Positions 1-64,000 of a stretch of 64,000 bases of DNA are shown here, piece by piece (position 1 is the stretch's first letter; each line of letters begins with the position of its first letter). The position numbers and the translations under genes are program-made. Location: positions 1 to 64,000 of the forward strand of contig NZ_WJXZ01000013.1 of the NCBI RefSeq assembly GCF_009668025.1, given 5' to 3'. The notes beneath the pieces are model-generated. The model was not told the DNA's origin and made no database searches. It was given only the letters and a program-made list of their open reading frames with translations. The stretch is from Larkinella terrae. Its GTDB lineage: Bacteria; Bacteroidota; Bacteroidia; Cytophagales; Spirosomataceae.

Positions 1-88
1 ATTTTCCAGAATGAACTCAGGCAGCAGGAACTGAATGATAGGTAAGAAACTCTCCAAAACAAATCGGTTTGATGAAAGCACAAACCTA
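1..88. other. Left-edge non-coding stretch
   Basis: No open frame with coding character is seen at the left edge. It may be the tail of a feature outside the window. It runs straight into the tandem 39-base repeat. Confidence 0.4.
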
Positions 89-166
89 GAAAAATCCTAC
101 GCACTCCACAACTTTTGGATTTGATCCGAAAAATCCTACGCACTCCACAACTTTTGGATTTGATCC
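89..166. repeat. Tandem direct repeat, two 39-base units
   Basis: Two identical 39-base units lie head to tail at 89-127 and 128-166. Each starts GAAAAATCCTACGCACTCC and ends GGATTTGATCC. There is no spacer between them, so this is not a CRISPR array. The unit holds no open frame and no obvious hairpin. It lies downstream of tRNA-Glu and its terminator. Confidence 0.9.
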
Positions 167-218
167 CCTAAAAGGAAGGCGTGAGCAGCCAGAGAAGGGA
201 CAAACTGTTTGAAACACA

Positions 219-251
219 AAAACCGCCAAATCTGAGTGATTTGACGGTTTT
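219..251 (-). terminator. Terminator of tRNA-Glu
   Basis: A 14-base stem (219-232 with 238-251, one mismatch) closes a 5-base loop. On the minus strand it is followed by a T-rich run. It sits 12 bases past the 3' end of tRNA-Glu, as expected for its rho-independent terminator. Confidence 0.8.
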
Positions 252-263
252 AAATGTTGGTCG

Positions 264-335
264 TGACCAATACGGGAATCGAACCCGTGTTTCAGCCGTG
301 AAAGGGCCGCGTCCTAACCGCTAGACGAATCGGCC
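264..335 (-). tRNA. tRNA-Glu (TTC)
   Basis: The minus strand folds into a full cloverleaf of 72 bases. The acceptor pairs GGCCGAT with ATTGGTC. The anticodon loop is CTTTCAC with anticodon TTC, closed by CGGCC/GGCTG, and the T arm contains GGTTCGATTCC. The discriminator is A and no CCA is encoded. A near-consensus promoter lies upstream and a terminator downstream, so it appears to be a single-gene unit. Confidence 0.96.
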
Positions 336-395
336 ATGTTCAGATTTCAGTTGGCTCGCCGTTGATTTGCTAACCCTGATTCTGAAATTGTGGTG

Positions 396-426
396 CAAAG
401 ATACGGCTAAAATTGATTGCTGCAAA
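396..426 (-). promoter_or_regulatory. Bacteroidota promoter of tRNA-Glu
   Basis: On the minus strand TTTG (423-426) is followed after exactly 19 bases by TATCTTTG (396-403). This matches the Bacteroidota housekeeping consensus TTTG-N19-TAnnTTTG. The tRNA 5' end is about 60 bases downstream. Confidence 0.8.
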
Positions 427-457
427 TCCGAGATTAAAAAAAATCATTTTTCTTGCA

Positions 458-491
458 TTGAACGCAGATTTCGGGATTCGCCTTATTTTTG
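458..491 (+). promoter_or_regulatory. Likely promoter of the M14 peptidase gene
   Basis: TTG (458-460) is followed after 23 bases by TATTTTTG (484-491), a full match to the -7 box TAnnTTTG. The ATG at 525 lies 33 bases further on. Transcription would diverge from the tRNA-Glu promoter. Confidence 0.6.
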
Positions 492-524
492 GGGATTGCC
501 CGATAAATTCATTATTTGCACTTC

Positions 525-3098
525 ATGAAACGATTCTCTTTGCTCGGTCTGTGCCTGTTTTCGGTTCTTACTGCACTCGCCCAGACCACCTTACAACATC
601 CCGATCAATTTCTCGGCTATACCGTTGGCAAGCGGTTTACACCCCACCACCGGGTGCTGGCCTACGCCGAATACGTTGCCCGGACTTTACCGACCCGCGT
701 AAAATTATTGCCCTACGGAACTACTTACGAAGGCCGTCAACTCATGGCAGTGGTCGTGGCTTCCGAAAAAAACATGTCCCAGTTGGACGAGATCCGTACC
801 GCCCACCTGCAACGCATTGGGCTGGGATCGACCAGTGCTGCGTCAGCGAAGACTTCATCTCCCCAACCGCCCATCGCCTGGCTCAGTTACAACGTCCACG
901 GTAATGAAGCGATCAGTTCTGAAGCATTCATGCTGGTGCTGCACGATCTGCTGAATTCTACCAATGCGGTTTCGCAAAAAATACTGGCCAATGCCGTTGT
1001 GGTTCTCGACCCCGGACTGAACCCGGACGGCCACGATCGGTACGTCAACTGGTACAACCAGATGAGTGGAGTCAACCCGGATCCGACGCCGATGGCCCGC
1101 GAACACAGCGAACCCTGGCCCGGTGGCCGTTACACCCACTACCTGTTCGATCCGAACCGCGACTGGGCGTGGCAAACCCAGGAAATCACGCAACAGCGAA
1201 TGGCGCTCTACCAGCAATGGATGCCGCACCTCCACGGCGATTTCCACGAAATGGGTCCCGAAAGTCCGTACTATTTTGCGCCCTCGGCCAAACCGTACCA
1301 CGAAGACATTACTCCCTGGCAGCGAGAATTCCAGCAGATTATCGGCAAGTATAATACCCGGTATTTTGACAAAAACGGCTGGCTGTACTTTACACGGGAG
1401 AATTTTGACCTGTTTTATCCGAGCTACGGCGACACCTGGCCGACCTACAACGGCGCCATCGGCATGACCTTTGAACAGGGCGGTGGCGGACGGGCCGGAC
1501 TGGCGTACCGTAAAAACGACGGCGACACGCTGACCCTCCGCGAACGAATCGATCACCACCTCGCGGCCAGCTTTGCGACGCTCGAATCCGTGGCTGACCG
1601 CCCGGCTGACATTGTCAAAAACTTCAACTCCTTTTTTGAGAAATCGCAAACCAATCCGAATGGTGAATTCAAAAGCTACGTTATCAAAACCGCCAACGAC
1701 GACGGGCGGATTGTAGCGCTTCGGAAGCTGCTTGACAACAATCAAATTCGCTACGGTCTGGCCGGAAAATCTCAGAAACTGATCGGTTTTAATTACCAGA
1801 ATCAGAAAAACGAGTCAGTCTCGATAGAGAATAATGACTTGGTAATCAGCGCTTACCAGCCCAAATCAACCTTGTTGAAAATCCTTTTCGAACCCAAATC
1901 CGTCATGGAGGATTCCGTTACGTACGACATCACTTCCTGGTGCATTCCGTATGCTTATGGATTGAAAGCCTATGGGTTGAAAGAGAAATTATCACCCGCT
2001 TTATACGCAAACGCGGCAGGACAAGCGTCTTCAAACACGCCATCGGCCGGGCCAAAACCGTATGCCTACCTCGTGCGCTGGCAATCCGGTCAGGATGTCC
2101 GGTTTCTGGCCGGTTTATTGAAAAACAAAGTACGGGTTCGGGTGGCCGAGCGGACGTTCAGTCAGGACAACCAACGTTTTGAGCCCGGAACGCTCATCAT
2201 TACCCGCGCGGGCAACGAACGGCTGGGCGACCGGTTTTATCAGATTCTGCAACAGGAAGCCGCGAAAAGCAGCATCCGGCTCATTCCGGCAACGACCGGT
2301 TTTGTCTCCGAAGGCGCCGATTTTGGTTCGGGAAGCGTTTTTTCGCTTAAAAATCCACGGGTTGCGGTCATTGCTGGTGATGTAACGTCGCCGACCTCGA
2401 TGGGCGAAGTCTGGCACTATTTTGACCAGGACCTCGATTATCCGATTACTCTGCTCGATGCGAATGCCTTTGCCAATGCGGCCTTGCAGGAAATCGACGT
2501 GCTCATTTTGCCGCAAGGATACAATTACGGAAAAATGCTGAATGACCGAGCCCTGATGAAACTGAAGGATTGGGTTCAGGCGGGAGGAAAGCTGATTGTA
2601 ATGGAGCGCGTCACCTCGTTTTTTGTCGATAAAGCCGATTTTGGCCTGAAGCGGAAAGATGAAAAATCGGAAGCCCGAAAAGAGAAAACCGACAAAAAAC
2701 AAGCAGCGGATCTGGATGAGACCTTGAAACAATACGGCGAGCGCGAACGGGAAGCGGTTTCGGAAGAAACACCGGGCAGTGTCTACCGCGTCGATCTGGA
2801 CCGCACGCATCCGCTGGCATTTGGCTACCAGAACGGCTATTTTGCGCTGGTTCAGAATGTGTATGACTACGATTTCCTGAAAGATGGCTGGAACGTCGGC
2901 TACCTGAAGAAAGACAATTACGTGGCCGGTTTCGTGGGAAAAAATGCCAAATCGAAGCTGAATAACACGCTGCTCTATGGCGTTCAGGAATTGGGCCGGG
3001 GCAGTATCGTCTACATGATGGACAATCCGCTGTTCCGCGGTTTCTGGTACAACGGAAAACTGCTGTTCGGCAATGCGGTTTTTATGGTGGGAAATTGA
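525..3098 (+). CDS. M14 family zinc carboxypeptidase-like protein, secreted
   Basis: An 857-residue secreted metallopeptidase of the M14 (carboxypeptidase A) superfamily. I chose the ATG at 525 over an in-frame TTG at 516 because it opens directly with a signal peptide (MKRFSLLGLCLFSVLTALAQ). Zinc ligands are visible as HGNE (H125, E128) and the His of DFHEMG (H241). The likely catalytic Glu is in MTFEQGGGG (E317). A C-terminal half of about 400 residues includes an alpha/beta segment around VAVIAGDVTSP, resembling the class I glutamine amidotransferase-like domain attached to this family. Charged, Lys-rich residues near 715-750 form a probable linker. It probably trims peptides in the periplasm or outside the cell; its substrate is unknown. 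Confidence 0.9.
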   Translation: MKRFSLLGLCLFSVLTALAQTTLQHPDQFLGYTVGKRFTPHHRVLAYAEYVARTLPTRVKLLPYGTTYEGRQLMAVVVASEKNMSQLDEIRTAHLQRIGLGSTSAASAKTSSPQPPIAWLSYNVHGNEAISSEAFMLVLHDLLNSTNAVSQKILANAVVVLDPGLNPDGHDRYVNWYNQMSGVNPDPTPMAREHSEPWPGGRYTHYLFDPNRDWAWQTQEITQQRMALYQQWMPHLHGDFHEMGPESPYYFAPSAKPYHEDITPWQREFQQIIGKYNTRYFDKNGWLYFTRENFDLFYPSYGDTWPTYNGAIGMTFEQGGGGRAGLAYRKNDGDTLTLRERIDHHLAASFATLESVADRPADIVKNFNSFFEKSQTNPNGEFKSYVIKTANDDGRIVALRKLLDNNQIRYGLAGKSQKLIGFNYQNQKNESVSIENNDLVISAYQPKSTLLKILFEPKSVMEDSVTYDITSWCIPYAYGLKAYGLKEKLSPALYANAAGQASSNTPSAGPKPYAYLVRWQSGQDVRFLAGLLKNKVRVRVAERTFSQDNQRFEPGTLIITRAGNERLGDRFYQILQQEAAKSSIRLIPATTGFVSEGADFGSGSVFSLKNPRVAVIAGDVTSPTSMGEVWHYFDQDLDYPITLLDANAFANAALQEIDVLILPQGYNYGKMLNDRALMKLKDWVQAGGKLIVMERVTSFFVDKADFGLKRKDEKSEARKEKTDKKQAADLDETLKQYGEREREAVSEETPGSVYRVDLDRTHPLAFGYQNGYFALVQNVYDYDFLKDGWNVGYLKKDNYVAGFVGKNAKSKLNNTLLYGVQELGRGSIVYMMDNPLFRGFWYNGKLLFGNAVFMVGN

Positions 3099-3099
3099 A

Positions 3100-3242
3100 T
3101 GACGATTGACGATTGACCGTAGACCATTGACCAAAGATCAGAGAGGAATGCTCAGGCATTTTTATAATCACTGGTCAGTGGTCAATGGTCAATCGTCTAC
3201 GGTCAATCGTCAATGGTCTATGGTCTACGGTCAATCGTCAAC
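3100..3242. repeat. Word-iterated inverted repeat (TGACCATTGACC type)
   Basis: The left arm (about 3100-3133) iterates degenerate words such as TGACGAT and TGACCAT. The right arm (about 3171-3242) iterates the complements (GGTCAAT, CGTCAAT, GGTCTA). The two arms can pair in many registers. It starts one base after the stop of the M14 gene and ends just before the stop of the convergent kelch gene, so it may end transcripts from both sides. Related copies lie at 29070-29180 and 49660-49713. Confidence 0.85.
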
Positions 3243-3243
3243 C

Positions 3244-6093
3244 TTACGGTTTCACCACCTTAAGCGTCCGGCTTTGTCCGTTGGTGCTGACTTTCAGGAA
3301 GAACAAACCGGCTGGCTGCGTCGTGATTCCGAAACGCTGGTGTTCGACTTCGGCCGCTTTGTCGATCTGGCGTTCCCCGATGATTCGACCCTGCATGTCG
3401 GTCAATGCAAACTGCAGCGGTTGTCCCATAACACCACGGACTTCCACTTCCACCTGATCTTTCACCGGATTACCCAGAATGACAACAGTCAGATTTCCGT
3501 AGGTTTCGGCCGACAGACGTCCGCTTGATGGGCAGTTCAACGGTTTACCCGAATCTTTCAAAACATAGCTGCTGCCCTGAACCCGCGCGTAAATCAACGT
3601 TGTTCCAACGCCTTTCAGGTTATCGGGAACCGTAAAGCTATAAGCATGGCTGCCATTTCCTTTCCCGGCATTCAGCAGATCGGATCGGTAAATATTGGCG
3701 ACCGTACTGCCCCAAACCGTGCTTCCGGTGTAAAACTCGACCGTCACCGGCGTGTTCGGCTTCTTCCGATCCCAAACCCAGCCGCGGATGGTTCCGCATT
3801 CTACTTTGTCCAGAAATCCTTCGAATTCGCCCGATACACCACCGGAAGATGCCGGTGCAACCGTTAAAGCAAAGCTTACGCTGTTGCTGGCTCCGCCCGC
3901 GTCGGTGGCCTGGTAGGTCAGGTTAAACGTTCCCTCCTGCTCCGGCGTTCCACTGATCACGCGGGTAATGTTGTTGATTGACAATCCATTCGGTAATCCG
4001 GTTACGCCATACGACAGCGTCGTTCCTTCGGGGTCGGTAAAGGCAACGAGCGTGGCCGAAAAAGGCACCCCAACCTGCGCCGACAGGGGAGCAATGATCA
4101 CCGTCGGCGTGGGCGGTTTTGGCAACTGGTTACCCGGGTTTTCACCGCTACCCTGGCAGATCAGGGCTTTGGGTGAATCTTTCAGAATAAAGCTGCCATT
4201 TGCTACGCGGGCCGACAGGTAATGCGGCAGGTTATTTTTTACCGATTCCGGAATCGAGAAAATAAATGCGTGTTTCCCGTTTCCTTTGCCAGCCGAAAGC
4301 AGGTCCTGGCGGAAAACATCCGCCGGAATCGTGGCAATCACGTTGGGGCCGTCCAGAATATCCACCGAAATAGCCGAGTTGATTTTGTTTTTATCCCAGG
4401 CCCAGCCCCGGAACGTGCCGCAGTCGGCCCCGTAAATAAATCCGTCGAAATTACCCGAAGCCGTTCCCGGAGCCACCACCACCGTGGCGCTGCCTGCCGG
4501 ACTGATGCAGCTTCCCACCGTGCAGGTGGCGGAATACACCAGCGTTCCGGTAGCCGAAGTTGGTACGGAGATACTTGAGTTGGAACCGCTGCTCCCGTTC
4601 GGGCCAGACCACGAAATGGCTCCGGATTCACAACCGGTAATCGTCAGCGAGACGTAAGGCGTATTTTGAAAGACGGTTACATTACTTTGGCCCGACATGC
4701 CGATAACCGGAGCCGACGGATTTTCAAGAACGGTAAGTGTAAACGCATCCGACCAGGCTTCCCCGCCCAGACCGTTGACCTGGCAGTAATACGAATCCGA
4801 ATCGCCGGGTTGAACGCCGGTCAGCGACAGCGTTGCGGAAGTTTGTCCATCCAGCAGTGTGCCGGACGTACTGGCCTCTCCCTTGTACCATTGATATGTC
4901 AATTCATCGCCCAAAGCCGAAATGGTGGAAGTTACATTGCTTCCCTGACAAACCGTCGACGAACCCGGAGATGGTTGCTGATCGATGGCGGTAGCCGTGT
5001 AAATGTCAACCCGAACCGTCGAACCACCATCCAGTAATCCAACAAAACCGGCCGCAAAAAGCGCTTTATTTCCAACGCTGGTCGAGGCCAGATCTTTCCG
5101 TTTCTTGGAAAGGGCATCCGTCGACCAGTTGTTTGTCCGCATATCAAAAACATCGACGGTCGTTACCGTTTCCGTCAGGATCGTATTGGGTATCAGCGCT
5201 TCACCACCGGCAAAGAAAACTTTATCGCCCACCGTGGTAGCCGTCAGATAGGCTCGTTTCTGGGAAAGGGAGGTCTGCGTCCAGGAGTTTAAAGCAATAT
5301 CATACACGTCAATCCGGTCTGAGAAACCGCCTATCAGGCCTTTGTAGCCACCCGCAAAATAAATCTTTCCACCGGCAACAACTGCCGTCAAACCCGCCCG
5401 GGCTTCCGATAATTCTGCCGTTGACCACGTTCCATTTGCAACATTATAAATATCGACCCGTTTTGAATAACCGGATATCAGGCCTTTAAAACCTCCGGCA
5501 AAATAGATTTTTCCACCGGCAGCCACGCCCGTTAGCTCGGAACGTGATTCCGAAAGCTCGGCCGTCGACCAGTTTTTATCGACCAGATCATAAATATCCA
5601 CGGTTTTGGTTGATTGCAGGGTTGGAACAAACCGTCCCTGTAAACTCATCCCACCCGCGAAAACCACTTTGCGACCCGCCTGGGCGGAAGCCAGCCGCGA
5701 CCGGCTTTCGGACAAATTAGCCATTGACCAGGAATTATTCGTGACGCTGTACATGTCCACCCGTTTGGAAAGACCTTTTTCGTCATAACTGCCTCCACCC
5801 GCAAAAAACACGGAGTCGGGAGAAGCCGTTGCGGTCAACGCACCCCTTTTTTCGGATAAATTGGCGGTTGACCAGGAATCGCCGGAAATCGTATAAATGT
5901 CGACCTTATCGGTTGCTTCCAGGCCTTCAAAACCGCCCCCGAAAAAGGCTTTTCCGCCCGCGCTGGCCCCAGCCAGCTTGTTCCGGCTTTGACTCACTGA
6001 GGACGTGGTCCATTGAGCGGTCGCGTCTGATATACTCAGCAACCAGAGGGAAAATACCCCAATAAACTGGGCAAAAAGGAGAGATTTTTTCAT
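3244..6093 (-). CDS. Kelch-repeat secreted protein with T9SS C-terminal sorting domain
   Basis: A 949-residue modular exported protein. Residues 1-26 form a signal peptide. Residues about 30-370 hold kelch-type repeats, with recurring motifs like LSESRSRLASA and KIYFAGGF, probably a beta-propeller. Next come Ig-like domains (to about 545) and a putative Ig (He_PIG-like) module near 660-755. Two copies of a domain of about 100 residues (near 550-650 and 760-860) share CGTxRGWxWD, DLLxAGKGNGxHA and LKDS. The last 85 residues look like a type A T9SS sorting domain (LQFALTDMQGRIIGE, ending TLKVVKP). This predicts export and cell-surface attachment or release. The ligand is unknown. Confidence 0.88.
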   Translation of the reverse strand: MKKSLLFAQFIGVFSLWLLSISDATAQWTTSSVSQSRNKLAGASAGGKAFFGGGFEGLEATDKVDIYTISGDSWSTANLSEKRGALTATASPDSVFFAGGGSYDEKGLSKRVDMYSVTNNSWSMANLSESRSRLASAQAGRKVVFAGGMSLQGRFVPTLQSTKTVDIYDLVDKNWSTAELSESRSELTGVAAGGKIYFAGGFKGLISGYSKRVDIYNVANGTWSTAELSEARAGLTAVVAGGKIYFAGGYKGLIGGFSDRIDVYDIALNSWTQTSLSQKRAYLTATTVGDKVFFAGGEALIPNTILTETVTTVDVFDMRTNNWSTDALSKKRKDLASTSVGNKALFAAGFVGLLDGGSTVRVDIYTATAIDQQPSPGSSTVCQGSNVTSTISALGDELTYQWYKGEASTSGTLLDGQTSATLSLTGVQPGDSDSYYCQVNGLGGEAWSDAFTLTVLENPSAPVIGMSGQSNVTVFQNTPYVSLTITGCESGAISWSGPNGSSGSNSSISVPTSATGTLVYSATCTVGSCISPAGSATVVVAPGTASGNFDGFIYGADCGTFRGWAWDKNKINSAISVDILDGPNVIATIPADVFRQDLLSAGKGNGKHAFIFSIPESVKNNLPHYLSARVANGSFILKDSPKALICQGSGENPGNQLPKPPTPTVIIAPLSAQVGVPFSATLVAFTDPEGTTLSYGVTGLPNGLSINNITRVISGTPEQEGTFNLTYQATDAGGASNSVSFALTVAPASSGGVSGEFEGFLDKVECGTIRGWVWDRKKPNTPVTVEFYTGSTVWGSTVANIYRSDLLNAGKGNGSHAYSFTVPDNLKGVGTTLIYARVQGSSYVLKDSGKPLNCPSSGRLSAETYGNLTVVILGNPVKDQVEVEVRGVMGQPLQFALTDMQGRIIGERQIDKAAEVEHQRFGITTQPAGLFFLKVSTNGQSRTLKVVKP

Positions 6094-6139
6094 AAAGGGT
6101 AATAAGGGTTATGGTGAAACTGACTAAATGAAAAGACTT

Positions 6140-6159
6140 CCTGATCAGCATTGATCAGG
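6140..6159. repeat. Perfect 8-bp hairpin in the kelch gene leader
   Basis: CCTGATCA (6140-6147) and TGATCAGG (6152-6159) form a perfect stem with a 4-base loop. It lies about 47-66 bases upstream of the kelch start codon. It could be an operator or a leader hairpin. No function can be assigned from sequence. Confidence 0.5.
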
Positions 6160-6396
6160 TTGGGTAATCGGACAAAAAAAATTAAGAAGAGTAAACTTTT
6201 CGATACGTAAAGGAGCGTTCTTCTAAGCGCAGACGATCGATTAATCGGGAAGTAAAGGCGAACGTAACCATCAGATTCAGGAATTATCGGACAGGATTGG
6301 GACTTGACATTGCAAAATATGAACAAAATCTATAATAATGCTAACTTCAAGTTAATTCATATGAAAAAAGTGGTTACCTGTAATTTTTACTCACAA

Positions 6397-6430
6397 AAAA
6401 ACCGGACGACTATTCCTTTCGTCCGGTTTT
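6397..6430 (-). terminator. Terminator of the MetE-like gene
   Basis: A perfect 12-bp stem (6397-6408 with 6419-6430) around AAAACCGGACGA closes a 10-base loop. On the minus strand the stem runs into TTTTTT. It is placed downstream of the minus-strand gene ending at 6507. Confidence 0.8.
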
Positions 6431-6506
6431 GAGATGATTAATTTTAGAGGTTAAGTAGTAATAGCCAGGATTTGTGAAAAGCCAAATGGCTTATTTCTCC
6501 AATCGC

Positions 6507-7619
6507 TCATTGTACCAGTTCGGCCAGGTAACCAAGCAGTTTTTCCGCCGTTTCCGGGGTACGGCGACCCAAACCGCAGGAGGTGGAAATATCAATCAGC
6601 TGTCCTCGGATGGCTTCAATGCGGTCACGCAACTGGCGGTTTTCCTCGAGCGTCCGTTTTTCGTGGACAAAACCGGCAATGAACCGGGTTTCGGCGGGCA
6701 GTCGGACGTTTTTGAGCGGGTTATAGAAGGCAGCGTCGGCAGGTGGCGGCACCAGCCCTTCTGCCAACGGATAATGGATATACGCCAGCTTGTGTTGAAT
6801 CGGCCATTCATCCACCAGCTTATTCGAAAATGCCACCATTTTCCCGAGGTGTTTGGGGTGAACCAACGCGTGGTTGTGGTAATCCCCCAGACATAAATGA
6901 ATGCCAATCTGCGCCGGATTGATTTTTGACAACAAATCCTGAATCGGTTTCAAGGCCCAGCCCATCAGCGGTTTTGGCAGCATGTAAGCCGCATACAACT
7001 CCGGCGGCACTTCAAGCTGAACGATGACATCGTTACCGGCTTCGTCCAGAGCCGCATTTACCTCCCGGGCAATCACCGTGTTGAAGGCGTAGGTGTACCG
7101 AATCCACTGAAGCTGGCTGGCAAACGCAAAGCCCATTGCAAAACCAGTCGGCACGCCCAGCTGAAACTTCAAATGAGGCAGGTTCCGTTCTTCCCGCAAC
7201 CGCCTGAATATTGGGTAGCTGCTTCGAAAAAAATCGTCGTAACCGAGCTTCACGTAGTCCGGCATTTCGGCGGGCGACCGCAGCGGTTTTAGCTTTTGAA
7301 AATGGTCGTAATCGGTGGCCATACCGTCTAACCCGCGAACTGGCTGTTTTACAATTTTCCAGTTGGTTGGGTCAGCCGTAATTTTTTCGATGGCATATAC
7401 CACCCATGCGATGCGGTTTCCCTGCGGAAAAGCCGGTGATTTTTCGCCGATTTCGCCGTCGGGCAGGCAGAACAACGAGGAAGCCAGCGCGTCGAGGGCC
7501 CGGGTCATGCACGCTTCTTCATTGGAAAAGGGTAGGCTGCCGACCAGGAGAGACGAACGTTCAGGGACTTTTTTCAGCGGTTGCGGCTCCGCCAAACCGG
7601 ACGATTGTTGTTGTTTCAC
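6507..7619 (-). CDS. Stand-alone MetE C-terminal-like (UROD/MetE superfamily) protein
   Basis: A 370-residue protein that resembles the C-terminal catalytic half of cobalamin-independent methionine synthase. HLCLGDYHN (H241, C243) matches the MetE HxC zinc site, and STSCGLGRR (C348) matches its late zinc Cys in DCGLxTR. The N-terminal half of MetE is absent. Full-length MetE is about 750 residues, so this is a short stand-alone relative and not a complete methionine synthase. It may be a zinc-dependent methyltransferase for another thiol, but the substrate is unknown. It lies alone between a terminator and a divergent gene. Confidence 0.7.
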   Translation of the reverse strand: MKQQQSSGLAEPQPLKKVPERSSLLVGSLPFSNEEACMTRALDALASSLFCLPDGEIGEKSPAFPQGNRIAWVVYAIEKITADPTNWKIVKQPVRGLDGMATDYDHFQKLKPLRSPAEMPDYVKLGYDDFFRSSYPIFRRLREERNLPHLKFQLGVPTGFAMGFAFASQLQWIRYTYAFNTVIAREVNAALDEAGNDVIVQLEVPPELYAAYMLPKPLMGWALKPIQDLLSKINPAQIGIHLCLGDYHNHALVHPKHLGKMVAFSNKLVDEWPIQHKLAYIHYPLAEGLVPPPADAAFYNPLKNVRLPAETRFIAGFVHEKRTLEENRQLRDRIEAIRGQLIDISTSCGLGRRTPETAEKLLGYLAELVQ

Positions 7620-7667
7620 AGTCGTTTAAGGATAGAGTTTCGGAAGTCCTGAAAATACGAACAATTA

Positions 7668-7700
7668 TTTATCCTTCCCGTTACGTTTGCGTTATCTTTG
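7668..7700 (+). promoter_or_regulatory. Likely promoter of the DUF5916 gene
   Basis: TATCTTTG (7693-7700) is an exact -7 box. A TTTA (7668-7671) lies 21 bases upstream as a weak -33 element. The GTG start codon at 7742 follows after 41 bases. Confidence 0.6.
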
Positions 7701-7741
7701 TTATTCCGTCCCGAAAACTCACTAAAAAATAGCGCGCCTTT

Positions 7742-9952
7742 GTGAAAATTTTACGTTTGCTTCTTCCCTGTATTTTAGTTTGCACTACCCTTTTAGCCCA
7801 GAAGAAAAACGAATCCTATCAATACCACATTCGTCAAACCGTGCCGACCGACCGGGCTCCGCACCTGAAAATTGACGGTGTCATGGACGAACAAGCCTGG
7901 CTGGAAGCCGAAACCGCTTCCAATTTTTACATGGTTTTGCCGATGGACACCAGTTACGCCAAACTGCGAACGGACGTTAAAATGACGTACGATCAACAAA
8001 ATCTGTACATCATCGCTGTCTGTTATTACGGCCGAAATCCGGATAGTTCGTTTATCAATCGCCCGTTTGTTCAATCGCTCCGGCGGGATTGGGAATTTGG
8101 CAAAAACGACAATTTTATCTTCTTCATGGACCCGTTCGACGACCAGACCAACGGTTTTACGTTCGGAGCCAATGCCGTCGGGGCGCAGTGGGACGGTTTG
8201 CTGTATGAGGGCGGAAAAGCCAATTTGAGCTGGGATAACAAATGGTATTCAGTCGTCAAAAATTACGAAGACCGCTATGTTTTTGAAGCAGCCATTCCAT
8301 TCAAAACCATTCGGTACAAAAAAGGAATTACACGCTGGGGCATCAATTTCAGCCGTCAGGATCTGAAAACCACCGAAAAATCGAGCTGGGCACCCGTACC
8401 CCGGCAATTTCCGACGGCTTCGCTGGCCTACACCGGAACGATCGTCTGGGACCAGCCCCCACCGCAGGCCGGTTCCAATATTTCCCTGATTCCGTACGCC
8501 CTCGGCGGTTTGACGCGCGACTACGCCAATGATAAACCGACCGCGTACCGGGGTGATGTCGGTCTGGATGCAAAGGTGGCCGTTACGTCGTCGCTCAATC
8601 TGGATTTGACGGTAAACCCGGATTTCTCGCAGGTCGATGTCGATCAACAGGTGACCAACCTTGACCGTTTTGAATTATTTTTTCCGGAAAGGCGCCAGTT
8701 TTTCCTCGAAAACGGTGACCAGATTTCCAACTTCGGTTACGCCAACATCCGTCCGTTCTTCTCCCGCCGAATCGGTCTGGGAGTCCCCATCCGGTTTGGG
8801 GCCCGGCTTAGCGGCAAACTGAACAAAGACTGGCGGATCGGCGTGATGGATATGCAAACCGGAAAGGTTGATGCCACCGGTTTGCCCGCCCAGAATTTCG
8901 CCGTCGTGGCCCTTCAGCGAAGGATTTTTTCGCGCTCAAACATCGGGGCCATTTTCATCAACAAAGAATCGTTGAATTACGAACCGGGTGCCGTCGAAGC
9001 CGGGAAACCGACCTATTCCAAATTCAACCGGAATTTCGGGTTTGAATACAATCTGGCGTCGTCCAACAACGTCTGGACTGGTAAAGCCATCGTACTCAAA
9101 TCCTTCGATCCACAAAACTCCAGCCGCAGCATGGTTCACGCGGCCAATCTGCTTTACAGCACCCGGAAATGGATTGTTGGCTGGCAACACGAATACGTCG
9201 GCAGCAATTACTCGGCGGAAGTCGGCTACGTGCCGCGTCGGGGCTACATCAAAGCCAATCCGACCGCCAGCTACCTAATGTTTCCCAAAGGCGGCTCCGT
9301 ACTTAGCCACGGGCCGCAAATCACGTCGTATTTTATTTACGACGAAGCCTTCCGGAAAACCGACAACGAAACCGTGGCCATGTACCTAACCACGTTCCGG
9401 ACCAAGAGCGTTTTTGCGGTTTGGGTAGGCCACGATTACATCCGGCTTCTGCAGCCCTTCGACCCCACCAACTCCGGGCGTGATACGCTGGCTCGCGGCT
9501 CCGAACACCGCTGGAACGCCGTGGGCGTCGATTACATTTCCAAACCGCAAAGTGTCTTTACGTACTCATTTTCAGGGAGGTACGGAGGATATTACGCCAA
9601 CGGCACGCGTCTGAACCTGGTTACGGCGCTGGGCTACCGGTTTCAGCCTTTCGTAAGTTTAGCTGTAAGCGCCAATTACAACGACATTCGGGTTCCCGAA
9701 ACGAATTCGAACGTAAAATTCTGGCTGGTTGGTCCGCGCATTGACCTGACAATGACCAATAAACTGTTCTTCACGACCTTTGTGCAGTATAACGAGCAGG
9801 CCAAAAACGTCAATCTGAACACCCGGTTTCAGTGGCGTTATGCACCGGCCTCCGACCTGTTCATCGTGTATACCGATAACTACCTACCCGGTTCGCTAAC
9901 GGTTAAAAACCGGGCGCTGGTGCTGAAACTGACCTACTGGTGGAACGTATAA
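7742..9952 (+). CDS. DUF5916 protein with N-terminal CBM9-like domain
   Basis: A 736-residue exported protein with a GTG start followed by a signal peptide (MKILRLLLPCILVCTTLLAQ). Residues about 40-230 match the CBM9-like carbohydrate-binding fold found in this family (LKIDGVMDEQAWLEAE; DNFIFFMDPFDDQ). The rest matches DUF5916, with the conserved stretches LTVNPDFSQVDVDQQ and FFPERRQFFLENG. Alternating strands and an aromatic C terminus (KLTYWWNV) suggest an outer-membrane beta-barrel. The family is common in Bacteroidota but its function is unknown. It is transcribed apart from its left neighbour, from a clear promoter. Confidence 0.85.
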   Translation: MKILRLLLPCILVCTTLLAQKKNESYQYHIRQTVPTDRAPHLKIDGVMDEQAWLEAETASNFYMVLPMDTSYAKLRTDVKMTYDQQNLYIIAVCYYGRNPDSSFINRPFVQSLRRDWEFGKNDNFIFFMDPFDDQTNGFTFGANAVGAQWDGLLYEGGKANLSWDNKWYSVVKNYEDRYVFEAAIPFKTIRYKKGITRWGINFSRQDLKTTEKSSWAPVPRQFPTASLAYTGTIVWDQPPPQAGSNISLIPYALGGLTRDYANDKPTAYRGDVGLDAKVAVTSSLNLDLTVNPDFSQVDVDQQVTNLDRFELFFPERRQFFLENGDQISNFGYANIRPFFSRRIGLGVPIRFGARLSGKLNKDWRIGVMDMQTGKVDATGLPAQNFAVVALQRRIFSRSNIGAIFINKESLNYEPGAVEAGKPTYSKFNRNFGFEYNLASSNNVWTGKAIVLKSFDPQNSSRSMVHAANLLYSTRKWIVGWQHEYVGSNYSAEVGYVPRRGYIKANPTASYLMFPKGGSVLSHGPQITSYFIYDEAFRKTDNETVAMYLTTFRTKSVFAVWVGHDYIRLLQPFDPTNSGRDTLARGSEHRWNAVGVDYISKPQSVFTYSFSGRYGGYYANGTRLNLVTALGYRFQPFVSLAVSANYNDIRVPETNSNVKFWLVGPRIDLTMTNKLFFTTFVQYNEQAKNVNLNTRFQWRYAPASDLFIVYTDNYLPGSLTVKNRALVLKLTYWWNV

Positions 9953-10018
9953 TAAACTTTCTAAAAACAAATGACTGAAATCGGGAGTTTGTCAGGGAGA
10001 AACTTAATCCCACAAACC

Positions 10019-10207
10019 ATGCGTAATTTCACTCATTTTCTCAATATGCTTGCGGTCAGCCTCTTTTTGCTGGTTGGCATGACAAGTTGCGAAGTCATTG
10101 GCGATATATTCAAAGCGGGCGCCTGGACCGGAGCGATCCTGGTCATTGCCGTCATCGGACTTATTATCTGGGGCGTCTCGCGCCTTTTCGGCGGAGGGAA
10201 GAGCTAA
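10019..10207 (+). CDS. Small lipoprotein with one membrane helix
   Basis: A 62-residue protein. I prefer the ATG at 10019 because it begins the signal segment (MRNFTHFLNMLAVSLFLLVG); an in-frame ATG at 9971 would add 16 residues with no signal character. A lipobox-like MTSC gives Cys 25 as the possible lipidated residue. A hydrophobic helix (AILVIAVIGLIIWGVSRLF) follows, ending GGGKS. Similar short Bacteroidota proteins are often labelled phosphatidate cytidylyltransferase in databases, which the length makes implausible. Its role is unknown. Confidence 0.65.
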   Translation: MRNFTHFLNMLAVSLFLLVGMTSCEVIGDIFKAGAWTGAILVIAVIGLIIWGVSRLFGGGKS

Positions 10208-10226
10208 GAGCGGATTGGCGGTTTTT

Positions 10227-10305
10227 GGTATACGGTTTTCCGTTGGATCCTACAGTCAGTATTTGTTGTTTAAATACACCTGCGCCAACCGAAAACCGTA
10301 TATCC
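10227..10305. repeat. Inverted repeat between convergent genes (TATACGGTTTTC type)
   Basis: An arm around 10227-10246 (GGTATACGGTTTTCCGTTGG) is complemented at 10285-10305, with 37-40 bases between. It lies between the convergent lipoprotein and dapA genes and may act as a bidirectional terminator. It differs in sequence from the other inverted repeats in the window. Confidence 0.75.
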
Positions 10306-10321
10306 GAAACCGTGAATTGTT

Positions 10322-11218
10322 TTACGCAACCAGTTCGACGAGATTGTCATGTTGAAGAACCGCCCGCATCCGTTCCCCCAGATCGTCGGAAGCCGCGTAA
10401 AGGGGCAGACGAACAGTTGAATTGATCAACCCAAGTATTTCCAGAATCTTCTTGATTCCCACCGGGTTACCTTCTTCATACAGCAGCGGATCGATGCGCA
10501 GGAAATGCCCCAGCTCCGTGCGGGCAAAAGCAAAATCGCCTTTCAGAGCAGCATGGATCATGTTCGAGAACTTCGCTGGGAACGCATTGGCTACCACCGA
10601 CATAACGCCCACTCCGCCAATGCTGATGATGGGAACGCCCTGGACGTCATCGCCCGAAATCAACAGAAAATCCTCCGGTTTGTCGCGGGCAATTTCCATG
10701 CACTGCTCAATGACACAGGATGCTTCCTTGACACCGATGATGTTTGGATGTTCAGCCAGGGTGCAAATCGTTTCGGCCGACATGTTGATGCCGGTTCTTG
10801 GCGGAATATTATAGAGAATTACCGGCACCTGGCTGGCGTCGGCAATGCGGGTAAAGTGTTCGATTACTCCCCGTTTTCCAGGTTTATTGTAGTAAGGACA
10901 AACCGACAGAATTGCATCAATTCCCTCGAAATCAGTATCTTTAATTGTCTCGATCACATCGGGCGTTACATTGCCGCCGATGCCGTAAACGATCGGTAAT
11001 TTCTTCGGGTTATTTTCCTTTACATATTGAAGCAACTGTTTCTTTTCCGATTTTTTCACCGTTGGTGATTCACCCGTGGTACCTTGTAGCACAATATAAT
11101 CGACTCCTCCGTCGGAAATGTGCTGAACAATCCGGCCAAAACCATCAAGATCAATGGTCAGGTCGTCGTTGAACGGGGTAACGATGGCGACCCCAACGCC
11201 GTGAAAACGAGAATTCAT
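10322..11218 (-). CDS. dapA: 4-hydroxy-tetrahydrodipicolinate synthase
   Basis: A 298-residue DapA that condenses pyruvate and aspartate semialdehyde, the first step of the diaminopimelate/lysine branch; cytosolic. Visible motifs are QGTTGES (residues 46-51), the catalytic Tyr in LYNIPPRTG (Y136), the carboxylate-binding Arg (R141) and the Schiff-base Lys in IIGVKEAS (K164). Length is normal for the family. It is in the same orientation as ligA upstream, but has its own -7 box at 11264-11271. Confidence 0.96.
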   Translation of the reverse strand: MNSRFHGVGVAIVTPFNDDLTIDLDGFGRIVQHISDGGVDYIVLQGTTGESPTVKKSEKKQLLQYVKENNPKKLPIVYGIGGNVTPDVIETIKDTDFEGIDAILSVCPYYNKPGKRGVIEHFTRIADASQVPVILYNIPPRTGINMSAETICTLAEHPNIIGVKEASCVIEQCMEIARDKPEDFLLISGDDVQGVPIISIGGVGVMSVVANAFPAKFSNMIHAALKGDFAFARTELGHFLRIDPLLYEEGNPVGIKKILEILGLINSTVRLPLYAASDDLGERMRAVLQHDNLVELVA

Positions 11219-11263
11219 GAACGAAATCTGGATTAGAAGGAATATGCAAATCGGAAATTAGAA

Positions 11264-11271
11264 CAAAGGTA
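11264..11271 (-). promoter_or_regulatory. -7 box upstream of dapA
   Basis: TACCTTTG on the minus strand matches TAnnTTTG and lies 45 bases upstream of the dapA ATG. No TTTG is seen at the expected -33 distance, so the call rests on one element. Confidence 0.45.
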
Positions 11272-11305
11272 CGGTTTTTCAGCGTGAAACGGTATGCCTT
11301 CTGGT

Positions 11306-13513
<2,208 letters not shown>

Positions 13514-13531
13514 TCAATTGAACGCTCTTTT

Positions 13532-14224
13532 ATGACCCAACCACTGATTGCGCCTTCGATCCTGGCGGCAGACTTTGCAAATCTTCAACGGGATGTTGAA
13601 TTGCTCAACCGAAGTGAGGCCGATTGGATTCACGTGGATATCATGGACGGCGTTTTTGTTCCGAATATTTCGTTTGGAATCCCGGTTTGCGAAGCTGTCA
13701 ACCGCCACGCAACCAAACCCTTAGACGTGCATCTGATGATTGTTCAACCCGAACGGTACATCGAGGCATTTGCCAAAGCCGGAGCGGCTCATCCCGGGCG
13801 CCCCGGAACCATCACCGTTCACCTCGAAGCCTGTACGCACCTGCACCGCACCCTGACGCAAATCCGGGAAACCGGTTGCCGGGCCGGCGTTGCCCTGAAT
13901 CCACACTCATCCGTTGACTTATTAACGGACGTTCTCGACGAAATCGATCTGGTTTTGATCATGTCCGTCAACCCCGGATTTGGTGGACAATCGTTTATTC
14001 CCCATACCTTGCAAAAAATTCGGAGAATGCGCCGACTTTTGGCGGAATCCGGAAACGATGCGTTGATCGAGGTAGACGGGGGCATCAGTACGGATAACGT
14101 TGCGGCTTTAGTCGAAGCCGGAGCCGACGTGCTGGTTGCCGGAAGTTCGGTTTTTCGCGCAAACGATCCCGCCGAGGCCATTCATGCATTGAAACACTTC
14201 GACCGGGCGGCCTATCCGGCTTAA
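13532..14224 (+). CDS. rpe: Ribulose-phosphate 3-epimerase
   Basis: A 230-residue TIM-barrel enzyme that interconverts ribulose 5-phosphate and xylulose 5-phosphate in the pentose phosphate pathway. Family signatures are in order: APSILAADFANL, HVDIMDGVFVPNISFG with the metal-binding His and catalytic Asp, HLMIVQPERY, MSVNPGFGGQSF and EVDGGIST. The length is typical. It may share pentose pools with the split transketolase further right, though the genes are not adjacent. Confidence 0.96.
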   Translation: MTQPLIAPSILAADFANLQRDVELLNRSEADWIHVDIMDGVFVPNISFGIPVCEAVNRHATKPLDVHLMIVQPERYIEAFAKAGAAHPGRPGTITVHLEACTHLHRTLTQIRETGCRAGVALNPHSSVDLLTDVLDEIDLVLIMSVNPGFGGQSFIPHTLQKIRRMRRLLAESGNDALIEVDGGISTDNVAALVEAGADVLVAGSSVFRANDPAEAIHALKHFDRAAYPA

Positions 14225-14285
14225 GCTCCGGCATAGGAGCGCCGAACCGAAGTTTAGACCAATTATTCGAGCATACTCATTTGGC

Positions 14286-15701
14286 ATGTATACAAAGATT
14301 TTTTGTACTCTAGTAGCGGGTGGAATGTTTTCGCTGTCCGTAATGTCCTGCAAGCAGACCCCTGCGACCAGCAACGACCCAACCACGGCAAACGATTCTA
14401 CGGTTGTAGAAGCTTCGGTTCCGACGGTCGACTGGGCCAAAAATGCCACCATCTACGAAGTGAACCTGCGGCAGTTTTCGCAGGAAGGCACCTTTAAAGC
14501 CGTTGAACAGCAACTCACCCGGTTAAAGGAATTGGGGGTCGATATCCTCTGGATCATGCCGATCTACCCCATCAGTAAGGAAAACCAGCGGACGTTGCCG
14601 GGAAATCCGTACGCCGTCGAAGATTACAAAGCCGTTAACCCAGAATTCGGAACCCTGGCCGACTTTAAAGACCTGGTGAAACAAGCCCACGACCTGGGCA
14701 TGCGCGTCATTCTCGACTGGGTCCCCAACCATACCGGCCGCTCCCATTCCTGGGTCAAGCAGCATCCGGACTGGTACACGAAAATCAACGGAAAAATGTC
14801 TCCGCCCATCAATGACGAGGGCAAAGTAACCGACCGGCCGGATGTGCTCAATTTGAATTATAAAAATCCGGAGGTAAAAGCCGCCATGACCGACGCCATG
14901 CAGTTCTGGGTGCGGGAATGCGACATCGACGGCTACCGCTGTGAAGTGGCCGGTTTTGTGCCGGATGACTTCTGGGCCAACCTGCGTCCGAAACTCGACA
15001 GCATCAAACCGGTTTTTATGCTGGCGGAATGGGAGGACAAACCGGAGCATTTCAAAGAATGCTTTAACATGAATTATGCCTGGCGGATGCACCAGCTGAT
15101 GAAAATGATTGCCAAAGGCAAACGCCCTGCTACGTCCATCGACTCCCTGCTGGCCTTTAACCAGAAGCGGTTTCCGCGCTGGTACTACCAGATGCAGTTT
15201 ACCCAGAATCACGATGAGAACGCCTGGACCGGAACCGGAACCGAACTATTCGGCAACGGGGTCGATGCCTTTACGGTTTTGGCGTTTACTTTCGACGGAA
15301 TGCCGCTGGTTTACAACGGTATGGAGTCCAACCTGAGCAAACGATTGAAATTTTACGAAAAAGATCCCATATACTGGGGGAATTACAGCAAAACTGATTT
15401 CTACAAAACGTTGTTAACCTTGAAGCACCGCAACCGCGCCCTTTGGAACGGCCAGGCCGGTGGCCCGCTGATCAAAATTCCGACCGAAAAAGACGATAAG
15501 GTGTACGCTTTTTATCGCCAGCAGGAAAATGATCGGGTGGTCGTCATCGTTAATCTTAGCCCCACCCCGCAAACCATTCGGCTCAATGGAGACGGTTTCG
15601 AGGGCGTTTACACGGAAGTCTTCAGCCGCCAGCCCTCCGAATTGCGGAACTCGCTGACGTTTGCGCTAAAACCGTGGGAGTATAAAGTGTATACAAATTA
15701 A
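14286..15701 (+). CDS. GH13 alpha-amylase family lipoprotein with Glu at the nucleophile position
   Basis: A 471-residue lipoprotein (lipobox ending at C22, SVMSC) with a GH13 barrel. Region I is DWVPNHT (D144-H149). Region III has the acid/base Glu in FMLAEWE (E248). Region IV is TQNHDENAW (D310 stabiliser). Region II reads DGYRCEVAG, where GH13 enzymes have the Asp nucleophile two residues after Arg; here it is Glu (E220, codon GAA). The other catalytic residues are intact, so activity may be altered, reduced or lost. It is likely periplasmic or surface-anchored, acting on alpha-glucans if active. It follows rpe by 61 bases. Confidence 0.88.
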   Translation: MYTKIFCTLVAGGMFSLSVMSCKQTPATSNDPTTANDSTVVEASVPTVDWAKNATIYEVNLRQFSQEGTFKAVEQQLTRLKELGVDILWIMPIYPISKENQRTLPGNPYAVEDYKAVNPEFGTLADFKDLVKQAHDLGMRVILDWVPNHTGRSHSWVKQHPDWYTKINGKMSPPINDEGKVTDRPDVLNLNYKNPEVKAAMTDAMQFWVRECDIDGYRCEVAGFVPDDFWANLRPKLDSIKPVFMLAEWEDKPEHFKECFNMNYAWRMHQLMKMIAKGKRPATSIDSLLAFNQKRFPRWYYQMQFTQNHDENAWTGTGTELFGNGVDAFTVLAFTFDGMPLVYNGMESNLSKRLKFYEKDPIYWGNYSKTDFYKTLLTLKHRNRALWNGQAGGPLIKIPTEKDDKVYAFYRQQENDRVVVIVNLSPTPQTIRLNGDGFEGVYTEVFSRQPSELRNSLTFALKPWEYKVYTN

Positions 15702-15705
15702 AGAA

Positions 15706-15785
15706 ATGAATAATGAACAATGAATAACTGCCGCCAGTCACTCAGCATCTTCCAGTATTCATTGATCAGTATTCATTGTTCATTA
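15706..15785. repeat. Word-iterated inverted repeat (AATGAACAATGA type)
   Basis: The left arm at 15706-15730 iterates AATGAATA and AATGAACA. The right arm at 15753-15785 iterates the complements (TATTCATTG, TGTTCATT). It begins 4 bases after the GH13 stop and ends 10 bases before the next start, filling the gap between two codirectional genes. A terminator role is possible. Confidence 0.85.
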
Positions 15786-15795
15786 ACTTAATTGC

Positions 15796-17832
15796 ATGAT
15801 ACGCGGCCTTTCACTACTGCTTGTATGGATTTTGCTTTCTGTACCCAGCGTGTCGGGGCAAACCGTGCAGTGGGCCAGCTCGGTCGTCGGTTTTTCGTCC
15901 GAAGGCCGAGGGGAAGCGTATTCGCAGCAATACCGTGCCAACCAGATTTTAGGAAAGCCCAACCGATTGCCGCAGGCTGGCGATAATGTCTGCGCCTGGT
16001 CACCGCTCTACCCCGATGGGCCCAACGACGAATGGATCACCGTCCGGTTTGCAAACGTCATTCCGATTCGGCAGATCGCCATTTTTCAGAGCGGCAATCC
16101 CGGCGCGGTGAGTCAGGTGCTGGTCATCGACGGTTCGGGGCGGGAAATACCGGTTTACAAAGGAACCCTTACCTCTTCGAGTGCCGAACCCGCAGCAACT
16201 CCCCTGCTCCGAATTTTTCCAACCGATCCTTCGTTAACTTCCAATACCATTAAACTGATTGTCAGCCCCAACCGGGTTAAAGGTCCGAACCAGATCGACG
16301 CCATCGGAATCTCGTCCGATACGCAACCCATCAACATTTCCATCAATGTTTCCAAAGACGCTCCGAAGGACCTGGTGAAGGAAAACATCGGCCCGCAGGT
16401 TAACTCAAAAGGTCAGGAAGTGGCACCGGTTATTTCGCCTGACGGAAAAACCCTGTATTTCACTCGTGGTCAGCACGAACGGAATACCGGCGACCCACGC
16501 AGTCAGGACGTCTGGTATTCGGTTCTTCAGCCTAACGGGGAGTGGGGCAGCGCCATCAACATTGGTCCTCCGATCAACACCACCGCCGACAATGCCGTCA
16601 GCGGAATGTCGCCGGATGGCCGGACAATTTACCTCATCAACGTTTACAAACCGGATGGTTCAATTACGTACGGTTTATCTAAATCGACTTTAGGTAAAAA
16701 CGGCTGGTCGTTTCCGGTGGAATGCGTGATTGCAAACAACCACAATCTGCACAAAAACGCCTACACCGAATACGCCATTGTGCCCGACGGCAAAACCATG
16801 ATTTTATCGGTTCAACGCAGGAACTCGCTGGGGAACAAGGATTTGTATGTTTCATTTCTCCAACCCAATCAAACCTGGAGCGAACCGCAGAGCATGGGTC
16901 CCATGTTGAACACGGCGGATTACGAAGGGGCACCCTTCGTTGCTTCCGATTCCCGAACGCTCTATTTTACGTCGGCCGGGCGTCCTGAATACGGCAACGG
17001 GGATATTTTCGTCAGCCGCCGTCTCGATGACACCTGGACCAATTGGTCGGAACCGGAAAATCTCGGCCCGGACATCAACACCCCGGAATGGGACGGTTAT
17101 TTTACCATTCCGGCCACCGGCGACTACGCCTACCTGAGTTCCATCCAGAATTCGATGGGTGGCGAAGACATTTTCCGATTGAAACTTTACCCGGCCATTA
17201 AACCCGATCCGGTCGCGATTGTGTCCGGTCAGGTCATTGACGGCGTCAACAAAAAACCGGTTGCTGCGGAGGTCATTTCGACAATCCTGCCCGACAACAA
17301 AGAAAACAGCCGGGTCAGTTACGATCCCGAAACCGGTGATTACAAGTTGCTGCTGGCCATGAAAGATAGTTATAACCTGACGGCCAAACGGGAAGGCTAT
17401 TTCACGACAACGGAGCTGGTCGACCTCAGCAAAGACAAGCGGTTTAAGGAAATTCGCAAAAATTTGACACTATTCCCGATCAAAACCGGTCAGCGCGTGG
17501 TCCTGCGTGAGGTGCTGTTCGAGCAGAGCAAAGCTGTCCTGATTGAGGGTTCCAACGCCGAACTCGACCGGGTTGTTCAGATGCTGAACGACTACCCGAC
17601 GATGGAGATTCAGGTAGATGGACACACTGATAATCAGGGTGTTTGGGATTTAAATATGAAGCTATCGCAGGATCGGGTGCGGGTGGTGAAAGAATACCTG
17701 ATGGAAAAGGGGATTCCGGATGCCCGCATCCAGACGAAAGCCTGGGGGCCGAGCAAACCCATTGCCAGCAACGAGACGGAAGAAAAGCGTCGGCTGAACC
17801 GGAGAGTAGAATTTACCATTCTTAAAATGTAA
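15796..17832 (+). CDS. OmpA-family protein with PD40 propeller
   Basis: A 678-residue envelope protein with signal peptide 1-22. The N-terminal domain (about 30-165) looks like a discoidin-type beta-sandwich (DEWITVRFANVIPIRQIAIF). Five or so PD40/WD40-like repeats follow (APVISPDGKTLYFT, GMSPDGRTIYL, APFVASDSRTLYFT), about residues 200-470. A carboxypeptidase regulatory-like domain lies near 475-560. The C-terminal OmpA domain (about 565-678) has the peptidoglycan-binding core VDGHTDNQG and LSQDRVRVVKEYL, ending NRRVEFTIL. It probably tethers the outer membrane to peptidoglycan; similar proteins occur with SusCD and T9SS loci, but none is adjacent here. Confidence 0.9.
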   Translation: MIRGLSLLLVWILLSVPSVSGQTVQWASSVVGFSSEGRGEAYSQQYRANQILGKPNRLPQAGDNVCAWSPLYPDGPNDEWITVRFANVIPIRQIAIFQSGNPGAVSQVLVIDGSGREIPVYKGTLTSSSAEPAATPLLRIFPTDPSLTSNTIKLIVSPNRVKGPNQIDAIGISSDTQPINISINVSKDAPKDLVKENIGPQVNSKGQEVAPVISPDGKTLYFTRGQHERNTGDPRSQDVWYSVLQPNGEWGSAINIGPPINTTADNAVSGMSPDGRTIYLINVYKPDGSITYGLSKSTLGKNGWSFPVECVIANNHNLHKNAYTEYAIVPDGKTMILSVQRRNSLGNKDLYVSFLQPNQTWSEPQSMGPMLNTADYEGAPFVASDSRTLYFTSAGRPEYGNGDIFVSRRLDDTWTNWSEPENLGPDINTPEWDGYFTIPATGDYAYLSSIQNSMGGEDIFRLKLYPAIKPDPVAIVSGQVIDGVNKKPVAAEVISTILPDNKENSRVSYDPETGDYKLLLAMKDSYNLTAKREGYFTTTELVDLSKDKRFKEIRKNLTLFPIKTGQRVVLREVLFEQSKAVLIEGSNAELDRVVQMLNDYPTMEIQVDGHTDNQGVWDLNMKLSQDRVRVVKEYLMEKGIPDARIQTKAWGPSKPIASNETEEKRRLNRRVEFTILKM

Positions 17833-17849
17833 AGTCCCACAAATCGGTT

Positions 17850-17857
17850 TATTTTTG
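17850..17857 (+). promoter_or_regulatory. -7 box upstream of the GT39-like gene
   Basis: TATTTTTG fits TAnnTTTG and lies 27 bases before the ATG at 17885. No clear -33 element is present. It may be the promoter for the glycan region. Confidence 0.4.
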
Positions 17858-17884
17858 CCCACCAAAGCTAGTTTTCTCTACTTA

Positions 17885-19681
17885 ATGTCTTTTTCGCCAC
17901 ACCGTCGAACGCATATCTTCATCCTGGCCGGAATCATGCTTCTGGCATTTATTCTCCGAATTTACCGCCTGGATACGTACGGTCTCTGGTTTGATGAAAA
18001 AGCGACCTTGCTGGTGAGTCAGGGTATTGTAATGGAAGGTTCCAACCAGAAAGACGTATTTGACAAGGCGGCCGTCGGCTATTTCACCCCGCAGGAATTC
18101 TGGAAACCCAAGACCTTTGCCGATTTTATCGAGGCCAATATCAAAAGCGACATCGGCAACAGCCCGGCCTATTACGGCCTGATCTGGCTCTGGATAAAGC
18201 TGTTCGGCCTGAGCGATTTCTCCCTCCGGTTCTTTTCCGTCATTTTCAGCCTGTTAACCATTCCGTTGCTGTACCAGTTCGTAACCCGGCATTTCCGGAT
18301 GCCGCCCCAACAGGCTTCCCGTCTGGCATTGATCAGCTGCTTTCTGGCCGCTATCGAACCTTTTTTTGTCGCCCAGAGCCACATTGCCCGCAACTACACC
18401 ATGACGTTCTTTCTGACGTTACTGGCTACCCATATTTTCCTGATTATTCTTGAAAAAGAAACCTCCGGCAAACGGGACTCACCCGTTCGGCTGTATGTTT
18501 TCTATTCTTTTCTGGTGGCGGTTTCGCTGCTCTCCCACTACCTGACGCTGACGGTTTTTCTGGCCCACGGTTTATACGCTCTGCTGTACGTTCGTAAGCT
18601 GGGGATCTGGACCCGATTGGCGTTTTCCGCGATTATCGCCGTTGGGTTTGTATCGCTCTGGTTTATCTACGGCGGTGGCAAATACACGTTTTTCAGCCTG
18701 AACCATCAGGCAAAACTGTACCTGAGCATTGCCCTGACCAATCCAGTCAACAACGGTTTTGGGCTGATTTTACCGGCCACGGTTCCCAATGTTTTCTGGC
18801 GGTCCTTACCGGTTTTTAGCGACTTGGTGCTTTTCACCAACGGCCTGGCAACAACGGTGGTCGGCTACCGGAATGCTGCGCTGGCGTTGGGAATCGGATT
18901 GATCGCAACGGCTTTGCTGATCCGGTATCGCCAGCAACAACAACCACCGGTTTGGGTTAAAATCGCCTTTCCCGTACTTTTTGCAGCTGGATTGCCCCTG
19001 TATAGCATCAATCAGGTCCAACACCTGGTTTTCTCGGCAGCAATTCCGTTCTTTTATCTCATGGTAACAGCCCTGCTGGAAGACGTGGAACGCCGGAATC
19101 GGCCGCTTCTGGTTTTCCTGGTGATTCTGGCGCTGGTTCCAACGCTTTTTTTATTACTGATGGCCTTCCGCTCGGGTCATACCTACGGGATTACGCAACG
19201 GTATTCGGGCTTTTCGTTTCCGTATGTTTTTATTCTAACCGCTTTATTATTGATCAAAATCGGGTCACTTCCCTCCTGGTTTCGAAACCCGTTATTCGCG
19301 ATTCTGGCGCTGCAAACCATCTCTCTGATAACCTTGCTGGGACGAATCTATAACGATGTGGAACCCAAATATTCCATGGCGCCTTTAACCCGGAAACCCA
19401 ACCCGTTTCGGGAATCAGCCATGAAAATTCAGGAGCTATACGCGGAAGGCGATACGGTTTTGTATCCGTCGTTACGGCGGCATGAATACACCGAAATCGA
19501 CAAAATTGGGCGTAATTTTTCCGTGATCGACGCCCAGATGGCCAATATCTATTTACCGAAGGACGCGACGTATTACCAGCGCATCGACCCTGGGGAACCC
19601 AATAAGATTGTACTCGTCAAAGGCAGGACCGGCCAGAAAATCACTATCTTTGACCTTGAAGGAATGAAATACAGGTATTAA
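17885..19681 (+). CDS. Polytopic GT39-like glycosyltransferase (GT-C fold)
   Basis: A 598-residue membrane protein with about a dozen hydrophobic segments. The start at 17885 is preferred over an in-frame TTG at 17855, because that TTG lies inside a -7 box. The first periplasmic loop carries DTYGLWFDEKATLLVS, the acidic motif expected in the GT39/ArnT GT-C family (Asp/Glu just after helix 1). Such enzymes transfer a sugar from a polyprenyl-phosphate carrier to a protein, lipid or glycan outside the membrane. The acceptor here is unknown. The stop is 2 bases before the transketolase half, so the two are probably co-transcribed. Confidence 0.78.
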   Translation: MSFSPHRRTHIFILAGIMLLAFILRIYRLDTYGLWFDEKATLLVSQGIVMEGSNQKDVFDKAAVGYFTPQEFWKPKTFADFIEANIKSDIGNSPAYYGLIWLWIKLFGLSDFSLRFFSVIFSLLTIPLLYQFVTRHFRMPPQQASRLALISCFLAAIEPFFVAQSHIARNYTMTFFLTLLATHIFLIILEKETSGKRDSPVRLYVFYSFLVAVSLLSHYLTLTVFLAHGLYALLYVRKLGIWTRLAFSAIIAVGFVSLWFIYGGGKYTFFSLNHQAKLYLSIALTNPVNNGFGLILPATVPNVFWRSLPVFSDLVLFTNGLATTVVGYRNAALALGIGLIATALLIRYRQQQQPPVWVKIAFPVLFAAGLPLYSINQVQHLVFSAAIPFFYLMVTALLEDVERRNRPLLVFLVILALVPTLFLLLMAFRSGHTYGITQRYSGFSFPYVFILTALLLIKIGSLPSWFRNPLFAILALQTISLITLLGRIYNDVEPKYSMAPLTRKPNPFRESAMKIQELYAEGDTVLYPSLRRHEYTEIDKIGRNFSVIDAQMANIYLPKDATYYQRIDPGEPNKIVLVKGRTGQKITIFDLEGMKYRY

Positions 19682-19683
19682 AA

Positions 19684-20499
19684 ATGACTTCAACAGCCAC
19701 AAACACCGATATTACGACCCTCAGCGGCCAATTGCGCCTGAAGGTTCTGGAATTGTATAATATGGCGCACGCCGGTCACATCGGCTGTTCGCTGAGTTGC
19801 CTCGATATGATGATTGCCACGCTGATTCTGCGGAAACAGGCGGAGGATACGTTCATTCTGTCGAAAGGTCATGCGGCAGCGGCCTTGTACACCTGTCTGA
19901 ATCACCTGGGCGAGATTTCAGACGAACAGTTGCATACATTTTACAAGAACGGCACCACGCTGCCCGCCCACCCGGCTCCCAACAAGCACAAGGGCATTCC
20001 GTTCGCAACCGGCTCCCTCGGGCACGGTTTTCCGATTGCCGCGGGAATTGCCCACGCTAATAAATTGCAAGGCAATCAGCATGCCGTTTATGTGCTGATG
20101 TCGGACGGCGAAACCAACGAAGGAACGACCTGGGAAGCAGCCCATTACGCATTGCAGCAAGGTCTGGATAATCTGGTGGTGCTGATCGACAAAAACGGTT
20201 TGCAGGGGTTTGGCCACACCGCCGACGTGTTCGGCGATACCGCCGATGTTGCCAAATGGACAGCCATCGGTTTTGAAGTGGTAGAAGCCGACGGCCACGA
20301 TGTCGAAGGCTTGCTGGTCAAACTCGATACGCTCCGGCTGCAAACCAACGGCAAACCGAAAGTGATCATTTCGCACACGGTCAAAGGAAAAGGTGTTTCC
20401 TACATGGAAAACCGGCTCGAATGGCACTATTTACCGATGACGGCCGAGCTGTACGAGCAGGCGCGCACGGACATTCACGACCGGTATTTTGCTGTTTAA
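19684..20499 (+). CDS. Transketolase, N-terminal (TPP-binding) subunit
   Basis: A 271-residue half-transketolase carrying the thiamine-pyrophosphate domain. SKGHAA (residues 60-65) and the TPP/metal site MSDGETNEG through DKNGLQ (about 139-174) are present. A full-length transketolase has about 660 residues; the other half is encoded at 22829-23740, on the far side of a sugar epimerase-GT2 gene. A genuine two-subunit enzyme is known for some archaea and bacteria. Placed in a glycan locus, it may act on a sugar precursor and not only in the pentose phosphate pathway. Confidence 0.88.
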   Translation: MTSTATNTDITTLSGQLRLKVLELYNMAHAGHIGCSLSCLDMMIATLILRKQAEDTFILSKGHAAAALYTCLNHLGEISDEQLHTFYKNGTTLPAHPAPNKHKGIPFATGSLGHGFPIAAGIAHANKLQGNQHAVYVLMSDGETNEGTTWEAAHYALQQGLDNLVVLIDKNGLQGFGHTADVFGDTADVAKWTAIGFEVVEADGHDVEGLLVKLDTLRLQTNGKPKVIISHTVKGKGVSYMENRLEWHYLPMTAELYEQARTDIHDRYFAV

Positions 20500-20507
20500 C
20501 CTGAATA

Positions 20508-20538
20508 GACCTGACAGGTTTTTAAAACCTGTCAGGTC
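20508..20538 (+). terminator. Perfect hairpin of the CCTGTCAGG type
   Basis: A 15-bp perfect stem (20508-20522 with 20524-20538) reads GACCTGACAGGTTTT with its complement. It lies 9 bases after the transketolase subunit stop. It lacks a long T run after the stem, so it may attenuate rather than end transcription. Related hairpins occur at 50979-51009 and 53121-53166. Confidence 0.7.
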
Positions 20539-20694
20539 CTGGTCTTGTCAATTCACCTATTCATCAACAGTAACCATCTGATTCCAAATCGCATACGGTT
20601 TTTATCCTGCTATTTATTTTCGTTGCACCGAATCCTGGAAAAAACCGGTTCGGCAGAATGAAAACCAAGGTGCTACCGCTCTATACAACCTCTA

Positions 20695-22692
20695 ATGTCT
20701 GAACAAAACCTACCATACCGGGATAAAATTCTCCAGCTAAAAGGGCCCATTTTCGTTTTCGGAGCCAGCGGCTTTATCGGCGCTAATTTATTCGACCAGA
20801 TTTTTCAACTCCGCAAGGATTGTTACGCGCTCACCCACGATGCGACGAAAGCCTGGCGGCTGAAACTGCTCGATGTTCCGGCCGAAAATGTCGTTCACTG
20901 CGATATCCTCTCCAACAATTCGGTTCAGGGAATTTTTGAACGGTATAAACCTCGCACCATCTTCAATCTGGCGGCTTACGGGGCATATAGCAAACAGAAA
21001 AACGTCAATCTGACGTACGAAACCAATGTCAACGGTACGGTCAACATTCTGGAGAATTGTACTCCCGAAACCGTTTATATTCACGCCGGGAGTAGTTCGG
21101 AATACGGTTTCAACTGCACGGCGCCGAAGGAAACCGACCGCGTCGAACCCAACAGCCATTACGCCGTTTCGAAAGTTTCAGCGGCCTACATGCTGGAATT
21201 TTACGCCCGCGTTCACGGCCTGAATACGCTGAATCTGCGGCTATACTCGATTTATGGCGGCTGGGAAGAACCCGACCGGCTCATTCCCCGGCTGGTAGAA
21301 GAAGCCCGGAAGAACAATTTGCCTCCGCTTGTTTCGCCCGACATCAGCCGCGACTTTGTCTATATCGACGATTGCGTCGAAGCCTTCGTTCAGGCGGCTT
21401 TGCAAGTCAACAAAACCATTAGCGGCCGTTCCTACAACATTGCAACCGGTCGGAAAACGACCATGCGGGAGTTGGTAGAGGAAACCCGTCAGGCTTTCGG
21501 CCTGTCAATCGAACCCGTCTGGGGCAGCATGGGAAACCGGAACTGGGACCTCAGCGACTGGTACGGCGATCCCGTAGCGGCCAATACCGACCTTGCCTGG
21601 AAAGCCCGCACCCCACTCGTCGTCGGGCTGCAAAAAACCGCCGAATGGCAGGTTCAACAAGATTATGCCGATCGCGTGCTTCCGGCGTTCGCCAACCCAA
21701 CGTTGAATCCGGTAATTACGGCAATCATTGCCTGTTACAAAGACGCCCAGGCCATTCCGTACATGTACGACCGACTGGTGAAGACATTCAATGAAATGAA
21801 AGTTCGGTACGAAATCATTTTCGTTAACGACAATTCGCCGGATAATCAGGAGGAGGTCATCGACGGGATTTGTGCGCGAGATCCGAATGTTATCGGCATT
21901 ACGCATTCGCGCAACTTCGGTTCCCAGTCGGCGTTTCTGAGCGGTATGGAAATATCGTCGGGCGACGCGGTGGTGTTGATGGACGGCGATCTGCAGGACC
22001 CACCCGAAATCATTCCCCGTTTCTACGAAAAATGGCAGCAGGGATTCGACGTGACGTACGGCGTTCGGGTGCAGCGCGAAATGCCCGCGCACGTTCACTT
22101 CTTTTACCGGACGTTTTACCGGCTTTTCAAGAAAATGTCGTACATCAACATCCCGGTCGATGCCGGTGATTTCTCGATGATCGACAAAAAAGTGGTTCGC
22201 GAACTCGTTGCCCTGCCCGAAACGGAGCAGTTTCTGCGCGGACTGCGGGCCTGGGTTGGTTTCAAGCAAACCGGTGTCGATTACGTCCGGCCGGAACGGA
22301 TGTTTGGCGTTTCGACCAACAACTGGACCAAGAACATCTGGTGGGCAAAAAAGGCCATTTTCTCGTTCAGCTTTGCCCCGCTCGAACTGATGTCCTACGC
22401 CGGTTTTATCCTGACGGGACTTTCGCTGGTCGGCATTCTGTGGCAGATTCTGGCTAAATTTGTATTCTTCCCGAACACGCCCGCCGGTTTGTCAACGGTG
22501 ATCATTCTGGTGATGCTGTTCGGCGGTATTAACCTCCTGGGCGTATCATTCCTGGGGGAATACATCAGTAAGATATTCGAGGAAACGAAAAAACGGCCCA
22601 AGTTCATCCGGACGAAAGTTCGTAAAGGCGGGCAGCTCTACAAAACCGCATCCGAAATCCGGGCGCTGGTGGAAGCGAGAAAAACAAAATAG
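20695..22692 (+). CDS. Fused sugar epimerase/dehydratase (SDR) and DPM1-like GT2
   Basis: A 665-residue two-domain protein. Residues about 16-330 form an extended SDR NAD-dependent sugar-nucleotide epimerase or dehydratase, with GASGFIG (23-29) and the catalytic YAVSK (Y156, K160). Residues about 338-665 form a family 2 glycosyltransferase of the polyprenyl-phosphate type (DPM1/ArnC/GtrB), with FVNDNSPD, LMDGDLQDPP (DGD at 430-432) and two C-terminal membrane helices (about 575-600 and 615-640). The frame runs through both with a linker of about 10 residues. It may both make a sugar nucleotide and load it on undecaprenyl phosphate. It sits between the two transketolase halves. Confidence 0.85.
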   Translation: MSEQNLPYRDKILQLKGPIFVFGASGFIGANLFDQIFQLRKDCYALTHDATKAWRLKLLDVPAENVVHCDILSNNSVQGIFERYKPRTIFNLAAYGAYSKQKNVNLTYETNVNGTVNILENCTPETVYIHAGSSSEYGFNCTAPKETDRVEPNSHYAVSKVSAAYMLEFYARVHGLNTLNLRLYSIYGGWEEPDRLIPRLVEEARKNNLPPLVSPDISRDFVYIDDCVEAFVQAALQVNKTISGRSYNIATGRKTTMRELVEETRQAFGLSIEPVWGSMGNRNWDLSDWYGDPVAANTDLAWKARTPLVVGLQKTAEWQVQQDYADRVLPAFANPTLNPVITAIIACYKDAQAIPYMYDRLVKTFNEMKVRYEIIFVNDNSPDNQEEVIDGICARDPNVIGITHSRNFGSQSAFLSGMEISSGDAVVLMDGDLQDPPEIIPRFYEKWQQGFDVTYGVRVQREMPAHVHFFYRTFYRLFKKMSYINIPVDAGDFSMIDKKVVRELVALPETEQFLRGLRAWVGFKQTGVDYVRPERMFGVSTNNWTKNIWWAKKAIFSFSFAPLELMSYAGFILTGLSLVGILWQILAKFVFFPNTPAGLSTVIILVMLFGGINLLGVSFLGEYISKIFEETKKRPKFIRTKVRKGGQLYKTASEIRALVEARKTK

Positions 22693-22703
22693 GGATTTAA
22701 AGT

Positions 22704-22813
22704 TGTTTCGCGGACGGGGCCGCCCATGCGGCTAAACGGAGGAAAACAGAGTTAAGCAGAGTTCTGAATATGCTCCGCTTAGCTCAATTGTTCTCCGCTT
22801 AGCTCCGCGAAAC
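22704..22813. repeat. Word-iterated inverted repeat (CTCCGCTTAG type)
   Basis: GTTTCGCGGA (22704-22713) is the exact complement of TCCGCGAAAC (22804-22813). Between them, left-arm words (CTAAACGGAG, GTTAAGCAGAG) are mirrored by right-arm CTCCGCTTAG words, which occur twice. It fills the gap between the fusion gene and the second transketolase subunit. If it stops transcription, the two transketolase halves would be unequally expressed. Confidence 0.85.
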
Positions 22814-22828
22814 TAAAAACTTACCAAA

Positions 22829-23740
22829 ATGCGGAAAGAATTTTCAGCTGCCATCGAGCGCCTGGTTGCGAGCGATGAGCAAATCATCTTCATCACGGGC
22901 GATCTGGGCTATGCGGCCCTTGAAAATGTCGCGGCTGCCATGGGGCCACGCTTCATCAATGCGGGCGTTGCCGAGCAAAACATGGTCGGTGTTGCCGCCG
23001 GAATGGCGTATAAAGGTTATAAAGTGTTCTGTTACAGCATCGCACCGTTTGCGGTTTATCGCTGTCTGGAGCAGTTTCGGAACGATGTTTGCCTCCATAA
23101 TTTACCGGTTTTTCTGGTCGGCAACGGGGGCGGTTACGGTTACGGCATCATGGGTTCAACTCACCACGCCATTGAAGACCTGGCCTGCCTGAGCGGTTTA
23201 CAGAACGTGAAAACCTGGATCCCGGCCTTTGCCGACGAAATCGATTCCATTGTTGATTCGATCGTCGCCGAAGGTCGACCGGCTTATTTGCGGCTGGGCG
23301 CGGGTCCGAAAACCCCTGAAGGCAGCGAAACCACCGGTTCGTTCAAGAAAGTGGCCAGCAGCGAAAACCCCAAAGGAACCGTCGTGGCGCTGGGTCCGGT
23401 GGCTGCGAATGTCCTGAAAGCCCTGCAAACCTCCGACGCGCTAGGCAATCAGTTCGACGTTTACACGGCCCTGAACCTGCCGCTTGAATTGCCCGCGAAC
23501 TTGGGTAAACAATGGGCCGAAACGCAGAATCTGCTGATTGTGGAAGAACACGTAAGCATCGGCGGATTAGCGCAGCAGCTCTCCGTTAAATTGCTGGAAA
23601 ATGGTTTGTCATTCCGGCAGTTTGTGAGCCTGTCGGCGCAGGGATACCCTGACGGTTTATACGGCGACCAGAGTTATCACCAGCAGCAATCCGGTTTGGA
23701 TACGGCCAGCATTCAGGCAAAACTGGCTGCTTTTCTGTAG
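22829..23740 (+). CDS. Transketolase, C-terminal (pyrimidine-binding) subunit
   Basis: A 303-residue partner of the N-terminal half at 19684-20499. The TPP-activating Glu is in NAGVAEQNM (E49). The stretch GSTHHAIEDLA matches the transketolase Pyr domain. A C-terminal alpha/beta domain follows (LLIVEEHVSIGGLAQQLS). Both halves are intact, so they could form an active heteromer. Gene order N-half, epimerase-GT2, C-half is unusual, because the two halves are normally adjacent. Confidence 0.88.
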   Translation: MRKEFSAAIERLVASDEQIIFITGDLGYAALENVAAAMGPRFINAGVAEQNMVGVAAGMAYKGYKVFCYSIAPFAVYRCLEQFRNDVCLHNLPVFLVGNGGGYGYGIMGSTHHAIEDLACLSGLQNVKTWIPAFADEIDSIVDSIVAEGRPAYLRLGAGPKTPEGSETTGSFKKVASSENPKGTVVALGPVAANVLKALQTSDALGNQFDVYTALNLPLELPANLGKQWAETQNLLIVEEHVSIGGLAQQLSVKLLENGLSFRQFVSLSAQGYPDGLYGDQSYHQQQSGLDTASIQAKLAAFL

Positions 23741-23809
23741 GCATGTTAGTACACAGCGTTTATCAGGACGTATCAGGGTTCATCAGAGTGGATTTGTATA
23801 GTTGACCGT

Positions 23810-25510
23810 ATGGAACCGAAAACACAATCATTCCCGGTTAAAAACATCCGATCTCAGGCGGTTTCTTCCGCATCTCTTCTGCTGAGCGGACTGGCTTTGC
23901 TGGTCCCCGTTCTGGTTTATGGTTTGGTTTTCAGTCGCTACGCCATCAATGTTCCGAAGTTCGATGACCACGCGTTAAAGGCATTTCTCCTGAAACTGGA
24001 TCAGGCCGAATCGTTGCGCGACCAGATTTACGAATTTTTCGCCCAGCACAACGAACACCGAATTTTTTACGACCGCCTGATTTCCTGGCTGGATTATCAC
24101 CTGACCGGCAAACTCAATTTTGTGCACCTCATGCTGGTAGGCAACCTGAGTTTGGTGCTGCTCTTACTGGTGTTTATCAGGGCTTTGCGCCAGGCTGGAG
24201 TTTCTCTCTGGATGGCTTTGCCGGTGTCGCTGCTCCTGTTTAATCTCTCCCATTGGGAAAATACGTTCTGGGGCATGGCGGCTCTGCAAAACTTCACCGT
24301 CGTGGCGCTGGCCGTGGCAACGTTCTACGAACTTTCGTTCAAAAACCGGGTTGGCTGGCTGGCCATTGCGCTGGCGGTTTTAGCGACCCTCACCAGCGGG
24401 AACGGTTTGCTGATCTGGCCCGTCGGACTGATTCTGATTTTTCTGCGGCAGGATTACGTTGGCGTCCTCCGCTGGTTATTAGCCCTGGCCATTACCTTCC
24501 GGCTCTATTTTTTGGATTATCAAAAACCGGCCGGGAATCCGCCCGATCCGGGTTCGTTGCTGGCTCAACTCCACGGCTGGCTGCTTTTCAACGGCGCGGC
24601 CGCCGAGGCTTTTCCGGTCCGGAACTTCCTGCTGACCTGCCTTTTGCTGGGTGGAATTATCATCGCGCTGGCAGCTTTTTTTGGAATCCCGGCGGTTGTG
24701 GAAAAATTCCGGGGAATCAAGCTGACCGAATGGCAACTGTTCTTCCTCGGCGGAGCGGCTTTTACCATTGGGACCGGTTTAGTTGTGGCTTTCAACCGCG
24801 TCGGCTTCGGACTGGGAACCCTGACCACCAGCCGGTACAAGATTTACTCTCTTACGCTGTTGGCTTTTTTGTTCACTTACGGGATTGTTCGCACGAATCC
24901 CTCAAAGCGGTTTTTGACCGCCGGACTGGCGACGGTATTCAGTTTTCTGATCGCTTTTTTTTCCTACAGCACATTCCTCGACGAAGCGGTTTACCTGCGG
25001 CAGTTCATGAGTACGTACCAGTTCAATTTCACGTTTACTAAGAACTCGACCCAGCCCGCCATCGATCCGGTAACCCGGCAATACGTGCAGAACGCCCCGG
25101 CTTTTTACGACGAGCATTTAGCTGAATTACTCACCAGTATCCGCCCGGCTGACCCTATTAAAATTGACTCCGTTTTTAAGTCCGGCACGATTTTCACGGT
25201 AATTCAATCCACAATTTCGCCATTCGGTTTGCGCGATGAAGGTTCTTATTTGCTGGCGCGTTCTGCCCAGCGAACGTATTTATTTCCGGTGAAACAGAAC
25301 CTGAGTCGGAGCCCCCGGGGCTGGTTTTGGCCCCAGCGAATCTTTTCGGGCGGTTTTATTGCCGAAATACCCGAAACCGACCTTGCCCGGGGAAATTACG
25401 GACTGTTTGTTCTCACGGTCGAATCCGGTAATTCGGTCAAGCTTCATCCTACGGGACGTACCATCACTGCCTCCGGAGTCAAATACCAACGCCCGGAGTC
25501 GAACTGGTAA
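23810..25510 (+). CDS. Polytopic membrane protein, possible GT-C glycosyltransferase
   Basis: A 566-residue protein with about ten hydrophobic helices and a C-terminal soluble domain of about 140 residues (after LDEAVYLRQF). The loop after the first helix holds VPKFDDHALKAF and, further on, QHNEHRIFYDRL. These acidic and His residues sit where GT-C enzymes have their catalytic Asp. I do not recognise a named family. Its position between the transketolase subunit and two acyltransferases suggests a role in sugar transfer or glycan export. The 69-base gap before it holds three TATCAGG-like words but no inverted arm. Confidence 0.6.
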   Translation: MEPKTQSFPVKNIRSQAVSSASLLLSGLALLVPVLVYGLVFSRYAINVPKFDDHALKAFLLKLDQAESLRDQIYEFFAQHNEHRIFYDRLISWLDYHLTGKLNFVHLMLVGNLSLVLLLLVFIRALRQAGVSLWMALPVSLLLFNLSHWENTFWGMAALQNFTVVALAVATFYELSFKNRVGWLAIALAVLATLTSGNGLLIWPVGLILIFLRQDYVGVLRWLLALAITFRLYFLDYQKPAGNPPDPGSLLAQLHGWLLFNGAAAEAFPVRNFLLTCLLLGGIIIALAAFFGIPAVVEKFRGIKLTEWQLFFLGGAAFTIGTGLVVAFNRVGFGLGTLTTSRYKIYSLTLLAFLFTYGIVRTNPSKRFLTAGLATVFSFLIAFFSYSTFLDEAVYLRQFMSTYQFNFTFTKNSTQPAIDPVTRQYVQNAPAFYDEHLAELLTSIRPADPIKIDSVFKSGTIFTVIQSTISPFGLRDEGSYLLARSAQRTYLFPVKQNLSRSPRGWFWPQRIFSGGFIAEIPETDLARGNYGLFVLTVESGNSVKLHPTGRTITASGVKYQRPESNW

Positions 25511-25517
25511 ACGGGTT

Positions 25518-25590
25518 TGTTGTTTATTGTTCAGCGTTTATAGTTAGCGCGCTTTAAGAAAAATAAACCCTAAACAATAAACTATAAACT
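25518..25590. repeat. Word-iterated inverted repeat (GTTTATAGTTTATTG type)
   Basis: The left arm (25518-25556) contains GTTTATTGTTCAGCGTTTATAG. The right arm (25559-25590) contains ATAAACCCTAAACAATAAAC and ACTATAAACT. The arms pair imperfectly in several registers. The element fills the gap between two codirectional genes and ends 6 bases before the acyltransferase start. Confidence 0.85.
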
Positions 25591-25596
25591 CATCCC

Positions 25597-26730
25597 ATGA
25601 CCCCCACCGCAGCCAAGTCAGGGAATTATTTCGGCCAACTGGACGGGCTGCGCTTTGTGGCGGTTTCGCTGGTGATGGTCGATCACTGGCTGAGCGATCA
25701 GGTTCATATTCCGATTGGGTATTTTGGGGTCAACCTGTTTTTTGTACTGAGCGGTTTTCTGATCACCCGAATTTTGATCAACAGCAAACGGCTCGACGAA
25801 AAGCTGAATCGCTCGCATGGTTTATCCTTGCGGCAGTTCTACATCCGTCGAAGCCTGCGGATTTTCCCAATCTATTACTTCACGATCTGCATTCTGGCGC
25901 TGGTCGGTTATTCCGCCGTGCGGGACCATCTGGGCTGGTTCCTGACGTATACGCCAAATATCTGGATGATCCTGCATCACACCTGGTTCGGGGCCGTCGA
26001 TCACCTGTGGTCGCTGGCCGTCGAAGAGCAGTATTATCTATTTTTCCCCTTTCTGATTCTTTTTCTCCCCTTCCGGTTTTTTTACCGGATGCTGGTTGTG
26101 TTGATTATCTTTTCGATCTTACTGCGGGTTGTCCTGTTCGCGACCGGCGCTTCCTGGATGGTGCAGTTTATGCTGATGCCCACCTGCCTCGACGCTTTTG
26201 GAATGGGCGGCATTCTGGCTTACCTGCTGGTTTTCAAGCGGGAGCGGTTCGAAAAAATAAGCAGCAACACGGTTTTCTTCCTGATCAGTTTTGGTTTATA
26301 CGCCCTCAACCTGTACCTGATGACCGTCACGACGCCCGCCCGAAACGTCTTCACGGATATTTTTGACCGGTTTTTCACCTCCATTTTCTGCTTTTTTATC
26401 ATCGGTAAAGGTGTCATCGGCTATGAAGGTATTGCCAAACGATTTCTCGAACATCCGGTTAGTAACTATCTCGGCCGAATCAGTTACGGTTTATACCTCT
26501 TTCACAATCTGGTTTATAACTTTTACCACACTCCGCCCGATTTCATTACCGTACGGGCCTTCAATCGGCTGTTGCGGGAATTGCCATTCCTGACCGAATT
26601 CGGGCTTGTGAGCCTGGCAAAAGTGGTGTTCTTTTATGCCATTACCGTTGCCGTAGCCACGTTTTCGTGGTTTTTGATCGAAAAACCGTTTAATAACCTG
26701 AAAGACCGGTTTGCCTACAGTCCTTCCTGA
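25597..26730 (+). CDS. Acyltransferase 3 (OafA/YrhL-type), first tandem copy
   Basis: A 377-residue integral membrane O-acyltransferase with about ten helices. Family marks are QLDGLRFVAVSLVMVDHW at the N terminus (catalytic His in the first helix), FFVLSGFLITRI, RRSLRIFPIYY and SLAVEEQYYLFFP. It would move acyl groups, often acetyl, across the membrane onto a sugar. It is closely related to the next gene along its whole length, including YGLYLFHNLVYNFYHTPP near the C terminus, so the pair arose by tandem duplication. Confidence 0.9.
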   Translation: MTPTAAKSGNYFGQLDGLRFVAVSLVMVDHWLSDQVHIPIGYFGVNLFFVLSGFLITRILINSKRLDEKLNRSHGLSLRQFYIRRSLRIFPIYYFTICILALVGYSAVRDHLGWFLTYTPNIWMILHHTWFGAVDHLWSLAVEEQYYLFFPFLILFLPFRFFYRMLVVLIIFSILLRVVLFATGASWMVQFMLMPTCLDAFGMGGILAYLLVFKRERFEKISSNTVFFLISFGLYALNLYLMTVTTPARNVFTDIFDRFFTSIFCFFIIGKGVIGYEGIAKRFLEHPVSNYLGRISYGLYLFHNLVYNFYHTPPDFITVRAFNRLLRELPFLTEFGLVSLAKVVFFYAITVAVATFSWFLIEKPFNNLKDRFAYSPS

Positions 26731-26770
26731 ACAATGCGTTCGGTAGCTGGCAAATCTGGGGGAATGTTTG

Positions 26771-26778
26771 TACTTTTG
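26771..26778 (+). promoter_or_regulatory. -7 box that decides the second acyltransferase start
   Basis: TACTTTTG fits TAnnTTTG. It overlaps the region of an in-frame TTG at 26768, so translation from there is unlikely if this promoter is used. The next in-frame start, GTG at 26804, is 25 bases downstream. Confidence 0.45.
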
Positions 26779-26803
26779 GCACTTTCCATCAATATATTCA
26801 CAC

Positions 26804-28009
26804 GTGGACGCAGGGCAATTGGGTTGGTTCAAGCGAGAATCTAAGGACGCAGTTTCACCGAACACCTCTTCTATTTCGACGGATAGCCCGTCGGTTCCCA
26901 GCCAGTCGAAAACGGCCATTTCGTACCTGACCCAACTGGATGGCGTCCGGTTCATTGCCGTTGCGCTGGTACTCTACGATCACTGGATGGCCGAGCGCAA
27001 CTCCATTCCGCTGGGTCCGCTGGGCGTTACCATTTTCTTCGTTCTCAGCGGTTTTCTGATCACCCGGATTCTGCTCAGCAGCAAGGATAAACTAGCGGGT
27101 CGGCCCGATCGGTTAAGTTTTTACCTCAAAACGTTCTACATCCGCCGGACGATCCGAATCTTTCCATTATACTATTTTTCGCTGTTCATTCTGTTCGTGT
27201 ACAATGTGCCGCCCGTTCGCGAAAAACTGGCATGGTGCGTTTTGTACGCAACCAATATTTACATTGCGTATTACCAGGAATGGATGGGTGTGATCGACCA
27301 TTTCTGGTCGCTCGCCGTCGAAGAACAGGTTTATCTGATTTTCCCGCTTTTACTCTTTTACGTACCGCGTCGGCACGTTCCGCTGACGATGTGGTCTCTG
27401 ATTGTCTTCAGCGTTATTTTCCGGTATTTCCTCTACGCGCAACACTATTCCTGGGTAGTGGCTTACGTATTCACCCCCGCCTGTCTGGATTCCTTTGGCC
27501 TCGGTGCGCTGCTGGCCTATTTGTGGCTTTATCAGAAAGAATGGCTGCACCGGTTGTTCCGCAATTCGAATGGCGTCGTTATCAGTCTGCTGGTTTACAT
27601 CCTGTTGGTCATCCTTTCAAAGACTTTCGAGGCTCCGCACAACGTGGTTTCGGAAGTCTGGGATCGGCTGGCCGGTTCAGTGCTGGGCTTTTTCCTGATT
27701 GGCCGGGCCGCGGTCGGTTTCAAAGGCTGGATGCGCTGGTTTCTGGAAAATCCGGTAAGTCGGTATCTGGGGCAAATCAGTTACGGTTTATATATATTTC
27801 ATAACCTGGTTTATAACTTTTACCATACGCCCCCCAGCCATCCGACCCTCCGGATCTGGAATAAACTGGCAACGTACGTTCCGGCGATTGATCAGTTCTT
27901 TGTATTAAAATTTTTCTATTTTGTGGTTCTGACAATTATCGTAGCTTCGCTGTCGTGGTTTTTGCTCGAAAAGCCCATTAATTCGCTAAAAGACCGGTTT
28001 TCTTATTAA
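26804..28009 (+). CDS. Acyltransferase 3 (OafA/YrhL-type), second tandem copy
   Basis: About 401 residues from the GTG at 26804; the frame is open from a TTG at 26768 but that codon adjoins a promoter box. An N-terminal tail of about 40 polar residues (Ser/Pro-rich) precedes QLDGVRFIAVALVLYDHW, with the same catalytic His as the first copy. FFVLSGFLITRI, RRTIRIFPLYYF, SLAVEEQVYLIFP and YGLYIFHNLVYNFYHTPP follow. It is a paralogue of the preceding gene with an extra N-terminal tail. The two may acylate different positions or sugars. Confidence 0.88.
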   Translation: MDAGQLGWFKRESKDAVSPNTSSISTDSPSVPSQSKTAISYLTQLDGVRFIAVALVLYDHWMAERNSIPLGPLGVTIFFVLSGFLITRILLSSKDKLAGRPDRLSFYLKTFYIRRTIRIFPLYYFSLFILFVYNVPPVREKLAWCVLYATNIYIAYYQEWMGVIDHFWSLAVEEQVYLIFPLLLFYVPRRHVPLTMWSLIVFSVIFRYFLYAQHYSWVVAYVFTPACLDSFGLGALLAYLWLYQKEWLHRLFRNSNGVVISLLVYILLVILSKTFEAPHNVVSEVWDRLAGSVLGFFLIGRAAVGFKGWMRWFLENPVSRYLGQISYGLYIFHNLVYNFYHTPPSHPTLRIWNKLATYVPAIDQFFVLKFFYFVVLTIIVASLSWFLLEKPINSLKDRFSY

Positions 28010-28092
28010 TCATTTTGGCGGGCAGAGTGGCCCGAAATTCCATTCGATAAATGTTATGGTCTAGGTATTAGAATAAATACTCCCTGTTTCCC

Positions 28093-28100
28093 TATCTTTG
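28093..28100 (+). promoter_or_regulatory. -7 box upstream of the GT2 gene
   Basis: TATCTTTG is an exact match to TAnnTTTG, 85 bases before the ATG at 28186. The -33 element is weak (TTA at 28068-28070). A second match, TATGTTTG at 28168-28175, is too near the start codon to be preferred. Confidence 0.45.
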
Positions 28101-28185
28101 TTTCGTTATGTAATTCATCAAACCGGCAATACGAACTTATCCACAGCATTTTGCTCAACGTTGCCACTATGTTTGCTACCTACCA

Positions 28186-28959
28186 ATGAGTTTACAATTA
28201 TCAATAGTAATGCCGGCCTACAACGAGGAAGAATGTATCCACGAAGTTGTAGAAACCTGGGTTGATCTGCTCACCCGCCAATTCCCGACCGGAAATACCC
28301 GTCTGATCGTCATCAATGATGGTTCCAAAGACCGCACCGGTGCCATTCTGGATTCGCTGAAACCGAAGTATCCGACCAAGCTTGAGGTGGTTCATACGCC
28401 CAATGGTGGACACGGTAACGCCGTGGTTCGGGGGTACCGGCACGCCGTTGCGCTGGGTTCGGAATACGTTTTCCAAACCGACAGCGACGACCAGTTCGTT
28501 ACCGATGACTTTGCGAAATTATGGGCCAAGCGGCACGAGTCGAATTTCATTCTGGGCTATCGCCAGATCCGTTTCGACGCCTTCGCCCGTCTGGTGATTA
28601 CCCGGATTCTGAAACTGAGCCTTTTCCTGATCTACGGCACGTACATCAAAGACAGCAACATTCCTTTCCGGCTGATCAACGGGGCTTACCTGAAGAAACT
28701 GCTGGAACAACTGCCAGATCCAACGCCATTTGCTCCCAATATTTTTCTGGCGGTAATGGCAAAAAAAGCCGGTCAGAAAACATTCGATATTCCCATCGTT
28801 CACAAAGAACGCCTGACGGGTACGGTTTCTATTTTACGCTGGAAACTGATCAAGGTTTGTTTGCAGAGTTTCCGCGAACTGGCCGAGTTCCGGATGGATC
28901 TGGGTGCGAAAGTGAAGGCCCTGAAAGCCGTCGACGTTAAGCAACCCGTAAAAATATAA
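28186..28959 (+). CDS. Family 2 glycosyltransferase (DPM1-like)
   Basis: A 257-residue GT-A glycosyltransferase. SIVMPAYNEEECI opens the nucleotide-binding fold, VINDGSKDR follows, and the metal-binding motif is QTDSDDQF (residues 98-104). It lacks C-terminal membrane helices, like the short dolichol-phosphate mannose synthase type. It probably adds a sugar from a nucleotide donor to a polyprenyl phosphate or a glycolipid. It differs from the GT2 half of the fusion protein in length and topology. Confidence 0.85.
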   Translation: MSLQLSIVMPAYNEEECIHEVVETWVDLLTRQFPTGNTRLIVINDGSKDRTGAILDSLKPKYPTKLEVVHTPNGGHGNAVVRGYRHAVALGSEYVFQTDSDDQFVTDDFAKLWAKRHESNFILGYRQIRFDAFARLVITRILKLSLFLIYGTYIKDSNIPFRLINGAYLKKLLEQLPDPTPFAPNIFLAVMAKKAGQKTFDIPIVHKERLTGTVSILRWKLIKVCLQSFRELAEFRMDLGAKVKALKAVDVKQPVKI

Positions 28960-29069
28960 ATTGAGCGTAAGCGAAAGCAGCGACTCGTTGCCCAGGCGAT
29001 GACGCAGATTGAACGGATCTCCTCAGATTTTATCTGCGAAAGTCCGCCCGGTCTGCGTTTTGTTTTTAA

Positions 29070-29180
29070 TGACGATTGACTGTTGAAAATTGACCATTGA
29101 CCGCTGACCATTGACCATTGACTAAAGGATATCAATAGTGGGCCGAGATCAATGGTCGATCGACAATGGTCAATGGTCAA
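29070..29180. repeat. Word-iterated inverted repeat (TGACCATTGACC type), second copy
   Basis: Left words (TGACGATTGAC, TGACCATTGACC, CTGACCATTGACC) run from about 29070 to 29123. Right words (CAATGGTCGATCGACAATGG, TCAATGGTCAA) run from about 29149 to 29180. The same word family occurs at 3100-3242 and 49660-49713. Here it separates two codirectional genes. The preceding 110 bases (28960-29069) hold nothing recognisable. Confidence 0.85.
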
Positions 29181-29213
29181 ATCTTTGGCCACAACAAACT
29201 CAAACCCACTTAC

Positions 29214-31940
29214 ATGTCCAAAAAGCAGCTCTGGATTGGCATTGGTGTTTTAGCCCTCATTCTGGGGAGCTATTTTGCTTACCGCTGGTGGAAAGCCCCC
29301 GTGCGGTCGGCCTGGATGCTGATTCCGTCGGATGCCCTGCTGGTCATGGAAAGTTCTTCGTTGCAGGATACCATTTCGAAACAGGTCAAGCTGAACGAAA
29401 TGGCACTGCGGACAACCCCGGTTTTCCAGGAAGCCGTCCGGAATCTCGAAAAATTTGTCTGGTCGCCCCTTGATACCGCCAGCGCACTTCAGTTTTTGCG
29501 AGACAAACCCATCTGGTATTCCCTGCATCCTACCTCCAAAGATCGGCTTAACTTTATCTTTTACATTCCCGTCAGTTCTTTGCAGGACCAGCCATTTGTC
29601 AACCGGATTCAAAACCCCAATGCCGACCGGTTTCGGGTGCTCAGCCATCCCTACGAAGGAACGCGGATTCATGAATTGCTCACCGTTCAAAACGAATCAC
29701 TCGGCTCGTTTGTGGTTTTGGATGATTACCTGGTTTGCAGCCCGTCCACCATTTTGATCGAAAGCGTGATTCGACGTATGCAGCAGCCGTTTACAGAAAC
29801 ACCCCTGCAGCGGGCCGATGTTTCGCTCGTCCGGCCGGGAACGCTGGCAGGCATTTACGTGCGCAGTTCAGTGTTAACGGCTATCCTGTCTCCGAAGGAT
29901 GAAAGCACGGATTACCAGTCCAAATATATTAAGGCGCTGTTACCGACCGAGTTACTGTCCCGATTCCGGCAATCGCCTTCCCACTCCCACCTCATCGGAC
30001 TTTCGACGGATGACATTGGCGCCAAAACCGCCCTTGCAAATCTGTTCGATCGGCAAACGCCTTTACGAATAAACTGCGGTAATCTGATACCGGACCAAAC
30101 CACAACATTTTTCCACTTCAGCCTGAGCGACGGACCGCGATTTGGCAAAGCACTCACGGCTTTCATTAATTCAGAAGACGAAGCCGACACGCGGGAAGGC
30201 CGCCGAAAACTGCGACCACTGCTTCAGAACGAGGAAAACGGCATTTATAAATACATCGGCAACGAGATTGCCCTGCTCCGTTTAGACGCGCCTTCGGCCG
30301 ACCGGCGGCTGGTGATGCTGATTCATTCGCCGAACGTCGACCGCTTGTGGGACCGGTACCAGCTCGCGGCCCTGCTGACTTCCGGAACCGACCACGTTTC
30401 GAATACAAAACCGTTTCTGCGCTATCGGATTTCGTCCATCGACGCGCCCAATTTACCGGCTTACCTCTTTGGCGGTTTGTTTCGCGGTTTTGAGCAAAAC
30501 TGGCTGGCCCAGGTCGGTGATTATCTGGTGATTGCGAATGGTCAGGGCGTTTTACAGGAATATTTACAATCCGTCGATCAGGGCACGGTCTGGTCGGAAT
30601 CATTCCGGCAACGGGATTTGCTGAGCCAAACCCTGCGGCCATCCAACTTTACGGCCTACACCCGGTTTTCACGGGCCGGGGAATCGGTGGCGGCCAACTG
30701 GCCTCAATCGTGGCAATTCCTGCTCAATCATGACGAAACCGCCCTGGATAACGTGGAAAACCTGATTTACCAAAGCACGTACGGGCGCGAGCGGATTTAC
30801 TCCACGCTCATTCTGGGCCACACCACCCGGCGCGCCAGCGAAGCGGTTTTGAACCGGGTTTTCCTGCAACGCAAAATCTCGCTGGATGCTCCCCTGCTGA
30901 GTCAGCCGATGGTAATTGGGGATTTTATCGGCAGTTCGGGAGCTATTTGGGCGGTTGATAATGCCCGACAATTTATTCTGATCACGCCCGAAGGCGAAAA
31001 ACACACGCTGGGAACGGTTAATGGCCCGGTCGTAAGTGCGCTGGTGCCGGTCGATTTTCTGACCAATGATCGTTTGCAATACGCTTTTACCACGCCGAGT
31101 TCGCTGTATATCGCCGATCCGGTCAATGGTTTGGCCAAGCTTCAGTCGATTCCATTGCCAGAAGGACTCTTGCCAAATACCCTGATGGCCCCCCGTCGCG
31201 ACCAAAACCGGAACCTGATCCTGCTGTTGATGCATCAGAATGGGAGCGTATACGGTTACGACCGCCAGAAAAAGCAGTTTGTCCGGCAATTTGCGGTGAA
31301 CAATAGCGGTGTTGAGGGCGTCTCTGACTTTCACGCCACGGTTCGCAATCAATCGCTGTCGGTGGTGTCGGCTCAGAAAGAGGGGCGGCTGTTTTACTGG
31401 AATGAAAACGGAGGTTCGGTCAGCGGTTTTCCGCTTGATTTAAAAACAGAATTGATCGGTCCGGCCTGGCTCGAAAACGGCAACCCGGCAACCCTGACCA
31501 CGCTAACGAAACAAGGGGAATTGATTCACGTAGGTGCCGACGGACAGATTCAGGAACGAACGCAGCTTTTCCGCCCCATTCGGCGCGGTTCGTTCCGGTT
31601 GTTACCCGAGGTCAATCAGAACGGTTATTTGTTACTGCGGTCATCGGACACGGAAGCCGCAATTCTGGATCGAAAAGGCAATTCGTTGTTTGAAGTCCGC
31701 GGATTGCGCCCCGGCCAGACGACCATCCGGTATCACGTTTTAGGCTCTGGCATTAACCTGATCAGCGTCAAATCCGGTAATTTTACCAGCCTGTACGACC
31801 TGGCCGGTCGTCCGGTAGGTGACCGGCCCATTCCTGGAGCCTATCCGGTGGGTCTTCAATTTTCGCCCACCCGAAATAAATTGTTTGTGTACAGTACGGA
31901 TAACAAAGCCGTCCAGATCTGGTCGGTCAAGTTACGATAA
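29214..31940 (+). CDS. Membrane-anchored protein of unknown function, DUF3352-like
   Basis: A 908-residue protein. The frame is open from GTG-type codons upstream, but the ATG at 29214 begins a natural N-terminal anchor (MSKKQLWIGIGVLALILGSY, then FAYRWW). Residues about 30-560 weakly resemble DUF3352 (WMLIPSDALLVMESSS). The last 350 residues look like a beta-propeller (repeated strands, for example GSVYGYDRQKKQF, RLFYWNENGGSVSGFPLDL, LFVYSTDNKAVQIWSV). It is probably anchored in the inner membrane with a large periplasmic part. The stop is 10 bases before the SGNH lipoprotein gene, so they are likely co-transcribed. No function can be assigned. Confidence 0.7.
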   Translation: MSKKQLWIGIGVLALILGSYFAYRWWKAPVRSAWMLIPSDALLVMESSSLQDTISKQVKLNEMALRTTPVFQEAVRNLEKFVWSPLDTASALQFLRDKPIWYSLHPTSKDRLNFIFYIPVSSLQDQPFVNRIQNPNADRFRVLSHPYEGTRIHELLTVQNESLGSFVVLDDYLVCSPSTILIESVIRRMQQPFTETPLQRADVSLVRPGTLAGIYVRSSVLTAILSPKDESTDYQSKYIKALLPTELLSRFRQSPSHSHLIGLSTDDIGAKTALANLFDRQTPLRINCGNLIPDQTTTFFHFSLSDGPRFGKALTAFINSEDEADTREGRRKLRPLLQNEENGIYKYIGNEIALLRLDAPSADRRLVMLIHSPNVDRLWDRYQLAALLTSGTDHVSNTKPFLRYRISSIDAPNLPAYLFGGLFRGFEQNWLAQVGDYLVIANGQGVLQEYLQSVDQGTVWSESFRQRDLLSQTLRPSNFTAYTRFSRAGESVAANWPQSWQFLLNHDETALDNVENLIYQSTYGRERIYSTLILGHTTRRASEAVLNRVFLQRKISLDAPLLSQPMVIGDFIGSSGAIWAVDNARQFILITPEGEKHTLGTVNGPVVSALVPVDFLTNDRLQYAFTTPSSLYIADPVNGLAKLQSIPLPEGLLPNTLMAPRRDQNRNLILLLMHQNGSVYGYDRQKKQFVRQFAVNNSGVEGVSDFHATVRNQSLSVVSAQKEGRLFYWNENGGSVSGFPLDLKTELIGPAWLENGNPATLTTLTKQGELIHVGADGQIQERTQLFRPIRRGSFRLLPEVNQNGYLLLRSSDTEAAILDRKGNSLFEVRGLRPGQTTIRYHVLGSGINLISVKSGNFTSLYDLAGRPVGDRPIPGAYPVGLQFSPTRNKLFVYSTDNKAVQIWSVKLR

Positions 31941-31950
31941 AAGCATTGGT

Positions 31951-33003
31951 ATGAAGATTGGCGTCATTGCGCGGTATTTGATATTGCTGGTTTCCATTCT
32001 CATTTACGTCGGAAGTTGTTCGACCGATGTGATGAATTCGGTTCAACGTGAGGGACTTATCCCGGACGATTACCGGTTTGGGGATTTGTACCGGATGGCG
32101 AATTTACCCCAGTTTAAAGCGCGGCAAATTCCCTGTCCACCCGCTTATCCGGCCAACGCGCCCCGCAAACCCATTCATTTTTACATCATTGGCGACAGTT
32201 TTTCCGAACCGCCCCGCGTGACGATCAAGGATTTACCGGTGGAACATTTTCACCGCACGAAATGGGGATTTAACCGACGCGTTCAACTGGATACGACCCG
32301 AACCAATGTGTTGGTTATCGAAACGGTTGAACGCCATTTTCGGGATCAGTTCGGCCGCTACATCAACGATCTGGAAGTGGTGCCGGATACGACTACCATC
32401 GCGCCCAAACCCGAAAACCGCCTGACCTGGCAGGCATTTTCAAAAGGAATGGAAACGCTCTTTTCCCGGGATGCCGTTGAGGCCCGTTTGGAAACCATTC
32501 TTTTTTTTACAGATTGGGCGCTCTGGTTCAAAGACCTGAAAGGCCGGCTGACCCTGGACTGGTTTGGTCGGGTGAACCCCAAAACTACTCTCACACCCGA
32601 TGGAAAGCATCTTTTGTATTACCTGGATACGGATACTTCCCTAACCAATTCTTCCTTCAAACCGATGCCGGAGATGTTGCTGAATCGATACATCGACAGC
32701 GTCAATGTGGTGGCCGATCGCTATAAAAAAGCCGGTTTTGATCAGGTTTATCTTTCCATTATCCCCAATAAAACCAGCATTTACGCTCCAAACATGGGAC
32801 CATTGCCGTACAACCACCTCATCGAACGTGTACAGCATAGCCCCCGCTTAACGATTCCAACCATCGATATCTACACGCCCTATAAAGCCAGCCGGATTCC
32901 CTTGTATGAAACCAGCGATGCCCACTGGAACTGCGCTGGCCGGGCCATCTGGATGAAAGCCGTAACCAATCGGTTAAATGAAATAAGCGCGACAAAGCAG
33001 TAA
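31951..33003 (+). CDS. SGNH (AlgX/AlgJ-like) lipoprotein
   Basis: About 350 residues from the ATG at 31951; the open frame extends to 31819 but overlaps the preceding gene. An N-terminal hydrophobic segment ends in a lipobox-like VGSC (C23). IIGDSFSE (G81-S83) is the SGNH nucleophile block and TSDAHWNCAG (D323, H325, W326) matches the Asp-x-His-Trp block of AlgX/AlgJ alginate O-acetyltransferases. This suggests periplasmic O-acetylation of a glycan, in keeping with the two acyltransferase-3 genes nearby. Assignment rests on these two motifs. Confidence 0.65.
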   Translation: MKIGVIARYLILLVSILIYVGSCSTDVMNSVQREGLIPDDYRFGDLYRMANLPQFKARQIPCPPAYPANAPRKPIHFYIIGDSFSEPPRVTIKDLPVEHFHRTKWGFNRRVQLDTTRTNVLVIETVERHFRDQFGRYINDLEVVPDTTTIAPKPENRLTWQAFSKGMETLFSRDAVEARLETILFFTDWALWFKDLKGRLTLDWFGRVNPKTTLTPDGKHLLYYLDTDTSLTNSSFKPMPEMLLNRYIDSVNVVADRYKKAGFDQVYLSIIPNKTSIYAPNMGPLPYNHLIERVQHSPRLTIPTIDIYTPYKASRIPLYETSDAHWNCAGRAIWMKAVTNRLNEISATKQ

Positions 33004-33008
33004 TTTTC

Positions 33009-34670
33009 TCAATTGACGAGCAGGTCACGCCGGATAAAACTGTAACCGCCCGGTTTGGGTCCATCCTTTTTTATAAAAGCCGGAGGTGGATTTTGAATAA
33101 ACCGCTGAAGACTGGTATCGGCTTTGTAATAATCCAGAATAATAGGTCGGAAAACGATCAGATTGATGTCTTTCTGGTCCACAAATTTGAAGAAATCGGT
33201 ATTGCGGGGATAGTCGGCGTAGGAAACCGCATTGCCCCCGATATAGGTAATTAACTGGTCTTTGTTATCGAAAATCCGGATACGATCTTTGTCTTTTACC
33301 GGCGCCGTCAGGTCTTTTACGTATTCAACCAATTCATTGTCGCCCGGCATTTTTGGAACCTGCCGTTTCCACCCCCACAGGAGAAATAAAGCGATTCCAG
33401 TTAGGAAGATAAATTGCAGGCCATATTTCACGCCCGGTCTGGTTAAAGCCTCCCACGACATCCGATGAACGAGCCAGGGCCGCAGATGAATGCTTGTTAC
33501 AAGCAAACCAATGAAAAGCGGAAAGAAAAAATAAAACGGAGGCAAATACCGGATTTTTGTTCCCATTGAATACACCGAACTGATGCAGGGAGCCAGAATT
33601 GCCAGACTCGACATCAAATAGGGTAGCGGGTTTTTAGTCACTTCGGCAGCCAGATTCTGTGCGGTTTTCCGGAAAGAAACTACAGCTATTCCGATAATTA
33701 AAAGGAGAATCCAGGCTAATTTAATATAAAAAACACGCTCAATAAATCGCAAACCTGGCAGCTTACTCACCGGTTCAACGTACGAATAAATGATGTTCAA
33801 CAGTTGCTTACTCAGGTTGGTAATATTAAAAAGGATGTGATTTTCAATCACTAAAGCCGGATGTTTGACCAGAGCATCGGCGAAACCCTTGACGGGTTCG
33901 CCAAAAATAATGCGCGACATAACTTCGTAATCCACCCAATTATTGTAGGGTTTCAACCGTTCATCTTCCATGTGCTGCATATTGTAGTTATAGGAAAAAT
34001 CCTGCTTGAAGGCACTTTGACCTTTATCAGACAGAGGACTTCCTATTCCGAAGAAAATAAGTAAGATTCCAACGGTTATACCGGCCAGCGGAAGAGGTGA
34101 TTTTCGGAATCGAATGGTGGCCCCGATTAAAACCGCCATACATAAGCCGAACGAGACAATAACTTCGGGCCGGATGTAGGTAAAAACGAAGTAGCTAAAC
34201 GTGGTGATCACTAAAGCCTTGTAAATCTGATTTCTGAAATATCGATCGCAGACGATGTATAAAATCAGGGTCGACAGAAACAGAAAAATCGAAACTTTGA
34301 CGCCCTGAGGGAAATTAATTTGAGAAAAATGGAATACCAATGCGCTGTATAGGGCCCACCACCAGCGAAAACCGGCGAGTCGAATGGCTATATAAATGGC
34401 CAGCGTCGTCAACGATGACATCAGCACCATATTCAGGTAATAAAGCCGGACGGTATCGCTTTCAAAAAAGGAAAGAAATTTATACCAGAGTGAATAAATT
34501 GGGCCCCAGTCGGTTTGCAATCCCAGTCGAAAACCGGTTATTCCCTGGTACATATAAAAACCCTCATCGCCCATTTCGATGTTGGAAATGGCCGTTATCT
34601 GGTGGTTTAATACGTAGCTGGCCAGGGCAATTAAAAACAGGCTGATTCCATCGAAATAGCGGTCTTTCAT
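33009..34670 (-). CDS. Polytopic membrane protein, probable GT-C glycosyltransferase
   Basis: A 553-residue protein with about ten membrane helices. ISNIEMGDEGFYMYQG in the first loop has the acidic pair expected at the GT-C catalytic site. A soluble C-terminal part of about 100 residues follows the last helix (after LFLLWGWKRQV). It may transfer a carrier-linked sugar on the outer face of the membrane. It is convergent with the SGNH gene; the stop codons are only 5 bases apart with no hairpin between, so the two transcripts probably overlap. It may mark the right end of the glycan region. Confidence 0.65.
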   Translation of the reverse strand: MKDRYFDGISLFLIALASYVLNHQITAISNIEMGDEGFYMYQGITGFRLGLQTDWGPIYSLWYKFLSFFESDTVRLYYLNMVLMSSLTTLAIYIAIRLAGFRWWWALYSALVFHFSQINFPQGVKVSIFLFLSTLILYIVCDRYFRNQIYKALVITTFSYFVFTYIRPEVIVSFGLCMAVLIGATIRFRKSPLPLAGITVGILLIFFGIGSPLSDKGQSAFKQDFSYNYNMQHMEDERLKPYNNWVDYEVMSRIIFGEPVKGFADALVKHPALVIENHILFNITNLSKQLLNIIYSYVEPVSKLPGLRFIERVFYIKLAWILLLIIGIAVVSFRKTAQNLAAEVTKNPLPYLMSSLAILAPCISSVYSMGTKIRYLPPFYFFFPLFIGLLVTSIHLRPWLVHRMSWEALTRPGVKYGLQFIFLTGIALFLLWGWKRQVPKMPGDNELVEYVKDLTAPVKDKDRIRIFDNKDQLITYIGGNAVSYADYPRNTDFFKFVDQKDINLIVFRPIILDYYKADTSLQRFIQNPPPAFIKKDGPKPGGYSFIRRDLLVN

Positions 34671-34703
34671 TCGTTGCAGATAACTAGTAGATACGAAATA
34701 AAA

Positions 34704-34734
34704 AAAGCCTTTTATCGGATCGATAAAAAGCTTT
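34704..34734 (-). terminator. Terminator of tRNA-Val
   Basis: A 14-base stem (34704-34717 with 34721-34734, one mismatch) has a 3-base loop. On the minus strand it ends in a T run. It lies 6 bases past the tRNA-Val 3' end. Confidence 0.8.
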
Positions 34735-34740
34735 GGAATG

Positions 34741-34815
34741 TAGGATGTAGCGGGCTCGAACCGCTGACCTCCGCCCTGTCAAGACGGCGCTCTGAACCAA
34801 CTGAGCTAACATCCT
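34741..34815 (-). tRNA. tRNA-Val (GAC)
   Basis: The minus strand gives a 75-base cloverleaf. The acceptor pairs AGGATGT with ACATCCT; the D arm is GCTCAGTTGG...GAGC; the anticodon loop is TTGACAG closed by CCGTC/GGCGG, giving anticodon GAC. The T arm is AGCGGTTCGAGCCCGCT. The discriminator is A. A one-base shift of the loop would read GTC (Asp) but breaks the stem and the T33 rule. Confidence 0.92.
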
Positions 34816-34833
34816 GTCGTGGTTTCAGGGTCA

Positions 34834-34863
34834 CAAAATTAGGAGATTTCTTCGGTTTCCAAA
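34834..34863 (-). promoter_or_regulatory. Bacteroidota promoter of tRNA-Val
   Basis: On the minus strand TTTG (34860-34863) is followed after 18 bases by TAATTTTG (34834-34841). It lies inside the last codons of the MFS gene, 19 bases from the tRNA 5' end. Confidence 0.75.
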
Positions 34864-36158
34864 CGTACCCGGTAAACTTTTTGTGAAGGAATTCGCCACA
34901 ATAGCAGTAAACCAGCCACAAAAAGCACCAGCAAAGCCAGGACGCTGTTGCGCATGCTGCCGGTGATCTGCTCGATCAATCCGTACATGAGCGTGCCGAT
35001 GACAATGGATAATTTCTCAGTGACATCGTAAAAGCTAAAATAAGAAGCCGTGTCCTGCGTGGTGACTGGAATCAGTTTGGAGTAAGTGGCCCGCGAAAGT
35101 GCCTGGATACCGCCCATGACCAGTCCGACCACCACCGCCAGCGCATAAAACTGATTTTCGCTCATGACGTAATAGGCGCCAACACAAATCCCGATCCAGA
35201 CCGTGACCGCAATCATTAGAGCGTAAATGTTACCGAACCGTCCGGACAAACGCGCGAACAGGATGGCCCCCGGAATCGCAATCAACTGAATCAATAAGAT
35301 CGTGATAATCAGGCTCTGAGCGGGCAGTTTCAGTTCGTCGCTGCCAAAAATGGTGGCAATGTACATCACAGTTTGAACCGCCATGTTGTAAATAAAAAAC
35401 GCGAGCAGGAATTTCTTTAAAAGCCGTTGTTTCTGCACGTCCAGGTACACTTTTTTCAGTTCCCGAAAGCCATTGAAAATCCAGCTGTTGGAGGTCGACG
35501 TTCGGATTCGCCGTTCGGCGTTGGGCAAATACCGGAATGAAAGCTGGGCAAATCCAAACCACCAGAGTCCGACGGTCAGAAATGAAATGCGGGAAGCCGT
35601 TGCGCCGGACATGCCGCCGTACCATTGCGGAAACAAAATCATGGTCAAATTGAAAACCATCAGGAGCACACTGCCAATGTAGCCCATCGTATACCCGCGC
35701 GCACTCACCCGGTCGATCTGGTCTTCGGTGACAATTTCGGGCAAATACGAGTTGTAAAAAACGATACTTCCCCCCCAGCCTACCAAACTCAGAATGAAAC
35801 AGAAAACCGCAAAGGTGGTCGTTTCCTTGGTGAAAAAATACAGAAGTGAACAACTTATTGAACCCAGCAGACAGAAGAATTTCATGAACGACTTTTTCTG
35901 ACCGCTGTAATCCGCCAGAGCCGAGGAAAACGGACTCAGCAGCGCAATCAGCAGGAAGGAAACCGAAACGGAATAGGAAAACAAAACCGAATTTTTGACC
36001 GAAAATCCCAGAAAATCGATGACGTTTCCGCCGGACTCATTCAGGGCTGTTGCACTGAAATAAACCGGAAAGATGCTGGAAACGATGACCAGAGAATGCA
36101 CGGAATTCGCCCAGTCATAGAGACACCAGGCATTGATGGTACGGGGGTTGTTCTTCAT
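34839..36158 (-). CDS. MFS transporter, UMF1 (Atg22-like) family
   Basis: A 439-residue, twelve-helix transporter of the UMF1 branch. NAWCLYDWANSVHSLVIVS at the N terminus is the family signature (YDWANS). The loop between helices 2 and 3 has ALADYSGQKKSFM, the MFS motif A equivalent. QALSRATYSKLIPV is another conserved block. The substrate of bacterial members is unknown. It ends just inside the promoter of tRNA-Val. Confidence 0.88.
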   Translation of the reverse strand: MKNNPRTINAWCLYDWANSVHSLVIVSSIFPVYFSATALNESGGNVIDFLGFSVKNSVLFSYSVSVSFLLIALLSPFSSALADYSGQKKSFMKFFCLLGSISCSLLYFFTKETTTFAVFCFILSLVGWGGSIVFYNSYLPEIVTEDQIDRVSARGYTMGYIGSVLLMVFNLTMILFPQWYGGMSGATASRISFLTVGLWWFGFAQLSFRYLPNAERRIRTSTSNSWIFNGFRELKKVYLDVQKQRLLKKFLLAFFIYNMAVQTVMYIATIFGSDELKLPAQSLIITILLIQLIAIPGAILFARLSGRFGNIYALMIAVTVWIGICVGAYYVMSENQFYALAVVVGLVMGGIQALSRATYSKLIPVTTQDTASYFSFYDVTEKLSIVIGTLMYGLIEQITGSMRNSVLALLVLFVAGLLLLWRIPSQKVYRVRLETEEIS

Positions 36159-36344
36159 GGGCGGAAGGATTCCGGAAATTTAGGGGTGAATATAAGGATG
36201 TTCCGGCAAGCCTTCAATGCTCCACTCTTTTTTATCCTGCTTCGCAGCGTCTTAAAAGCACCAATATCCCCGGTCCAAACCCTGGAATCACGATCAAAAA
36301 TAACCGTCAGCCTAAACTTCTGGCAATTATTGCCGGTTAGACAG

Positions 36345-36352
36345 TAAGTTTG
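36345..36352 (+). promoter_or_regulatory. -7 box upstream of the DUF255 gene
   Basis: TAAGTTTG fits TAnnTTTG, 23 bases before the ATG at 36376. The -33 element is not clear. Confidence 0.45.
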
Positions 36353-36375
36353 CTCCGTTTTGACGCTATTCAATT

Positions 36376-38448
36376 ATGAACCGACTTGCCCAGGAAACCA
36401 GCCCTTATTTATTGCAGCACGCTCACAATCCGGTCGACTGGTTTCCGTGGGGACCCGAAGCCCTGCAAAAAGCCGAGCGTGAGAATAAACCGATTCTGGT
36501 CAGTATTGGATATTCGGCCTGCCACTGGTGTCACGTGATGGAGCGCGAATCCTTTGAAAACGAGCAGGTTGCTTCCGTGATGAATGCCCATTTTGTCTGC
36601 ATCAAAGTGGACCGCGAGGAACGGCCTGATGTCGATGCAATTTACATGGATGCCGTCCAGTCGATGGGCGTGCAGGGCGGCTGGCCGCTGAACGTCTTTC
36701 TGATGCCCGACGCCAAACCGTTCTATGGCCTGACTTATTTGCCACCCCGGCAGTGGATAAATTTGTTAACCAGCGTCCGGTCGGCTTTCGAGGAACACCC
36801 GGATCAGTTAGCTGAATCGGCTGACGGTTTTGCTAACCAGCTGAATATGAGCGTCAAAGAGCAATATTATCTGACGGATGCTGTTCCGGTTTTTACGCGC
36901 GATTTCCTGGAGACTATGTACCAAAAATTAGCCGCATCGTTCGATCCGGTGAAAGGCGGCCCCCGCCGGGCTCCCAAATTTCCGATGCCGAGTATTTACG
37001 GTTTTCTGCTGCGGTATTATCACATTACGAAAAATGAGGACGCGCTGAAACACATTCGCCGGACGCTGGATTACATGGCTTTGGGCGGAATTTATGATCA
37101 GATCGGTGGCGGTTTTTCCCGTTATTCCGTTGATGATCAGTGGTTTGCTCCGCACTTCGAAAAGATGCTTTACGATAATGGTCAGTTACTGACCCTGTAT
37201 TCCGAAGCCTACAGCCTGACGCAGAGTCCGTTGTATCGAAAGACGGTTTTTCAAACGATCCAGTTTCTGCAGCGGGAATTGACCAGTCCCGAGGGCGGTT
37301 TTTATTCCGCGCTGGATGCCGACAGCGAAGGAGTGGAAGGCAAATTTTATACGTGGACGACAGCGGAATTACAAGCGGTTCTTGGCGATGATTTCAACTG
37401 GTTCAGCGAGTTATACCACATCGCGCCCGACGGCAATTGGGAGGAACACGAAGGTGTTGATCGAAACATTTTACATCGGGTGGTTTCGGACGAAGATTTC
37501 GCCCGGATGCAGGGTTTGTCGGCGGCCGAATTCGCGGAGAAACTTTCCAGAACGCACCAAAAATTAATGGCCACCCGGGACCAGCGAATCCGGCCCGGCC
37601 TGGATGATAAAATTCTGTGTTCCTGGAATGGCCTGATGCTGAAAGGCCTGGTTACGGCTTACCGGTTTTTTGGCGAAGCATCCTTTTTACAACTCGCCGA
37701 ACGGAATGCCCGCTTTATTCAGGAGAAACTGACCCACCCGGAATCTGGCCAGCTCTGGCACAGTTACAAAACCGGCAAAGATAGTAAGCCAGGACTGTCC
37801 ACGATTACTGCTTATCTGGAAGATTATGCGGCCGTGATTGATGGTTATCTTGCGCTGTACCAGGCCACATTTCAGGAATCGTATCTGACCGAAGCCGATC
37901 GGTTGGTCCGCTACACGCTTGATCATTTCTGGGATGAACAGGACCACTTATTCTTTTTCACCGATCAGGCAGCCGAAACCCTGATTGCCCGAAAAAAGGA
38001 GGTTTTTGATAATGTGATTCCGGCATCGAATTCGATGATGGCGCATAACCTCCACACACTGAGCCTGTTGCTGGAACAACCGATTGACGGATCACCCGCA
38101 TACTCCGACCTGCTCGAAGCCATGATGGGCCGGGTGCAGCCTTTACTTCAACAAAATGCGGATTATTTGACCCATTGGGCCGCCCTTTACGCCATGCGGG
38201 TGCAGCCAACCGCGGAAATAGCCATCGTTGGGCCGGAAGCCAGCTCGTACCGTAACGAAATTGATCAGCGGTTTTATCCGAATAAAGTGTTGGCGGGTAC
38301 GGAATCGGAAAGCAAATTGCCTTTATTGGAAAACCGGAAGGCAATTGGCGGGAAAACCGCCATCTACGTCTGCTACAATCGGGCCTGTCAGCTGCCCGTT
38401 ACCGATGTCGGAGAAGCGTTCCGAAGTTTAGGAGAGAATCAATCGTAA
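36376..38448 (+). CDS. Thioredoxin-domain protein, YyaL/SPATA20 (DUF255) family
   Basis: A 690-residue protein. The N-terminal thioredoxin-like domain (residues 1-165) begins with the family hallmark [18 protein letters not shown] and has the CxxC pair [10 protein letters not shown] (C49, C52). The remainder is an (alpha/alpha)6-type domain resembling N-acylglucosamine 2-epimerase folds ([27 protein letters not shown]). Members occur from bacteria to mammals; the biochemical role is unproven. No signal peptide, so it is probably cytosolic. The length is typical. Confidence 0.93.
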
Positions 38449-38499
38449 TGAGTTTGCCAGCATCATCCCGGGCCATCCTTTGATGATGTTGGGAAAAGA

Positions 38500-38700
38500 T
38501 TAAATTACCTTAATCGTTTTTAAAACCGTATGAATCACGTTTGGAGCGGCTGTCCGGCTTTTCTGACTAAATATGGTCTTGCCGCTGATAATCTCCATAT
38601 TTTTTGTCCGAAAATGCGTGCGACCTAATGAAGTGAGGATCAAGCCAACAGCAAGATAAAAACCGGCCAACATCAATCGATTTTTGAGTATCTTTTTCAT
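38500..38700 (-). CDS. Possible small membrane protein
   Basis: A 66-residue frame starting MKKILKNRLMLAGFYLAVGL, a positively charged start followed by a hydrophobic segment, so either a signal peptide or one membrane helix. The rest is basic and polar, ending LKTIKVI. No family is recognised. It could be a real small protein or chance. Confidence 0.3.
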   Translation of the reverse strand: MKKILKNRLMLAGFYLAVGLILTSLGRTHFRTKNMEIISGKTIFSQKSRTAAPNVIHTVLKTIKVI

Positions 38701-38719
38701 ATTAACTTCCAACGTAGCT

Positions 38720-38959
38720 CTACAATTTCCCGACTATTGGTTGGTTCGTCTCTGAACGAAATTGTGATTCAGTTTGGATAGTCAAAAGTAGTAGAGCCAT
38801 ATGAATATCTACTACGTAGTTTCCCCTGTTTTTCGGAGTGAAATATACCTTTTTTGCCCAGTCTTCCTCATTTGGTCTCAAAATGGACCCGTTCAGCAAA
38901 GTTTCTGACGTATCCTGCGAAGCCATTGACAGGTAAAAAGTATCTCTATCAGTCGACAC
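38720..38959 (-). CDS. Possible small protein or gene remnant
   Basis: A 79-residue frame containing NEEDWAKKVYFTPKNRGNY, which resembles one edge of a beta-sandwich domain, then a hydrophobic run (VVDIHMALLLLTIQ). No signal peptide and no recognised family. It ends 19 bases before the start of the next small minus-strand frame. It may be a fragment of a decayed gene. Confidence 0.25.
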   Translation of the reverse strand: MSTDRDTFYLSMASQDTSETLLNGSILRPNEEDWAKKVYFTPKNRGNYVVDIHMALLLLTIQTESQFRSETNQPIVGKL

Positions 38960-39455
38960 CGATCAATCTTCTATCATCCAAAAATCTTGTACGTTATAAT
39001 TAAAATTATGTAAGAAAATGATGGTAGATACCGTTTAAGTTTGTACCCTGATAATTGGGTTCGTAGATAGGATTGTCGCCATTTTCAGGCGAATTAATTA
39101 CCAGACAACACCAATTCCAACTCACCCGTACCGAACGATTAACTGCTAACAATTATATGCTCCAATACACGGATTATTACTCCAATATGTGTTGTGTTGA
39201 AAACATGTTCGTTCGGTTAAGTTACCGACCAAACCCTAAAGCAGTTCTCGTTTTGACTAGTAATTCCAGCGAGGTGATTTTTGTATTCAATTACAATTAA
39301 GGTGCGGCTTTCCGGATTGCGCGGTTTTCTCCTTTTCAGCAATCGAATACGAACCAGTAAAGGTGATTTCTAAGTGATTGATCATTAAGCACAAGTTCGC
39401 GAATCGCATTCGGAAGTATCATGATCTACTGACAAATAAAAGTGAAACGCAAAGT

Positions 39456-40055
39456 CTAGGAAATCCGGTTTGGATTTTCGTTGATGAAGGCCGACCAGTC
39501 GCCTTTTTTGGATTTCTTGCCGGTCGATTTAGTGCCTGGAAGTGCATTTTTGTGAAAATGGTGGCAAATCGCAATCGCCAGTGCATCTGTCGCATCGAAA
39601 AACTCGGGATTCAGTTCGGCATTCAGCAAGTGGCTCACCATGTGCGAAACCTGCTCTTTGGAGGCATTCCCGTTTCCCGTTACCGATTGCTTCACTTTTC
39701 GGGGGGAGTACTCCACAATCGGAATACCCCGCGACAGAGCCGCTGCCATCGCCACGCCCTGCGCCCGGCCCAGTTTTAACATGGCCTGCACATTTTTTCC
39801 GAAAAACGGATCTTCAATCGCCATTTCATCGGGCAGATGCTCTTCGATGAGTTGAATCATCCGATCGAAGAGTTTCTTCAATTTCAACTCGTGGGTGCTA
39901 TATTTGCTGAGGTGAATGACCCCGTATTGCATCATACTCATCTGATCCTTGTGGATTCGGATGACGCCATAGCCAGCAATCTGGGTACCAGGATCGACGC
40001 CCAGAATAATTTTGTCGTACGAATCTAGTTCAGAAGCAGCGAGTGGAATAGGCAT
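39456..40055 (-). CDS. ruvC: Crossover junction endodeoxyribonuclease RuvC
   Basis: A 199-residue Holliday-junction resolvase. The start at 40055 is chosen because the frame upstream (to 40115) would overlap the divergent gene beginning at 40089 and has no RuvC character. Catalytic acids are visible: D21 in LGVDPGTQ, E81 in MAIEDPFFGKN, and D154/D157 in FFDATDALAIA, with the late His in ICHH. It works with RuvAB, which are not in the window. Only 33 bases separate it from the divergent operon. Confidence 0.95.
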   Translation of the reverse strand: MPIPLAASELDSYDKIILGVDPGTQIAGYGVIRIHKDQMSMMQYGVIHLSKYSTHELKLKKLFDRMIQLIEEHLPDEMAIEDPFFGKNVQAMLKLGRAQGVAMAAALSRGIPIVEYSPRKVKQSVTGNGNASKEQVSHMVSHLLNAELNPEFFDATDALAIAICHHFHKNALPGTKSTGKKSKKGDWSAFINENPNRIS

Positions 40056-40088
40056 GGAAATGTCGTACGGTATTTTATAAATAAGGTT

Positions 40089-41075
40089 ATGCAAAGTAAC
40101 GGGTTCGTCCCTCAAAGAACGTATTCAGCAACCAAAAAAATCGTTTTTTGGTCGAAAGTTGCCATTTTAACCCTCATTGTCAGTTACATAATTATTTCGC
40201 TGAATCGCCAGGAACACGACCTGCGCTCAGTTTGGGCGTATTGGCAAGCCGCCGACTGGTTCAGTTTCTCCGCTTTTGTCTTAATGCTGCTCACCCCGCT
40301 GAACTGGCTGCTGGAAGCCCTGAAATGGCAAATTCTGGTCCGACGGGTTGAGCCCATTTCTTTATTAGAAGCCACGCAGGGCGTTCTGGCGGGTCTGGCG
40401 ATGGGTTTTGCGCTGCCGGCCCAACTGGGCGATACTGCCGGCAGATTGCTTTCCCTCCGCTCCGACCAACGCTGGCAGGGCATCGGGGCTGCGCTCGTAT
40501 CGGGCGGCATGCAGTTTTTCGCAGCTGTTTTTTTCGGAACAATTGCACTTTATTTTCAGCTCCAGTCCGGCGTTCAGGATCTTTCGATGGCGCAATGGGT
40601 TCTCTTTTACGTTTTGGTCGCCCTAATGGGACTGGCCGTTTTGGTTGCCTGGCAACGGCATAAACTGGACGGGATTCAACACACCTGGTTTCGGCGCTGG
40701 GAAAAATACTGGGCCGTCGCTTCGCATTATACCGTCTTTGAATTGCTCCTGGCCTTCGGGGCGGCCTCGCTTCGGTACCTGACATTCTCGTTCCAGTTTT
40801 ATCTGGCACTCGGCATTTTCGGAATCCACTTGCCGCTTCGCGAAACCGCTACGGGTATTGGGCTGGTGTACCTGGGAAAAACCATTATTCCGGCGTTCAA
40901 TCTGCTGAGTGATTTAGGAGTTCGGGAGGCAACATCTCTTTATATATTCGGCCAGTGGCAGGTTCCGGCTCCTCAAATTTTGTCCGCGACCCTGACGCTC
41001 TGGCTATTCAATATCCTGGCACCGGTTTTTGTTGGTTTGTTCTGGGTCTGGAAGTTAAAGCTATCAAATAATTGA
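40089..41075 (+). CDS. Flippase-like membrane protein (UPF0104/LPG-synthase TM family)
   Basis: A 328-residue protein with about eight helices matching the lysylphosphatidylglycerol synthase transmembrane region family. Blocks such as PLNWLLEALKWQILVRR, LAGLAMGFALPAQLGDTAGR and GLVYLGKTIIPAFNLLSDLG are typical. There is no aminoacyl-transfer domain, so it is not a complete MprF. It is the first gene of an operon with two GT2 genes and a deacetylase, which suggests a lipid or glycolipid transport role. The next gene starts 6 bases downstream. Confidence 0.82.
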   Translation: MQSNGFVPQRTYSATKKIVFWSKVAILTLIVSYIIISLNRQEHDLRSVWAYWQAADWFSFSAFVLMLLTPLNWLLEALKWQILVRRVEPISLLEATQGVLAGLAMGFALPAQLGDTAGRLLSLRSDQRWQGIGAALVSGGMQFFAAVFFGTIALYFQLQSGVQDLSMAQWVLFYVLVALMGLAVLVAWQRHKLDGIQHTWFRRWEKYWAVASHYTVFELLLAFGAASLRYLTFSFQFYLALGIFGIHLPLRETATGIGLVYLGKTIIPAFNLLSDLGVREATSLYIFGQWQVPAPQILSATLTLWLFNILAPVFVGLFWVWKLKLSNN

Positions 41076-41081
41076 TTTGCA

Positions 41082-42215
41082 ATGTTTTATGCGCTCTTAA
41101 GTATATCAATAATTTATGCTTTATTCACCCTCATCCTCGCTATTAGCTGGTGGAGGATGCCGGTTTTTACCGTATTATCACCGGCTCATCTGACAAAACA
41201 CCCCAAAATCAGCGTCATCATCCCGGTTCGCAACGAAGAACAAACCTTACCGCTTTTGCTTCGCGATTTACAGCAACAAACGTATCCATCTATCTATTTT
41301 GAGGTAATTGTTGCCGATGACTCATCCACCGATAACACGCTGAAAATCACACAGTCACTTATCCCGGATATGCCCTATGCCTTGCACCTACTGCCCCTTG
41401 CCAACGAACCGACGAGTTCGCCCAAAAAACGGGCTATCCGGCAGAGCATTTCCCGGGCAAGCGGGGATTTGATCGTCACCACCGACGGCGATTGCCGCGT
41501 TGGCCCAAAGTGGCTGGAAACTATTGCGGTTTTTTATTTGCAAACCGGCGCCCGATTGATCAGCGGTCCCATCAGTTTCAACCGCGATCATTCGTTTTTT
41601 GGCGACCTCCAAACCGTCGAAAGCAGCAGCCTCATCGGCGCCGGTGCCTGCACAATGGCAATGGGCTCGCCTACTATGTGCAATGGTGCCAATTTAACTT
41701 ACGAAAAGCGGGTTTTTGAAGAGGTAGGCGGTTTTGACGGCATCGACCACGTAGCCTCAGGCGACGACGAACTGCTTATGCACAAGGTCGCCATTCGGTT
41801 TCCTAACAGTGTTAAGTTCCTTAAAAGTCCGGATGCAATTGTGCATACCGCCCCGCAGCCAACCTTGAAATCGTTTTACCACCAGCGGAAAAGATGGGCC
41901 AGCAAATGGCGGGCTTACGAAAGCATTTTACCTTCGCTCCTGGCGGTTTTTATCTTTGCCAGTAACATCGCCTTACCTGTTGCGGTCTTGAGTTATTTTT
42001 TTTCGAGCCTGACGGCTTATCAACTTATCGGCATCCTGGCCTTGAAAGCTGTTCCCGAGTGGTTATTTTTGGGTTCTGTTTTAACGTTCTTGAAAAAAGA
42101 ACGGGTTATTTCCTGGATTCCGGTCACGCAGTTGATCTATCCCTTTTACGTTGTTTTTTTTGGATTGGCGGCTCAGCAAAAAGGTTTTCAGTGGAAAGGC
42201 CGGGCATTGCGTTAA
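41082..42215 (+). CDS. Membrane-bound family 2 glycosyltransferase
   Basis: A 377-residue processive-type GT2. An N-terminal helix precedes KISVIIPVRNEEQ. VADDSSTDN, TTDGDCRVG (metal site), SGDDELLMHK (the likely catalytic ED-like block) and HQRKRWASKW (QxxRW acceptor motif) follow in order. Three C-terminal helices end the protein. This resembles chitin/hyaluronan/PgaC-type synthases, but the sugar cannot be told. It belongs to the 40089-45730 operon. Confidence 0.85.
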   Translation: MFYALLSISIIYALFTLILAISWWRMPVFTVLSPAHLTKHPKISVIIPVRNEEQTLPLLLRDLQQQTYPSIYFEVIVADDSSTDNTLKITQSLIPDMPYALHLLPLANEPTSSPKKRAIRQSISRASGDLIVTTDGDCRVGPKWLETIAVFYLQTGARLISGPISFNRDHSFFGDLQTVESSSLIGAGACTMAMGSPTMCNGANLTYEKRVFEEVGGFDGIDHVASGDDELLMHKVAIRFPNSVKFLKSPDAIVHTAPQPTLKSFYHQRKRWASKWRAYESILPSLLAVFIFASNIALPVAVLSYFFSSLTAYQLIGILALKAVPEWLFLGSVLTFLKKERVISWIPVTQLIYPFYVVFFGLAAQQKGFQWKGRALR

Positions 42216-42247
42216 CCACACCCAAACCGCATTGGCGAACGGATTCT

Positions 42248-42895
42248 ATGTTTTTACATAAAACCAATTTTCTCCTCCGGGCCTTTTTCCCCCGTTACGA
42301 ATGGCGCGTTCGGACGACGGAGAAAGTGATTTACCTGACGTTTGACGACGGCCCGATTCCGGAAGTCACTGAATTTGTGTTGGAAAACCTCCGAAATCAT
42401 CAGGCCAAAGCAACATTTTTCTGCATTGGCGATAATGTGAAGAAGCATCCCGGCATTTTCAATCTGGTTAAAAATGCCGGACATTCAATTGGTAATCATA
42501 CCTTTAATCATCTTAACGGTTGGAAAACCGAAGACCAGCCATATCTGGCTAATTTTCACCAATGTCAGCAACAACTGGGCGTTCCGACCCGGCTTTTTCG
42601 CCCGCCTTACGGCCGCATGAAGGGGAGTCAGGGCACCGAAGTTCTGAAAACGCACGACGTGATTATGTGGGATGTGCTGACGGGTGATTTTTCCCAGTCC
42701 CTGCAGCCGGAGTTAATTTTGCAGAAAACGCTGAAATATACCGAACCGGGTTCTATTGTCCTGTTTCACGACAGCATTAAAGCCTGGCCCCGAATGAGTT
42801 ACGCACTCCCTCGGGTCCTTTCCCACTTTTCCGAATTGGGTTACCGCTTCGACGGACTACCACAAATGTCCGGTCTCAGGACCCCGGCCCCGTGA
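42248..42895 (+). CDS. Polysaccharide deacetylase (NodB domain)
   Basis: A 215-residue single-domain CE4 deacetylase. I chose the ATG at 42248; the open frame extends further left but overlaps the GT2 gene in another frame. Motif 1 is LTFDDGPIP (D33, D34). Motif 2 is GHSIGNHTFNH with metal-binding H84 and H88. Motif 3 is LFRPPYGRMK. It would remove N- or O-acetyl groups from a glycan or a lipid-linked sugar. Its stop overlaps the GTG start of the next GT2, which suggests translational coupling. Confidence 0.88.
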   Translation: MFLHKTNFLLRAFFPRYEWRVRTTEKVIYLTFDDGPIPEVTEFVLENLRNHQAKATFFCIGDNVKKHPGIFNLVKNAGHSIGNHTFNHLNGWKTEDQPYLANFHQCQQQLGVPTRLFRPPYGRMKGSQGTEVLKTHDVIMWDVLTGDFSQSLQPELILQKTLKYTEPGSIVLFHDSIKAWPRMSYALPRVLSHFSELGYRFDGLPQMSGLRTPAP

Positions 42896-43884
42896 ACATT
42901 GACGTAAGCATTCTGATTGCTGCCCGCAACGAGGAAGAAACTATTTTGCGTTGCCTTCAAGCCATTGACCGACTCGATTACCCGACGGATCGCTACGAAG
43001 TATTGATTGGAAATGATCAGTCGGAAGATAAAACCGGTGAATTGATCGCCGATTTCATTCGGAACAAACCGCACTTCCGCCTATTTACGATTACCGAACG
43101 CGTTGGAAAACAGGCTGGTAAAGCCAATGTGCTGGCGCAACTTGCACAGCACGCTCAAGGCCGGTTTTTCTTATTTACCGACGCTGATTGTGAAGTGCCA
43201 TCCGGATGGATTTCCCATATGCTAAAACCCTTCGAACGAGATCAAATCGGAATTTTAACAGGTTCCACGCAGATTTTCGGGCATAGCGTTTTTCAAAAAC
43301 TACAGGCTGTCGACTGGTTTTACGGCCAGTATCTGATCTGGCAATTCGCCAATCTGGGCATTCCGATTACGGCGATGGGCAACAACATGGCGGTTCGCCG
43401 GACCGCTTACGATACGGTAGGTGGTTACGAAAACCTGCCATTTTCGGTCGTCGAAGATTACCAATTGTTTACCGAGATTATTCACCAGCGGTTTTCGTTT
43501 GCCCATCTGTTCAACGCCGAGGTGCTGGCAACAACCCGACCGTTACCAAACTGGAAGAGTTGGTTGCAACAACGAAAACGCTGGATGGTTGGGGCGCTGC
43601 AACTACCAGTTTATTTTATCGTTTTATTTCTGTTGCAACTGCTATTTTATCCGTTCATGATTACCCTGGCCATTTGGTATCCATCCGTGGCTCTCGCGGT
43701 CTGGATGGTCAAATTTGGTACGCAAACGGCCCAATTGCTCTGGATTCTGAATCGGTTTCGGCGGTGGGACTTGCTTCCGTACCTGATCGGTTTTGAGTTT
43801 TACCTGCACATTGGTTATTTCATTTCGTTAGTTTTCTATTTGTTACCGACTAAAGTGGTCTGGAAAGGCCGAACTTATTCATGA
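42892..43884 (+). CDS. Membrane-bound family 2 glycosyltransferase
   Basis: A 330-residue GT2 that starts with a GTG overlapping the previous stop (GTGA). VSILIAARNEEETI, IGNDQSEDKT, FTDADCEVPSGW (metal site), the late acidic block VVEDYQLFTEI and QQRKRWMVGALQ (QxxRW) are in order, with C-terminal helices. It differs clearly from the GT2 at 41082 and may add a second sugar. Its stop overlaps the TatD start (ATGA at 43881-43884). Confidence 0.86.
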   Translation: MNIDVSILIAARNEEETILRCLQAIDRLDYPTDRYEVLIGNDQSEDKTGELIADFIRNKPHFRLFTITERVGKQAGKANVLAQLAQHAQGRFFLFTDADCEVPSGWISHMLKPFERDQIGILTGSTQIFGHSVFQKLQAVDWFYGQYLIWQFANLGIPITAMGNNMAVRRTAYDTVGGYENLPFSVVEDYQLFTEIIHQRFSFAHLFNAEVLATTRPLPNWKSWLQQRKRWMVGALQLPVYFIVLFLLQLLFYPFMITLAIWYPSVALAVWMVKFGTQTAQLLWILNRFRRWDLLPYLIGFEFYLHIGYFISLVFYLLPTKVVWKGRTYS

Positions 43885-44660
43885 TTGACACCCACGCCCA
43901 TATTTACGACCTTCAATTTGACGATAAGGAAGCCATGCTGACGGCCGCCGAACAACAGGGCGTTTCCCAGATCTGGATGCCTAATTGCGCCAAAGAAACC
44001 ATCGAAGGCATGATGGCGCTGGCCGGGCAATACCCGGATCGATGCCTGCCGATGATGGGCTTGCACCCCTGCTATGTTTGTGAAACCGTGGATGACGAGC
44101 TGGCGGCCGTTGAAGAGTGGCTAAACCGCTATCCATTCATTGCGATCGGCGAAATTGGGCTGGATTTTTACTGGGATCTCACGCACGTCGATCGCCAGTT
44201 TGAAGCGTTTACCACGCAATTGCAGTGGGCTTCCCGGCGAAATTTATCGATTTCCATTCACAGTCGTTCGGCGGCCAACGGCGGTCGGAATGCCTTCGCC
44301 GAAGCCGCCGATCTGATCGAAAAACTGGCATTGCCGAACCTGAGCGGTATTTTTCACTGCTTTGTCGGCACCGTCGAAGAGGCTCGGCGAGCCATCGATC
44401 TGGGTTTTAAACTTGGAATCGGCGGGGTTTCTACCTTTAAAAACGGCGGTTTGGACAAAGTTCTGCCGCACATCGATCTCGAACATCTGGTGCTCGAAAC
44501 CGATGCCCCCTATCTGGCGCCCGTTCCCTATCGCGGAAAACGCAATGAACCGGCATACCAGAAACTGATTGCCCAGCGGGTGGCCGATTTGAAGCAATTA
44601 CCGCTAAGCCTCGTCGATGAACAGACCACCCGAAATGCTCAACAATTATTGAAACGTTAA
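43881..44660 (+). CDS. TatD family metal-dependent hydrolase
   Basis: A 259-residue TIM-barrel hydrolase. Metal ligands are IDTHAHIY (H5, H7), the Glu in GEIGLDFYWD, HSRSA, the His in GIFHCF, and the Asp in LETDAPYL. Family members act as 3'-5' exonucleases or D-aminoacyl hydrolases in quality control. It is tightly coupled to the GT2 gene upstream, though a functional link is not obvious. The asparaginase gene starts 2 bases after its stop. Confidence 0.92.
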   Translation: MIDTHAHIYDLQFDDKEAMLTAAEQQGVSQIWMPNCAKETIEGMMALAGQYPDRCLPMMGLHPCYVCETVDDELAAVEEWLNRYPFIAIGEIGLDFYWDLTHVDRQFEAFTTQLQWASRRNLSISIHSRSAANGGRNAFAEAADLIEKLALPNLSGIFHCFVGTVEEARRAIDLGFKLGIGGVSTFKNGGLDKVLPHIDLEHLVLETDAPYLAPVPYRGKRNEPAYQKLIAQRVADLKQLPLSLVDEQTTRNAQQLLKR

Positions 44661-44662
44661 CG

Positions 44663-45730
44663 ATGTATCGAACCATCCATATTAATCCGGTTTTGCCGGG
44701 TCAATCGCGCTCGTCGGTCCTGGTGATTTACACCGGGGGCACCCTGGGAATGGTATACGACCGACAAAACGACCAGCTTGTGCCCTTCGATTTTGACCAG
44801 GTTTTGGACCGCGTACCCGAAATCCGGCGGCTGGATTTTGAATTGACGGTTATTGTTCTGAACGAATTGATCGATTCGTCGAACATGAAACCGACGAACT
44901 GGATCAATCTCGGGCGAATTATTCGGGAAAATTACGATGCGTACGACAGTTTTGTCATTTTGCACGGAACCGATACGATGGCCTACACGGCTTCGGCGCT
45001 CAGTTTTTTACTCGACGGTCTGAACAAACCGGTCATCCTGACGGGCGCGCAATTACCGATTGGGGTAGCCCGTTCCGATGCGCGTGAAAATTTCATTACG
45101 GCAATGGAAATCGCGGCTGCCCAGGAAAACGGTCGTCCGATGGTGCCGGAAGTCTGCATTTACTTCAACTCACTTTTGCTGCGCGGAAACCGGGCCAAGA
45201 AAAAAGAAAGCGTTCATTTCAATGCTTTTCACTCCGAAAACTACCCGCACCTGGCGATGGCCGGAGTCAACATTGAGTACAATACGCCATTTATTCGTTC
45301 CTACTCACCAGATTCCGGGTTGATGGTTTACGAAGAGATGGACACCCACGTGGTCGCTTTGCCGCTTTTTCCGGGAATCAATCACAAGATTATCAGTTCG
45401 ATTTTGGGCATTCCGGGCTTGAAAGGGCTGGTTCTCGAAAGTTATGGTGCCGGAAATGCACCGACCGAAACTTGGTTTTTACATGCACTGGAACACGCCG
45501 TTGAGCGCGGATTGACCATTTTTAACGTCTCCCAGTGCGACGGCGGTCGGGTGACGCAGGGTCGGTACCAAACCAGCAAGCATCTGGACAAAATCGGTGT
45601 GTTGAGTGGCAGTGACATCACGATGGAAGCCGCCATTACGAAGTTGATGTTCCTGCTCGCCAATGAAGCGGACCCTGAACGGCTGAAAAAACGCCTGATT
45701 GAACCGATATGTGGCGAAATGAGTCTGTAA
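44663..45730 (+). CDS. ansA: Type I asparaginase
   Basis: A 355-residue L-asparaginase that converts asparagine to aspartate and ammonia. The first nucleophile region is VIYTGGTLGM (T24 or T27) and the second catalytic block is LHGTDTMAYT (HGTDT at 101-105). TGAQLPIGVARSDARENF is the conserved structural block. No signal peptide, so it is the cytosolic type I form. It is the last gene of the operon and is followed by tRNA-Ser. Confidence 0.92.
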   Translation: MYRTIHINPVLPGQSRSSVLVIYTGGTLGMVYDRQNDQLVPFDFDQVLDRVPEIRRLDFELTVIVLNELIDSSNMKPTNWINLGRIIRENYDAYDSFVILHGTDTMAYTASALSFLLDGLNKPVILTGAQLPIGVARSDARENFITAMEIAAAQENGRPMVPEVCIYFNSLLLRGNRAKKKESVHFNAFHSENYPHLAMAGVNIEYNTPFIRSYSPDSGLMVYEEMDTHVVALPLFPGINHKIISSILGIPGLKGLVLESYGAGNAPTETWFLHALEHAVERGLTIFNVSQCDGGRVTQGRYQTSKHLDKIGVLSGSDITMEAAITKLMFLLANEADPERLKKRLIEPICGEMSL

Positions 45731-45744
45731 CGTTTCAAAACCGG

Positions 45745-45775
45745 TTGTAATTTTCAGGAATTACCGACATCTTTG
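45745..45775 (+). promoter_or_regulatory. Likely promoter of tRNA-Ser
   Basis: TTG (45745-45747) is followed after 20 bases by CATCTTTG (45768-45775), seven of eight matches to the -7 box. The tRNA starts 15 bases downstream. Confidence 0.65.
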
Positions 45776-45790
45776 CAACCCGAATTACCC

Positions 45791-45878
45791 AGAGAGGTGT
45801 CCGAGTGGTTGAAGGAGCACGCCTGGAAAGTGTGTATACGTCTAAAGCGTATCGAGGGTTCGAATCCCTTCCTCTCTG
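45791..45878 (+). tRNA. tRNA-Ser (GGA)
   Basis: An 88-base class II tRNA. The acceptor pairs AGAGAGG with CCTCTCT. The anticodon loop is CTGGAAA with anticodon GGA, closed by CACGC/GTGTG. A long variable arm (TATACGTCTAAAGCGTAT) precedes the T arm GAGGGTTCGAATCCCTT. The discriminator is G and no CCA is encoded. All features fit serine. Confidence 0.96.
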
Positions 45879-45899
45879 CAAAGGTTTTAAATAATCGAT

Positions 45900-45930
45900 T
45901 AACCCGCCTGTAACCAGCGGGTTATTTTGT
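45900..45930 (+). terminator. Terminator of tRNA-Ser
   Basis: An 8-bp stem TAACCCGC (45900-45907) with GCGGGTTA (45917-45924) is followed by TTTTGTTTT. It lies 21 bases after the tRNA. Confidence 0.8.
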
Positions 45931-46048
45931 TTTAAAGTCAATAACTTCCGATGCCCTGAATTTGCAGGCACCGTGGCTTTGCCGAAGCAGTTTTGATCGC
46001 CGGTACCAGTTTTTAATTCAGTCTGTTCTATGATCGAAGATAAATCCG

Positions 46049-46762
46049 CTATCGCCACTGCATCAAGGCGGAATTGAAGGCTTCCTCAACCCGACGGCGG
46101 GGGTTGTGAAAATAAATCATTCCGTGGCCGGGGAGCATCAGATCGGTGTCAACTTTGGCAAACCGCCTTAACGATTCCGTGTAGATTTTTTTGTTGAAAT
46201 CGATCGAACCGCTCCAGCCAAAATCGCCACTCAGCAACGTTCCAATTACATCTCCGCTGATAACCACCCGTTTCCGTTCCCAATTAAAGAGAAAAGCCGT
46301 ACAGCCCATACTGTGACCGGGTAAATGCATCACTTCCATTTCAACGCCCAGGAGCTCAATCCGCTGGCCGTCCACAACGATTTGGTCTACCGTGAATGGC
46401 TGGAATGTTTTATGATACAGAAAACCGCAACAACGTTCGTCGCCGGACGCAACGGCTTCGGCGGTTTCGCCGATGGCGATAAACTTTACCCCTCGTTCCT
46501 TCAGCAAATGACCACCCCCGGCATGGTCCAGGTGAGCGTGGGTCAGGATGCAATAGCGAATCTCGTCGGGCGACAGGTCCCAGTACCACATGTTAGCAAA
46601 TAGTTGATCCAGCGTGTCACCGCAGCCGCAATCGAACAGAATCAAGCCTTCCGGGGTCTTCAAAACGTACGAGTTCGCGTCGTTCCACAATGCCCCCGGC
46701 TGATCGAAAGTAATCCCGTTTAAATCACCGCCAACCTGATATAAATTTTTAAGTATCTGCAT
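46049..46762 (-). CDS. MBL-fold metallo-hydrolase
   Basis: A 237-residue metallo-beta-lactamase-fold hydrolase. The metal motif is LTHAHLDHAGG (H75, H77, D79, H80), followed by HLPGHSMGC, VISGDVIG and MLPGHG, which supply the remaining ligands. No signal peptide. Its substrate could be a thioester or another small ester, but the sequence does not say. The 227-base region upstream contains the OsmC promoter and no other gene. Confidence 0.85.
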   Translation of the reverse strand: MQILKNLYQVGGDLNGITFDQPGALWNDANSYVLKTPEGLILFDCGCGDTLDQLFANMWYWDLSPDEIRYCILTHAHLDHAGGGHLLKERGVKFIAIGETAEAVASGDERCCGFLYHKTFQPFTVDQIVVDGQRIELLGVEMEVMHLPGHSMGCTAFLFNWERKRVVISGDVIGTLLSGDFGWSGSIDFNKKIYTESLRRFAKVDTDLMLPGHGMIYFHNPRRRVEEAFNSALMQWR

Positions 46763-46925
46763 GAACTGAGGTTTACATTTTAGGGGTTCACGAGTACAAT
46801 ACCGATTAGCAGGCTACATCAGGCTATTCAGCGGGCGGAAATTGTTTTAATCGTTCCTTGCCCCTCAGCCAAAAACCGGATCGGACGGTAGGATCCTATT
46901 ATTTTTGTCCCAAAACCTAAGATAG

Positions 46926-46958
46926 TTGTCCGGCTCTGCCCAACATTTCTTACTTTTC
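46926..46958 (+). promoter_or_regulatory. Possible promoter of the OsmC gene
   Basis: TTG (46926-46928) is followed after 22 bases by TACTTTTC (46951-46958), seven of eight -7 matches. A perfect -7 box, TATTTTTG, also lies at 46900-46907 but has no -33 partner. Confidence 0.45.
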
Positions 46959-46989
46959 CGCCTTCAACTACAAAATTCACCCATTACCT

Positions 46990-47412
46990 ATGGAAATCAA
47001 ACGGAATGCCTCCGCTCATTGGGAAGGCTCAGGTAAAGAAGGAAAAGGTACTATCACGACGGCCAGCACGGTTTTGAAAGAAACCCAGTATTCGTTCAAC
47101 ACCCGGTTTGCCGACGGCGTTGGTACCAACCCGGAAGAACTCGTTGCGGCCGCTCACGCGGGCTGTTTCTCCATGAAACTTGCCTTCAATATTCAGGAGG
47201 CCGGTTTTACCGCCACGTCCATCGACACAAAAGCTGTCGTCGCGCTCGACACAAACTCCGGCAGCATCAGCAGTTCTAAATTGACGGTAACTGCCAGCGT
47301 CCCTGATCTGACAAAAGAAAAGTTTGATGAACTGGTTGCGGATGCCGAAAAAAACTGCCCGATTTCAAAGTTGTTTAATACCGCCATCAGCGTCGAAGCA
47401 ACCTTGGCTTAG
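46990..47412 (+). CDS. OsmC family peroxiredoxin
   Basis: A 140-residue thiol peroxidase of the OsmC/Ohr type. The peroxidatic Cys is in [10 protein letters not shown] (C59) and the second Cys in [10 protein letters not shown] (C123), with the N-terminal [12 protein letters not shown] block. It reduces organic or fatty-acid hydroperoxides. The length is typical. It has its own promoter region and terminator. Confidence 0.93.
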
Positions 47413-47433
47413 GGTATACAAGCAAACTAATGG

Positions 47434-47470
47434 CCCCGGGCGAGGAGTGAAATCGACTCCTTGTCCGGGG
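47434..47470 (+). terminator. Terminator of the OsmC gene
   Basis: CCCCGGGCGAGGAGT (47434-47448) pairs with ACTCCTTGTCCGGGG (47456-47470), two mismatches that can be wobble pairs. It is followed by TTGTTATTTATT. Confidence 0.75.
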
Positions 47471-47602
47471 TTGTTATTTATTGAATATTTCCAATTTTTG
47501 GCCTGTCATTTGCTGTTCGCATATAATAAATCGGCCGGATTTCGTTCTATAGCGTAAAGTCCCGAATATTCCATTTTATCTATAATAACCCCCAATGACC
47601 CA

Positions 47603-48058
47603 ATGAGACTAATCGCTATTTTTTTCGTCCTTGTGTTAGGTTTTTCTTCCTGTAAAAAAGGAGGGTCTGGTGCGGAGGATGTTGATCCGCGAGAGCAGTA
47701 TGTAGGCATTTACGACATTGATTATTCATCAAAAACCATTATTGGCTCCATCGATTTCAATGAAGACAGTGGAAAAGGTACCGTTACTGTCAGCAAAGGT
47801 GACGCAGCGAATGAAATCAAATTAGCCATTGCCTTTCCAGGTGTCAGTTCAACGGAGGTCGCCAAACTGTCGGGAACCAAGTTCACCCTAAACCGCACGC
47901 GCGATCAGCTGGCTTTAGGAAATAAATCTTACGATGCGGAATTTACCGGTAGCGGCCTGTTCGAGGGGAAAAATATGACGATTACCTCCGTCACCAAAAT
48001 GAATCAGAACGGCACGGTGGTTCAATGGACCCGCGCTTACAAGGGAAGCAAACGATAA
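47603..48058 (+). CDS. Small lipoprotein of unknown function
   Basis: A 151-residue protein with a lipoprotein signal (MRLIAIFFVLVLGFSSC, Cys 17). The mature part is a predicted beta-rich domain (YVGIYDIDYSS, IIGSIDFNED, KMNQNGTVVQW) similar in style to small Bacteroidota lipocalin-like lipoproteins. No named family is recognised. It is a single-gene unit ending at a strong terminator. Confidence 0.75.
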   Translation: MRLIAIFFVLVLGFSSCKKGGSGAEDVDPREQYVGIYDIDYSSKTIIGSIDFNEDSGKGTVTVSKGDAANEIKLAIAFPGVSSTEVAKLSGTKFTLNRTRDQLALGNKSYDAEFTGSGLFEGKNMTITSVTKMNQNGTVVQWTRAYKGSKR

Positions 48059-48076
48059 GCAGCTTTCACTCTACGA

Positions 48077-48117
48077 AAAGTCCACCTGGTCCGTTTGTTA
48101 CCGGGTGGACTTTTTTT
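48077..48117 (+). terminator. Strong rho-independent terminator
   Basis: AAAGTCCACC (48077-48086) pairs with GGTGGACTTT (48104-48113) and runs into TTTTTTT. It ends the lipoprotein transcript. Confidence 0.85.
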
Positions 48118-48146
48118 GTTTACCGTCTAATTTAGCGGTATTTTTA
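48115..48146 (+). promoter_or_regulatory. Possible promoter of the ScfR-like regulator
   Basis: TTTG (48115-48118) is followed after 20 bases by TATTTTTA (48139-48146), seven of eight -7 matches. The -33 element overlaps the T run of the preceding terminator. Confidence 0.45.
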
Positions 48147-48177
48147 CTTCCAGCAGCATTTTAACCATACCATCCTA

Positions 48178-49662
48178 GTGGCAGTGTATCCCGACCATAT
48201 CCGATTGCTTTTTGGACTGAAACTGAAACAAATCCGGTTGGATAAAGGATTGTCGACCAGTGAACTGGCCCAGATTTCGGGGCTTTCCGTATCGTACCTG
48301 ACCGAGATCGAAAAAGGCCGAAAATACCCCAAAACCGATAAGATTGCCGCCCTCGCCAGTGCGATGAATGTTGAGTACGATACCCTGGTTTCGCTGAAAT
48401 TAAGTAAGAAACTGGAACCCATTTCCGAGCTCCTCCGCTCCCGGTTTCTGACCGAAATTCCGCTCGAACTCCTCGGTATCGATCCTTCCGACCTACTCGA
48501 ATTGCTGGCGGAGGCACCTGCGAAAGTAAGTGCCATGATTTCCACGGTGATGAACATTGGACGCAGTTACCATGTCAGCGTCGAACGCCTGTACATGGCG
48601 GTTTTGCGGTCGTATCAGGAAATGCACGACAATTATTTCGAAGACATCGAGCTGGAGGGCGACCGGTTTTTGACGGAATTTGCGTCGAGTCATTCGCAGG
48701 TTGACGAAATCCTGTTAACCAGTATCTTACGAAATCATTACAATTACACGATCCACTATTTTAGCCGCGAAACCAACCCGGAGTTGGCCGGGTTACGCTC
48801 TATTTTTCGTCCCGAATCCGGCATCTTGTACCTCAACCGCCACCTTTCCGCCGAGCAGAAAACCTTCATTCTGGCGCGCGAAGTCGGGTTTCAATACCTC
48901 AATCTCAAAATCCGGCCTTACACGTATTCGTACGTGGAAGTGGAATCGTTCGAGCAGATTCTCAACAATTACAAAGCGTCGTATTTTGCCGGAACGATTC
49001 TGATTCGGCGGGAAGACCTAATCACCCGCCTGAAGGTTATTTTCGATCAGCCCGCGTGGAGCAATGAGGCTTTTCTACAATTGATCGAGTCGTTTCATGC
49101 CACCCCTGAGCGTTTCTTTTACCGGCTCAGCAACCTCCTGCCCAAACACTTTGGAATCGACCAGTTATTTTTCTACCGATTCAACAATACCTCGGGGCAA
49201 CTCAATTTCCACCTGACGAAAGAAATGCACCTGACTCGCCAGCAGGGACCTAAAAGCATGGTCGACGAGCATTATTGCCGCCGGTGGGTAGCCCTCACGA
49301 TTTTGCAGGAGCTGGCATTTCTACAAAAAAACAAAAATTACGACGGGGCACTGTGCCAATCGCAGCTTTCGACTTACGCCGACACCGGAAATACTTTCTT
49401 TATCGTTTCGGTAGCACAGTCCTATCAGCCTCATCAACAGCAGAATATGAGCGTATCGATGTGTTTTAAACTGACCGATACACTCCGGAGTAAGATGCGA
49501 TTTTTGAATCCGCTGGCTCCCAATATTTCCCAGCGCATCGTCAACGAAGCCTGCGAACGATGCGGTATTTTCGACTGCCGCGAACGCGTTGCCGCCCCAA
49601 CCGGCCTCCAGAAAAAGCGCCAGGTCGACGCGATGAAAAAAGCGCTCGAGGAGCTGAAATGA
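48178..49662 (+). CDS. XRE-family regulator, ScfR/RamB-like with ImmA/IrrE-type domain
   Basis: A 494-residue regulator with a GTG start (a second GTG follows 6 bases later). Residues about 10-65 form an XRE helix-turn-helix (KQIRLDKGLSTSELAQISG, LSVSYLTEIEKGRKYP). The middle resembles the IrrE/ImmA-like domain found in short-chain acyl regulators (LNRHLSAEQKTFILAREVG), but lacks an obvious HExxH. The C-terminal domain ends with a Cys-rich block (ACERCGIFDCRER). Related regulators respond to acyl-CoA levels and control short-chain fatty-acid use. It converges on glutaryl-CoA dehydrogenase, a plausible partner. Confidence 0.85.
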   Translation: MAVYPDHIRLLFGLKLKQIRLDKGLSTSELAQISGLSVSYLTEIEKGRKYPKTDKIAALASAMNVEYDTLVSLKLSKKLEPISELLRSRFLTEIPLELLGIDPSDLLELLAEAPAKVSAMISTVMNIGRSYHVSVERLYMAVLRSYQEMHDNYFEDIELEGDRFLTEFASSHSQVDEILLTSILRNHYNYTIHYFSRETNPELAGLRSIFRPESGILYLNRHLSAEQKTFILAREVGFQYLNLKIRPYTYSYVEVESFEQILNNYKASYFAGTILIRREDLITRLKVIFDQPAWSNEAFLQLIESFHATPERFFYRLSNLLPKHFGIDQLFFYRFNNTSGQLNFHLTKEMHLTRQQGPKSMVDEHYCRRWVALTILQELAFLQKNKNYDGALCQSQLSTYADTGNTFFIVSVAQSYQPHQQQNMSVSMCFKLTDTLRSKMRFLNPLAPNISQRIVNEACERCGIFDCRERVAAPTGLQKKRQVDAMKKALEELK

Positions 49663-49713
49663 CGATTGACCATTGACGATCGACAACGGACAATGGTCAA
49701 TGGTCGATCGTCA
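49660..49713. repeat. Word-iterated inverted repeat bounded by two stop codons
   Basis: The left arm (49660-49684) reads TGACGATTGACCATTGACG and on; the right arm (49691-49713) complements it. The first three bases are the TGA stop of the regulator and the last three are the TGA stop of gcdH on the other strand. The whole gap between the convergent genes is this element. Third copy of the TGACCATTGACC family. Confidence 0.9.
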
Positions 49714-50901
49714 TTTAAAAGCCCCTATTCCGGTGATTTCATTTCCCAAAATCAGCAGATGAATGTCGTGGGTACCTTCGTAAGTTACGACGGATTCCAG
49801 ATTCATCAGGTGACGCATGATGGGATAATCGCCGGAAATGCCCATCGCTCCGTGGATTTGGCGGGCTTCGCGGGCTACCTTTAACGCCATTTCAACATTA
49901 TTCCGCTTTGCCAGCGAGATTTGGGCTGTGGTGGCCTTCCCTTCGTTCTTTAAAACGCCCAAACGCCAGCAAATCAATTGCGCCTTTGTGATTTCGGTGA
50001 GCATTTCCGCCAGTTTCTTCTGAACCAACTGAAATGACGCAATGGGTTTACCGAATTGCTGACGTTCAAGGGAGTACCGCAGCGCGGAATAGTAACAATC
50101 CATCGCTGCCCCAACGACACCCCAGGCAATCCCGTAGCGCGCCTGATCGAGACATTGCAGGGGGCTTTTCAGGCCATCGGCCAGGAGCAGGCGGTTTTCC
50201 TTCGGCACTTTTACATCCTGAAACACCAGTTCGCCCGTTGCACTGGCGCGTAACGACCATTTGTTGTGAATTTCGGGGGCCGAAAAACCGCCCATTCCGC
50301 GCTCAACGATCAGCCCCTGAACGCGCCCCTGTTCGTTTTTAGCCCAAACCACCGCCAGGTCAGCCACCGGCGAGTTGGTGATCCACAGCTTTGAACCATT
50401 CAAAAGGTAATGATCTTCACGTTCGACGAACGAGGTCTGCATACCGGCAGGATTGGAACCGTGATCCGGCTCGGTCAGGCCAAAACATCCCAAAAGCTCG
50501 CCCGAAGCCAGTTTGGGCAGGTATTTTTGCTTCTGCTCTTCCGAGCCAAAGTTGTAAATCGGCCACATAACGAGCGAGCTTTGCACCGACACGCAGGACC
50601 GCATTCCCGAATCGCCCCGCTCAATTTCCTGCATCATTAGTCCGTAGGCAATGGCATCGAGTCCGCCCCCGCCGTATTGAGCCGGAATGGTTGGCCCGAA
50701 CGCGCCGATTTCTCCGAACTTCCGGGGCATGAAAGTCGGAAATTCGGCCCGCTGCGCCCAGTCCTCGATTTGCGGACTGATTTCGCGATTTACAAAATCC
50801 CGGATGGCCGAGCGAACCAGCTTCTGGTCTTCCGTCAGCAAGTCGTCAATGCCGTAAAAATCCGGGGGCCCAAAACCGGTTGTTTTCGAATGAGTTGACA
50901 T
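49711..50901 (-). CDS. gcdH: Glutaryl-CoA dehydrogenase
   Basis: A 396-residue flavin acyl-CoA dehydrogenase. Long blocks are close to mitochondrial and bacterial glutaryl-CoA dehydrogenase: GMRSCVSVQSSLVMWPIY (the substrate-binding Arg), LLGCFGLTEPDHGSNP, WSLRASATGELVFQDV, ARYGIAWGVVGAAMDC and TYEGTHDIHLLILG, with catalytic Glu 375. It oxidises and decarboxylates glutaryl-CoA to crotonyl-CoA in lysine and tryptophan breakdown. No other gene of that pathway lies next to it. It is convergent with an acyl-responsive type regulator. Confidence 0.92.
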   Translation of the reverse strand: MSTHSKTTGFGPPDFYGIDDLLTEDQKLVRSAIRDFVNREISPQIEDWAQRAEFPTFMPRKFGEIGAFGPTIPAQYGGGGLDAIAYGLMMQEIERGDSGMRSCVSVQSSLVMWPIYNFGSEEQKQKYLPKLASGELLGCFGLTEPDHGSNPAGMQTSFVEREDHYLLNGSKLWITNSPVADLAVVWAKNEQGRVQGLIVERGMGGFSAPEIHNKWSLRASATGELVFQDVKVPKENRLLLADGLKSPLQCLDQARYGIAWGVVGAAMDCYYSALRYSLERQQFGKPIASFQLVQKKLAEMLTEITKAQLICWRLGVLKNEGKATTAQISLAKRNNVEMALKVAREARQIHGAMGISGDYPIMRHLMNLESVVTYEGTHDIHLLILGNEITGIGAFK

Positions 50902-50918
50902 GGTACACAGAAAACTAA

Positions 50919-50950
50919 ATCTGCCAGGTCTCTTTATGATCTGGCAGATT
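50919..50950. repeat. Hairpin, ATCTGCCAG type
   Basis: ATCTGCCAGGTC (50919-50930) pairs with GATCTGGCAGAT (50939-50950), one wobble. It lies 18 bases upstream of the gcdH start, in its leader or promoter region. It resembles a terminator stem but has no T run. Confidence 0.7.
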
Positions 50951-50978
50951 TGATGATGTAAACTTTAGATAATGGCGA

Positions 50979-51009
50979 AACCTGTCAGGTCTTTAAGACC
51001 TGACAGGTT
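50979..51009 (-). terminator. Hairpin of the CCTGTCAGG type, likely terminator of the GH29 gene
   Basis: AACCTGTCAGGTCTT (50979-50993) pairs perfectly with AAGACCTGACAGGTT (50995-51009). It lies 17 bases after the stop of the minus-strand GH29 gene and upstream of gcdH, also on the minus strand. On the plus strand it runs into TTTTT. Confidence 0.65.
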
Positions 51010-51025
51010 TTTAAATTTTGCTGCT

Positions 51026-53104
51026 TCAGTTCAGCAGAACACCAACTTCGGCCGCCGAAGCCCAGTTCTCATTCTCATTCACCGACGAAAGCGCAACCAG
51101 CTTGATAAACCGGGCTTTCTGCGGACTGGCAAACGGGATTTCCTGCTTCACCGGGTTGTTTTTAATGTTGGCAAACGAACTGTTCTCCAAAACCGGTTTC
51201 CATTCTTTTCCGTTTTCACTCACGAAAAAGCTGTACTGGTAAATCGTTCCGCCCGATTGCCCGTCCTGCCTTGGTGTATACGTAAAGCCTTTCAGATTCA
51301 GGTTTTCGCCCAAATCAATCACCAGTTCGTGCGGGTGCTTTTTACTTCCCTCCTGCCGGGCGGTTTGCCAGATGGTTCGGGGATTCGAATCGATGGCGCG
51401 GCTGGCCAAACTCCGGCCGCTCTCCTCACCAACAACCGACCATTTCTCCGGGGCCAGATCGAACGAGGCCGGAATGATTTCCGACGATTCGGTGCCGTTT
51501 TTGATAAACGCCCGCGCCTTGATTGTCCCACCTTTCGCGTAGTTGAAGGGTGCGGTATACCGGGTCGATGCCAGCGTTGGTTCGCTGCCATCGGTTGTAT
51601 ACCGAATGATCGGGTCGGCTACTTCGGACGAGATCGTCACCACGCCCTGTTTGTTGCGGGCAATTTCGGGGTTGGACAATAACTCAGGCGCTTTGTAGAT
51701 TGCGATTTCCGACAAAACCGGGCAAGCGTTGGCTTCCAGAATACTAACCCGCACTTTGGCGGTTTTTAACGTCGGAAACACCAGAATGCGCTTGTAACCA
51801 ATGGTCGTTTGCTGGTCGACCAATACGAACTGGCTGCCGTTCCAGGCTTCAACCTTGAACGATTTGACCCGTTGCCCCAACGGGATGTATTCCTGCAAAA
51901 CGACCCGGTTTATTTCCGTCGGTTTACCCAGATCAATCACAATAGAACCTTGACGAATAGCGTCATCCGTGGTCCAGTACGAGTCGAATTTTCCATCAAT
52001 TAAGTTGCTGGCGGCAAACTGCGTATCCTTTCCCCGAACCGACGAAGCGGTGGCTGTTTTGCCGATTGCCAGATTGGTTTTGAATGATTCAACGACGGTT
52101 TTCCGGAATTCCATCAGGCGCGTCGAATCGTTGGGATGAATCAGCCCTTCGCGGGAAACCGGTACGTTCAGCAGCAAATTTCCGTTCCGGCCCACCGACG
52201 AATAATAGATTTTCATCAGGTGCGTCAGGGTTTTTACCCGATCGTCGGTATCGGGGCTGTAAAACCAGCCCGGCCGAATCGACACATCAACCTCCGCCGG
52301 AATCCAGTATTTCCCGTTTTCGTTGCCGGTATTGAGCACCTGCGTCGACGGAGCCGCGCTGCCCATCCCGAAACCGTCGGTGTTCAACGTCGACCAGTTG
52401 GTTTCTCCAGCTATACCGGACTCATTCCCCATCCAGCGGCAGCCCGGGCCAATGTCGCTGAAAATGATGGCTTTGGGCTGGTGTTTGAAAACCACTCCCC
52501 GAAACAGATTCCAGTCGTATTCCTGCCGTTTGCCGTTCGGCCCTTCGCCGTTGGCGCCGTCGAACCACTGTTCGAACACATCGCCGTAACTACTCAGCAC
52601 TTCGTTGAGGGTATTGGCAAAAATCTGGTTGTATTCCGGCGTTCCGTAGGCCGGATGGTTCCGGTCCCAGGGCGAGAGGTAAACGCCAAATTTCAGCCCG
52701 TATTCCTTACAGGCATTCGACAATTCACGCAAAACGTCGCCCTGTCCATTTTTCCACGCACTCTCCCGCACGGTATGTTTGCTAAATTTGCTCGGCCAGA
52801 GACAAAAACCGTCGTGGTGCTTAGCGGTAATAATAATGGCCTTCATCCCGGCAGCCTTGGCCGTTCGCGCCCACTGACGGGCATCGAGACGCGTCGGATT
52901 GAAGACCTTGGGATCCTCATCACCGTGTCCCCATTCCTTGTTGGTAAACGTATTAGGCCCAAAGTGAATAAACATGTAGTATTCCATTTGCTGCCACTGC
53001 ACCTGCTGCGGACTTGGAACCGCGCCGTAGGGCGCAGGCGGAGCGGTTTTTTGGGCGACTAATCGAACCGTACTCAATAAAACGAAAAGAAGTATTTTTT
53101 TCAT
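51026..53104 (-). CDS. GH29 alpha-L-fucosidase with discoidin and chitobiase-like modules
   Basis: A 692-residue secreted enzyme. I set the start at 53104 (MKKILLFVLLSTVRLVAQ, signal peptide); the frame extends to 53221 without coding character. The GH29 barrel has MFIHFGPNTFTNKEWG, AKHHDGFCLWPSKF and the nucleophile in FEQWFDGANG (D182). After about residue 340 come an F5/8-type discoidin domain (ASNLIDGKFDSYWTTDDA), a chitobiase C-terminal-like module (IIRYTTDGSEP) and a second discoidin-like domain (NPRTIWQTARQEG) to the end. It probably removes fucose from host or plant glycans in the periplasm or outside. It stands alone, not in a PUL with SusCD. Confidence 0.92.
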   Translation of the reverse strand: MKKILLFVLLSTVRLVAQKTAPPAPYGAVPSPQQVQWQQMEYYMFIHFGPNTFTNKEWGHGDEDPKVFNPTRLDARQWARTAKAAGMKAIIITAKHHDGFCLWPSKFSKHTVRESAWKNGQGDVLRELSNACKEYGLKFGVYLSPWDRNHPAYGTPEYNQIFANTLNEVLSSYGDVFEQWFDGANGEGPNGKRQEYDWNLFRGVVFKHQPKAIIFSDIGPGCRWMGNESGIAGETNWSTLNTDGFGMGSAAPSTQVLNTGNENGKYWIPAEVDVSIRPGWFYSPDTDDRVKTLTHLMKIYYSSVGRNGNLLLNVPVSREGLIHPNDSTRLMEFRKTVVESFKTNLAIGKTATASSVRGKDTQFAASNLIDGKFDSYWTTDDAIRQGSIVIDLGKPTEINRVVLQEYIPLGQRVKSFKVEAWNGSQFVLVDQQTTIGYKRILVFPTLKTAKVRVSILEANACPVLSEIAIYKAPELLSNPEIARNKQGVVTISSEVADPIIRYTTDGSEPTLASTRYTAPFNYAKGGTIKARAFIKNGTESSEIIPASFDLAPEKWSVVGEESGRSLASRAIDSNPRTIWQTARQEGSKKHPHELVIDLGENLNLKGFTYTPRQDGQSGGTIYQYSFFVSENGKEWKPVLENSSFANIKNNPVKQEIPFASPQKARFIKLVALSSVNENENWASAAEVGVLLN

Positions 53105-53120
53105 TGAAAATGGGGTTAAC

Positions 53121-53166
53121 CCTGTCAGCGCCGGGCCGTCGCTACGGTCGCAAACCCTGACAGCGG
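53121..53166. repeat. Inverted repeat of the CCTGTCAGG type
   Basis: CTGTCAG (53122-53128) and CTGACAG (53157-53163) form the outer stem; inside it CGCCGGGCCGTCGCTACGG can fold further. It lies just upstream of the GH29 start codon, so it would be in the 5' leader. Confidence 0.55.
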
Positions 53167-53304
53167 TAAAATTAATGCGGTAGAAATAATAATGTAGCAA
53201 GCACTCAAACGCACCCACCACAGGGATAAAAGTAGTTCACTTTTCTGCAATTGGTAAAGGGAACTACCGGTTTTTTTGAGGAGTTTAAAGCGAAATTCTG
53301 GCGG

Positions 53305-53340
53305 AACCCCCGTCAGGGCCTTTGGCCGCTGACGGGGGTT
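53305..53340. repeat. Strong hairpin in a divergent region
   Basis: AACCCCCGTCAG (53305-53316) pairs perfectly with CTGACGGGGGTT (53329-53340), with GGCC/GGCC pairing inside. It shares the GTCAGG/CTGAC core with the other hairpins of this type. It looks like a terminator but neither flanking gene points into it. Confidence 0.75.
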
Positions 53341-53434
53341 GAACTAATTTTACCATTAATTACTCAAATAATATAAGAAATAACGGCGAACCGGGAACCA
53401 CTTCCCGTTGTTACTTCAGAAGGATATTTCGTTT

Positions 53435-55024
53435 ATGATTCATACGCTTTCATTAACCCTCGAACCGGATATCGCGTTGGACGATGCGGCTTTCGAGCGG
53501 GAAGTTTATAACCGGTTACAAATTCCGCCCGATCTGCTCAACGAAGCCGCGTCGGAACGGCCCGTTGTACGGAAACTGCGCCAGTCCATCGACGCGCGGT
53601 CCCGGCAGGTCAAGGTTCATGTTGATGCGGAGGTGTATGTCGGCGAAACGCCCCGGCCATTGATTGCGTACCAGCGTCAGTATCCGAATGTCAGCCGGGC
53701 TCGTCAGGCCATTGTGGTCGGCGCAGGTCCGGCGGGTTTGTTCGCGGCATTGCGATTGGTCGAGCTGGGTATCAAACCGGTGGTTCTGGAACGAGGCAGC
53801 GATGTTCGGGTCCGTAGGCGCGATTTGGCCGCTATTAACAAAGAGCATATCGTCAATCCGGAGTCCAACTACTGCTTCGGGGAAGGCGGTGCCGGAACGT
53901 ATTCTGACGGCAAATTGTACACACGCTCCAAAAAGCGGGGCGATGTGCGCCGGATTCTCGAAATTCTGGTTGCCCACGGCGCTACCGACCAGATTCTGGT
54001 TGACGCTCACCCGCATATCGGTACCAACAAGTTACCCGAAGTAGTCGTGGCATTGCGGCAGAGTGTTGTCGAAGCGGGCGGAGAAATCCGGTTCAACACC
54101 CGGATGGTCGACCTGCTCATCGAACAAAACGAAATTAAAGGAGTTGTAACCGATCGGGGTGACGAACTGACTGGTTTGGGAGTGATCCTGGCCACGGGTC
54201 ATTCGGCTCGCGACGTGTTTGGTTTGTTACACCAAAAAGGAATTACCATTGAAAGCAAGCCGTTTGCGATGGGCGTCCGGATTGAACACCAGCAGTCGTT
54301 CATCGATCAGGTGCAATACCACCGGCCCGATCGCGGGGATTATCTTCCGGCGGCTTCCTACAGTCTGGTGACGCAGACCCGGTTTAAAGGAATTGAGCGC
54401 GGGGTGTTTTCTTTTTGCATGTGTCCGGGCGGTTTTATTGTTCCGGCGGCTACGGCACCGGGCGAATTGGTCGTTAATGGCATGTCTCCTTCACGTCGCG
54501 ATTCGCAGTTTGCCAATTCGGGCCTGGTGGTGGCGATTCATGAAAACGATCTGAACGTGTACCGGGATTATGGCCCCCTGGCCGGCATGCAATTCCAGAA
54601 GGAAGTGGAGCAGCAAGCCTGTCAGCTGGCCGGTGGCAACCAGACCGCCCCGGCACAGCGGGTTTCTGATTTTGTAAACGGACGGCTTTCCAGCCGCTTG
54701 CTGGAAACGTCTTACCAGCCCGGTTTAAAACCGGTCGATATGACGGCGGTTTTACCGGAAACGATTGCCGCTCCGCTGAAAGCCGGTTTGCAACAGTTTG
54801 GTAAATCGATGCGTGGTTACGTCACGAATGAGGCCCAGATGATTGGCGTCGAAAGCCGGACTTCCTCGCCCGTTCGGATTCCGCGCCTGGCCGACACGCT
54901 CGAACACGTGCAGATCCGGCGGTTATTTCCGTGCAGCGAAGGTGCCGGATACGCCGGTGGAATCGTTTCTGCCGCCATGGATGGGGAAAAATGTGCTGAA
55001 CAACTTGTTAAACGCTATGCTTGA
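53435..55024 (+). CDS. FAD-dependent oxidoreductase (COG2509 type)
   Basis: A 529-residue flavoprotein. The ATG at 53435 has an AGAAGGA sequence upstream; an in-frame TTG at 53408 is less likely. The FAD-binding Rossmann motif is IVVGAGPAGLFAALRL (about residues 94-109). An N-terminal domain of about 90 residues precedes it, as in the uncharacterised FAD-dependent dehydrogenase group. SNYCFGEGGAGTYSDGKLYT and CMCPGGFIVPAAT are family blocks. The substrate is unknown. The Nudix gene starts 8 bases before its stop, so they are coupled. Confidence 0.85.
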   Translation: MIHTLSLTLEPDIALDDAAFEREVYNRLQIPPDLLNEAASERPVVRKLRQSIDARSRQVKVHVDAEVYVGETPRPLIAYQRQYPNVSRARQAIVVGAGPAGLFAALRLVELGIKPVVLERGSDVRVRRRDLAAINKEHIVNPESNYCFGEGGAGTYSDGKLYTRSKKRGDVRRILEILVAHGATDQILVDAHPHIGTNKLPEVVVALRQSVVEAGGEIRFNTRMVDLLIEQNEIKGVVTDRGDELTGLGVILATGHSARDVFGLLHQKGITIESKPFAMGVRIEHQQSFIDQVQYHRPDRGDYLPAASYSLVTQTRFKGIERGVFSFCMCPGGFIVPAATAPGELVVNGMSPSRRDSQFANSGLVVAIHENDLNVYRDYGPLAGMQFQKEVEQQACQLAGGNQTAPAQRVSDFVNGRLSSRLLETSYQPGLKPVDMTAVLPETIAAPLKAGLQQFGKSMRGYVTNEAQMIGVESRTSSPVRIPRLADTLEHVQIRRLFPCSEGAGYAGGIVSAAMDGEKCAEQLVKRYA

Positions 55025-55664
55025 TTATTCGTTTCATAGCTTCGCCAACGCCCTGCGGGAGCGCCTGGCCGAACCACTGCCCGGTCCCGATGCTCATTTG
55101 AAGATGGCTTCACGGTCGCGGTTACGAATGGCTATGCAACCGAATGAACGAACCCGGCGGAGTGCGGTTTTGATTGTATTTTATCCTTACCAGAATTCCA
55201 TTTATTTACCCCTGATTCTGCGGCCCCAGTACGACGGCGTTCACGCCGGGCAAATGGCGTTTCCCGGCGGGCGCATGGAACGGAGCGACGAAAGTCTGAT
55301 TCGCACGGCCCTGCGGGAAGCCCAGGAAGAAGTCGGAATTCGGGTGACGGACGTAACGGTTTTGGGTAAACTAACCGAGATCTACATTCCCCCGAGTAAT
55401 TTTTTCGTGCAGCCGGTGGTGGGCATTCTTCCCTACCGCCCGGATTTCTACCCCGATCCCCGCGAGGTCGAGCACGTTGTCGAAGTATCGTTAGACGAAT
55501 TAATGGATGAAACCATCGTTGGCGAAAATGCCATTGAAGTGCGCGGTGTGGCCATCGACGCGCCCTTTTACCAGCTTCAGGGTTTCAAAGTCTGGGGCGC
55601 AACGGCCATGATGATCAGCGAGTTATTGACGGTAATCAATTCCGTCCCGAAGCAAAATAGTTAG
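55017..55664 (+). CDS. Nudix hydrolase, CoA pyrophosphatase-like
   Basis: A 215-residue Nudix enzyme. Start at 55017 overlaps the oxidoreductase stop by 8 bases; a longer open frame lies inside that gene and is not used. The Nudix box is GGRMERSD then REAQEEVG (residues about 84-108), preceded by the CoA-pyrophosphatase-type stretch HAGQMAFPGG. It would hydrolyse CoA or related nucleotide pyrophosphates. Length and context fit the NudL/YeaB type. Confidence 0.88.
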   Translation: MLDYSFHSFANALRERLAEPLPGPDAHLKMASRSRLRMAMQPNERTRRSAVLIVFYPYQNSIYLPLILRPQYDGVHAGQMAFPGGRMERSDESLIRTALREAQEEVGIRVTDVTVLGKLTEIYIPPSNFFVQPVVGILPYRPDFYPDPREVEHVVEVSLDELMDETIVGENAIEVRGVAIDAPFYQLQGFKVWGATAMMISELLTVINSVPKQNS

Positions 55665-55992
55665 AAAAAGGGTGCCATTCTGTTACAAAATTATTATATT
55701 TGTGATACAAGTATTATATAGTTTTTTTCTGGATTATGAATACAACCCAAATCGCCCAAAAACCGGTAGTCGGACCTTTTCAGGTATTTCTACAAAACCG
55801 GCACCTCTTTTGTTAATTCAAACTGGCAGCATAAAGAAATTTGTTTTTCGGTCTGAATCCCGCTTTTAAACCAATCAGGGCGGTTTTCTCGAAAATAATT
55901 GTATCTTTATGAAGCTATCGACGGTTCATTTCTTCCCGCCGACCCAGTCAACACGATAGCATTTACCAAAGCATTTATCCGTAACCATTCGA
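55665..55992. other. Intergenic region upstream of parC
   Basis: This 328-base gap has an AT-rich start. It holds an exact -7 box TATATTTG (55695-55702) and a near one, TATCTTTA (55902-55909), which is better placed for parC. Neither has a clear -33 element. A short plus-strand frame at 55672-55869 has no start of quality and no family resemblance. Confidence 0.5.
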
Positions 55993-58653
55993 ATGAGCGA
56001 AATTCTGGACCCAACTGATTTACCGGAAGATCAAAATGAAAATACCCTGCACGAACAAACCGTGGTATCGGGTCTCTACGAAAACTGGTTTTTAGAGTAT
56101 GCGTCTTACGTAATTCTGGAAAGGGCAGTTCCCGCCGTTGAAGACGGTCTGAAACCCGTACAACGCCGGATTCTCCACGCCCTGAAGGAAATGGACGACG
56201 GTCGTTTTAATAAAGTTGCGAACGTCATCGGGCAAACCATGCAATACCACCCGCATGGTGACGCATCGATCGGCGACGCAATGACTACCATTGGTCAGAA
56301 AAACCTGGTTTTCGACACGCAGGGCAACTGGGGCGATGTCCGAACCGGTGACGGCGCAGCGGCTCCCCGTTACATCGAAGTCCGGTTATCAAAGTTCGGA
56401 AACGACGTCATTTTTAACCCGCAAACCACCGAGTGGCAGTTATCGTATGACGGTCGGAAGAAAGAACCGGTCACTTTACCGGTCAAATTTCCGCTGCTGC
56501 TGGCGATGGGTGTCGAAGGAATTGCGGTGGGCTTATCCACCAAAATCCTCCCCCACAACTTCATTGAGTTGATCGAAGCATCGATTAACATTCTGAAAGA
56601 CAAACCAGTAACTTTATATCCCGACTTTCAAACCGGCGGTTACATCGACGTCAGCAATTACAACGATGGGGGCCGCGGTGGCAAAGCCCGCATCCGGGCA
56701 AAAATTGAGGAATTTGATAAGAAAACGCTGATTATCCGCGAAATACCGTTTGGCACAACGACGACTTCGATCAAGGATTCGATCATCAAGGCCAACGACG
56801 ACGGTAAAATCAAGATCAAGAAAGTGGAAGATCTGACGTCGAAAGATGTTGAAATCCACGTTCACCTCGCCCCCGGTGTTTCGCCCGACATAACTATCGA
56901 TGCGCTCTACGCCTTCACCGAATGCGAAGTGTCGGCGTCGCCGAATGCCTGCGTGATTATTGGCGAAAAACCGCATTTCGTTACGGTTACCGACATTTTA
57001 AAGATCAATACCCAGCAGACCGTACAGTTGCTGGAGAGGGAATTGCAAATCCGTCGGGCTGAGTTGATGGAAAAACTGCTGTACAGCTCGCTGGAAAAGA
57101 TTTTTATTGAAAACCGCATTTACCGCAAAATTGAAGAATGCGAGACTTTCGAAGCCGTTCTGGAAACCATCGATAAAGGGCTAAAACCCTTTAAAAAGCA
57201 GTTTTACCGCGAAATTACGCAGGATGACCTGTTGCGTTTGACCGAAATTCGGATTAAGCGGATTTCGAAATACGACGGTTTCAAAGCCGAAGAATTGATG
57301 CGCCGACTTGAGCAGGAACTGGCCGAAGTTGAGGATAACCTGGCTAACCTGACCCGTTTCGCGATCAATTACTTCAAAGACCTGCTCAAGAAGTACAGCA
57401 AGGGCCGGGAGCGTAAAACCGAAGTTCGGGCTTTCAACACGATTGCTGCCAATGTGGTGGCCGCGGCTAACGCCAAGCTTTACGTCGATCGTGAGGGCGG
57501 TTTTGTGGGCTCTGGTCTGAAGAAAGACGAGTTCGTTTCCGACTGTTCCGATATCGACGATATCATCGTTTTCCGGCGCGACGGCAAATGCCTGGTTACA
57601 AAAATTCAGGATAAAACGTTTGTCGGGAAGGACATTATTTACTGCGCCGTCTTTAAGAAAAATGATGAGCGAAAGGTGTATAATATGCTGTACCTGGACG
57701 GAAAATCCGGGATTACGATGGCGAAGCGGTTTAGCGTAACCGCCGTCACCCGCGATCGGGAATACGACCTGACGATGGGCAATCCGAAATCGAAAGTTTT
57801 GTGGTTTACGGCTAACGACAACGGTGAAGCTGAGGTCGTTACAATTAATCTGACGGCGCAGAGCACGGCCAAAATCAAACAATTCGATTATAATTTTGCG
57901 GAAGTCGGCATTAAAAACCGGTCGGCCCAGGGCAACATTCTCACCAAATATCCGGTGCGGAAAGTGAGTCTGAAGTCGGGTGGCGTTTCGACCCTCGGCG
58001 GTGTGGACATCTGGTACGACGAACACCTCGGCCGGTTGAATCGCGACGAGCGAGGAAGATACTTGGGTAACTTCGACAATGGTGCGAGCATTCTGGTCGT
58101 ATATAAAGATGGGCAGTATGAACTGACCAATTACAACCTGACCAATCGGTACGAGCCTTCCGAAATTGCCTCGCTGGAGAAGTTTAGCGGAGAGCAGATC
58201 GTGTCGGCGGTTTATTACGAAAACAACCAGAAGGCGCATTACATCAAGCGGTTTAAAGTTGAAACCACGACGCAGGACAAGAAATTTAGCTTCATCGGTG
58301 ATACGAAAGGGTCAAAACTGCTGGCCGTTACGACCGACCGATTGCCCCGCTTCGAAATTGTTCACCAGATGAAAGACAAGGGTCCACTCGAAAAAATGGT
58401 GCTGGAACCCGAAGGTTTTATCGACGTACGCGGTTGGAAAGCGTTGGGTGCAAAATTGCCGTTTGCCAAAGTGAAAGAGGTCAAATTGTTACCACCCCGC
58501 CGGAATAATGAACGGGACATGGTGGGAAATATAACTTTAAACCCTAACTTAATCGTTGTAGAACCGGAAACCGACGAACAGCTGGATGAAACAACCGATT
58601 CGGAAGAGCAGGGAAACGAGCAACCGGCGAAACAACTAGGACTGTTTTCATGA
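55993..58653 (+). CDS. parC: DNA topoisomerase IV subunit A
   Basis: An 886-residue type IIA topoisomerase subunit A. The catalytic Tyr is in AAAPRYIEV (R126, Y127), preceded by LKPVQRRILHAL and QYHPHGDASIGDAM of the breakage-reunion domain. The C-terminal half has beta-pinwheel-like repeats. It lacks the GyrA box (QxxGGxG), and the length fits Bacteroidota ParC, not GyrA. It decatenates chromosomes with ParE, which is not in the window. The next gene begins one base after its stop. Confidence 0.92.
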   Translation: MSEILDPTDLPEDQNENTLHEQTVVSGLYENWFLEYASYVILERAVPAVEDGLKPVQRRILHALKEMDDGRFNKVANVIGQTMQYHPHGDASIGDAMTTIGQKNLVFDTQGNWGDVRTGDGAAAPRYIEVRLSKFGNDVIFNPQTTEWQLSYDGRKKEPVTLPVKFPLLLAMGVEGIAVGLSTKILPHNFIELIEASINILKDKPVTLYPDFQTGGYIDVSNYNDGGRGGKARIRAKIEEFDKKTLIIREIPFGTTTTSIKDSIIKANDDGKIKIKKVEDLTSKDVEIHVHLAPGVSPDITIDALYAFTECEVSASPNACVIIGEKPHFVTVTDILKINTQQTVQLLERELQIRRAELMEKLLYSSLEKIFIENRIYRKIEECETFEAVLETIDKGLKPFKKQFYREITQDDLLRLTEIRIKRISKYDGFKAEELMRRLEQELAEVEDNLANLTRFAINYFKDLLKKYSKGRERKTEVRAFNTIAANVVAAANAKLYVDREGGFVGSGLKKDEFVSDCSDIDDIIVFRRDGKCLVTKIQDKTFVGKDIIYCAVFKKNDERKVYNMLYLDGKSGITMAKRFSVTAVTRDREYDLTMGNPKSKVLWFTANDNGEAEVVTINLTAQSTAKIKQFDYNFAEVGIKNRSAQGNILTKYPVRKVSLKSGGVSTLGGVDIWYDEHLGRLNRDERGRYLGNFDNGASILVVYKDGQYELTNYNLTNRYEPSEIASLEKFSGEQIVSAVYYENNQKAHYIKRFKVETTTQDKKFSFIGDTKGSKLLAVTTDRLPRFEIVHQMKDKGPLEKMVLEPEGFIDVRGWKALGAKLPFAKVKEVKLLPPRRNNERDMVGNITLNPNLIVVEPETDEQLDETTDSEEQGNEQPAKQLGLFS

Positions 58654-58654
58654 C

Positions 58655-59362
58655 ATGAACCCGATGTCGTATACGACCCGCCAAGAATCTGGAAATTACA
58701 AAGGAACACGTGCCCCGGTTCGGGTGTCGCGAATGAAGCGTCTCATCAAAGGCATCATTGTCGCTGGGTTCGTGGGCGTTACGGTCGTGCTCCTTTGTAA
58801 TTTCTGGGTGGTGTACAGCACCCGGAGTCAGGTGTATTTCGACATGGATTCACTGCCCTCCAACGAAGTTGGCCTGGTTCTGGGCACGAGTAAGTCGGTA
58901 AAAAGCGGCAACGAAAATCTGTTTTTCCGCTACCGGATGGAAGCCACAGCCCGGCTTTGGAAAGTCGGCAAAATCAAGCACATCATTCTGAGCGGCAATA
59001 ACGACTCCGAATATTACAACGAACCTTCCGACATGAAGAAAGCCCTGCTCCGGCTGGGCATTCCCGAAGCCGATATGACGCTGGATTACGCCGGTTACCG
59101 GACGTTCGATTCGGTGGTTCGCTGCAAACAGGTTTTCAATCAGGATAAGATCACGATTATCTCCCAAAATTTTCACAACGCCCGCGCCCTCTACATTGGC
59201 AACCACCAGGGCATGTCGGCCATCGCCTTTGCTGCCCAGGACATTCCGGGCGGTTATTCCTTTCGGACGCTAATCCGCGAATACCTGGCCCGGCCGCTGG
59301 CGGTTCTGGATGTTTACATTGTGCATCCCCAGCCCGAAATGGAAAACAAGGAAATCAAGTAA
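58655..59362 (+). CDS. SanA/YdcF-like DUF218 membrane protein
   Basis: Up to 235 residues, with an alternative ATG at 58733 (MKRLIKGIIVAGFVGVTVV) that begins directly with the membrane anchor; the start is uncertain. After one helix comes the DUF218 domain: GLVLGTSKSV, HIILSGNNDS, DYAGYRTFDSVVRC, IISQNFHNARALYI. E. coli SanA affects envelope barrier function, but the reaction of this family is not known. It may be co-transcribed with parC. Confidence 0.85.
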   Translation: MNPMSYTTRQESGNYKGTRAPVRVSRMKRLIKGIIVAGFVGVTVVLLCNFWVVYSTRSQVYFDMDSLPSNEVGLVLGTSKSVKSGNENLFFRYRMEATARLWKVGKIKHIILSGNNDSEYYNEPSDMKKALLRLGIPEADMTLDYAGYRTFDSVVRCKQVFNQDKITIISQNFHNARALYIGNHQGMSAIAFAAQDIPGGYSFRTLIREYLARPLAVLDVYIVHPQPEMENKEIK

Positions 59363-59465
59363 TCCGAGTCTGCCCTCATTTCTCTTAAAATCGTCCGAAA
59401 TCGTGAGTTGTTCGTGGAATTGCACCGGTTATTTATTTCCGCTGTAAAAACCGCTCCTGCCTTTC

Positions 59466-59473
59466 TATTTTTG
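59466..59473 (+). promoter_or_regulatory. -7 box upstream of the DKNYY pseudogene
   Basis: TATTTTTG fits TAnnTTTG, 42 bases before the ATG at 59516. No clear -33 element. Confidence 0.4.
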
Positions 59474-59515
59474 GCGTGTCGATCAGCTGTCGTTCGGTAT
59501 TAAAAACAGCAAGCC

Positions 59516-60624
59516 ATGAAATTCGTCTCGCTACTTCTTTCCATTTTTGGCTTGGGTGCCCTTTTTTCCTGCAAAAAAACCGGATATGAAACGAAGAACG
59601 GTTTGGTCTATTTCAAAGACACTGCGGTTCGGGAAGCTGATCCCAACTCATTCGAGACGCTGAATACCGTTTTTGGCAAAGACGCAAAGAATGCCTACTA
59701 CCGGGGCGTCGTACTGGAAGCAGAGGCTGGTAGCTTTGTCGCACTGGATGAGCATTACGCCAAAGATAAATCAACGGTTTTCTATTGCGATAATGCGTTG
59801 AATGGACAGACTTATTTCACAACCCGCAACAACGTAATCCGAAAAATTGCCGGAGCCGATGCCGCTTCGTTCGAGCGATTGGAATACAATTATTCGAAGG
59901 ATAAATCGCGTTGTTATTCCGACGGAATTGCATTTCCGGTGCAGGATGTGGCTACCTTCCAGCCCCTGAAAGGTGATTATGCAAAAGATAAACGAGTTGG
60001 TTATTTCCGATTAACCAGCATCCCGAATAGTGATGGAAACTCATTTGAACCGCTCTCCGGCACCTTTTCTAAAGATCGAAACCACGTTTTTTATTCGTGG
60101 GTAAATTAAGACGATTCGAGTAAAGTAAACCGTCCGGTTACGCAGGTAATTTCCGAAGCCGATCCCGTTTCGTTCAAGGTTATAGATGGCGACTATTCAA
60201 AAGACAATACTTTTATTACAAAACCGGTGTGGTGAAATCAGCCGACCCGAACACAGTTCATTTCGTAAAACCGTATTACTTCAATTACATTTCGGACACG
60301 ACTAACCTATTTTATCAGGACAGGCAATTAATCGGCGCAGATCATGAAACCTTCGAAATTCTCAATGACGACTACGCACGGGATGAACGAACCGTTTACT
60401 TTAAGGATAAACCGCTTCCCACCGGAGATGCAGGGTCATTTGCCGTCCTGAGTGGAGGCTATGCAAAAGATCAGAACCAGGTTTATTATTTAGGAAATGT
60501 GCTAAAAAAAGCCGATCCGGCAACGTTTAAAATCGTTGAAAATGTGTACGAACAGGATGCAGCCGACGCCCACAACACTTTCTACAATGGGAAACACACA
60601 TCCAAAATAAATAAAAATCAGTGA
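59516..60624 (+). pseudogene. Broken DKNYY-repeat lipoprotein gene
   Basis: One coding sequence of about 369 codons is interrupted twice. It begins with a lipoprotein signal (MKFVSLLLSIFGLGALFSC) and continues as tandem units of about 35-40 residues with YAKDKS, YSKDKS and FSKDRN cores, typical of the DKNYY family. An in-frame TAA lies at 60107-60109; the same frame continues DKNYY-type sequence past it. One base is missing near 60206, after which the next frame resumes with YFYYKTGVVKSADP and runs to 60624. Two lesions suggest a true pseudogene, but sequencing errors cannot be excluded. Confidence 0.8.
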
Positions 60625-60826
60625 CCTCCCTTGTCTTATTTCTTCTTTTCATGTCCAAATTTGACTTTATAAAGAATGGTGCAGCCAACCAGCACCGATT
60701 AAGTTTTCGTTAAATTGCTTTGGCGGTTCACTCCCCCGATTCGTCGGTTCACACGCATCCGTTTGTGGTTCGGTGCAATTGGAAGTAAATTGCATTCAGT
60801 ACCGTCATCAAAGCCAGCGTTACGCT

Positions 60827-62155
60827 ATGACATTTGTCTACCACAAGCGGGTAAAGGAGGCAATGACCCCTTACTACAACCTCACTTTTGCTCAGGAAAA
60901 TCTTCGGCGCGAAAAACAACGGGCGGGCCTGCTGGCGAGTGTATTTCTGGTCGGGCTGGCGCTGGCACTTCTTTTTGCCGCTTACCTGCCCATTACGGTT
61001 TTTCCACAACTGGCCAAGCAGCAGGTCATGCGGATTGTGCTCATTTTTCTGGGCTTCATGGCCGTCTACGAACTGAACATCTGGAACATGCTGCGGATCT
61101 GGGCGCAGCGGGGAATGAAAATGCCGCAGGTGACTAAATACCTGAATGCGACCTTCGAAATCACTGCGCTGTCGCTGCTGATGTATCTGCTTTCGGACAA
61201 ATTTGATCACCCGATCCTGGTGATGCTGTCGCCGTTTGCTACGATGTATTACTTTTTCATCATTCTTTCCACGCTGCGGCTTAACTTCTGGATTTCATTT
61301 TACACCGGTCTGATTGCCGGAGTCGAGTTTTTACTCCTGAGTCTGTACCTGGTCGAAGAACCCTCGTCCTTGGTCAATTCCATCAACCTATATCTGACGA
61401 CATCCTTTGCCTACGCCGTCAAATCCGTCATATTTGTTCTCTGTGGGATTTGCGCCGGGTACGTTTCCCGACAAATTCAAAAAAGTATTCAAAGTTCCAT
61501 AGAACGAAACGAGACTCAGAATCAGCTGATTACATTTTTCGGTCAGCAGGTTTCTCCCGAAATTGCCGATCTGATCATCAAGGAAAAAGGCATGCTCAAA
61601 AGCCAGCACATGAAAGTGAGCGTGCTGTTTCTGGACATTCGCAATTTTACCAAATACGCCGACAAACACACCGCCGACGATGTGGTGGCTTACCAGAATT
61701 CGTTTTTCCGCATCATTGTGGAAGTTGTCAACCGCCACGGTGGGATTGTCAACCAGTTTCTGGGCGACGGTTGCATGGTTACGTTTGGCGCGCCGGTTCC
61801 GCTGGAAAACCCGGCCGAAAATGCGGTAAAAGCCGGTTTGGAAATCATTACCGAAATCAAAAATGCCGTGCTGACAAACCAGATTATCCCGACCAGCGTG
61901 GGCATTGGCGTTCACGTGGGCGACGCCGTGATCGGAAACATTGGCACCGAAAGCCGCCAGCAGTTTTCCATTACCGGCAACGTTGTGATTCTGGCGGCCC
62001 GAATCGAGCAGCTCAACAAGGAGTATGGAACGAATATGTTGGTCTCGCAGGATGTAATTAACGAACTAACCGAATCGCCCGCCCTGTCGGAACTCCTGGG
62101 CGTAGTCGACGTTAAAGGCATGGAAGAAGGCGTTGAGCTGTACAAGCTCTCCTGA
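60827..62155 (+). CDS. Membrane protein with class III nucleotidyl cyclase-like domain
   Basis: About 442 residues from the ATG at 60827; other possible starts are a GTG at 60773 and an ATG at 60863 preceded by AGGAGG. Six hydrophobic helices span about residues 35-215. The cyclase homology domain follows: metal-binding D270 (FLDIRNFTK) and D314 (LGDGCMVTFG) are present. The usual base-selecting Lys before GD is Gln, the Asp of GDxVN is Asn (N385), and the transition-state Asn is Ile, while the Arg (R392) is kept. It may be a cyclase with altered specificity or a signalling domain without activity. Confidence 0.85.
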   Translation: MTFVYHKRVKEAMTPYYNLTFAQENLRREKQRAGLLASVFLVGLALALLFAAYLPITVFPQLAKQQVMRIVLIFLGFMAVYELNIWNMLRIWAQRGMKMPQVTKYLNATFEITALSLLMYLLSDKFDHPILVMLSPFATMYYFFIILSTLRLNFWISFYTGLIAGVEFLLLSLYLVEEPSSLVNSINLYLTTSFAYAVKSVIFVLCGICAGYVSRQIQKSIQSSIERNETQNQLITFFGQQVSPEIADLIIKEKGMLKSQHMKVSVLFLDIRNFTKYADKHTADDVVAYQNSFFRIIVEVVNRHGGIVNQFLGDGCMVTFGAPVPLENPAENAVKAGLEIITEIKNAVLTNQIIPTSVGIGVHVGDAVIGNIGTESRQQFSITGNVVILAARIEQLNKEYGTNMLVSQDVINELTESPALSELLGVVDVKGMEEGVELYKLS

Positions 62156-62157
62156 GT

Positions 62158-64000
62158 TCAGAACAGGAATCCAACCCGCAGCATCGGCAGTTTTTCTTCC
62201 TCCGAAATTGCGTACAAAAACGAGATCACGGCCTGTTTATATGGCGATAGCCAGACGCCCCCACCGTATCCGTGGTGCCAATGCGTCGAGTGCTCGCCCT
62301 TCTCCCAAACCCGCCCGACATCGTTGAAACCCAGCACGCCCAGATACGCCGGGAACAGGTAAGTTTTAATCGTCGCTACTTTCAGCCGAAGTTCGGTGTT
62401 GTTGTAGAGCATACTGCCTCCCGCAAACCGGGTCCGCCGAAAACCGCGCAGATTCGACAGTCCGCCCAGCGTATTGGCCTGAAAAAACTCATAATCCGAG
62501 AAATTAACGCCCCCACCGACGCGCGACGCAATCGTCAGCGTAGTCGGCAACCGAAGGCTGGCGTAGAAAGCCAGGTCCGATTGCAGACGGCTCAAATTCT
62601 TCGCGTAAGTTGAAATACCTTCGTAAAGCCGCAGCTCCGTTCGCCAGTAGGTGCCCCGCGTGGGAAGGATTTTGTCGTCGCGACTGTCGATCAGAAAACC
62701 GGCTTTCAGACCTGCGTACAACCGGCGGCTGAACAAGTTCTGGCCATCGGGCAGTTGGCTGGCAAAGTCGTTTACAAACCGCTTATCATTTTCTTCGATT
62801 TCGATGCTTTCCACCGCCGGGCCGTAATAAAGATTTAAATTGCCCACCTTATGCTGAATAAGGGCGCTGACAGAAATATTTTCAAACCGGGTCCGATAAT
62901 AGGTAATGCCTTTTTTCTTGTCAAAAACCGTTGCATTGCCCAATCCGAAGAAGTTGGAAACAAAATTTGGTGCCTGCACATCGGCATCAATCCGCAGGTC
63001 TGCATTTCCAATCACATCTGTAAAAATGCCATCGTAATTGAAATTATAGGCTTGGGTTGCAAAGGCGTGGTTGACGACAAACCGATGTTGCTGGGCAAAC
63101 GGTTCTTTCCGGAAACCGTGTTTGGTATACATAAAACCGCCCCCTAAAAACAGGCCGTCATCGGGATTATACTGAACCGAAATCTGCGGGAATAAAATAT
63201 TGTATTTAAACGCTTTCCGGTCGTACGCATTGATTTTTGGATTTCCCGAAAGCCGCAAACGGGTTTCTGAATCGCCGTCCACCTTCGTTTTTTCCGAATC
63301 ATAGACGACGTTTTTTTTGCGTAAACCCGAAACCGACGAACTGTCGATGATTCGGTCATGGCCTTTTCCCCCGATGATGCGCAGCAAAATACCTTTGTCC
63401 GAACTGCCACTGACGATAAATTCATCATCGCCCCCCATGCCGTACAGCCGCACTTCCTTGGTTTCATCGGGTTTAAAAATCCGCTGGTAGAGCCGCTCAC
63501 CGGTTTCGCCTTCCTTTTTTAGTTTGGACACCGTCACCTTCATTTGCCCGTCCAATTCCCGGATGATCTCAAACCGTTCCCGTTTATCGCTGCCGGTCAC
63601 GTCGACATCCAGTGCTAAAAACCGGTAGAGTGCGGCCGCGTATTGGGCCAGTTCGGCCCGGCGACTCTGTAGTTTGGCTTTGATCTCAGCCGCCGTCAGG
63701 TCATAAGCCGTATTCGGCAATTGTTTCAGTGCCTCGTCGATGACCGGATCGGTCAACTGTTTAGCAAGAGAATCGGCGGTTTTTATCCAATCCTCCAGCG
63801 ACGGTTCCGTCAGAAAACTGCGATCAAAATACCGGGCGTTGAACGCCAGACCGGGTACGTCGCGAATCGAATTGCTAAATCCCTGAAACTTCGGCATCGC
63901 CCATTTGCGGCTAACAATTTTCGGAATAACGCCCCGGTTGACAAAAAAAGCCTGATCGCGGTCGCGCGGAATTGGCTTGAAAATCAACCCTTTATTGTTT
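62158..64000 (-). CDS. BamA/surface-antigen barrel protein, N terminus outside the window
   Basis: At least 614 residues; the frame is open to the right edge with no stop, and its first in-window start (TTG at 63987) is not a natural one. The visible N-terminal part includes KPIPRDRDQAFF. A middle segment of short Gly-Asp repeats (GGDDEFIVSGSSDKG, GGKGHDRII) follows. The last 350 residues look like a 16-strand Bac_surface_Ag barrel (TLGGLSNLRGFRRTRFAGG, RVGFLF at the end). Related Bacteroidota proteins carry a calcineurin-like phosphoesterase domain at the N terminus. It is convergent with the cyclase gene, 2 bases apart. Confidence 0.8.
   Translation of the reverse strand, partial: NNKGLIFKPIPRDRDQAFFVNRGVIPKIVSRKWAMPKFQGFSNSIRDVPGLAFNARYFDRSFLTEPSLEDWIKTADSLAKQLTDPVIDEALKQLPNTAYDLTAAEIKAKLQSRRAELAQYAAALYRFLALDVDVTGSDKRERFEIIRELDGQMKVTVSKLKKEGETGERLYQRIFKPDETKEVRLYGMGGDDEFIVSGSSDKGILLRIIGGKGHDRIIDSSSVSGLRKKNVVYDSEKTKVDGDSETRLRLSGNPKINAYDRKAFKYNILFPQISVQYNPDDGLFLGGGFMYTKHGFRKEPFAQQHRFVVNHAFATQAYNFNYDGIFTDVIGNADLRIDADVQAPNFVSNFFGLGNATVFDKKKGITYYRTRFENISVSALIQHKVGNLNLYYGPAVESIEIEENDKRFVNDFASQLPDGQNLFSRRLYAGLKAGFLIDSRDDKILPTRGTYWRTELRLYEGISTYAKNLSRLQSDLAFYASLRLPTTLTIASRVGGGVNFSDYEFFQANTLGGLSNLRGFRRTRFAGGSMLYNNTELRLKVATIKTYLFPAYLGVLGFNDVGRVWEKGEHSTHWHHGYGGGVWLSPYKQAVISFLYAISEEEKLPMLRVGFLF

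Follow-up and report, generated by a model that had tools for sequence, protein, structure and literature searches.

The window, a stretch of 64,000 nucleotides from Larkinella terrae, carries a conserved three-gene set, made of a split transketolase and an SDR-GT2 fusion, that probably directs the synthesis of an unusual branched cell-surface sugar by a chemistry that we infer. The transketolase genes tktN (19684–20499, forward strand), encoding the thiamine-diphosphate-binding half (Pfam Transketolase_N, 1.1e-31), and tktC (22829–23740, forward), encoding the pyrimidine-binding and C-terminal half (Transket_pyr, 1.1e-25; a Transketolase_C match lies below the Pfam cut-off), flank the fusion gene (20695–22692, forward; Epimerase, 9e-42, and Glycos_transf_2, 3.9e-26). 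The open reading frames are present where the first-pass annotation had placed them, and these matches bear out its two-subunit transketolase around a fused epimerase-GT2. In the fusion protein, an SDR domain of the NAD-dependent epimerase/dehydratase type (residues ~1–335) precedes a GtrB-type transferase domain (~340–640). GtrB-type enzymes are defined by an aspartate-rich catalytic motif and C-terminal membrane segments; the domain matches the profile of the GtrB structure 5EKP over its full length (5.6e-76, positions 340–638), its DGDLQDPPE motif, like the other motifs of the fusion, is invariant in 84/84 relatives, and hydropathy places hydrophobic segments at ~565–620. By its sequence it is thus a GtrB-type polyprenyl-phosphate glycosyltransferase, as had been read from its architecture, for which sugar transfer is predicted.

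GTC1 (17885–19681, forward; Pfam PMT_2, 8.6e-10; alternative upstream TTG start possible at 17855) is a PMT_2-type membrane glycosyltransferase whose substrate is likely a polyprenyl-phosphate sugar; a homologue adjoins the module in 70 of the 84 distinct loci. GTC2 (23810–25510, forward; homologue in 77/84 loci) has no Pfam match, and a Pfam scan of its relatives is likewise uninformative; its AlphaFold model (mean pLDDT 87.4), which includes a C-terminal beta domain, aligns in VIA-align with Pmt4 (Z 17.4), ArnT (16.9) and AftB (16.4), and the top 22 rows (Z 17.4 to 10.1) consist of GT-C enzymes and of chains from complexes that include such an enzyme, these chains presumably being the GT-C subunits. 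Foldseek alone returns nothing under 0.001, with ArnT at E 6.6e-3. GTC2, as modelled, has a GT-C membrane fold. The third GT-C protein of the first-pass annotation (33009–34670, reverse strand) remains putative: NCBIfam gives it no match, and Pfam none above a cut-off.

Between GTC2 and this third gene, all on the forward strand, lie two acyltransferase-3 membrane proteins, correctly called beforehand (25597–26730, Pfam Acyl_transf_3, 7e-27; 26768–28009, 2.4e-25; homologue in 74/84 loci), the equally expected second GT2 (28186–28959, Glycos_transf_2, 7.9e-21; homologue in 75/84), which is perhaps another polyprenyl-phosphate sugar synthase and in which hydropathy finds no membrane segment, and a 924-aa protein with no Pfam match (29166–31940; homologue in at least 46/84 loci, a count bounded by the flank length fetched, and in 10/10 relatives traced further downstream). 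The SGNH-like lipoprotein that follows (31951–33003, forward; lipobox read from sequence) has invariant GDS and DxH columns and a homologue in the same 10/10 relatives; Pfam ALGX matches 11/16 relatives (best 3.5e-4), whereas PDB profile and Pfam scans of the window protein gave nothing and a fold search with its model (pLDDT 71) gave no E under 0.001. It is a candidate, and possible, AlgX-type O-acetyltransferase, which keeps part of the earlier AlgX-like call. Upstream of GTC1 lies an OmpA/PD40 protein (15796–17832, forward; Pfam OmpA, 1e-18, and PD40, 6.4e-18; homologue in 66/84 loci). A general family scan, run without dedicated Wzx/Wzy profiles, matched 0/12 region proteins to a Wzx/Wzy-type family, and a PHROGs comparison gave nothing informative.

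Conservation of the three-gene core

The fusion occurs in 111/200 genomes of the family Spirosomataceae, and both transketolase halves accompany it in 111/111 of these (115 genomes have an SDR match at 1e-20; four with only 27–31% matches were left out). Halves without the fusion are found in two fragmentary MAGs. The triad is thus kept together beyond chance; its joint occurrence, named in the first-pass annotation as an observation on which its reading would stand or fall, is unbroken over 21 genera. The three genes share one strand. Of 99 loci, some of them in the same genome, 96 have the order N-fusion-C and 3 have N-C-fusion (of 107 considered, L094 has no fusion call and seven lack one half). 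Removal of duplicate fusion proteins leaves 90 loci, of which the 84 with both halves form the set counted throughout; five of the remaining six are cut by contig ends, and the sixth, L144, lies on the same contig as L053 and has no adjacent tktC, a copy of which is found on another contig of that genome (G023).

The part that is always kept, tktN, SDR-GT2 and tktC, is narrower than the region originally delimited; most loci also carry GTC1, GTC2, acyltransferase-3 and the second GT2. In another genus, locus L071 is a near-minimal islet in which the module and one membrane protein stand amid otherwise unrelated genes; in L064, an islet of the same genus, a methyltransferase, a GT2 and a second membrane protein are also close by, and in L063 no membrane protein adjoins the fusion. 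A Methylobacterium aquaticum plasmid carries the whole module at 42–52% identity, the start of the fusion overlapping the tktC stop. The third membrane gene (33009–34670) lies outside the conserved core: no homologue is found downstream of the module in 10/10 relatives examined, in five of which both flanking genes (SGNH and MFS) are found.

This distribution bears on the simplest view of the fusion, in which its SDR domain would be an ordinary UDP-hexose 4-epimerase feeding the transferase and the transketolase step would be unrelated and merely co-transcribed. The SDR profile lends itself to such a view, being closest among solved structures to WbgU and next to a dTDP-glucose 4,6-dehydratase and UDP-glucose 4-epimerases, but co-occurrence across all 21 genera, two gene orders and the same trio in an alphaproteobacterium make it very improbable.

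Residues and relatives of the split transketolase

The best solved relatives of tktN and tktC are the two chains of the Carboxydothermus split transketolase, 6YAK (3.2e-51) and 6YAJ (7.9e-27). The tktC motif NGGGYGYGIMG[STA][TS]HH is present in 84/84 loci, as are the equivalents of D155, N185, E411, H66, H100, H261 and H473 (E. coli transketolase numbering); that of H26 is present in 83/84, with a gap in one, and that of F434 is isoleucine in 84/84. The kept histidines aligned with the transketolase donor site presumably take part in donor binding. The thiamine-binding and catalytic residues of transketolases are therefore retained at the level of sequence. The canonical set for phosphate and aldose recognition (R91, S385, H461, D469 and R520) is not found: R91 is replaced by tyrosine and D469 by methionine in 84/84, there is no histidine at 461 and no arginine at 520 in 84/84, and the S385 equivalent is kept in 6/84 (the S385 and H461 columns being uncertain by one). 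The R358 equivalent is kept in 84/84, and that of R520 is arginine in the Methylobacterium copy. In the E. coli enzyme, S385 is described as contacting the substrate phosphate, D469 as bridging to R91 and R520 as lining the funnel (PMC5073344). Loss of D469 and R91 is common to sugar-catabolic split transketolases, one of them in the Larkinella terrae genome, and thus marks a wider clade rather than branching. The clade uniting the module with glycan-cluster transketolases has a support of 94/96, below the 95/80 star; the annotated AptAB of Apilactobacillus branches outside it on a long branch. Apulose 4-phosphate transketolase is a possible precedent.

A general metabolic role of the split enzyme is unlikely because the genome encodes a separate, canonical full-length transketolase (669 aa, G000:C22), the absence of which the first-pass annotation had named as grounds for such a role, in addition to another split one with the canonical aspartate. 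The genome's only PF00834 match, a ribulose-phosphate 3-epimerase gene (13532–14224, forward), lies 5.5 kb upstream of the module; in 55/84 loci, a homologue precedes tktN by 4.1–5.7 kb in the same orientation. Xylulose 5-phosphate is the usual transketolase donor, and the epimerase could supply it or be a mere neighbour; its proximity is equally compatible with an ordinary pentose-phosphate link and with donor supply, which counts against narrowing the role to branching. Together with a family membership that is certain and with the retained catalytic residues, this position speaks for a transketolase that makes an ordinary sugar phosphate in short supply (a pentose, tetrose or heptulose), to be activated by other enzymes and loaded onto lipid by the fusion. 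Such a role is nonetheless unlikely: no sugar kinase or nucleotidyltransferase is found among the recurring window neighbours or in islet L071; 22 loci with 7 kb or more of upstream flank lack the epimerase, which recurs together with ligA, as expected of general synteny; the genome also encodes the canonical full-length transketolase and another split one with the canonical aspartate; and the channel residues are replaced in 84/84.

The two chains could also form a pair of the pyruvate-dehydrogenase-E1 type, in the style of AviB1/AviB2 or EvdU5/EvdS3, that would decarboxylate pyruvate and add an acetyl branch to a keto-sugar. Against this, E1 models fit tktN far less well than transketolase models do, tktC matches only transketolase and DXP-synthase models (Pfam and NCBIfam), and the histidines of the presumed donor site are retained. 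The two-chain thiamine enzyme logic proposed for eurekanate (PMC10338323) and paulomycose (PMC4753412) is in its favour; overall it is quite unlikely. A YerE-type identity in the decarboxylase superfamily was not found either, the TPP_enzyme_C match in tktN (0.0012) being below the cut-off.

Related split transketolases in the first 11 contexts examined outside the family (9 of the 12 non-family genomes with a match and both plasmid matches) stand in sugar-synthesis settings in 9/11 cases, three of them with a CDP-glucose 4,6-dehydratase; tktN matches 225 plasmid records at 1e-35, of which contexts were opened for five, so that this share comes from a small sample. In Methylovirgula, the neighbours are rfbF, rfbG, an SDR (to which the window SDR is only ~26% identical), rfbH, a GT2 and GtrA; in L175 and L178, they are RfbF and RfbG, over the NCBIfam cut-offs, and an SDR. 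These settings, together with the family-wide replacement of channel residues, favour a branched or chain-extended sugar over pentose supply, alternatives that the first-pass annotation had left side by side.

RfbF, RfbG and RfbH belong to the yersiniose A pathway. In the Larkinella terrae genome, neither a CDP-glucose dehydratase nor a cytidylyltransferase scores above the curated cut-off (best RfbF 42 bits vs 300, RfbG 104 bits vs 278), and a CDP-glucose-derived acceptor is rejected for this genome. The cytidylyltransferase is absent from 85/111 module genomes, so the association of the relatives with rfbFG does not carry over; across the family, its presence in 26/111 module genomes vs 15/89 others gives no association (Fisher p 0.29). 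In 109 loci, queries with RfbF, RfbH and GtrA found nothing at 1e-10, a threshold at which the short GtrA is only weakly tested, and an RfbG query gave five weak matches, of which the three shown fall on the SDR of the fusion at ~25% identity. GtrA is not among the core genes of the window and has matches at two other places in the genome, in which a search for an amine-oxidase-like neighbour protein found none.

The same contexts weigh on a reading in which the transketolase acts on an aldehyde and makes the sugar two carbons longer, so that the lipid-linked product would be a higher ketose. Aldehydes are described as usual transketolase acceptors, including for the Carboxydothermus split enzyme (PMC7661550); however, the class of the SDR partner makes or removes ring ketones, and the three related clusters encode the producer of CDP-4-keto-6-deoxyglucose, a ketone, which makes this reading improbable.

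A predicted route to a branched sugar

The domain identities, the co-occurrence, the residue replacements and the contexts of relatives are direct observations; the reading that we prefer, at slightly under an even chance (about 0.47), is that tktN, the fusion and tktC form one biosynthetic unit in which a C2-branched (or C2-extended) sugar would be made and loaded on polyprenyl phosphate, all of this chemistry being predicted. The starting point would be a nucleotide-activated hexose; this acceptor is a guess, with a UDP-linked sugar the most likely. Its keto group would be introduced by the SDR, working as an epimerase that stops half-way, or the keto-sugar would be drawn from a pool that is already present. 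The heteromeric transketolase would then transfer a two-carbon ketol unit onto the keto carbon, a hydroxyacetyl, perhaps from xylulose 5-phosphate, with acetyl less likely; the SDR domain would reduce the new side-chain or ring carbonyl, and the GtrB-type domain would put the finished sugar onto polyprenyl phosphate. Once flipped, the sugar would be passed by a GT-C enzyme to a glycan or protein of the envelope, and the acyltransferase-3 and AlgX-like proteins may acylate this recipient. The gene set agrees with the sequence of synthesis, lipid loading, export and acylation envisaged at the outset, in which the chemistry is predicted and the AlgX function putative. More tentatively, TktN, TktC and SDR-GtrB may be a self-contained device that turns a common nucleotide sugar into a polyprenyl-phosphate-bound C2-branched sugar with no CDP-deoxyhexose pathway; the NADH that the SDR forms in oxidizing the ring may be used again to reduce the side chain, which would make the process redox-neutral.

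Several known systems share parts of this logic. The thiamine-diphosphate enzyme of the yersiniose A pathway, YerE, likewise gives a nucleotide keto-sugar destined for an envelope glycan a two-carbon branch, but YerE is described as a member of the decarboxylase superfamily that uses pyruvate and CDP-3,6-dideoxy-4-keto-glucose (PMC12247030), whereas the Larkinella module has a split transketolase and an SDR fused to a lipid-carrier transferase, in a genome without rfbF/rfbG over cut-off. In miharamycin and amipurimycin clusters, an oxidoreductase and a split transketolase are proposed to add a hydroxyacetyl branch to a keto-sugar, a role yet to be proven in vitro (PMC12247030); a split transketolase adjoining a sugar oxidoreductase is also what tktN, SDR and tktC present, with a branched product predicted. 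Those clusters make antibiotics, and the passages on them in that source mention no lipid-carrier transferase. The everninomicin eurekanate route (EvdS6, EvdU5/EvdS3) comes close in that a heterodimeric thiamine enzyme is expected to branch a UDP-4-keto-sugar made by an SDR, with UDP-4-keto-xylose proposed as this acceptor, and differs in that the SDR is a glucuronate decarboxylase, the thiamine enzyme is pyruvate-dehydrogenase-like and the product is an antibiotic (PMC10338323). The Carboxydothermus enzyme has the same two-chain architecture; it is described as the sole transketolase of its host (PMC7661550), while that of Larkinella is additional to a full-length one and has its channel residues replaced.

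The 13 putative branching transketolases described are all split-gene and all from streptomycetes, and branching by transketolases of antibiotic clusters is described as still pending (PMC12247030); among the matches listed in open-licence literature, no report of a transketolase in envelope branched-sugar synthesis was found. If right, the preferred reading of a branching unit would extend the branching idea to the surface glycans of the family, coupled directly to the lipid carrier, and would offer a genetically simple test case for transketolases making tertiary-alcohol (branched) sugars. Its more tentative form, the self-contained device, would give Bacteroidota a transketolase-based way to branched envelope sugars, one also present on an alphaproteobacterial plasmid. 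The preferred reading further predicts that many cultured genera, among them Larkinella, Spirosoma, Dyadobacter and Runella, make an unknown sugar.

On the lipid-carrier side, the locus resembles three-component glycosylation, with a GT2 domain of the GtrB type (sll0501, 5EKP) followed by GT-C proteins, and departs from it in that the domain is SDR-fused and transketolase-tied, with no GtrA among the core genes. The streptococcal Pgf system consists of PgfS, PgfE and PgfM1/M2 and is not known to include a transketolase. It likewise brings together a GtrB-like synthase, an epimerase and GT-C proteins, and among NCBIfam models the fusion scores best against that of PgfS, NF047588 (228.1 bits, below the 500-bit cut-off).

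A conserved three-gene module in the Spirosomataceae

The halves of a split transketolase, tktN (19684-20499; Pfam Transketolase_N) and tktC (22829-23740; Pfam Transket_pyr), flank an Epimerase-Glycos_transf_2 fusion (20695-22692; Pfam), all on the plus strand, and these three genes form a real, tightly conserved module of known families in a new combination. The fusion is found in 111 of 200 family genomes, a close tktN in 113, a close tktC in 112 and all three genes in 111; no family genome holds the fusion without both halves, which bears out the co-occurrence in relatives that the reading of the first-pass annotation required, and the exceptions with halves and no fusion are two fragmentary MAGs (completeness 66 and 83%). 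Across the phylum, the short-chain dehydrogenase/reductase-like (SDR) domain of the fusion is detected at 1e-50 in 2 of 395 genomes, both Spirosomataceae. Within the family, one genus includes strains that carry the module as well as strains that lack it. Its identity is 85-91% to Larkinella species, 68-82% to Fibrisoma, Spirosoma, Rudanella, Runella, Dyadobacter, Arcicella and Siphonobacter, and 79% to one sequence labelled Flavobacterium. Among 99 loci with both halves nearby, several of them from the same genomes, the order is N-fusion-C in 96 and N-C-fusion in 3, always on one strand. In profile ranking, the SDR half lies nearest to WbgU, followed by dTDP-glucose 4,6-dehydratase and UDP-glucose 4-epimerases, and the C-terminal half is similar to GtrB (structure 5EKP, 5.6e-76) and, less strongly, to ArnC-type enzymes.

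The genome (7.85 Mb, 22 contigs; the window lies on C5) carries the genes from 15796 to 33003 all on the plus strand, separated by gaps of 2-206 bases; they include, by Pfam, the PMT_2 membrane protein GTC1 (17885-19681), a second GT2 and two acyltransferase-3 proteins. In 84 distinct loci the companions of the module are GTC2 (77), the second GT2 (75), acyltransferase-3 (74), GTC1 (70) and OmpA/PD40 (66). A 924-aa protein (29166-31940) and the SGNH protein (31951-33003) follow in at least 46 and at least 36 of these loci, both undercounts owing to flank ends, and both are present in all ten relatives traced further downstream. At the other extreme, one family locus (L071) is an islet of tktN, tktC, the fusion and a 533-aa membrane protein with no Pfam match, among otherwise unrelated neighbours.

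GTC2 (23810-25510) matches no Pfam family, and Foldseek alone returned nothing below 0.001 for its model; structure comparison of this model (mean pLDDT 87.4) with Pmt4 (Z 17.4, rmsd 4.7, 337 aligned), ArnT (Z 16.9) and AftB (Z 16.4) indicates that the predicted protein has a GT-C fold. The multi-pass membrane protein at 33009-34670 on the minus strand, initially given the same label, has no family match over cut-off and is at most a putative GT-C protein. Since its homologue is absent from all ten relatives traced further downstream, and SGNH and MFS genes nearly adjoin in several of them, this gene looks like an insertion in this genome.

Active site and metabolic setting of the split transketolase

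Residues of the module transketolase were read by alignment to the genome's own full-length enzyme and are given in E. coli numbering. The catalytic and cofactor residues are conserved in 84/84 loci (the first histidine in 83, with one gap), as is the equivalent of R358. The positions of R91, D469 and F434 are occupied by Y, M and I, respectively, each in 84/84 loci; arginine is never found at the R520 position (0/84), serine at the S385 position in only 6/84, and histidine at the H461 position, a column uncertain by one, in 0/84. According to PMC5073344, S385 of the E. coli enzyme touches the phosphate of the substrate, D469 forms a bridge to R91, and R520 makes the funnel narrower; an enzyme altered at S385, D469 and R520 accepts aromatic aldehydes that carry no phosphate. 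As a caution, loss of D469 and R91 is not peculiar to the module: both residues are missing as well from sugar-catabolic split transketolases, here and in other genomes. Arginine, moreover, is present at the R520 position of the Methylobacterium copy.

A separate full-length transketolase (669 aa) is encoded elsewhere in the genome, together with two further split ones, which makes a role of the module enzyme in general metabolism unlikely. One split enzyme (L068, contig C1) sits in an operon that by eye resembles sugar catabolism; this type of operon recurs in L177 and L180 with a fucose-isomerase-like protein, an ABC transporter, a sugar kinase and a DeoR-like regulator (by eye), and the D469 equivalent is likewise missing from its transketolase. 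A ribulose-phosphate 3-epimerase gene (13532-14224), the only one in this genome, precedes tktN at a distance of 5.5 kb. In 55/84 loci a homologue precedes tktN by 4.1-5.7 kb in the same orientation, and 22 loci with sufficient flank have none. The proximity of this gene may point to xylulose 5-phosphate as donor, or may be plain synteny, because ligA recurs with it (50/84 loci).

Relatives outside the family

Plasmid pMaq22A_1p of Methylobacterium aquaticum carries the whole module (identities: tktN 45%, tktC 42%, SDR 42%, GT2 52%), with the tktC stop overlapped by the ATG of the fusion; a nearby SAM methyltransferase is 32% identical to the one beside the module in L062. Eleven outside contexts were read first (two plasmids and nine genomes): one whole module, three with rfbF/rfbG, five with other sugar-synthesis genes (DegT aminotransferases, SDR plus SIS isomerase, or aminotransferase plus a NeuB-like gene, mostly by eye) and two catabolic operons like L068. 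On Methylovirgula pHY1, whose tktC is 46% identical over 65% of the query, the run is rfbF, rfbG, SDR, rfbH, tktN, tktC, with GT2 and GtrA further on, on the opposite strand; its SDR is the top SDR outside the module in a profile search of the loci supplied. RfbF and RfbG pass NCBIfam cut-offs in L175, followed after other genes by tktN, tktC, SDR, GtrA and GT2, and in L178, which has two transketolase pairs, the second with a short tktC. In L181 and L182, split transketolases adjoin an aminotransferase, an SDR and a NeuB-like synthase (by eye), possibly an unusual nonulosonate pathway. Plasmid contexts of four further tktN relatives are mixed: Solidesulfovibrio has a pseB/pseC-containing cluster of glycan type, Streptomyces a cluster of peptide-antibiotic type, Deinococcus an operon for sugar uptake, and Apilactobacillus a small cluster that is annotated as aptA/aptB and adjoins amino-acid genes.

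In a tree of 23 joined transketolases, the Spirosomataceae module enzymes group with Methylobacterium (100/99), and this group joins split enzymes of glycan type (94/96, short of the 95/80 needed for a star); the catabolic split enzymes and the canonical split enzyme fall apart from them.

In S. meliloti pSymB (L183), Leisingera and Palleronia (L184, L185), rfbF and rfbG lead to an SDR and a GT2 of GtrB-like type, and no transketolase half was found in the 17.8-17.9 kb read; in Leisingera and Palleronia, genes for an aminotransferase and a methyltransferase intervene. GtrA is in the neighbourhood in all three. These are perhaps transketolase-free, lipid-linked modification systems derived from a CDP-sugar. 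Various branch- or substituent-adding enzymes may thus take the place between the keto-sugar and the SDR-GT2 in such gene sets.

A putative sugar-branching pathway

The simplest reading, in which we infer every enzymatic step, uses all three genes in one pathway: acting on a nucleotide sugar, the SDR would make or reduce a ketone, to which the transketolase would attach a C2 unit, and the fused GtrB domain would transfer the product onto polyprenyl phosphate, for use outside by the GT-C proteins; the acyltransferases would decorate the glycan. Such a branching reaction appears to be the best explanation for the module. Precedents are YerE of yersiniose A for thiamine-type branching and the miharamycin split transketolases, whose branching role is proposed and unproven (PMC12247030); everninomicin, where EvdS6 gives UDP-4-keto-xylose and EvdU5/EvdS3 are expected to branch that sugar (PMC10338323); and the paulomycose branch, acted on by a ketoreductase and an acyltransferase (PMC4753412). 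Neither RfbG nor RfbF reaches its cut-off in this genome, and RfbF is missing in 85/111 module genomes, which speaks against a CDP-sugar acceptor here; the general pool would thus probably supply the acceptor, either a UDP-sugar or another nucleotide sugar.

Among relatives, an FAD amine-oxidase-like protein follows the second GT2 in three loci (L051:1099-2490, Pfam Amino_oxidase; L057:807-2198; L052:15153-16580), the first with no match in this genome, and a true UDP-galactopyranose mutase does so in L060 (16511-17611); these downstream genes hint at a furanose as the sugar loaded by the second GT2. At least two types of SAM methyltransferase lie within or adjoin the module (L048:11481-12206, L065:1053-1784, L062:7566-8324, L172:16414-17196). 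In some relatives, small gene pairs resembling toxin-antitoxin systems by eye separate the fusion from tktC (L066:11555-12132, L051:7550-8205).
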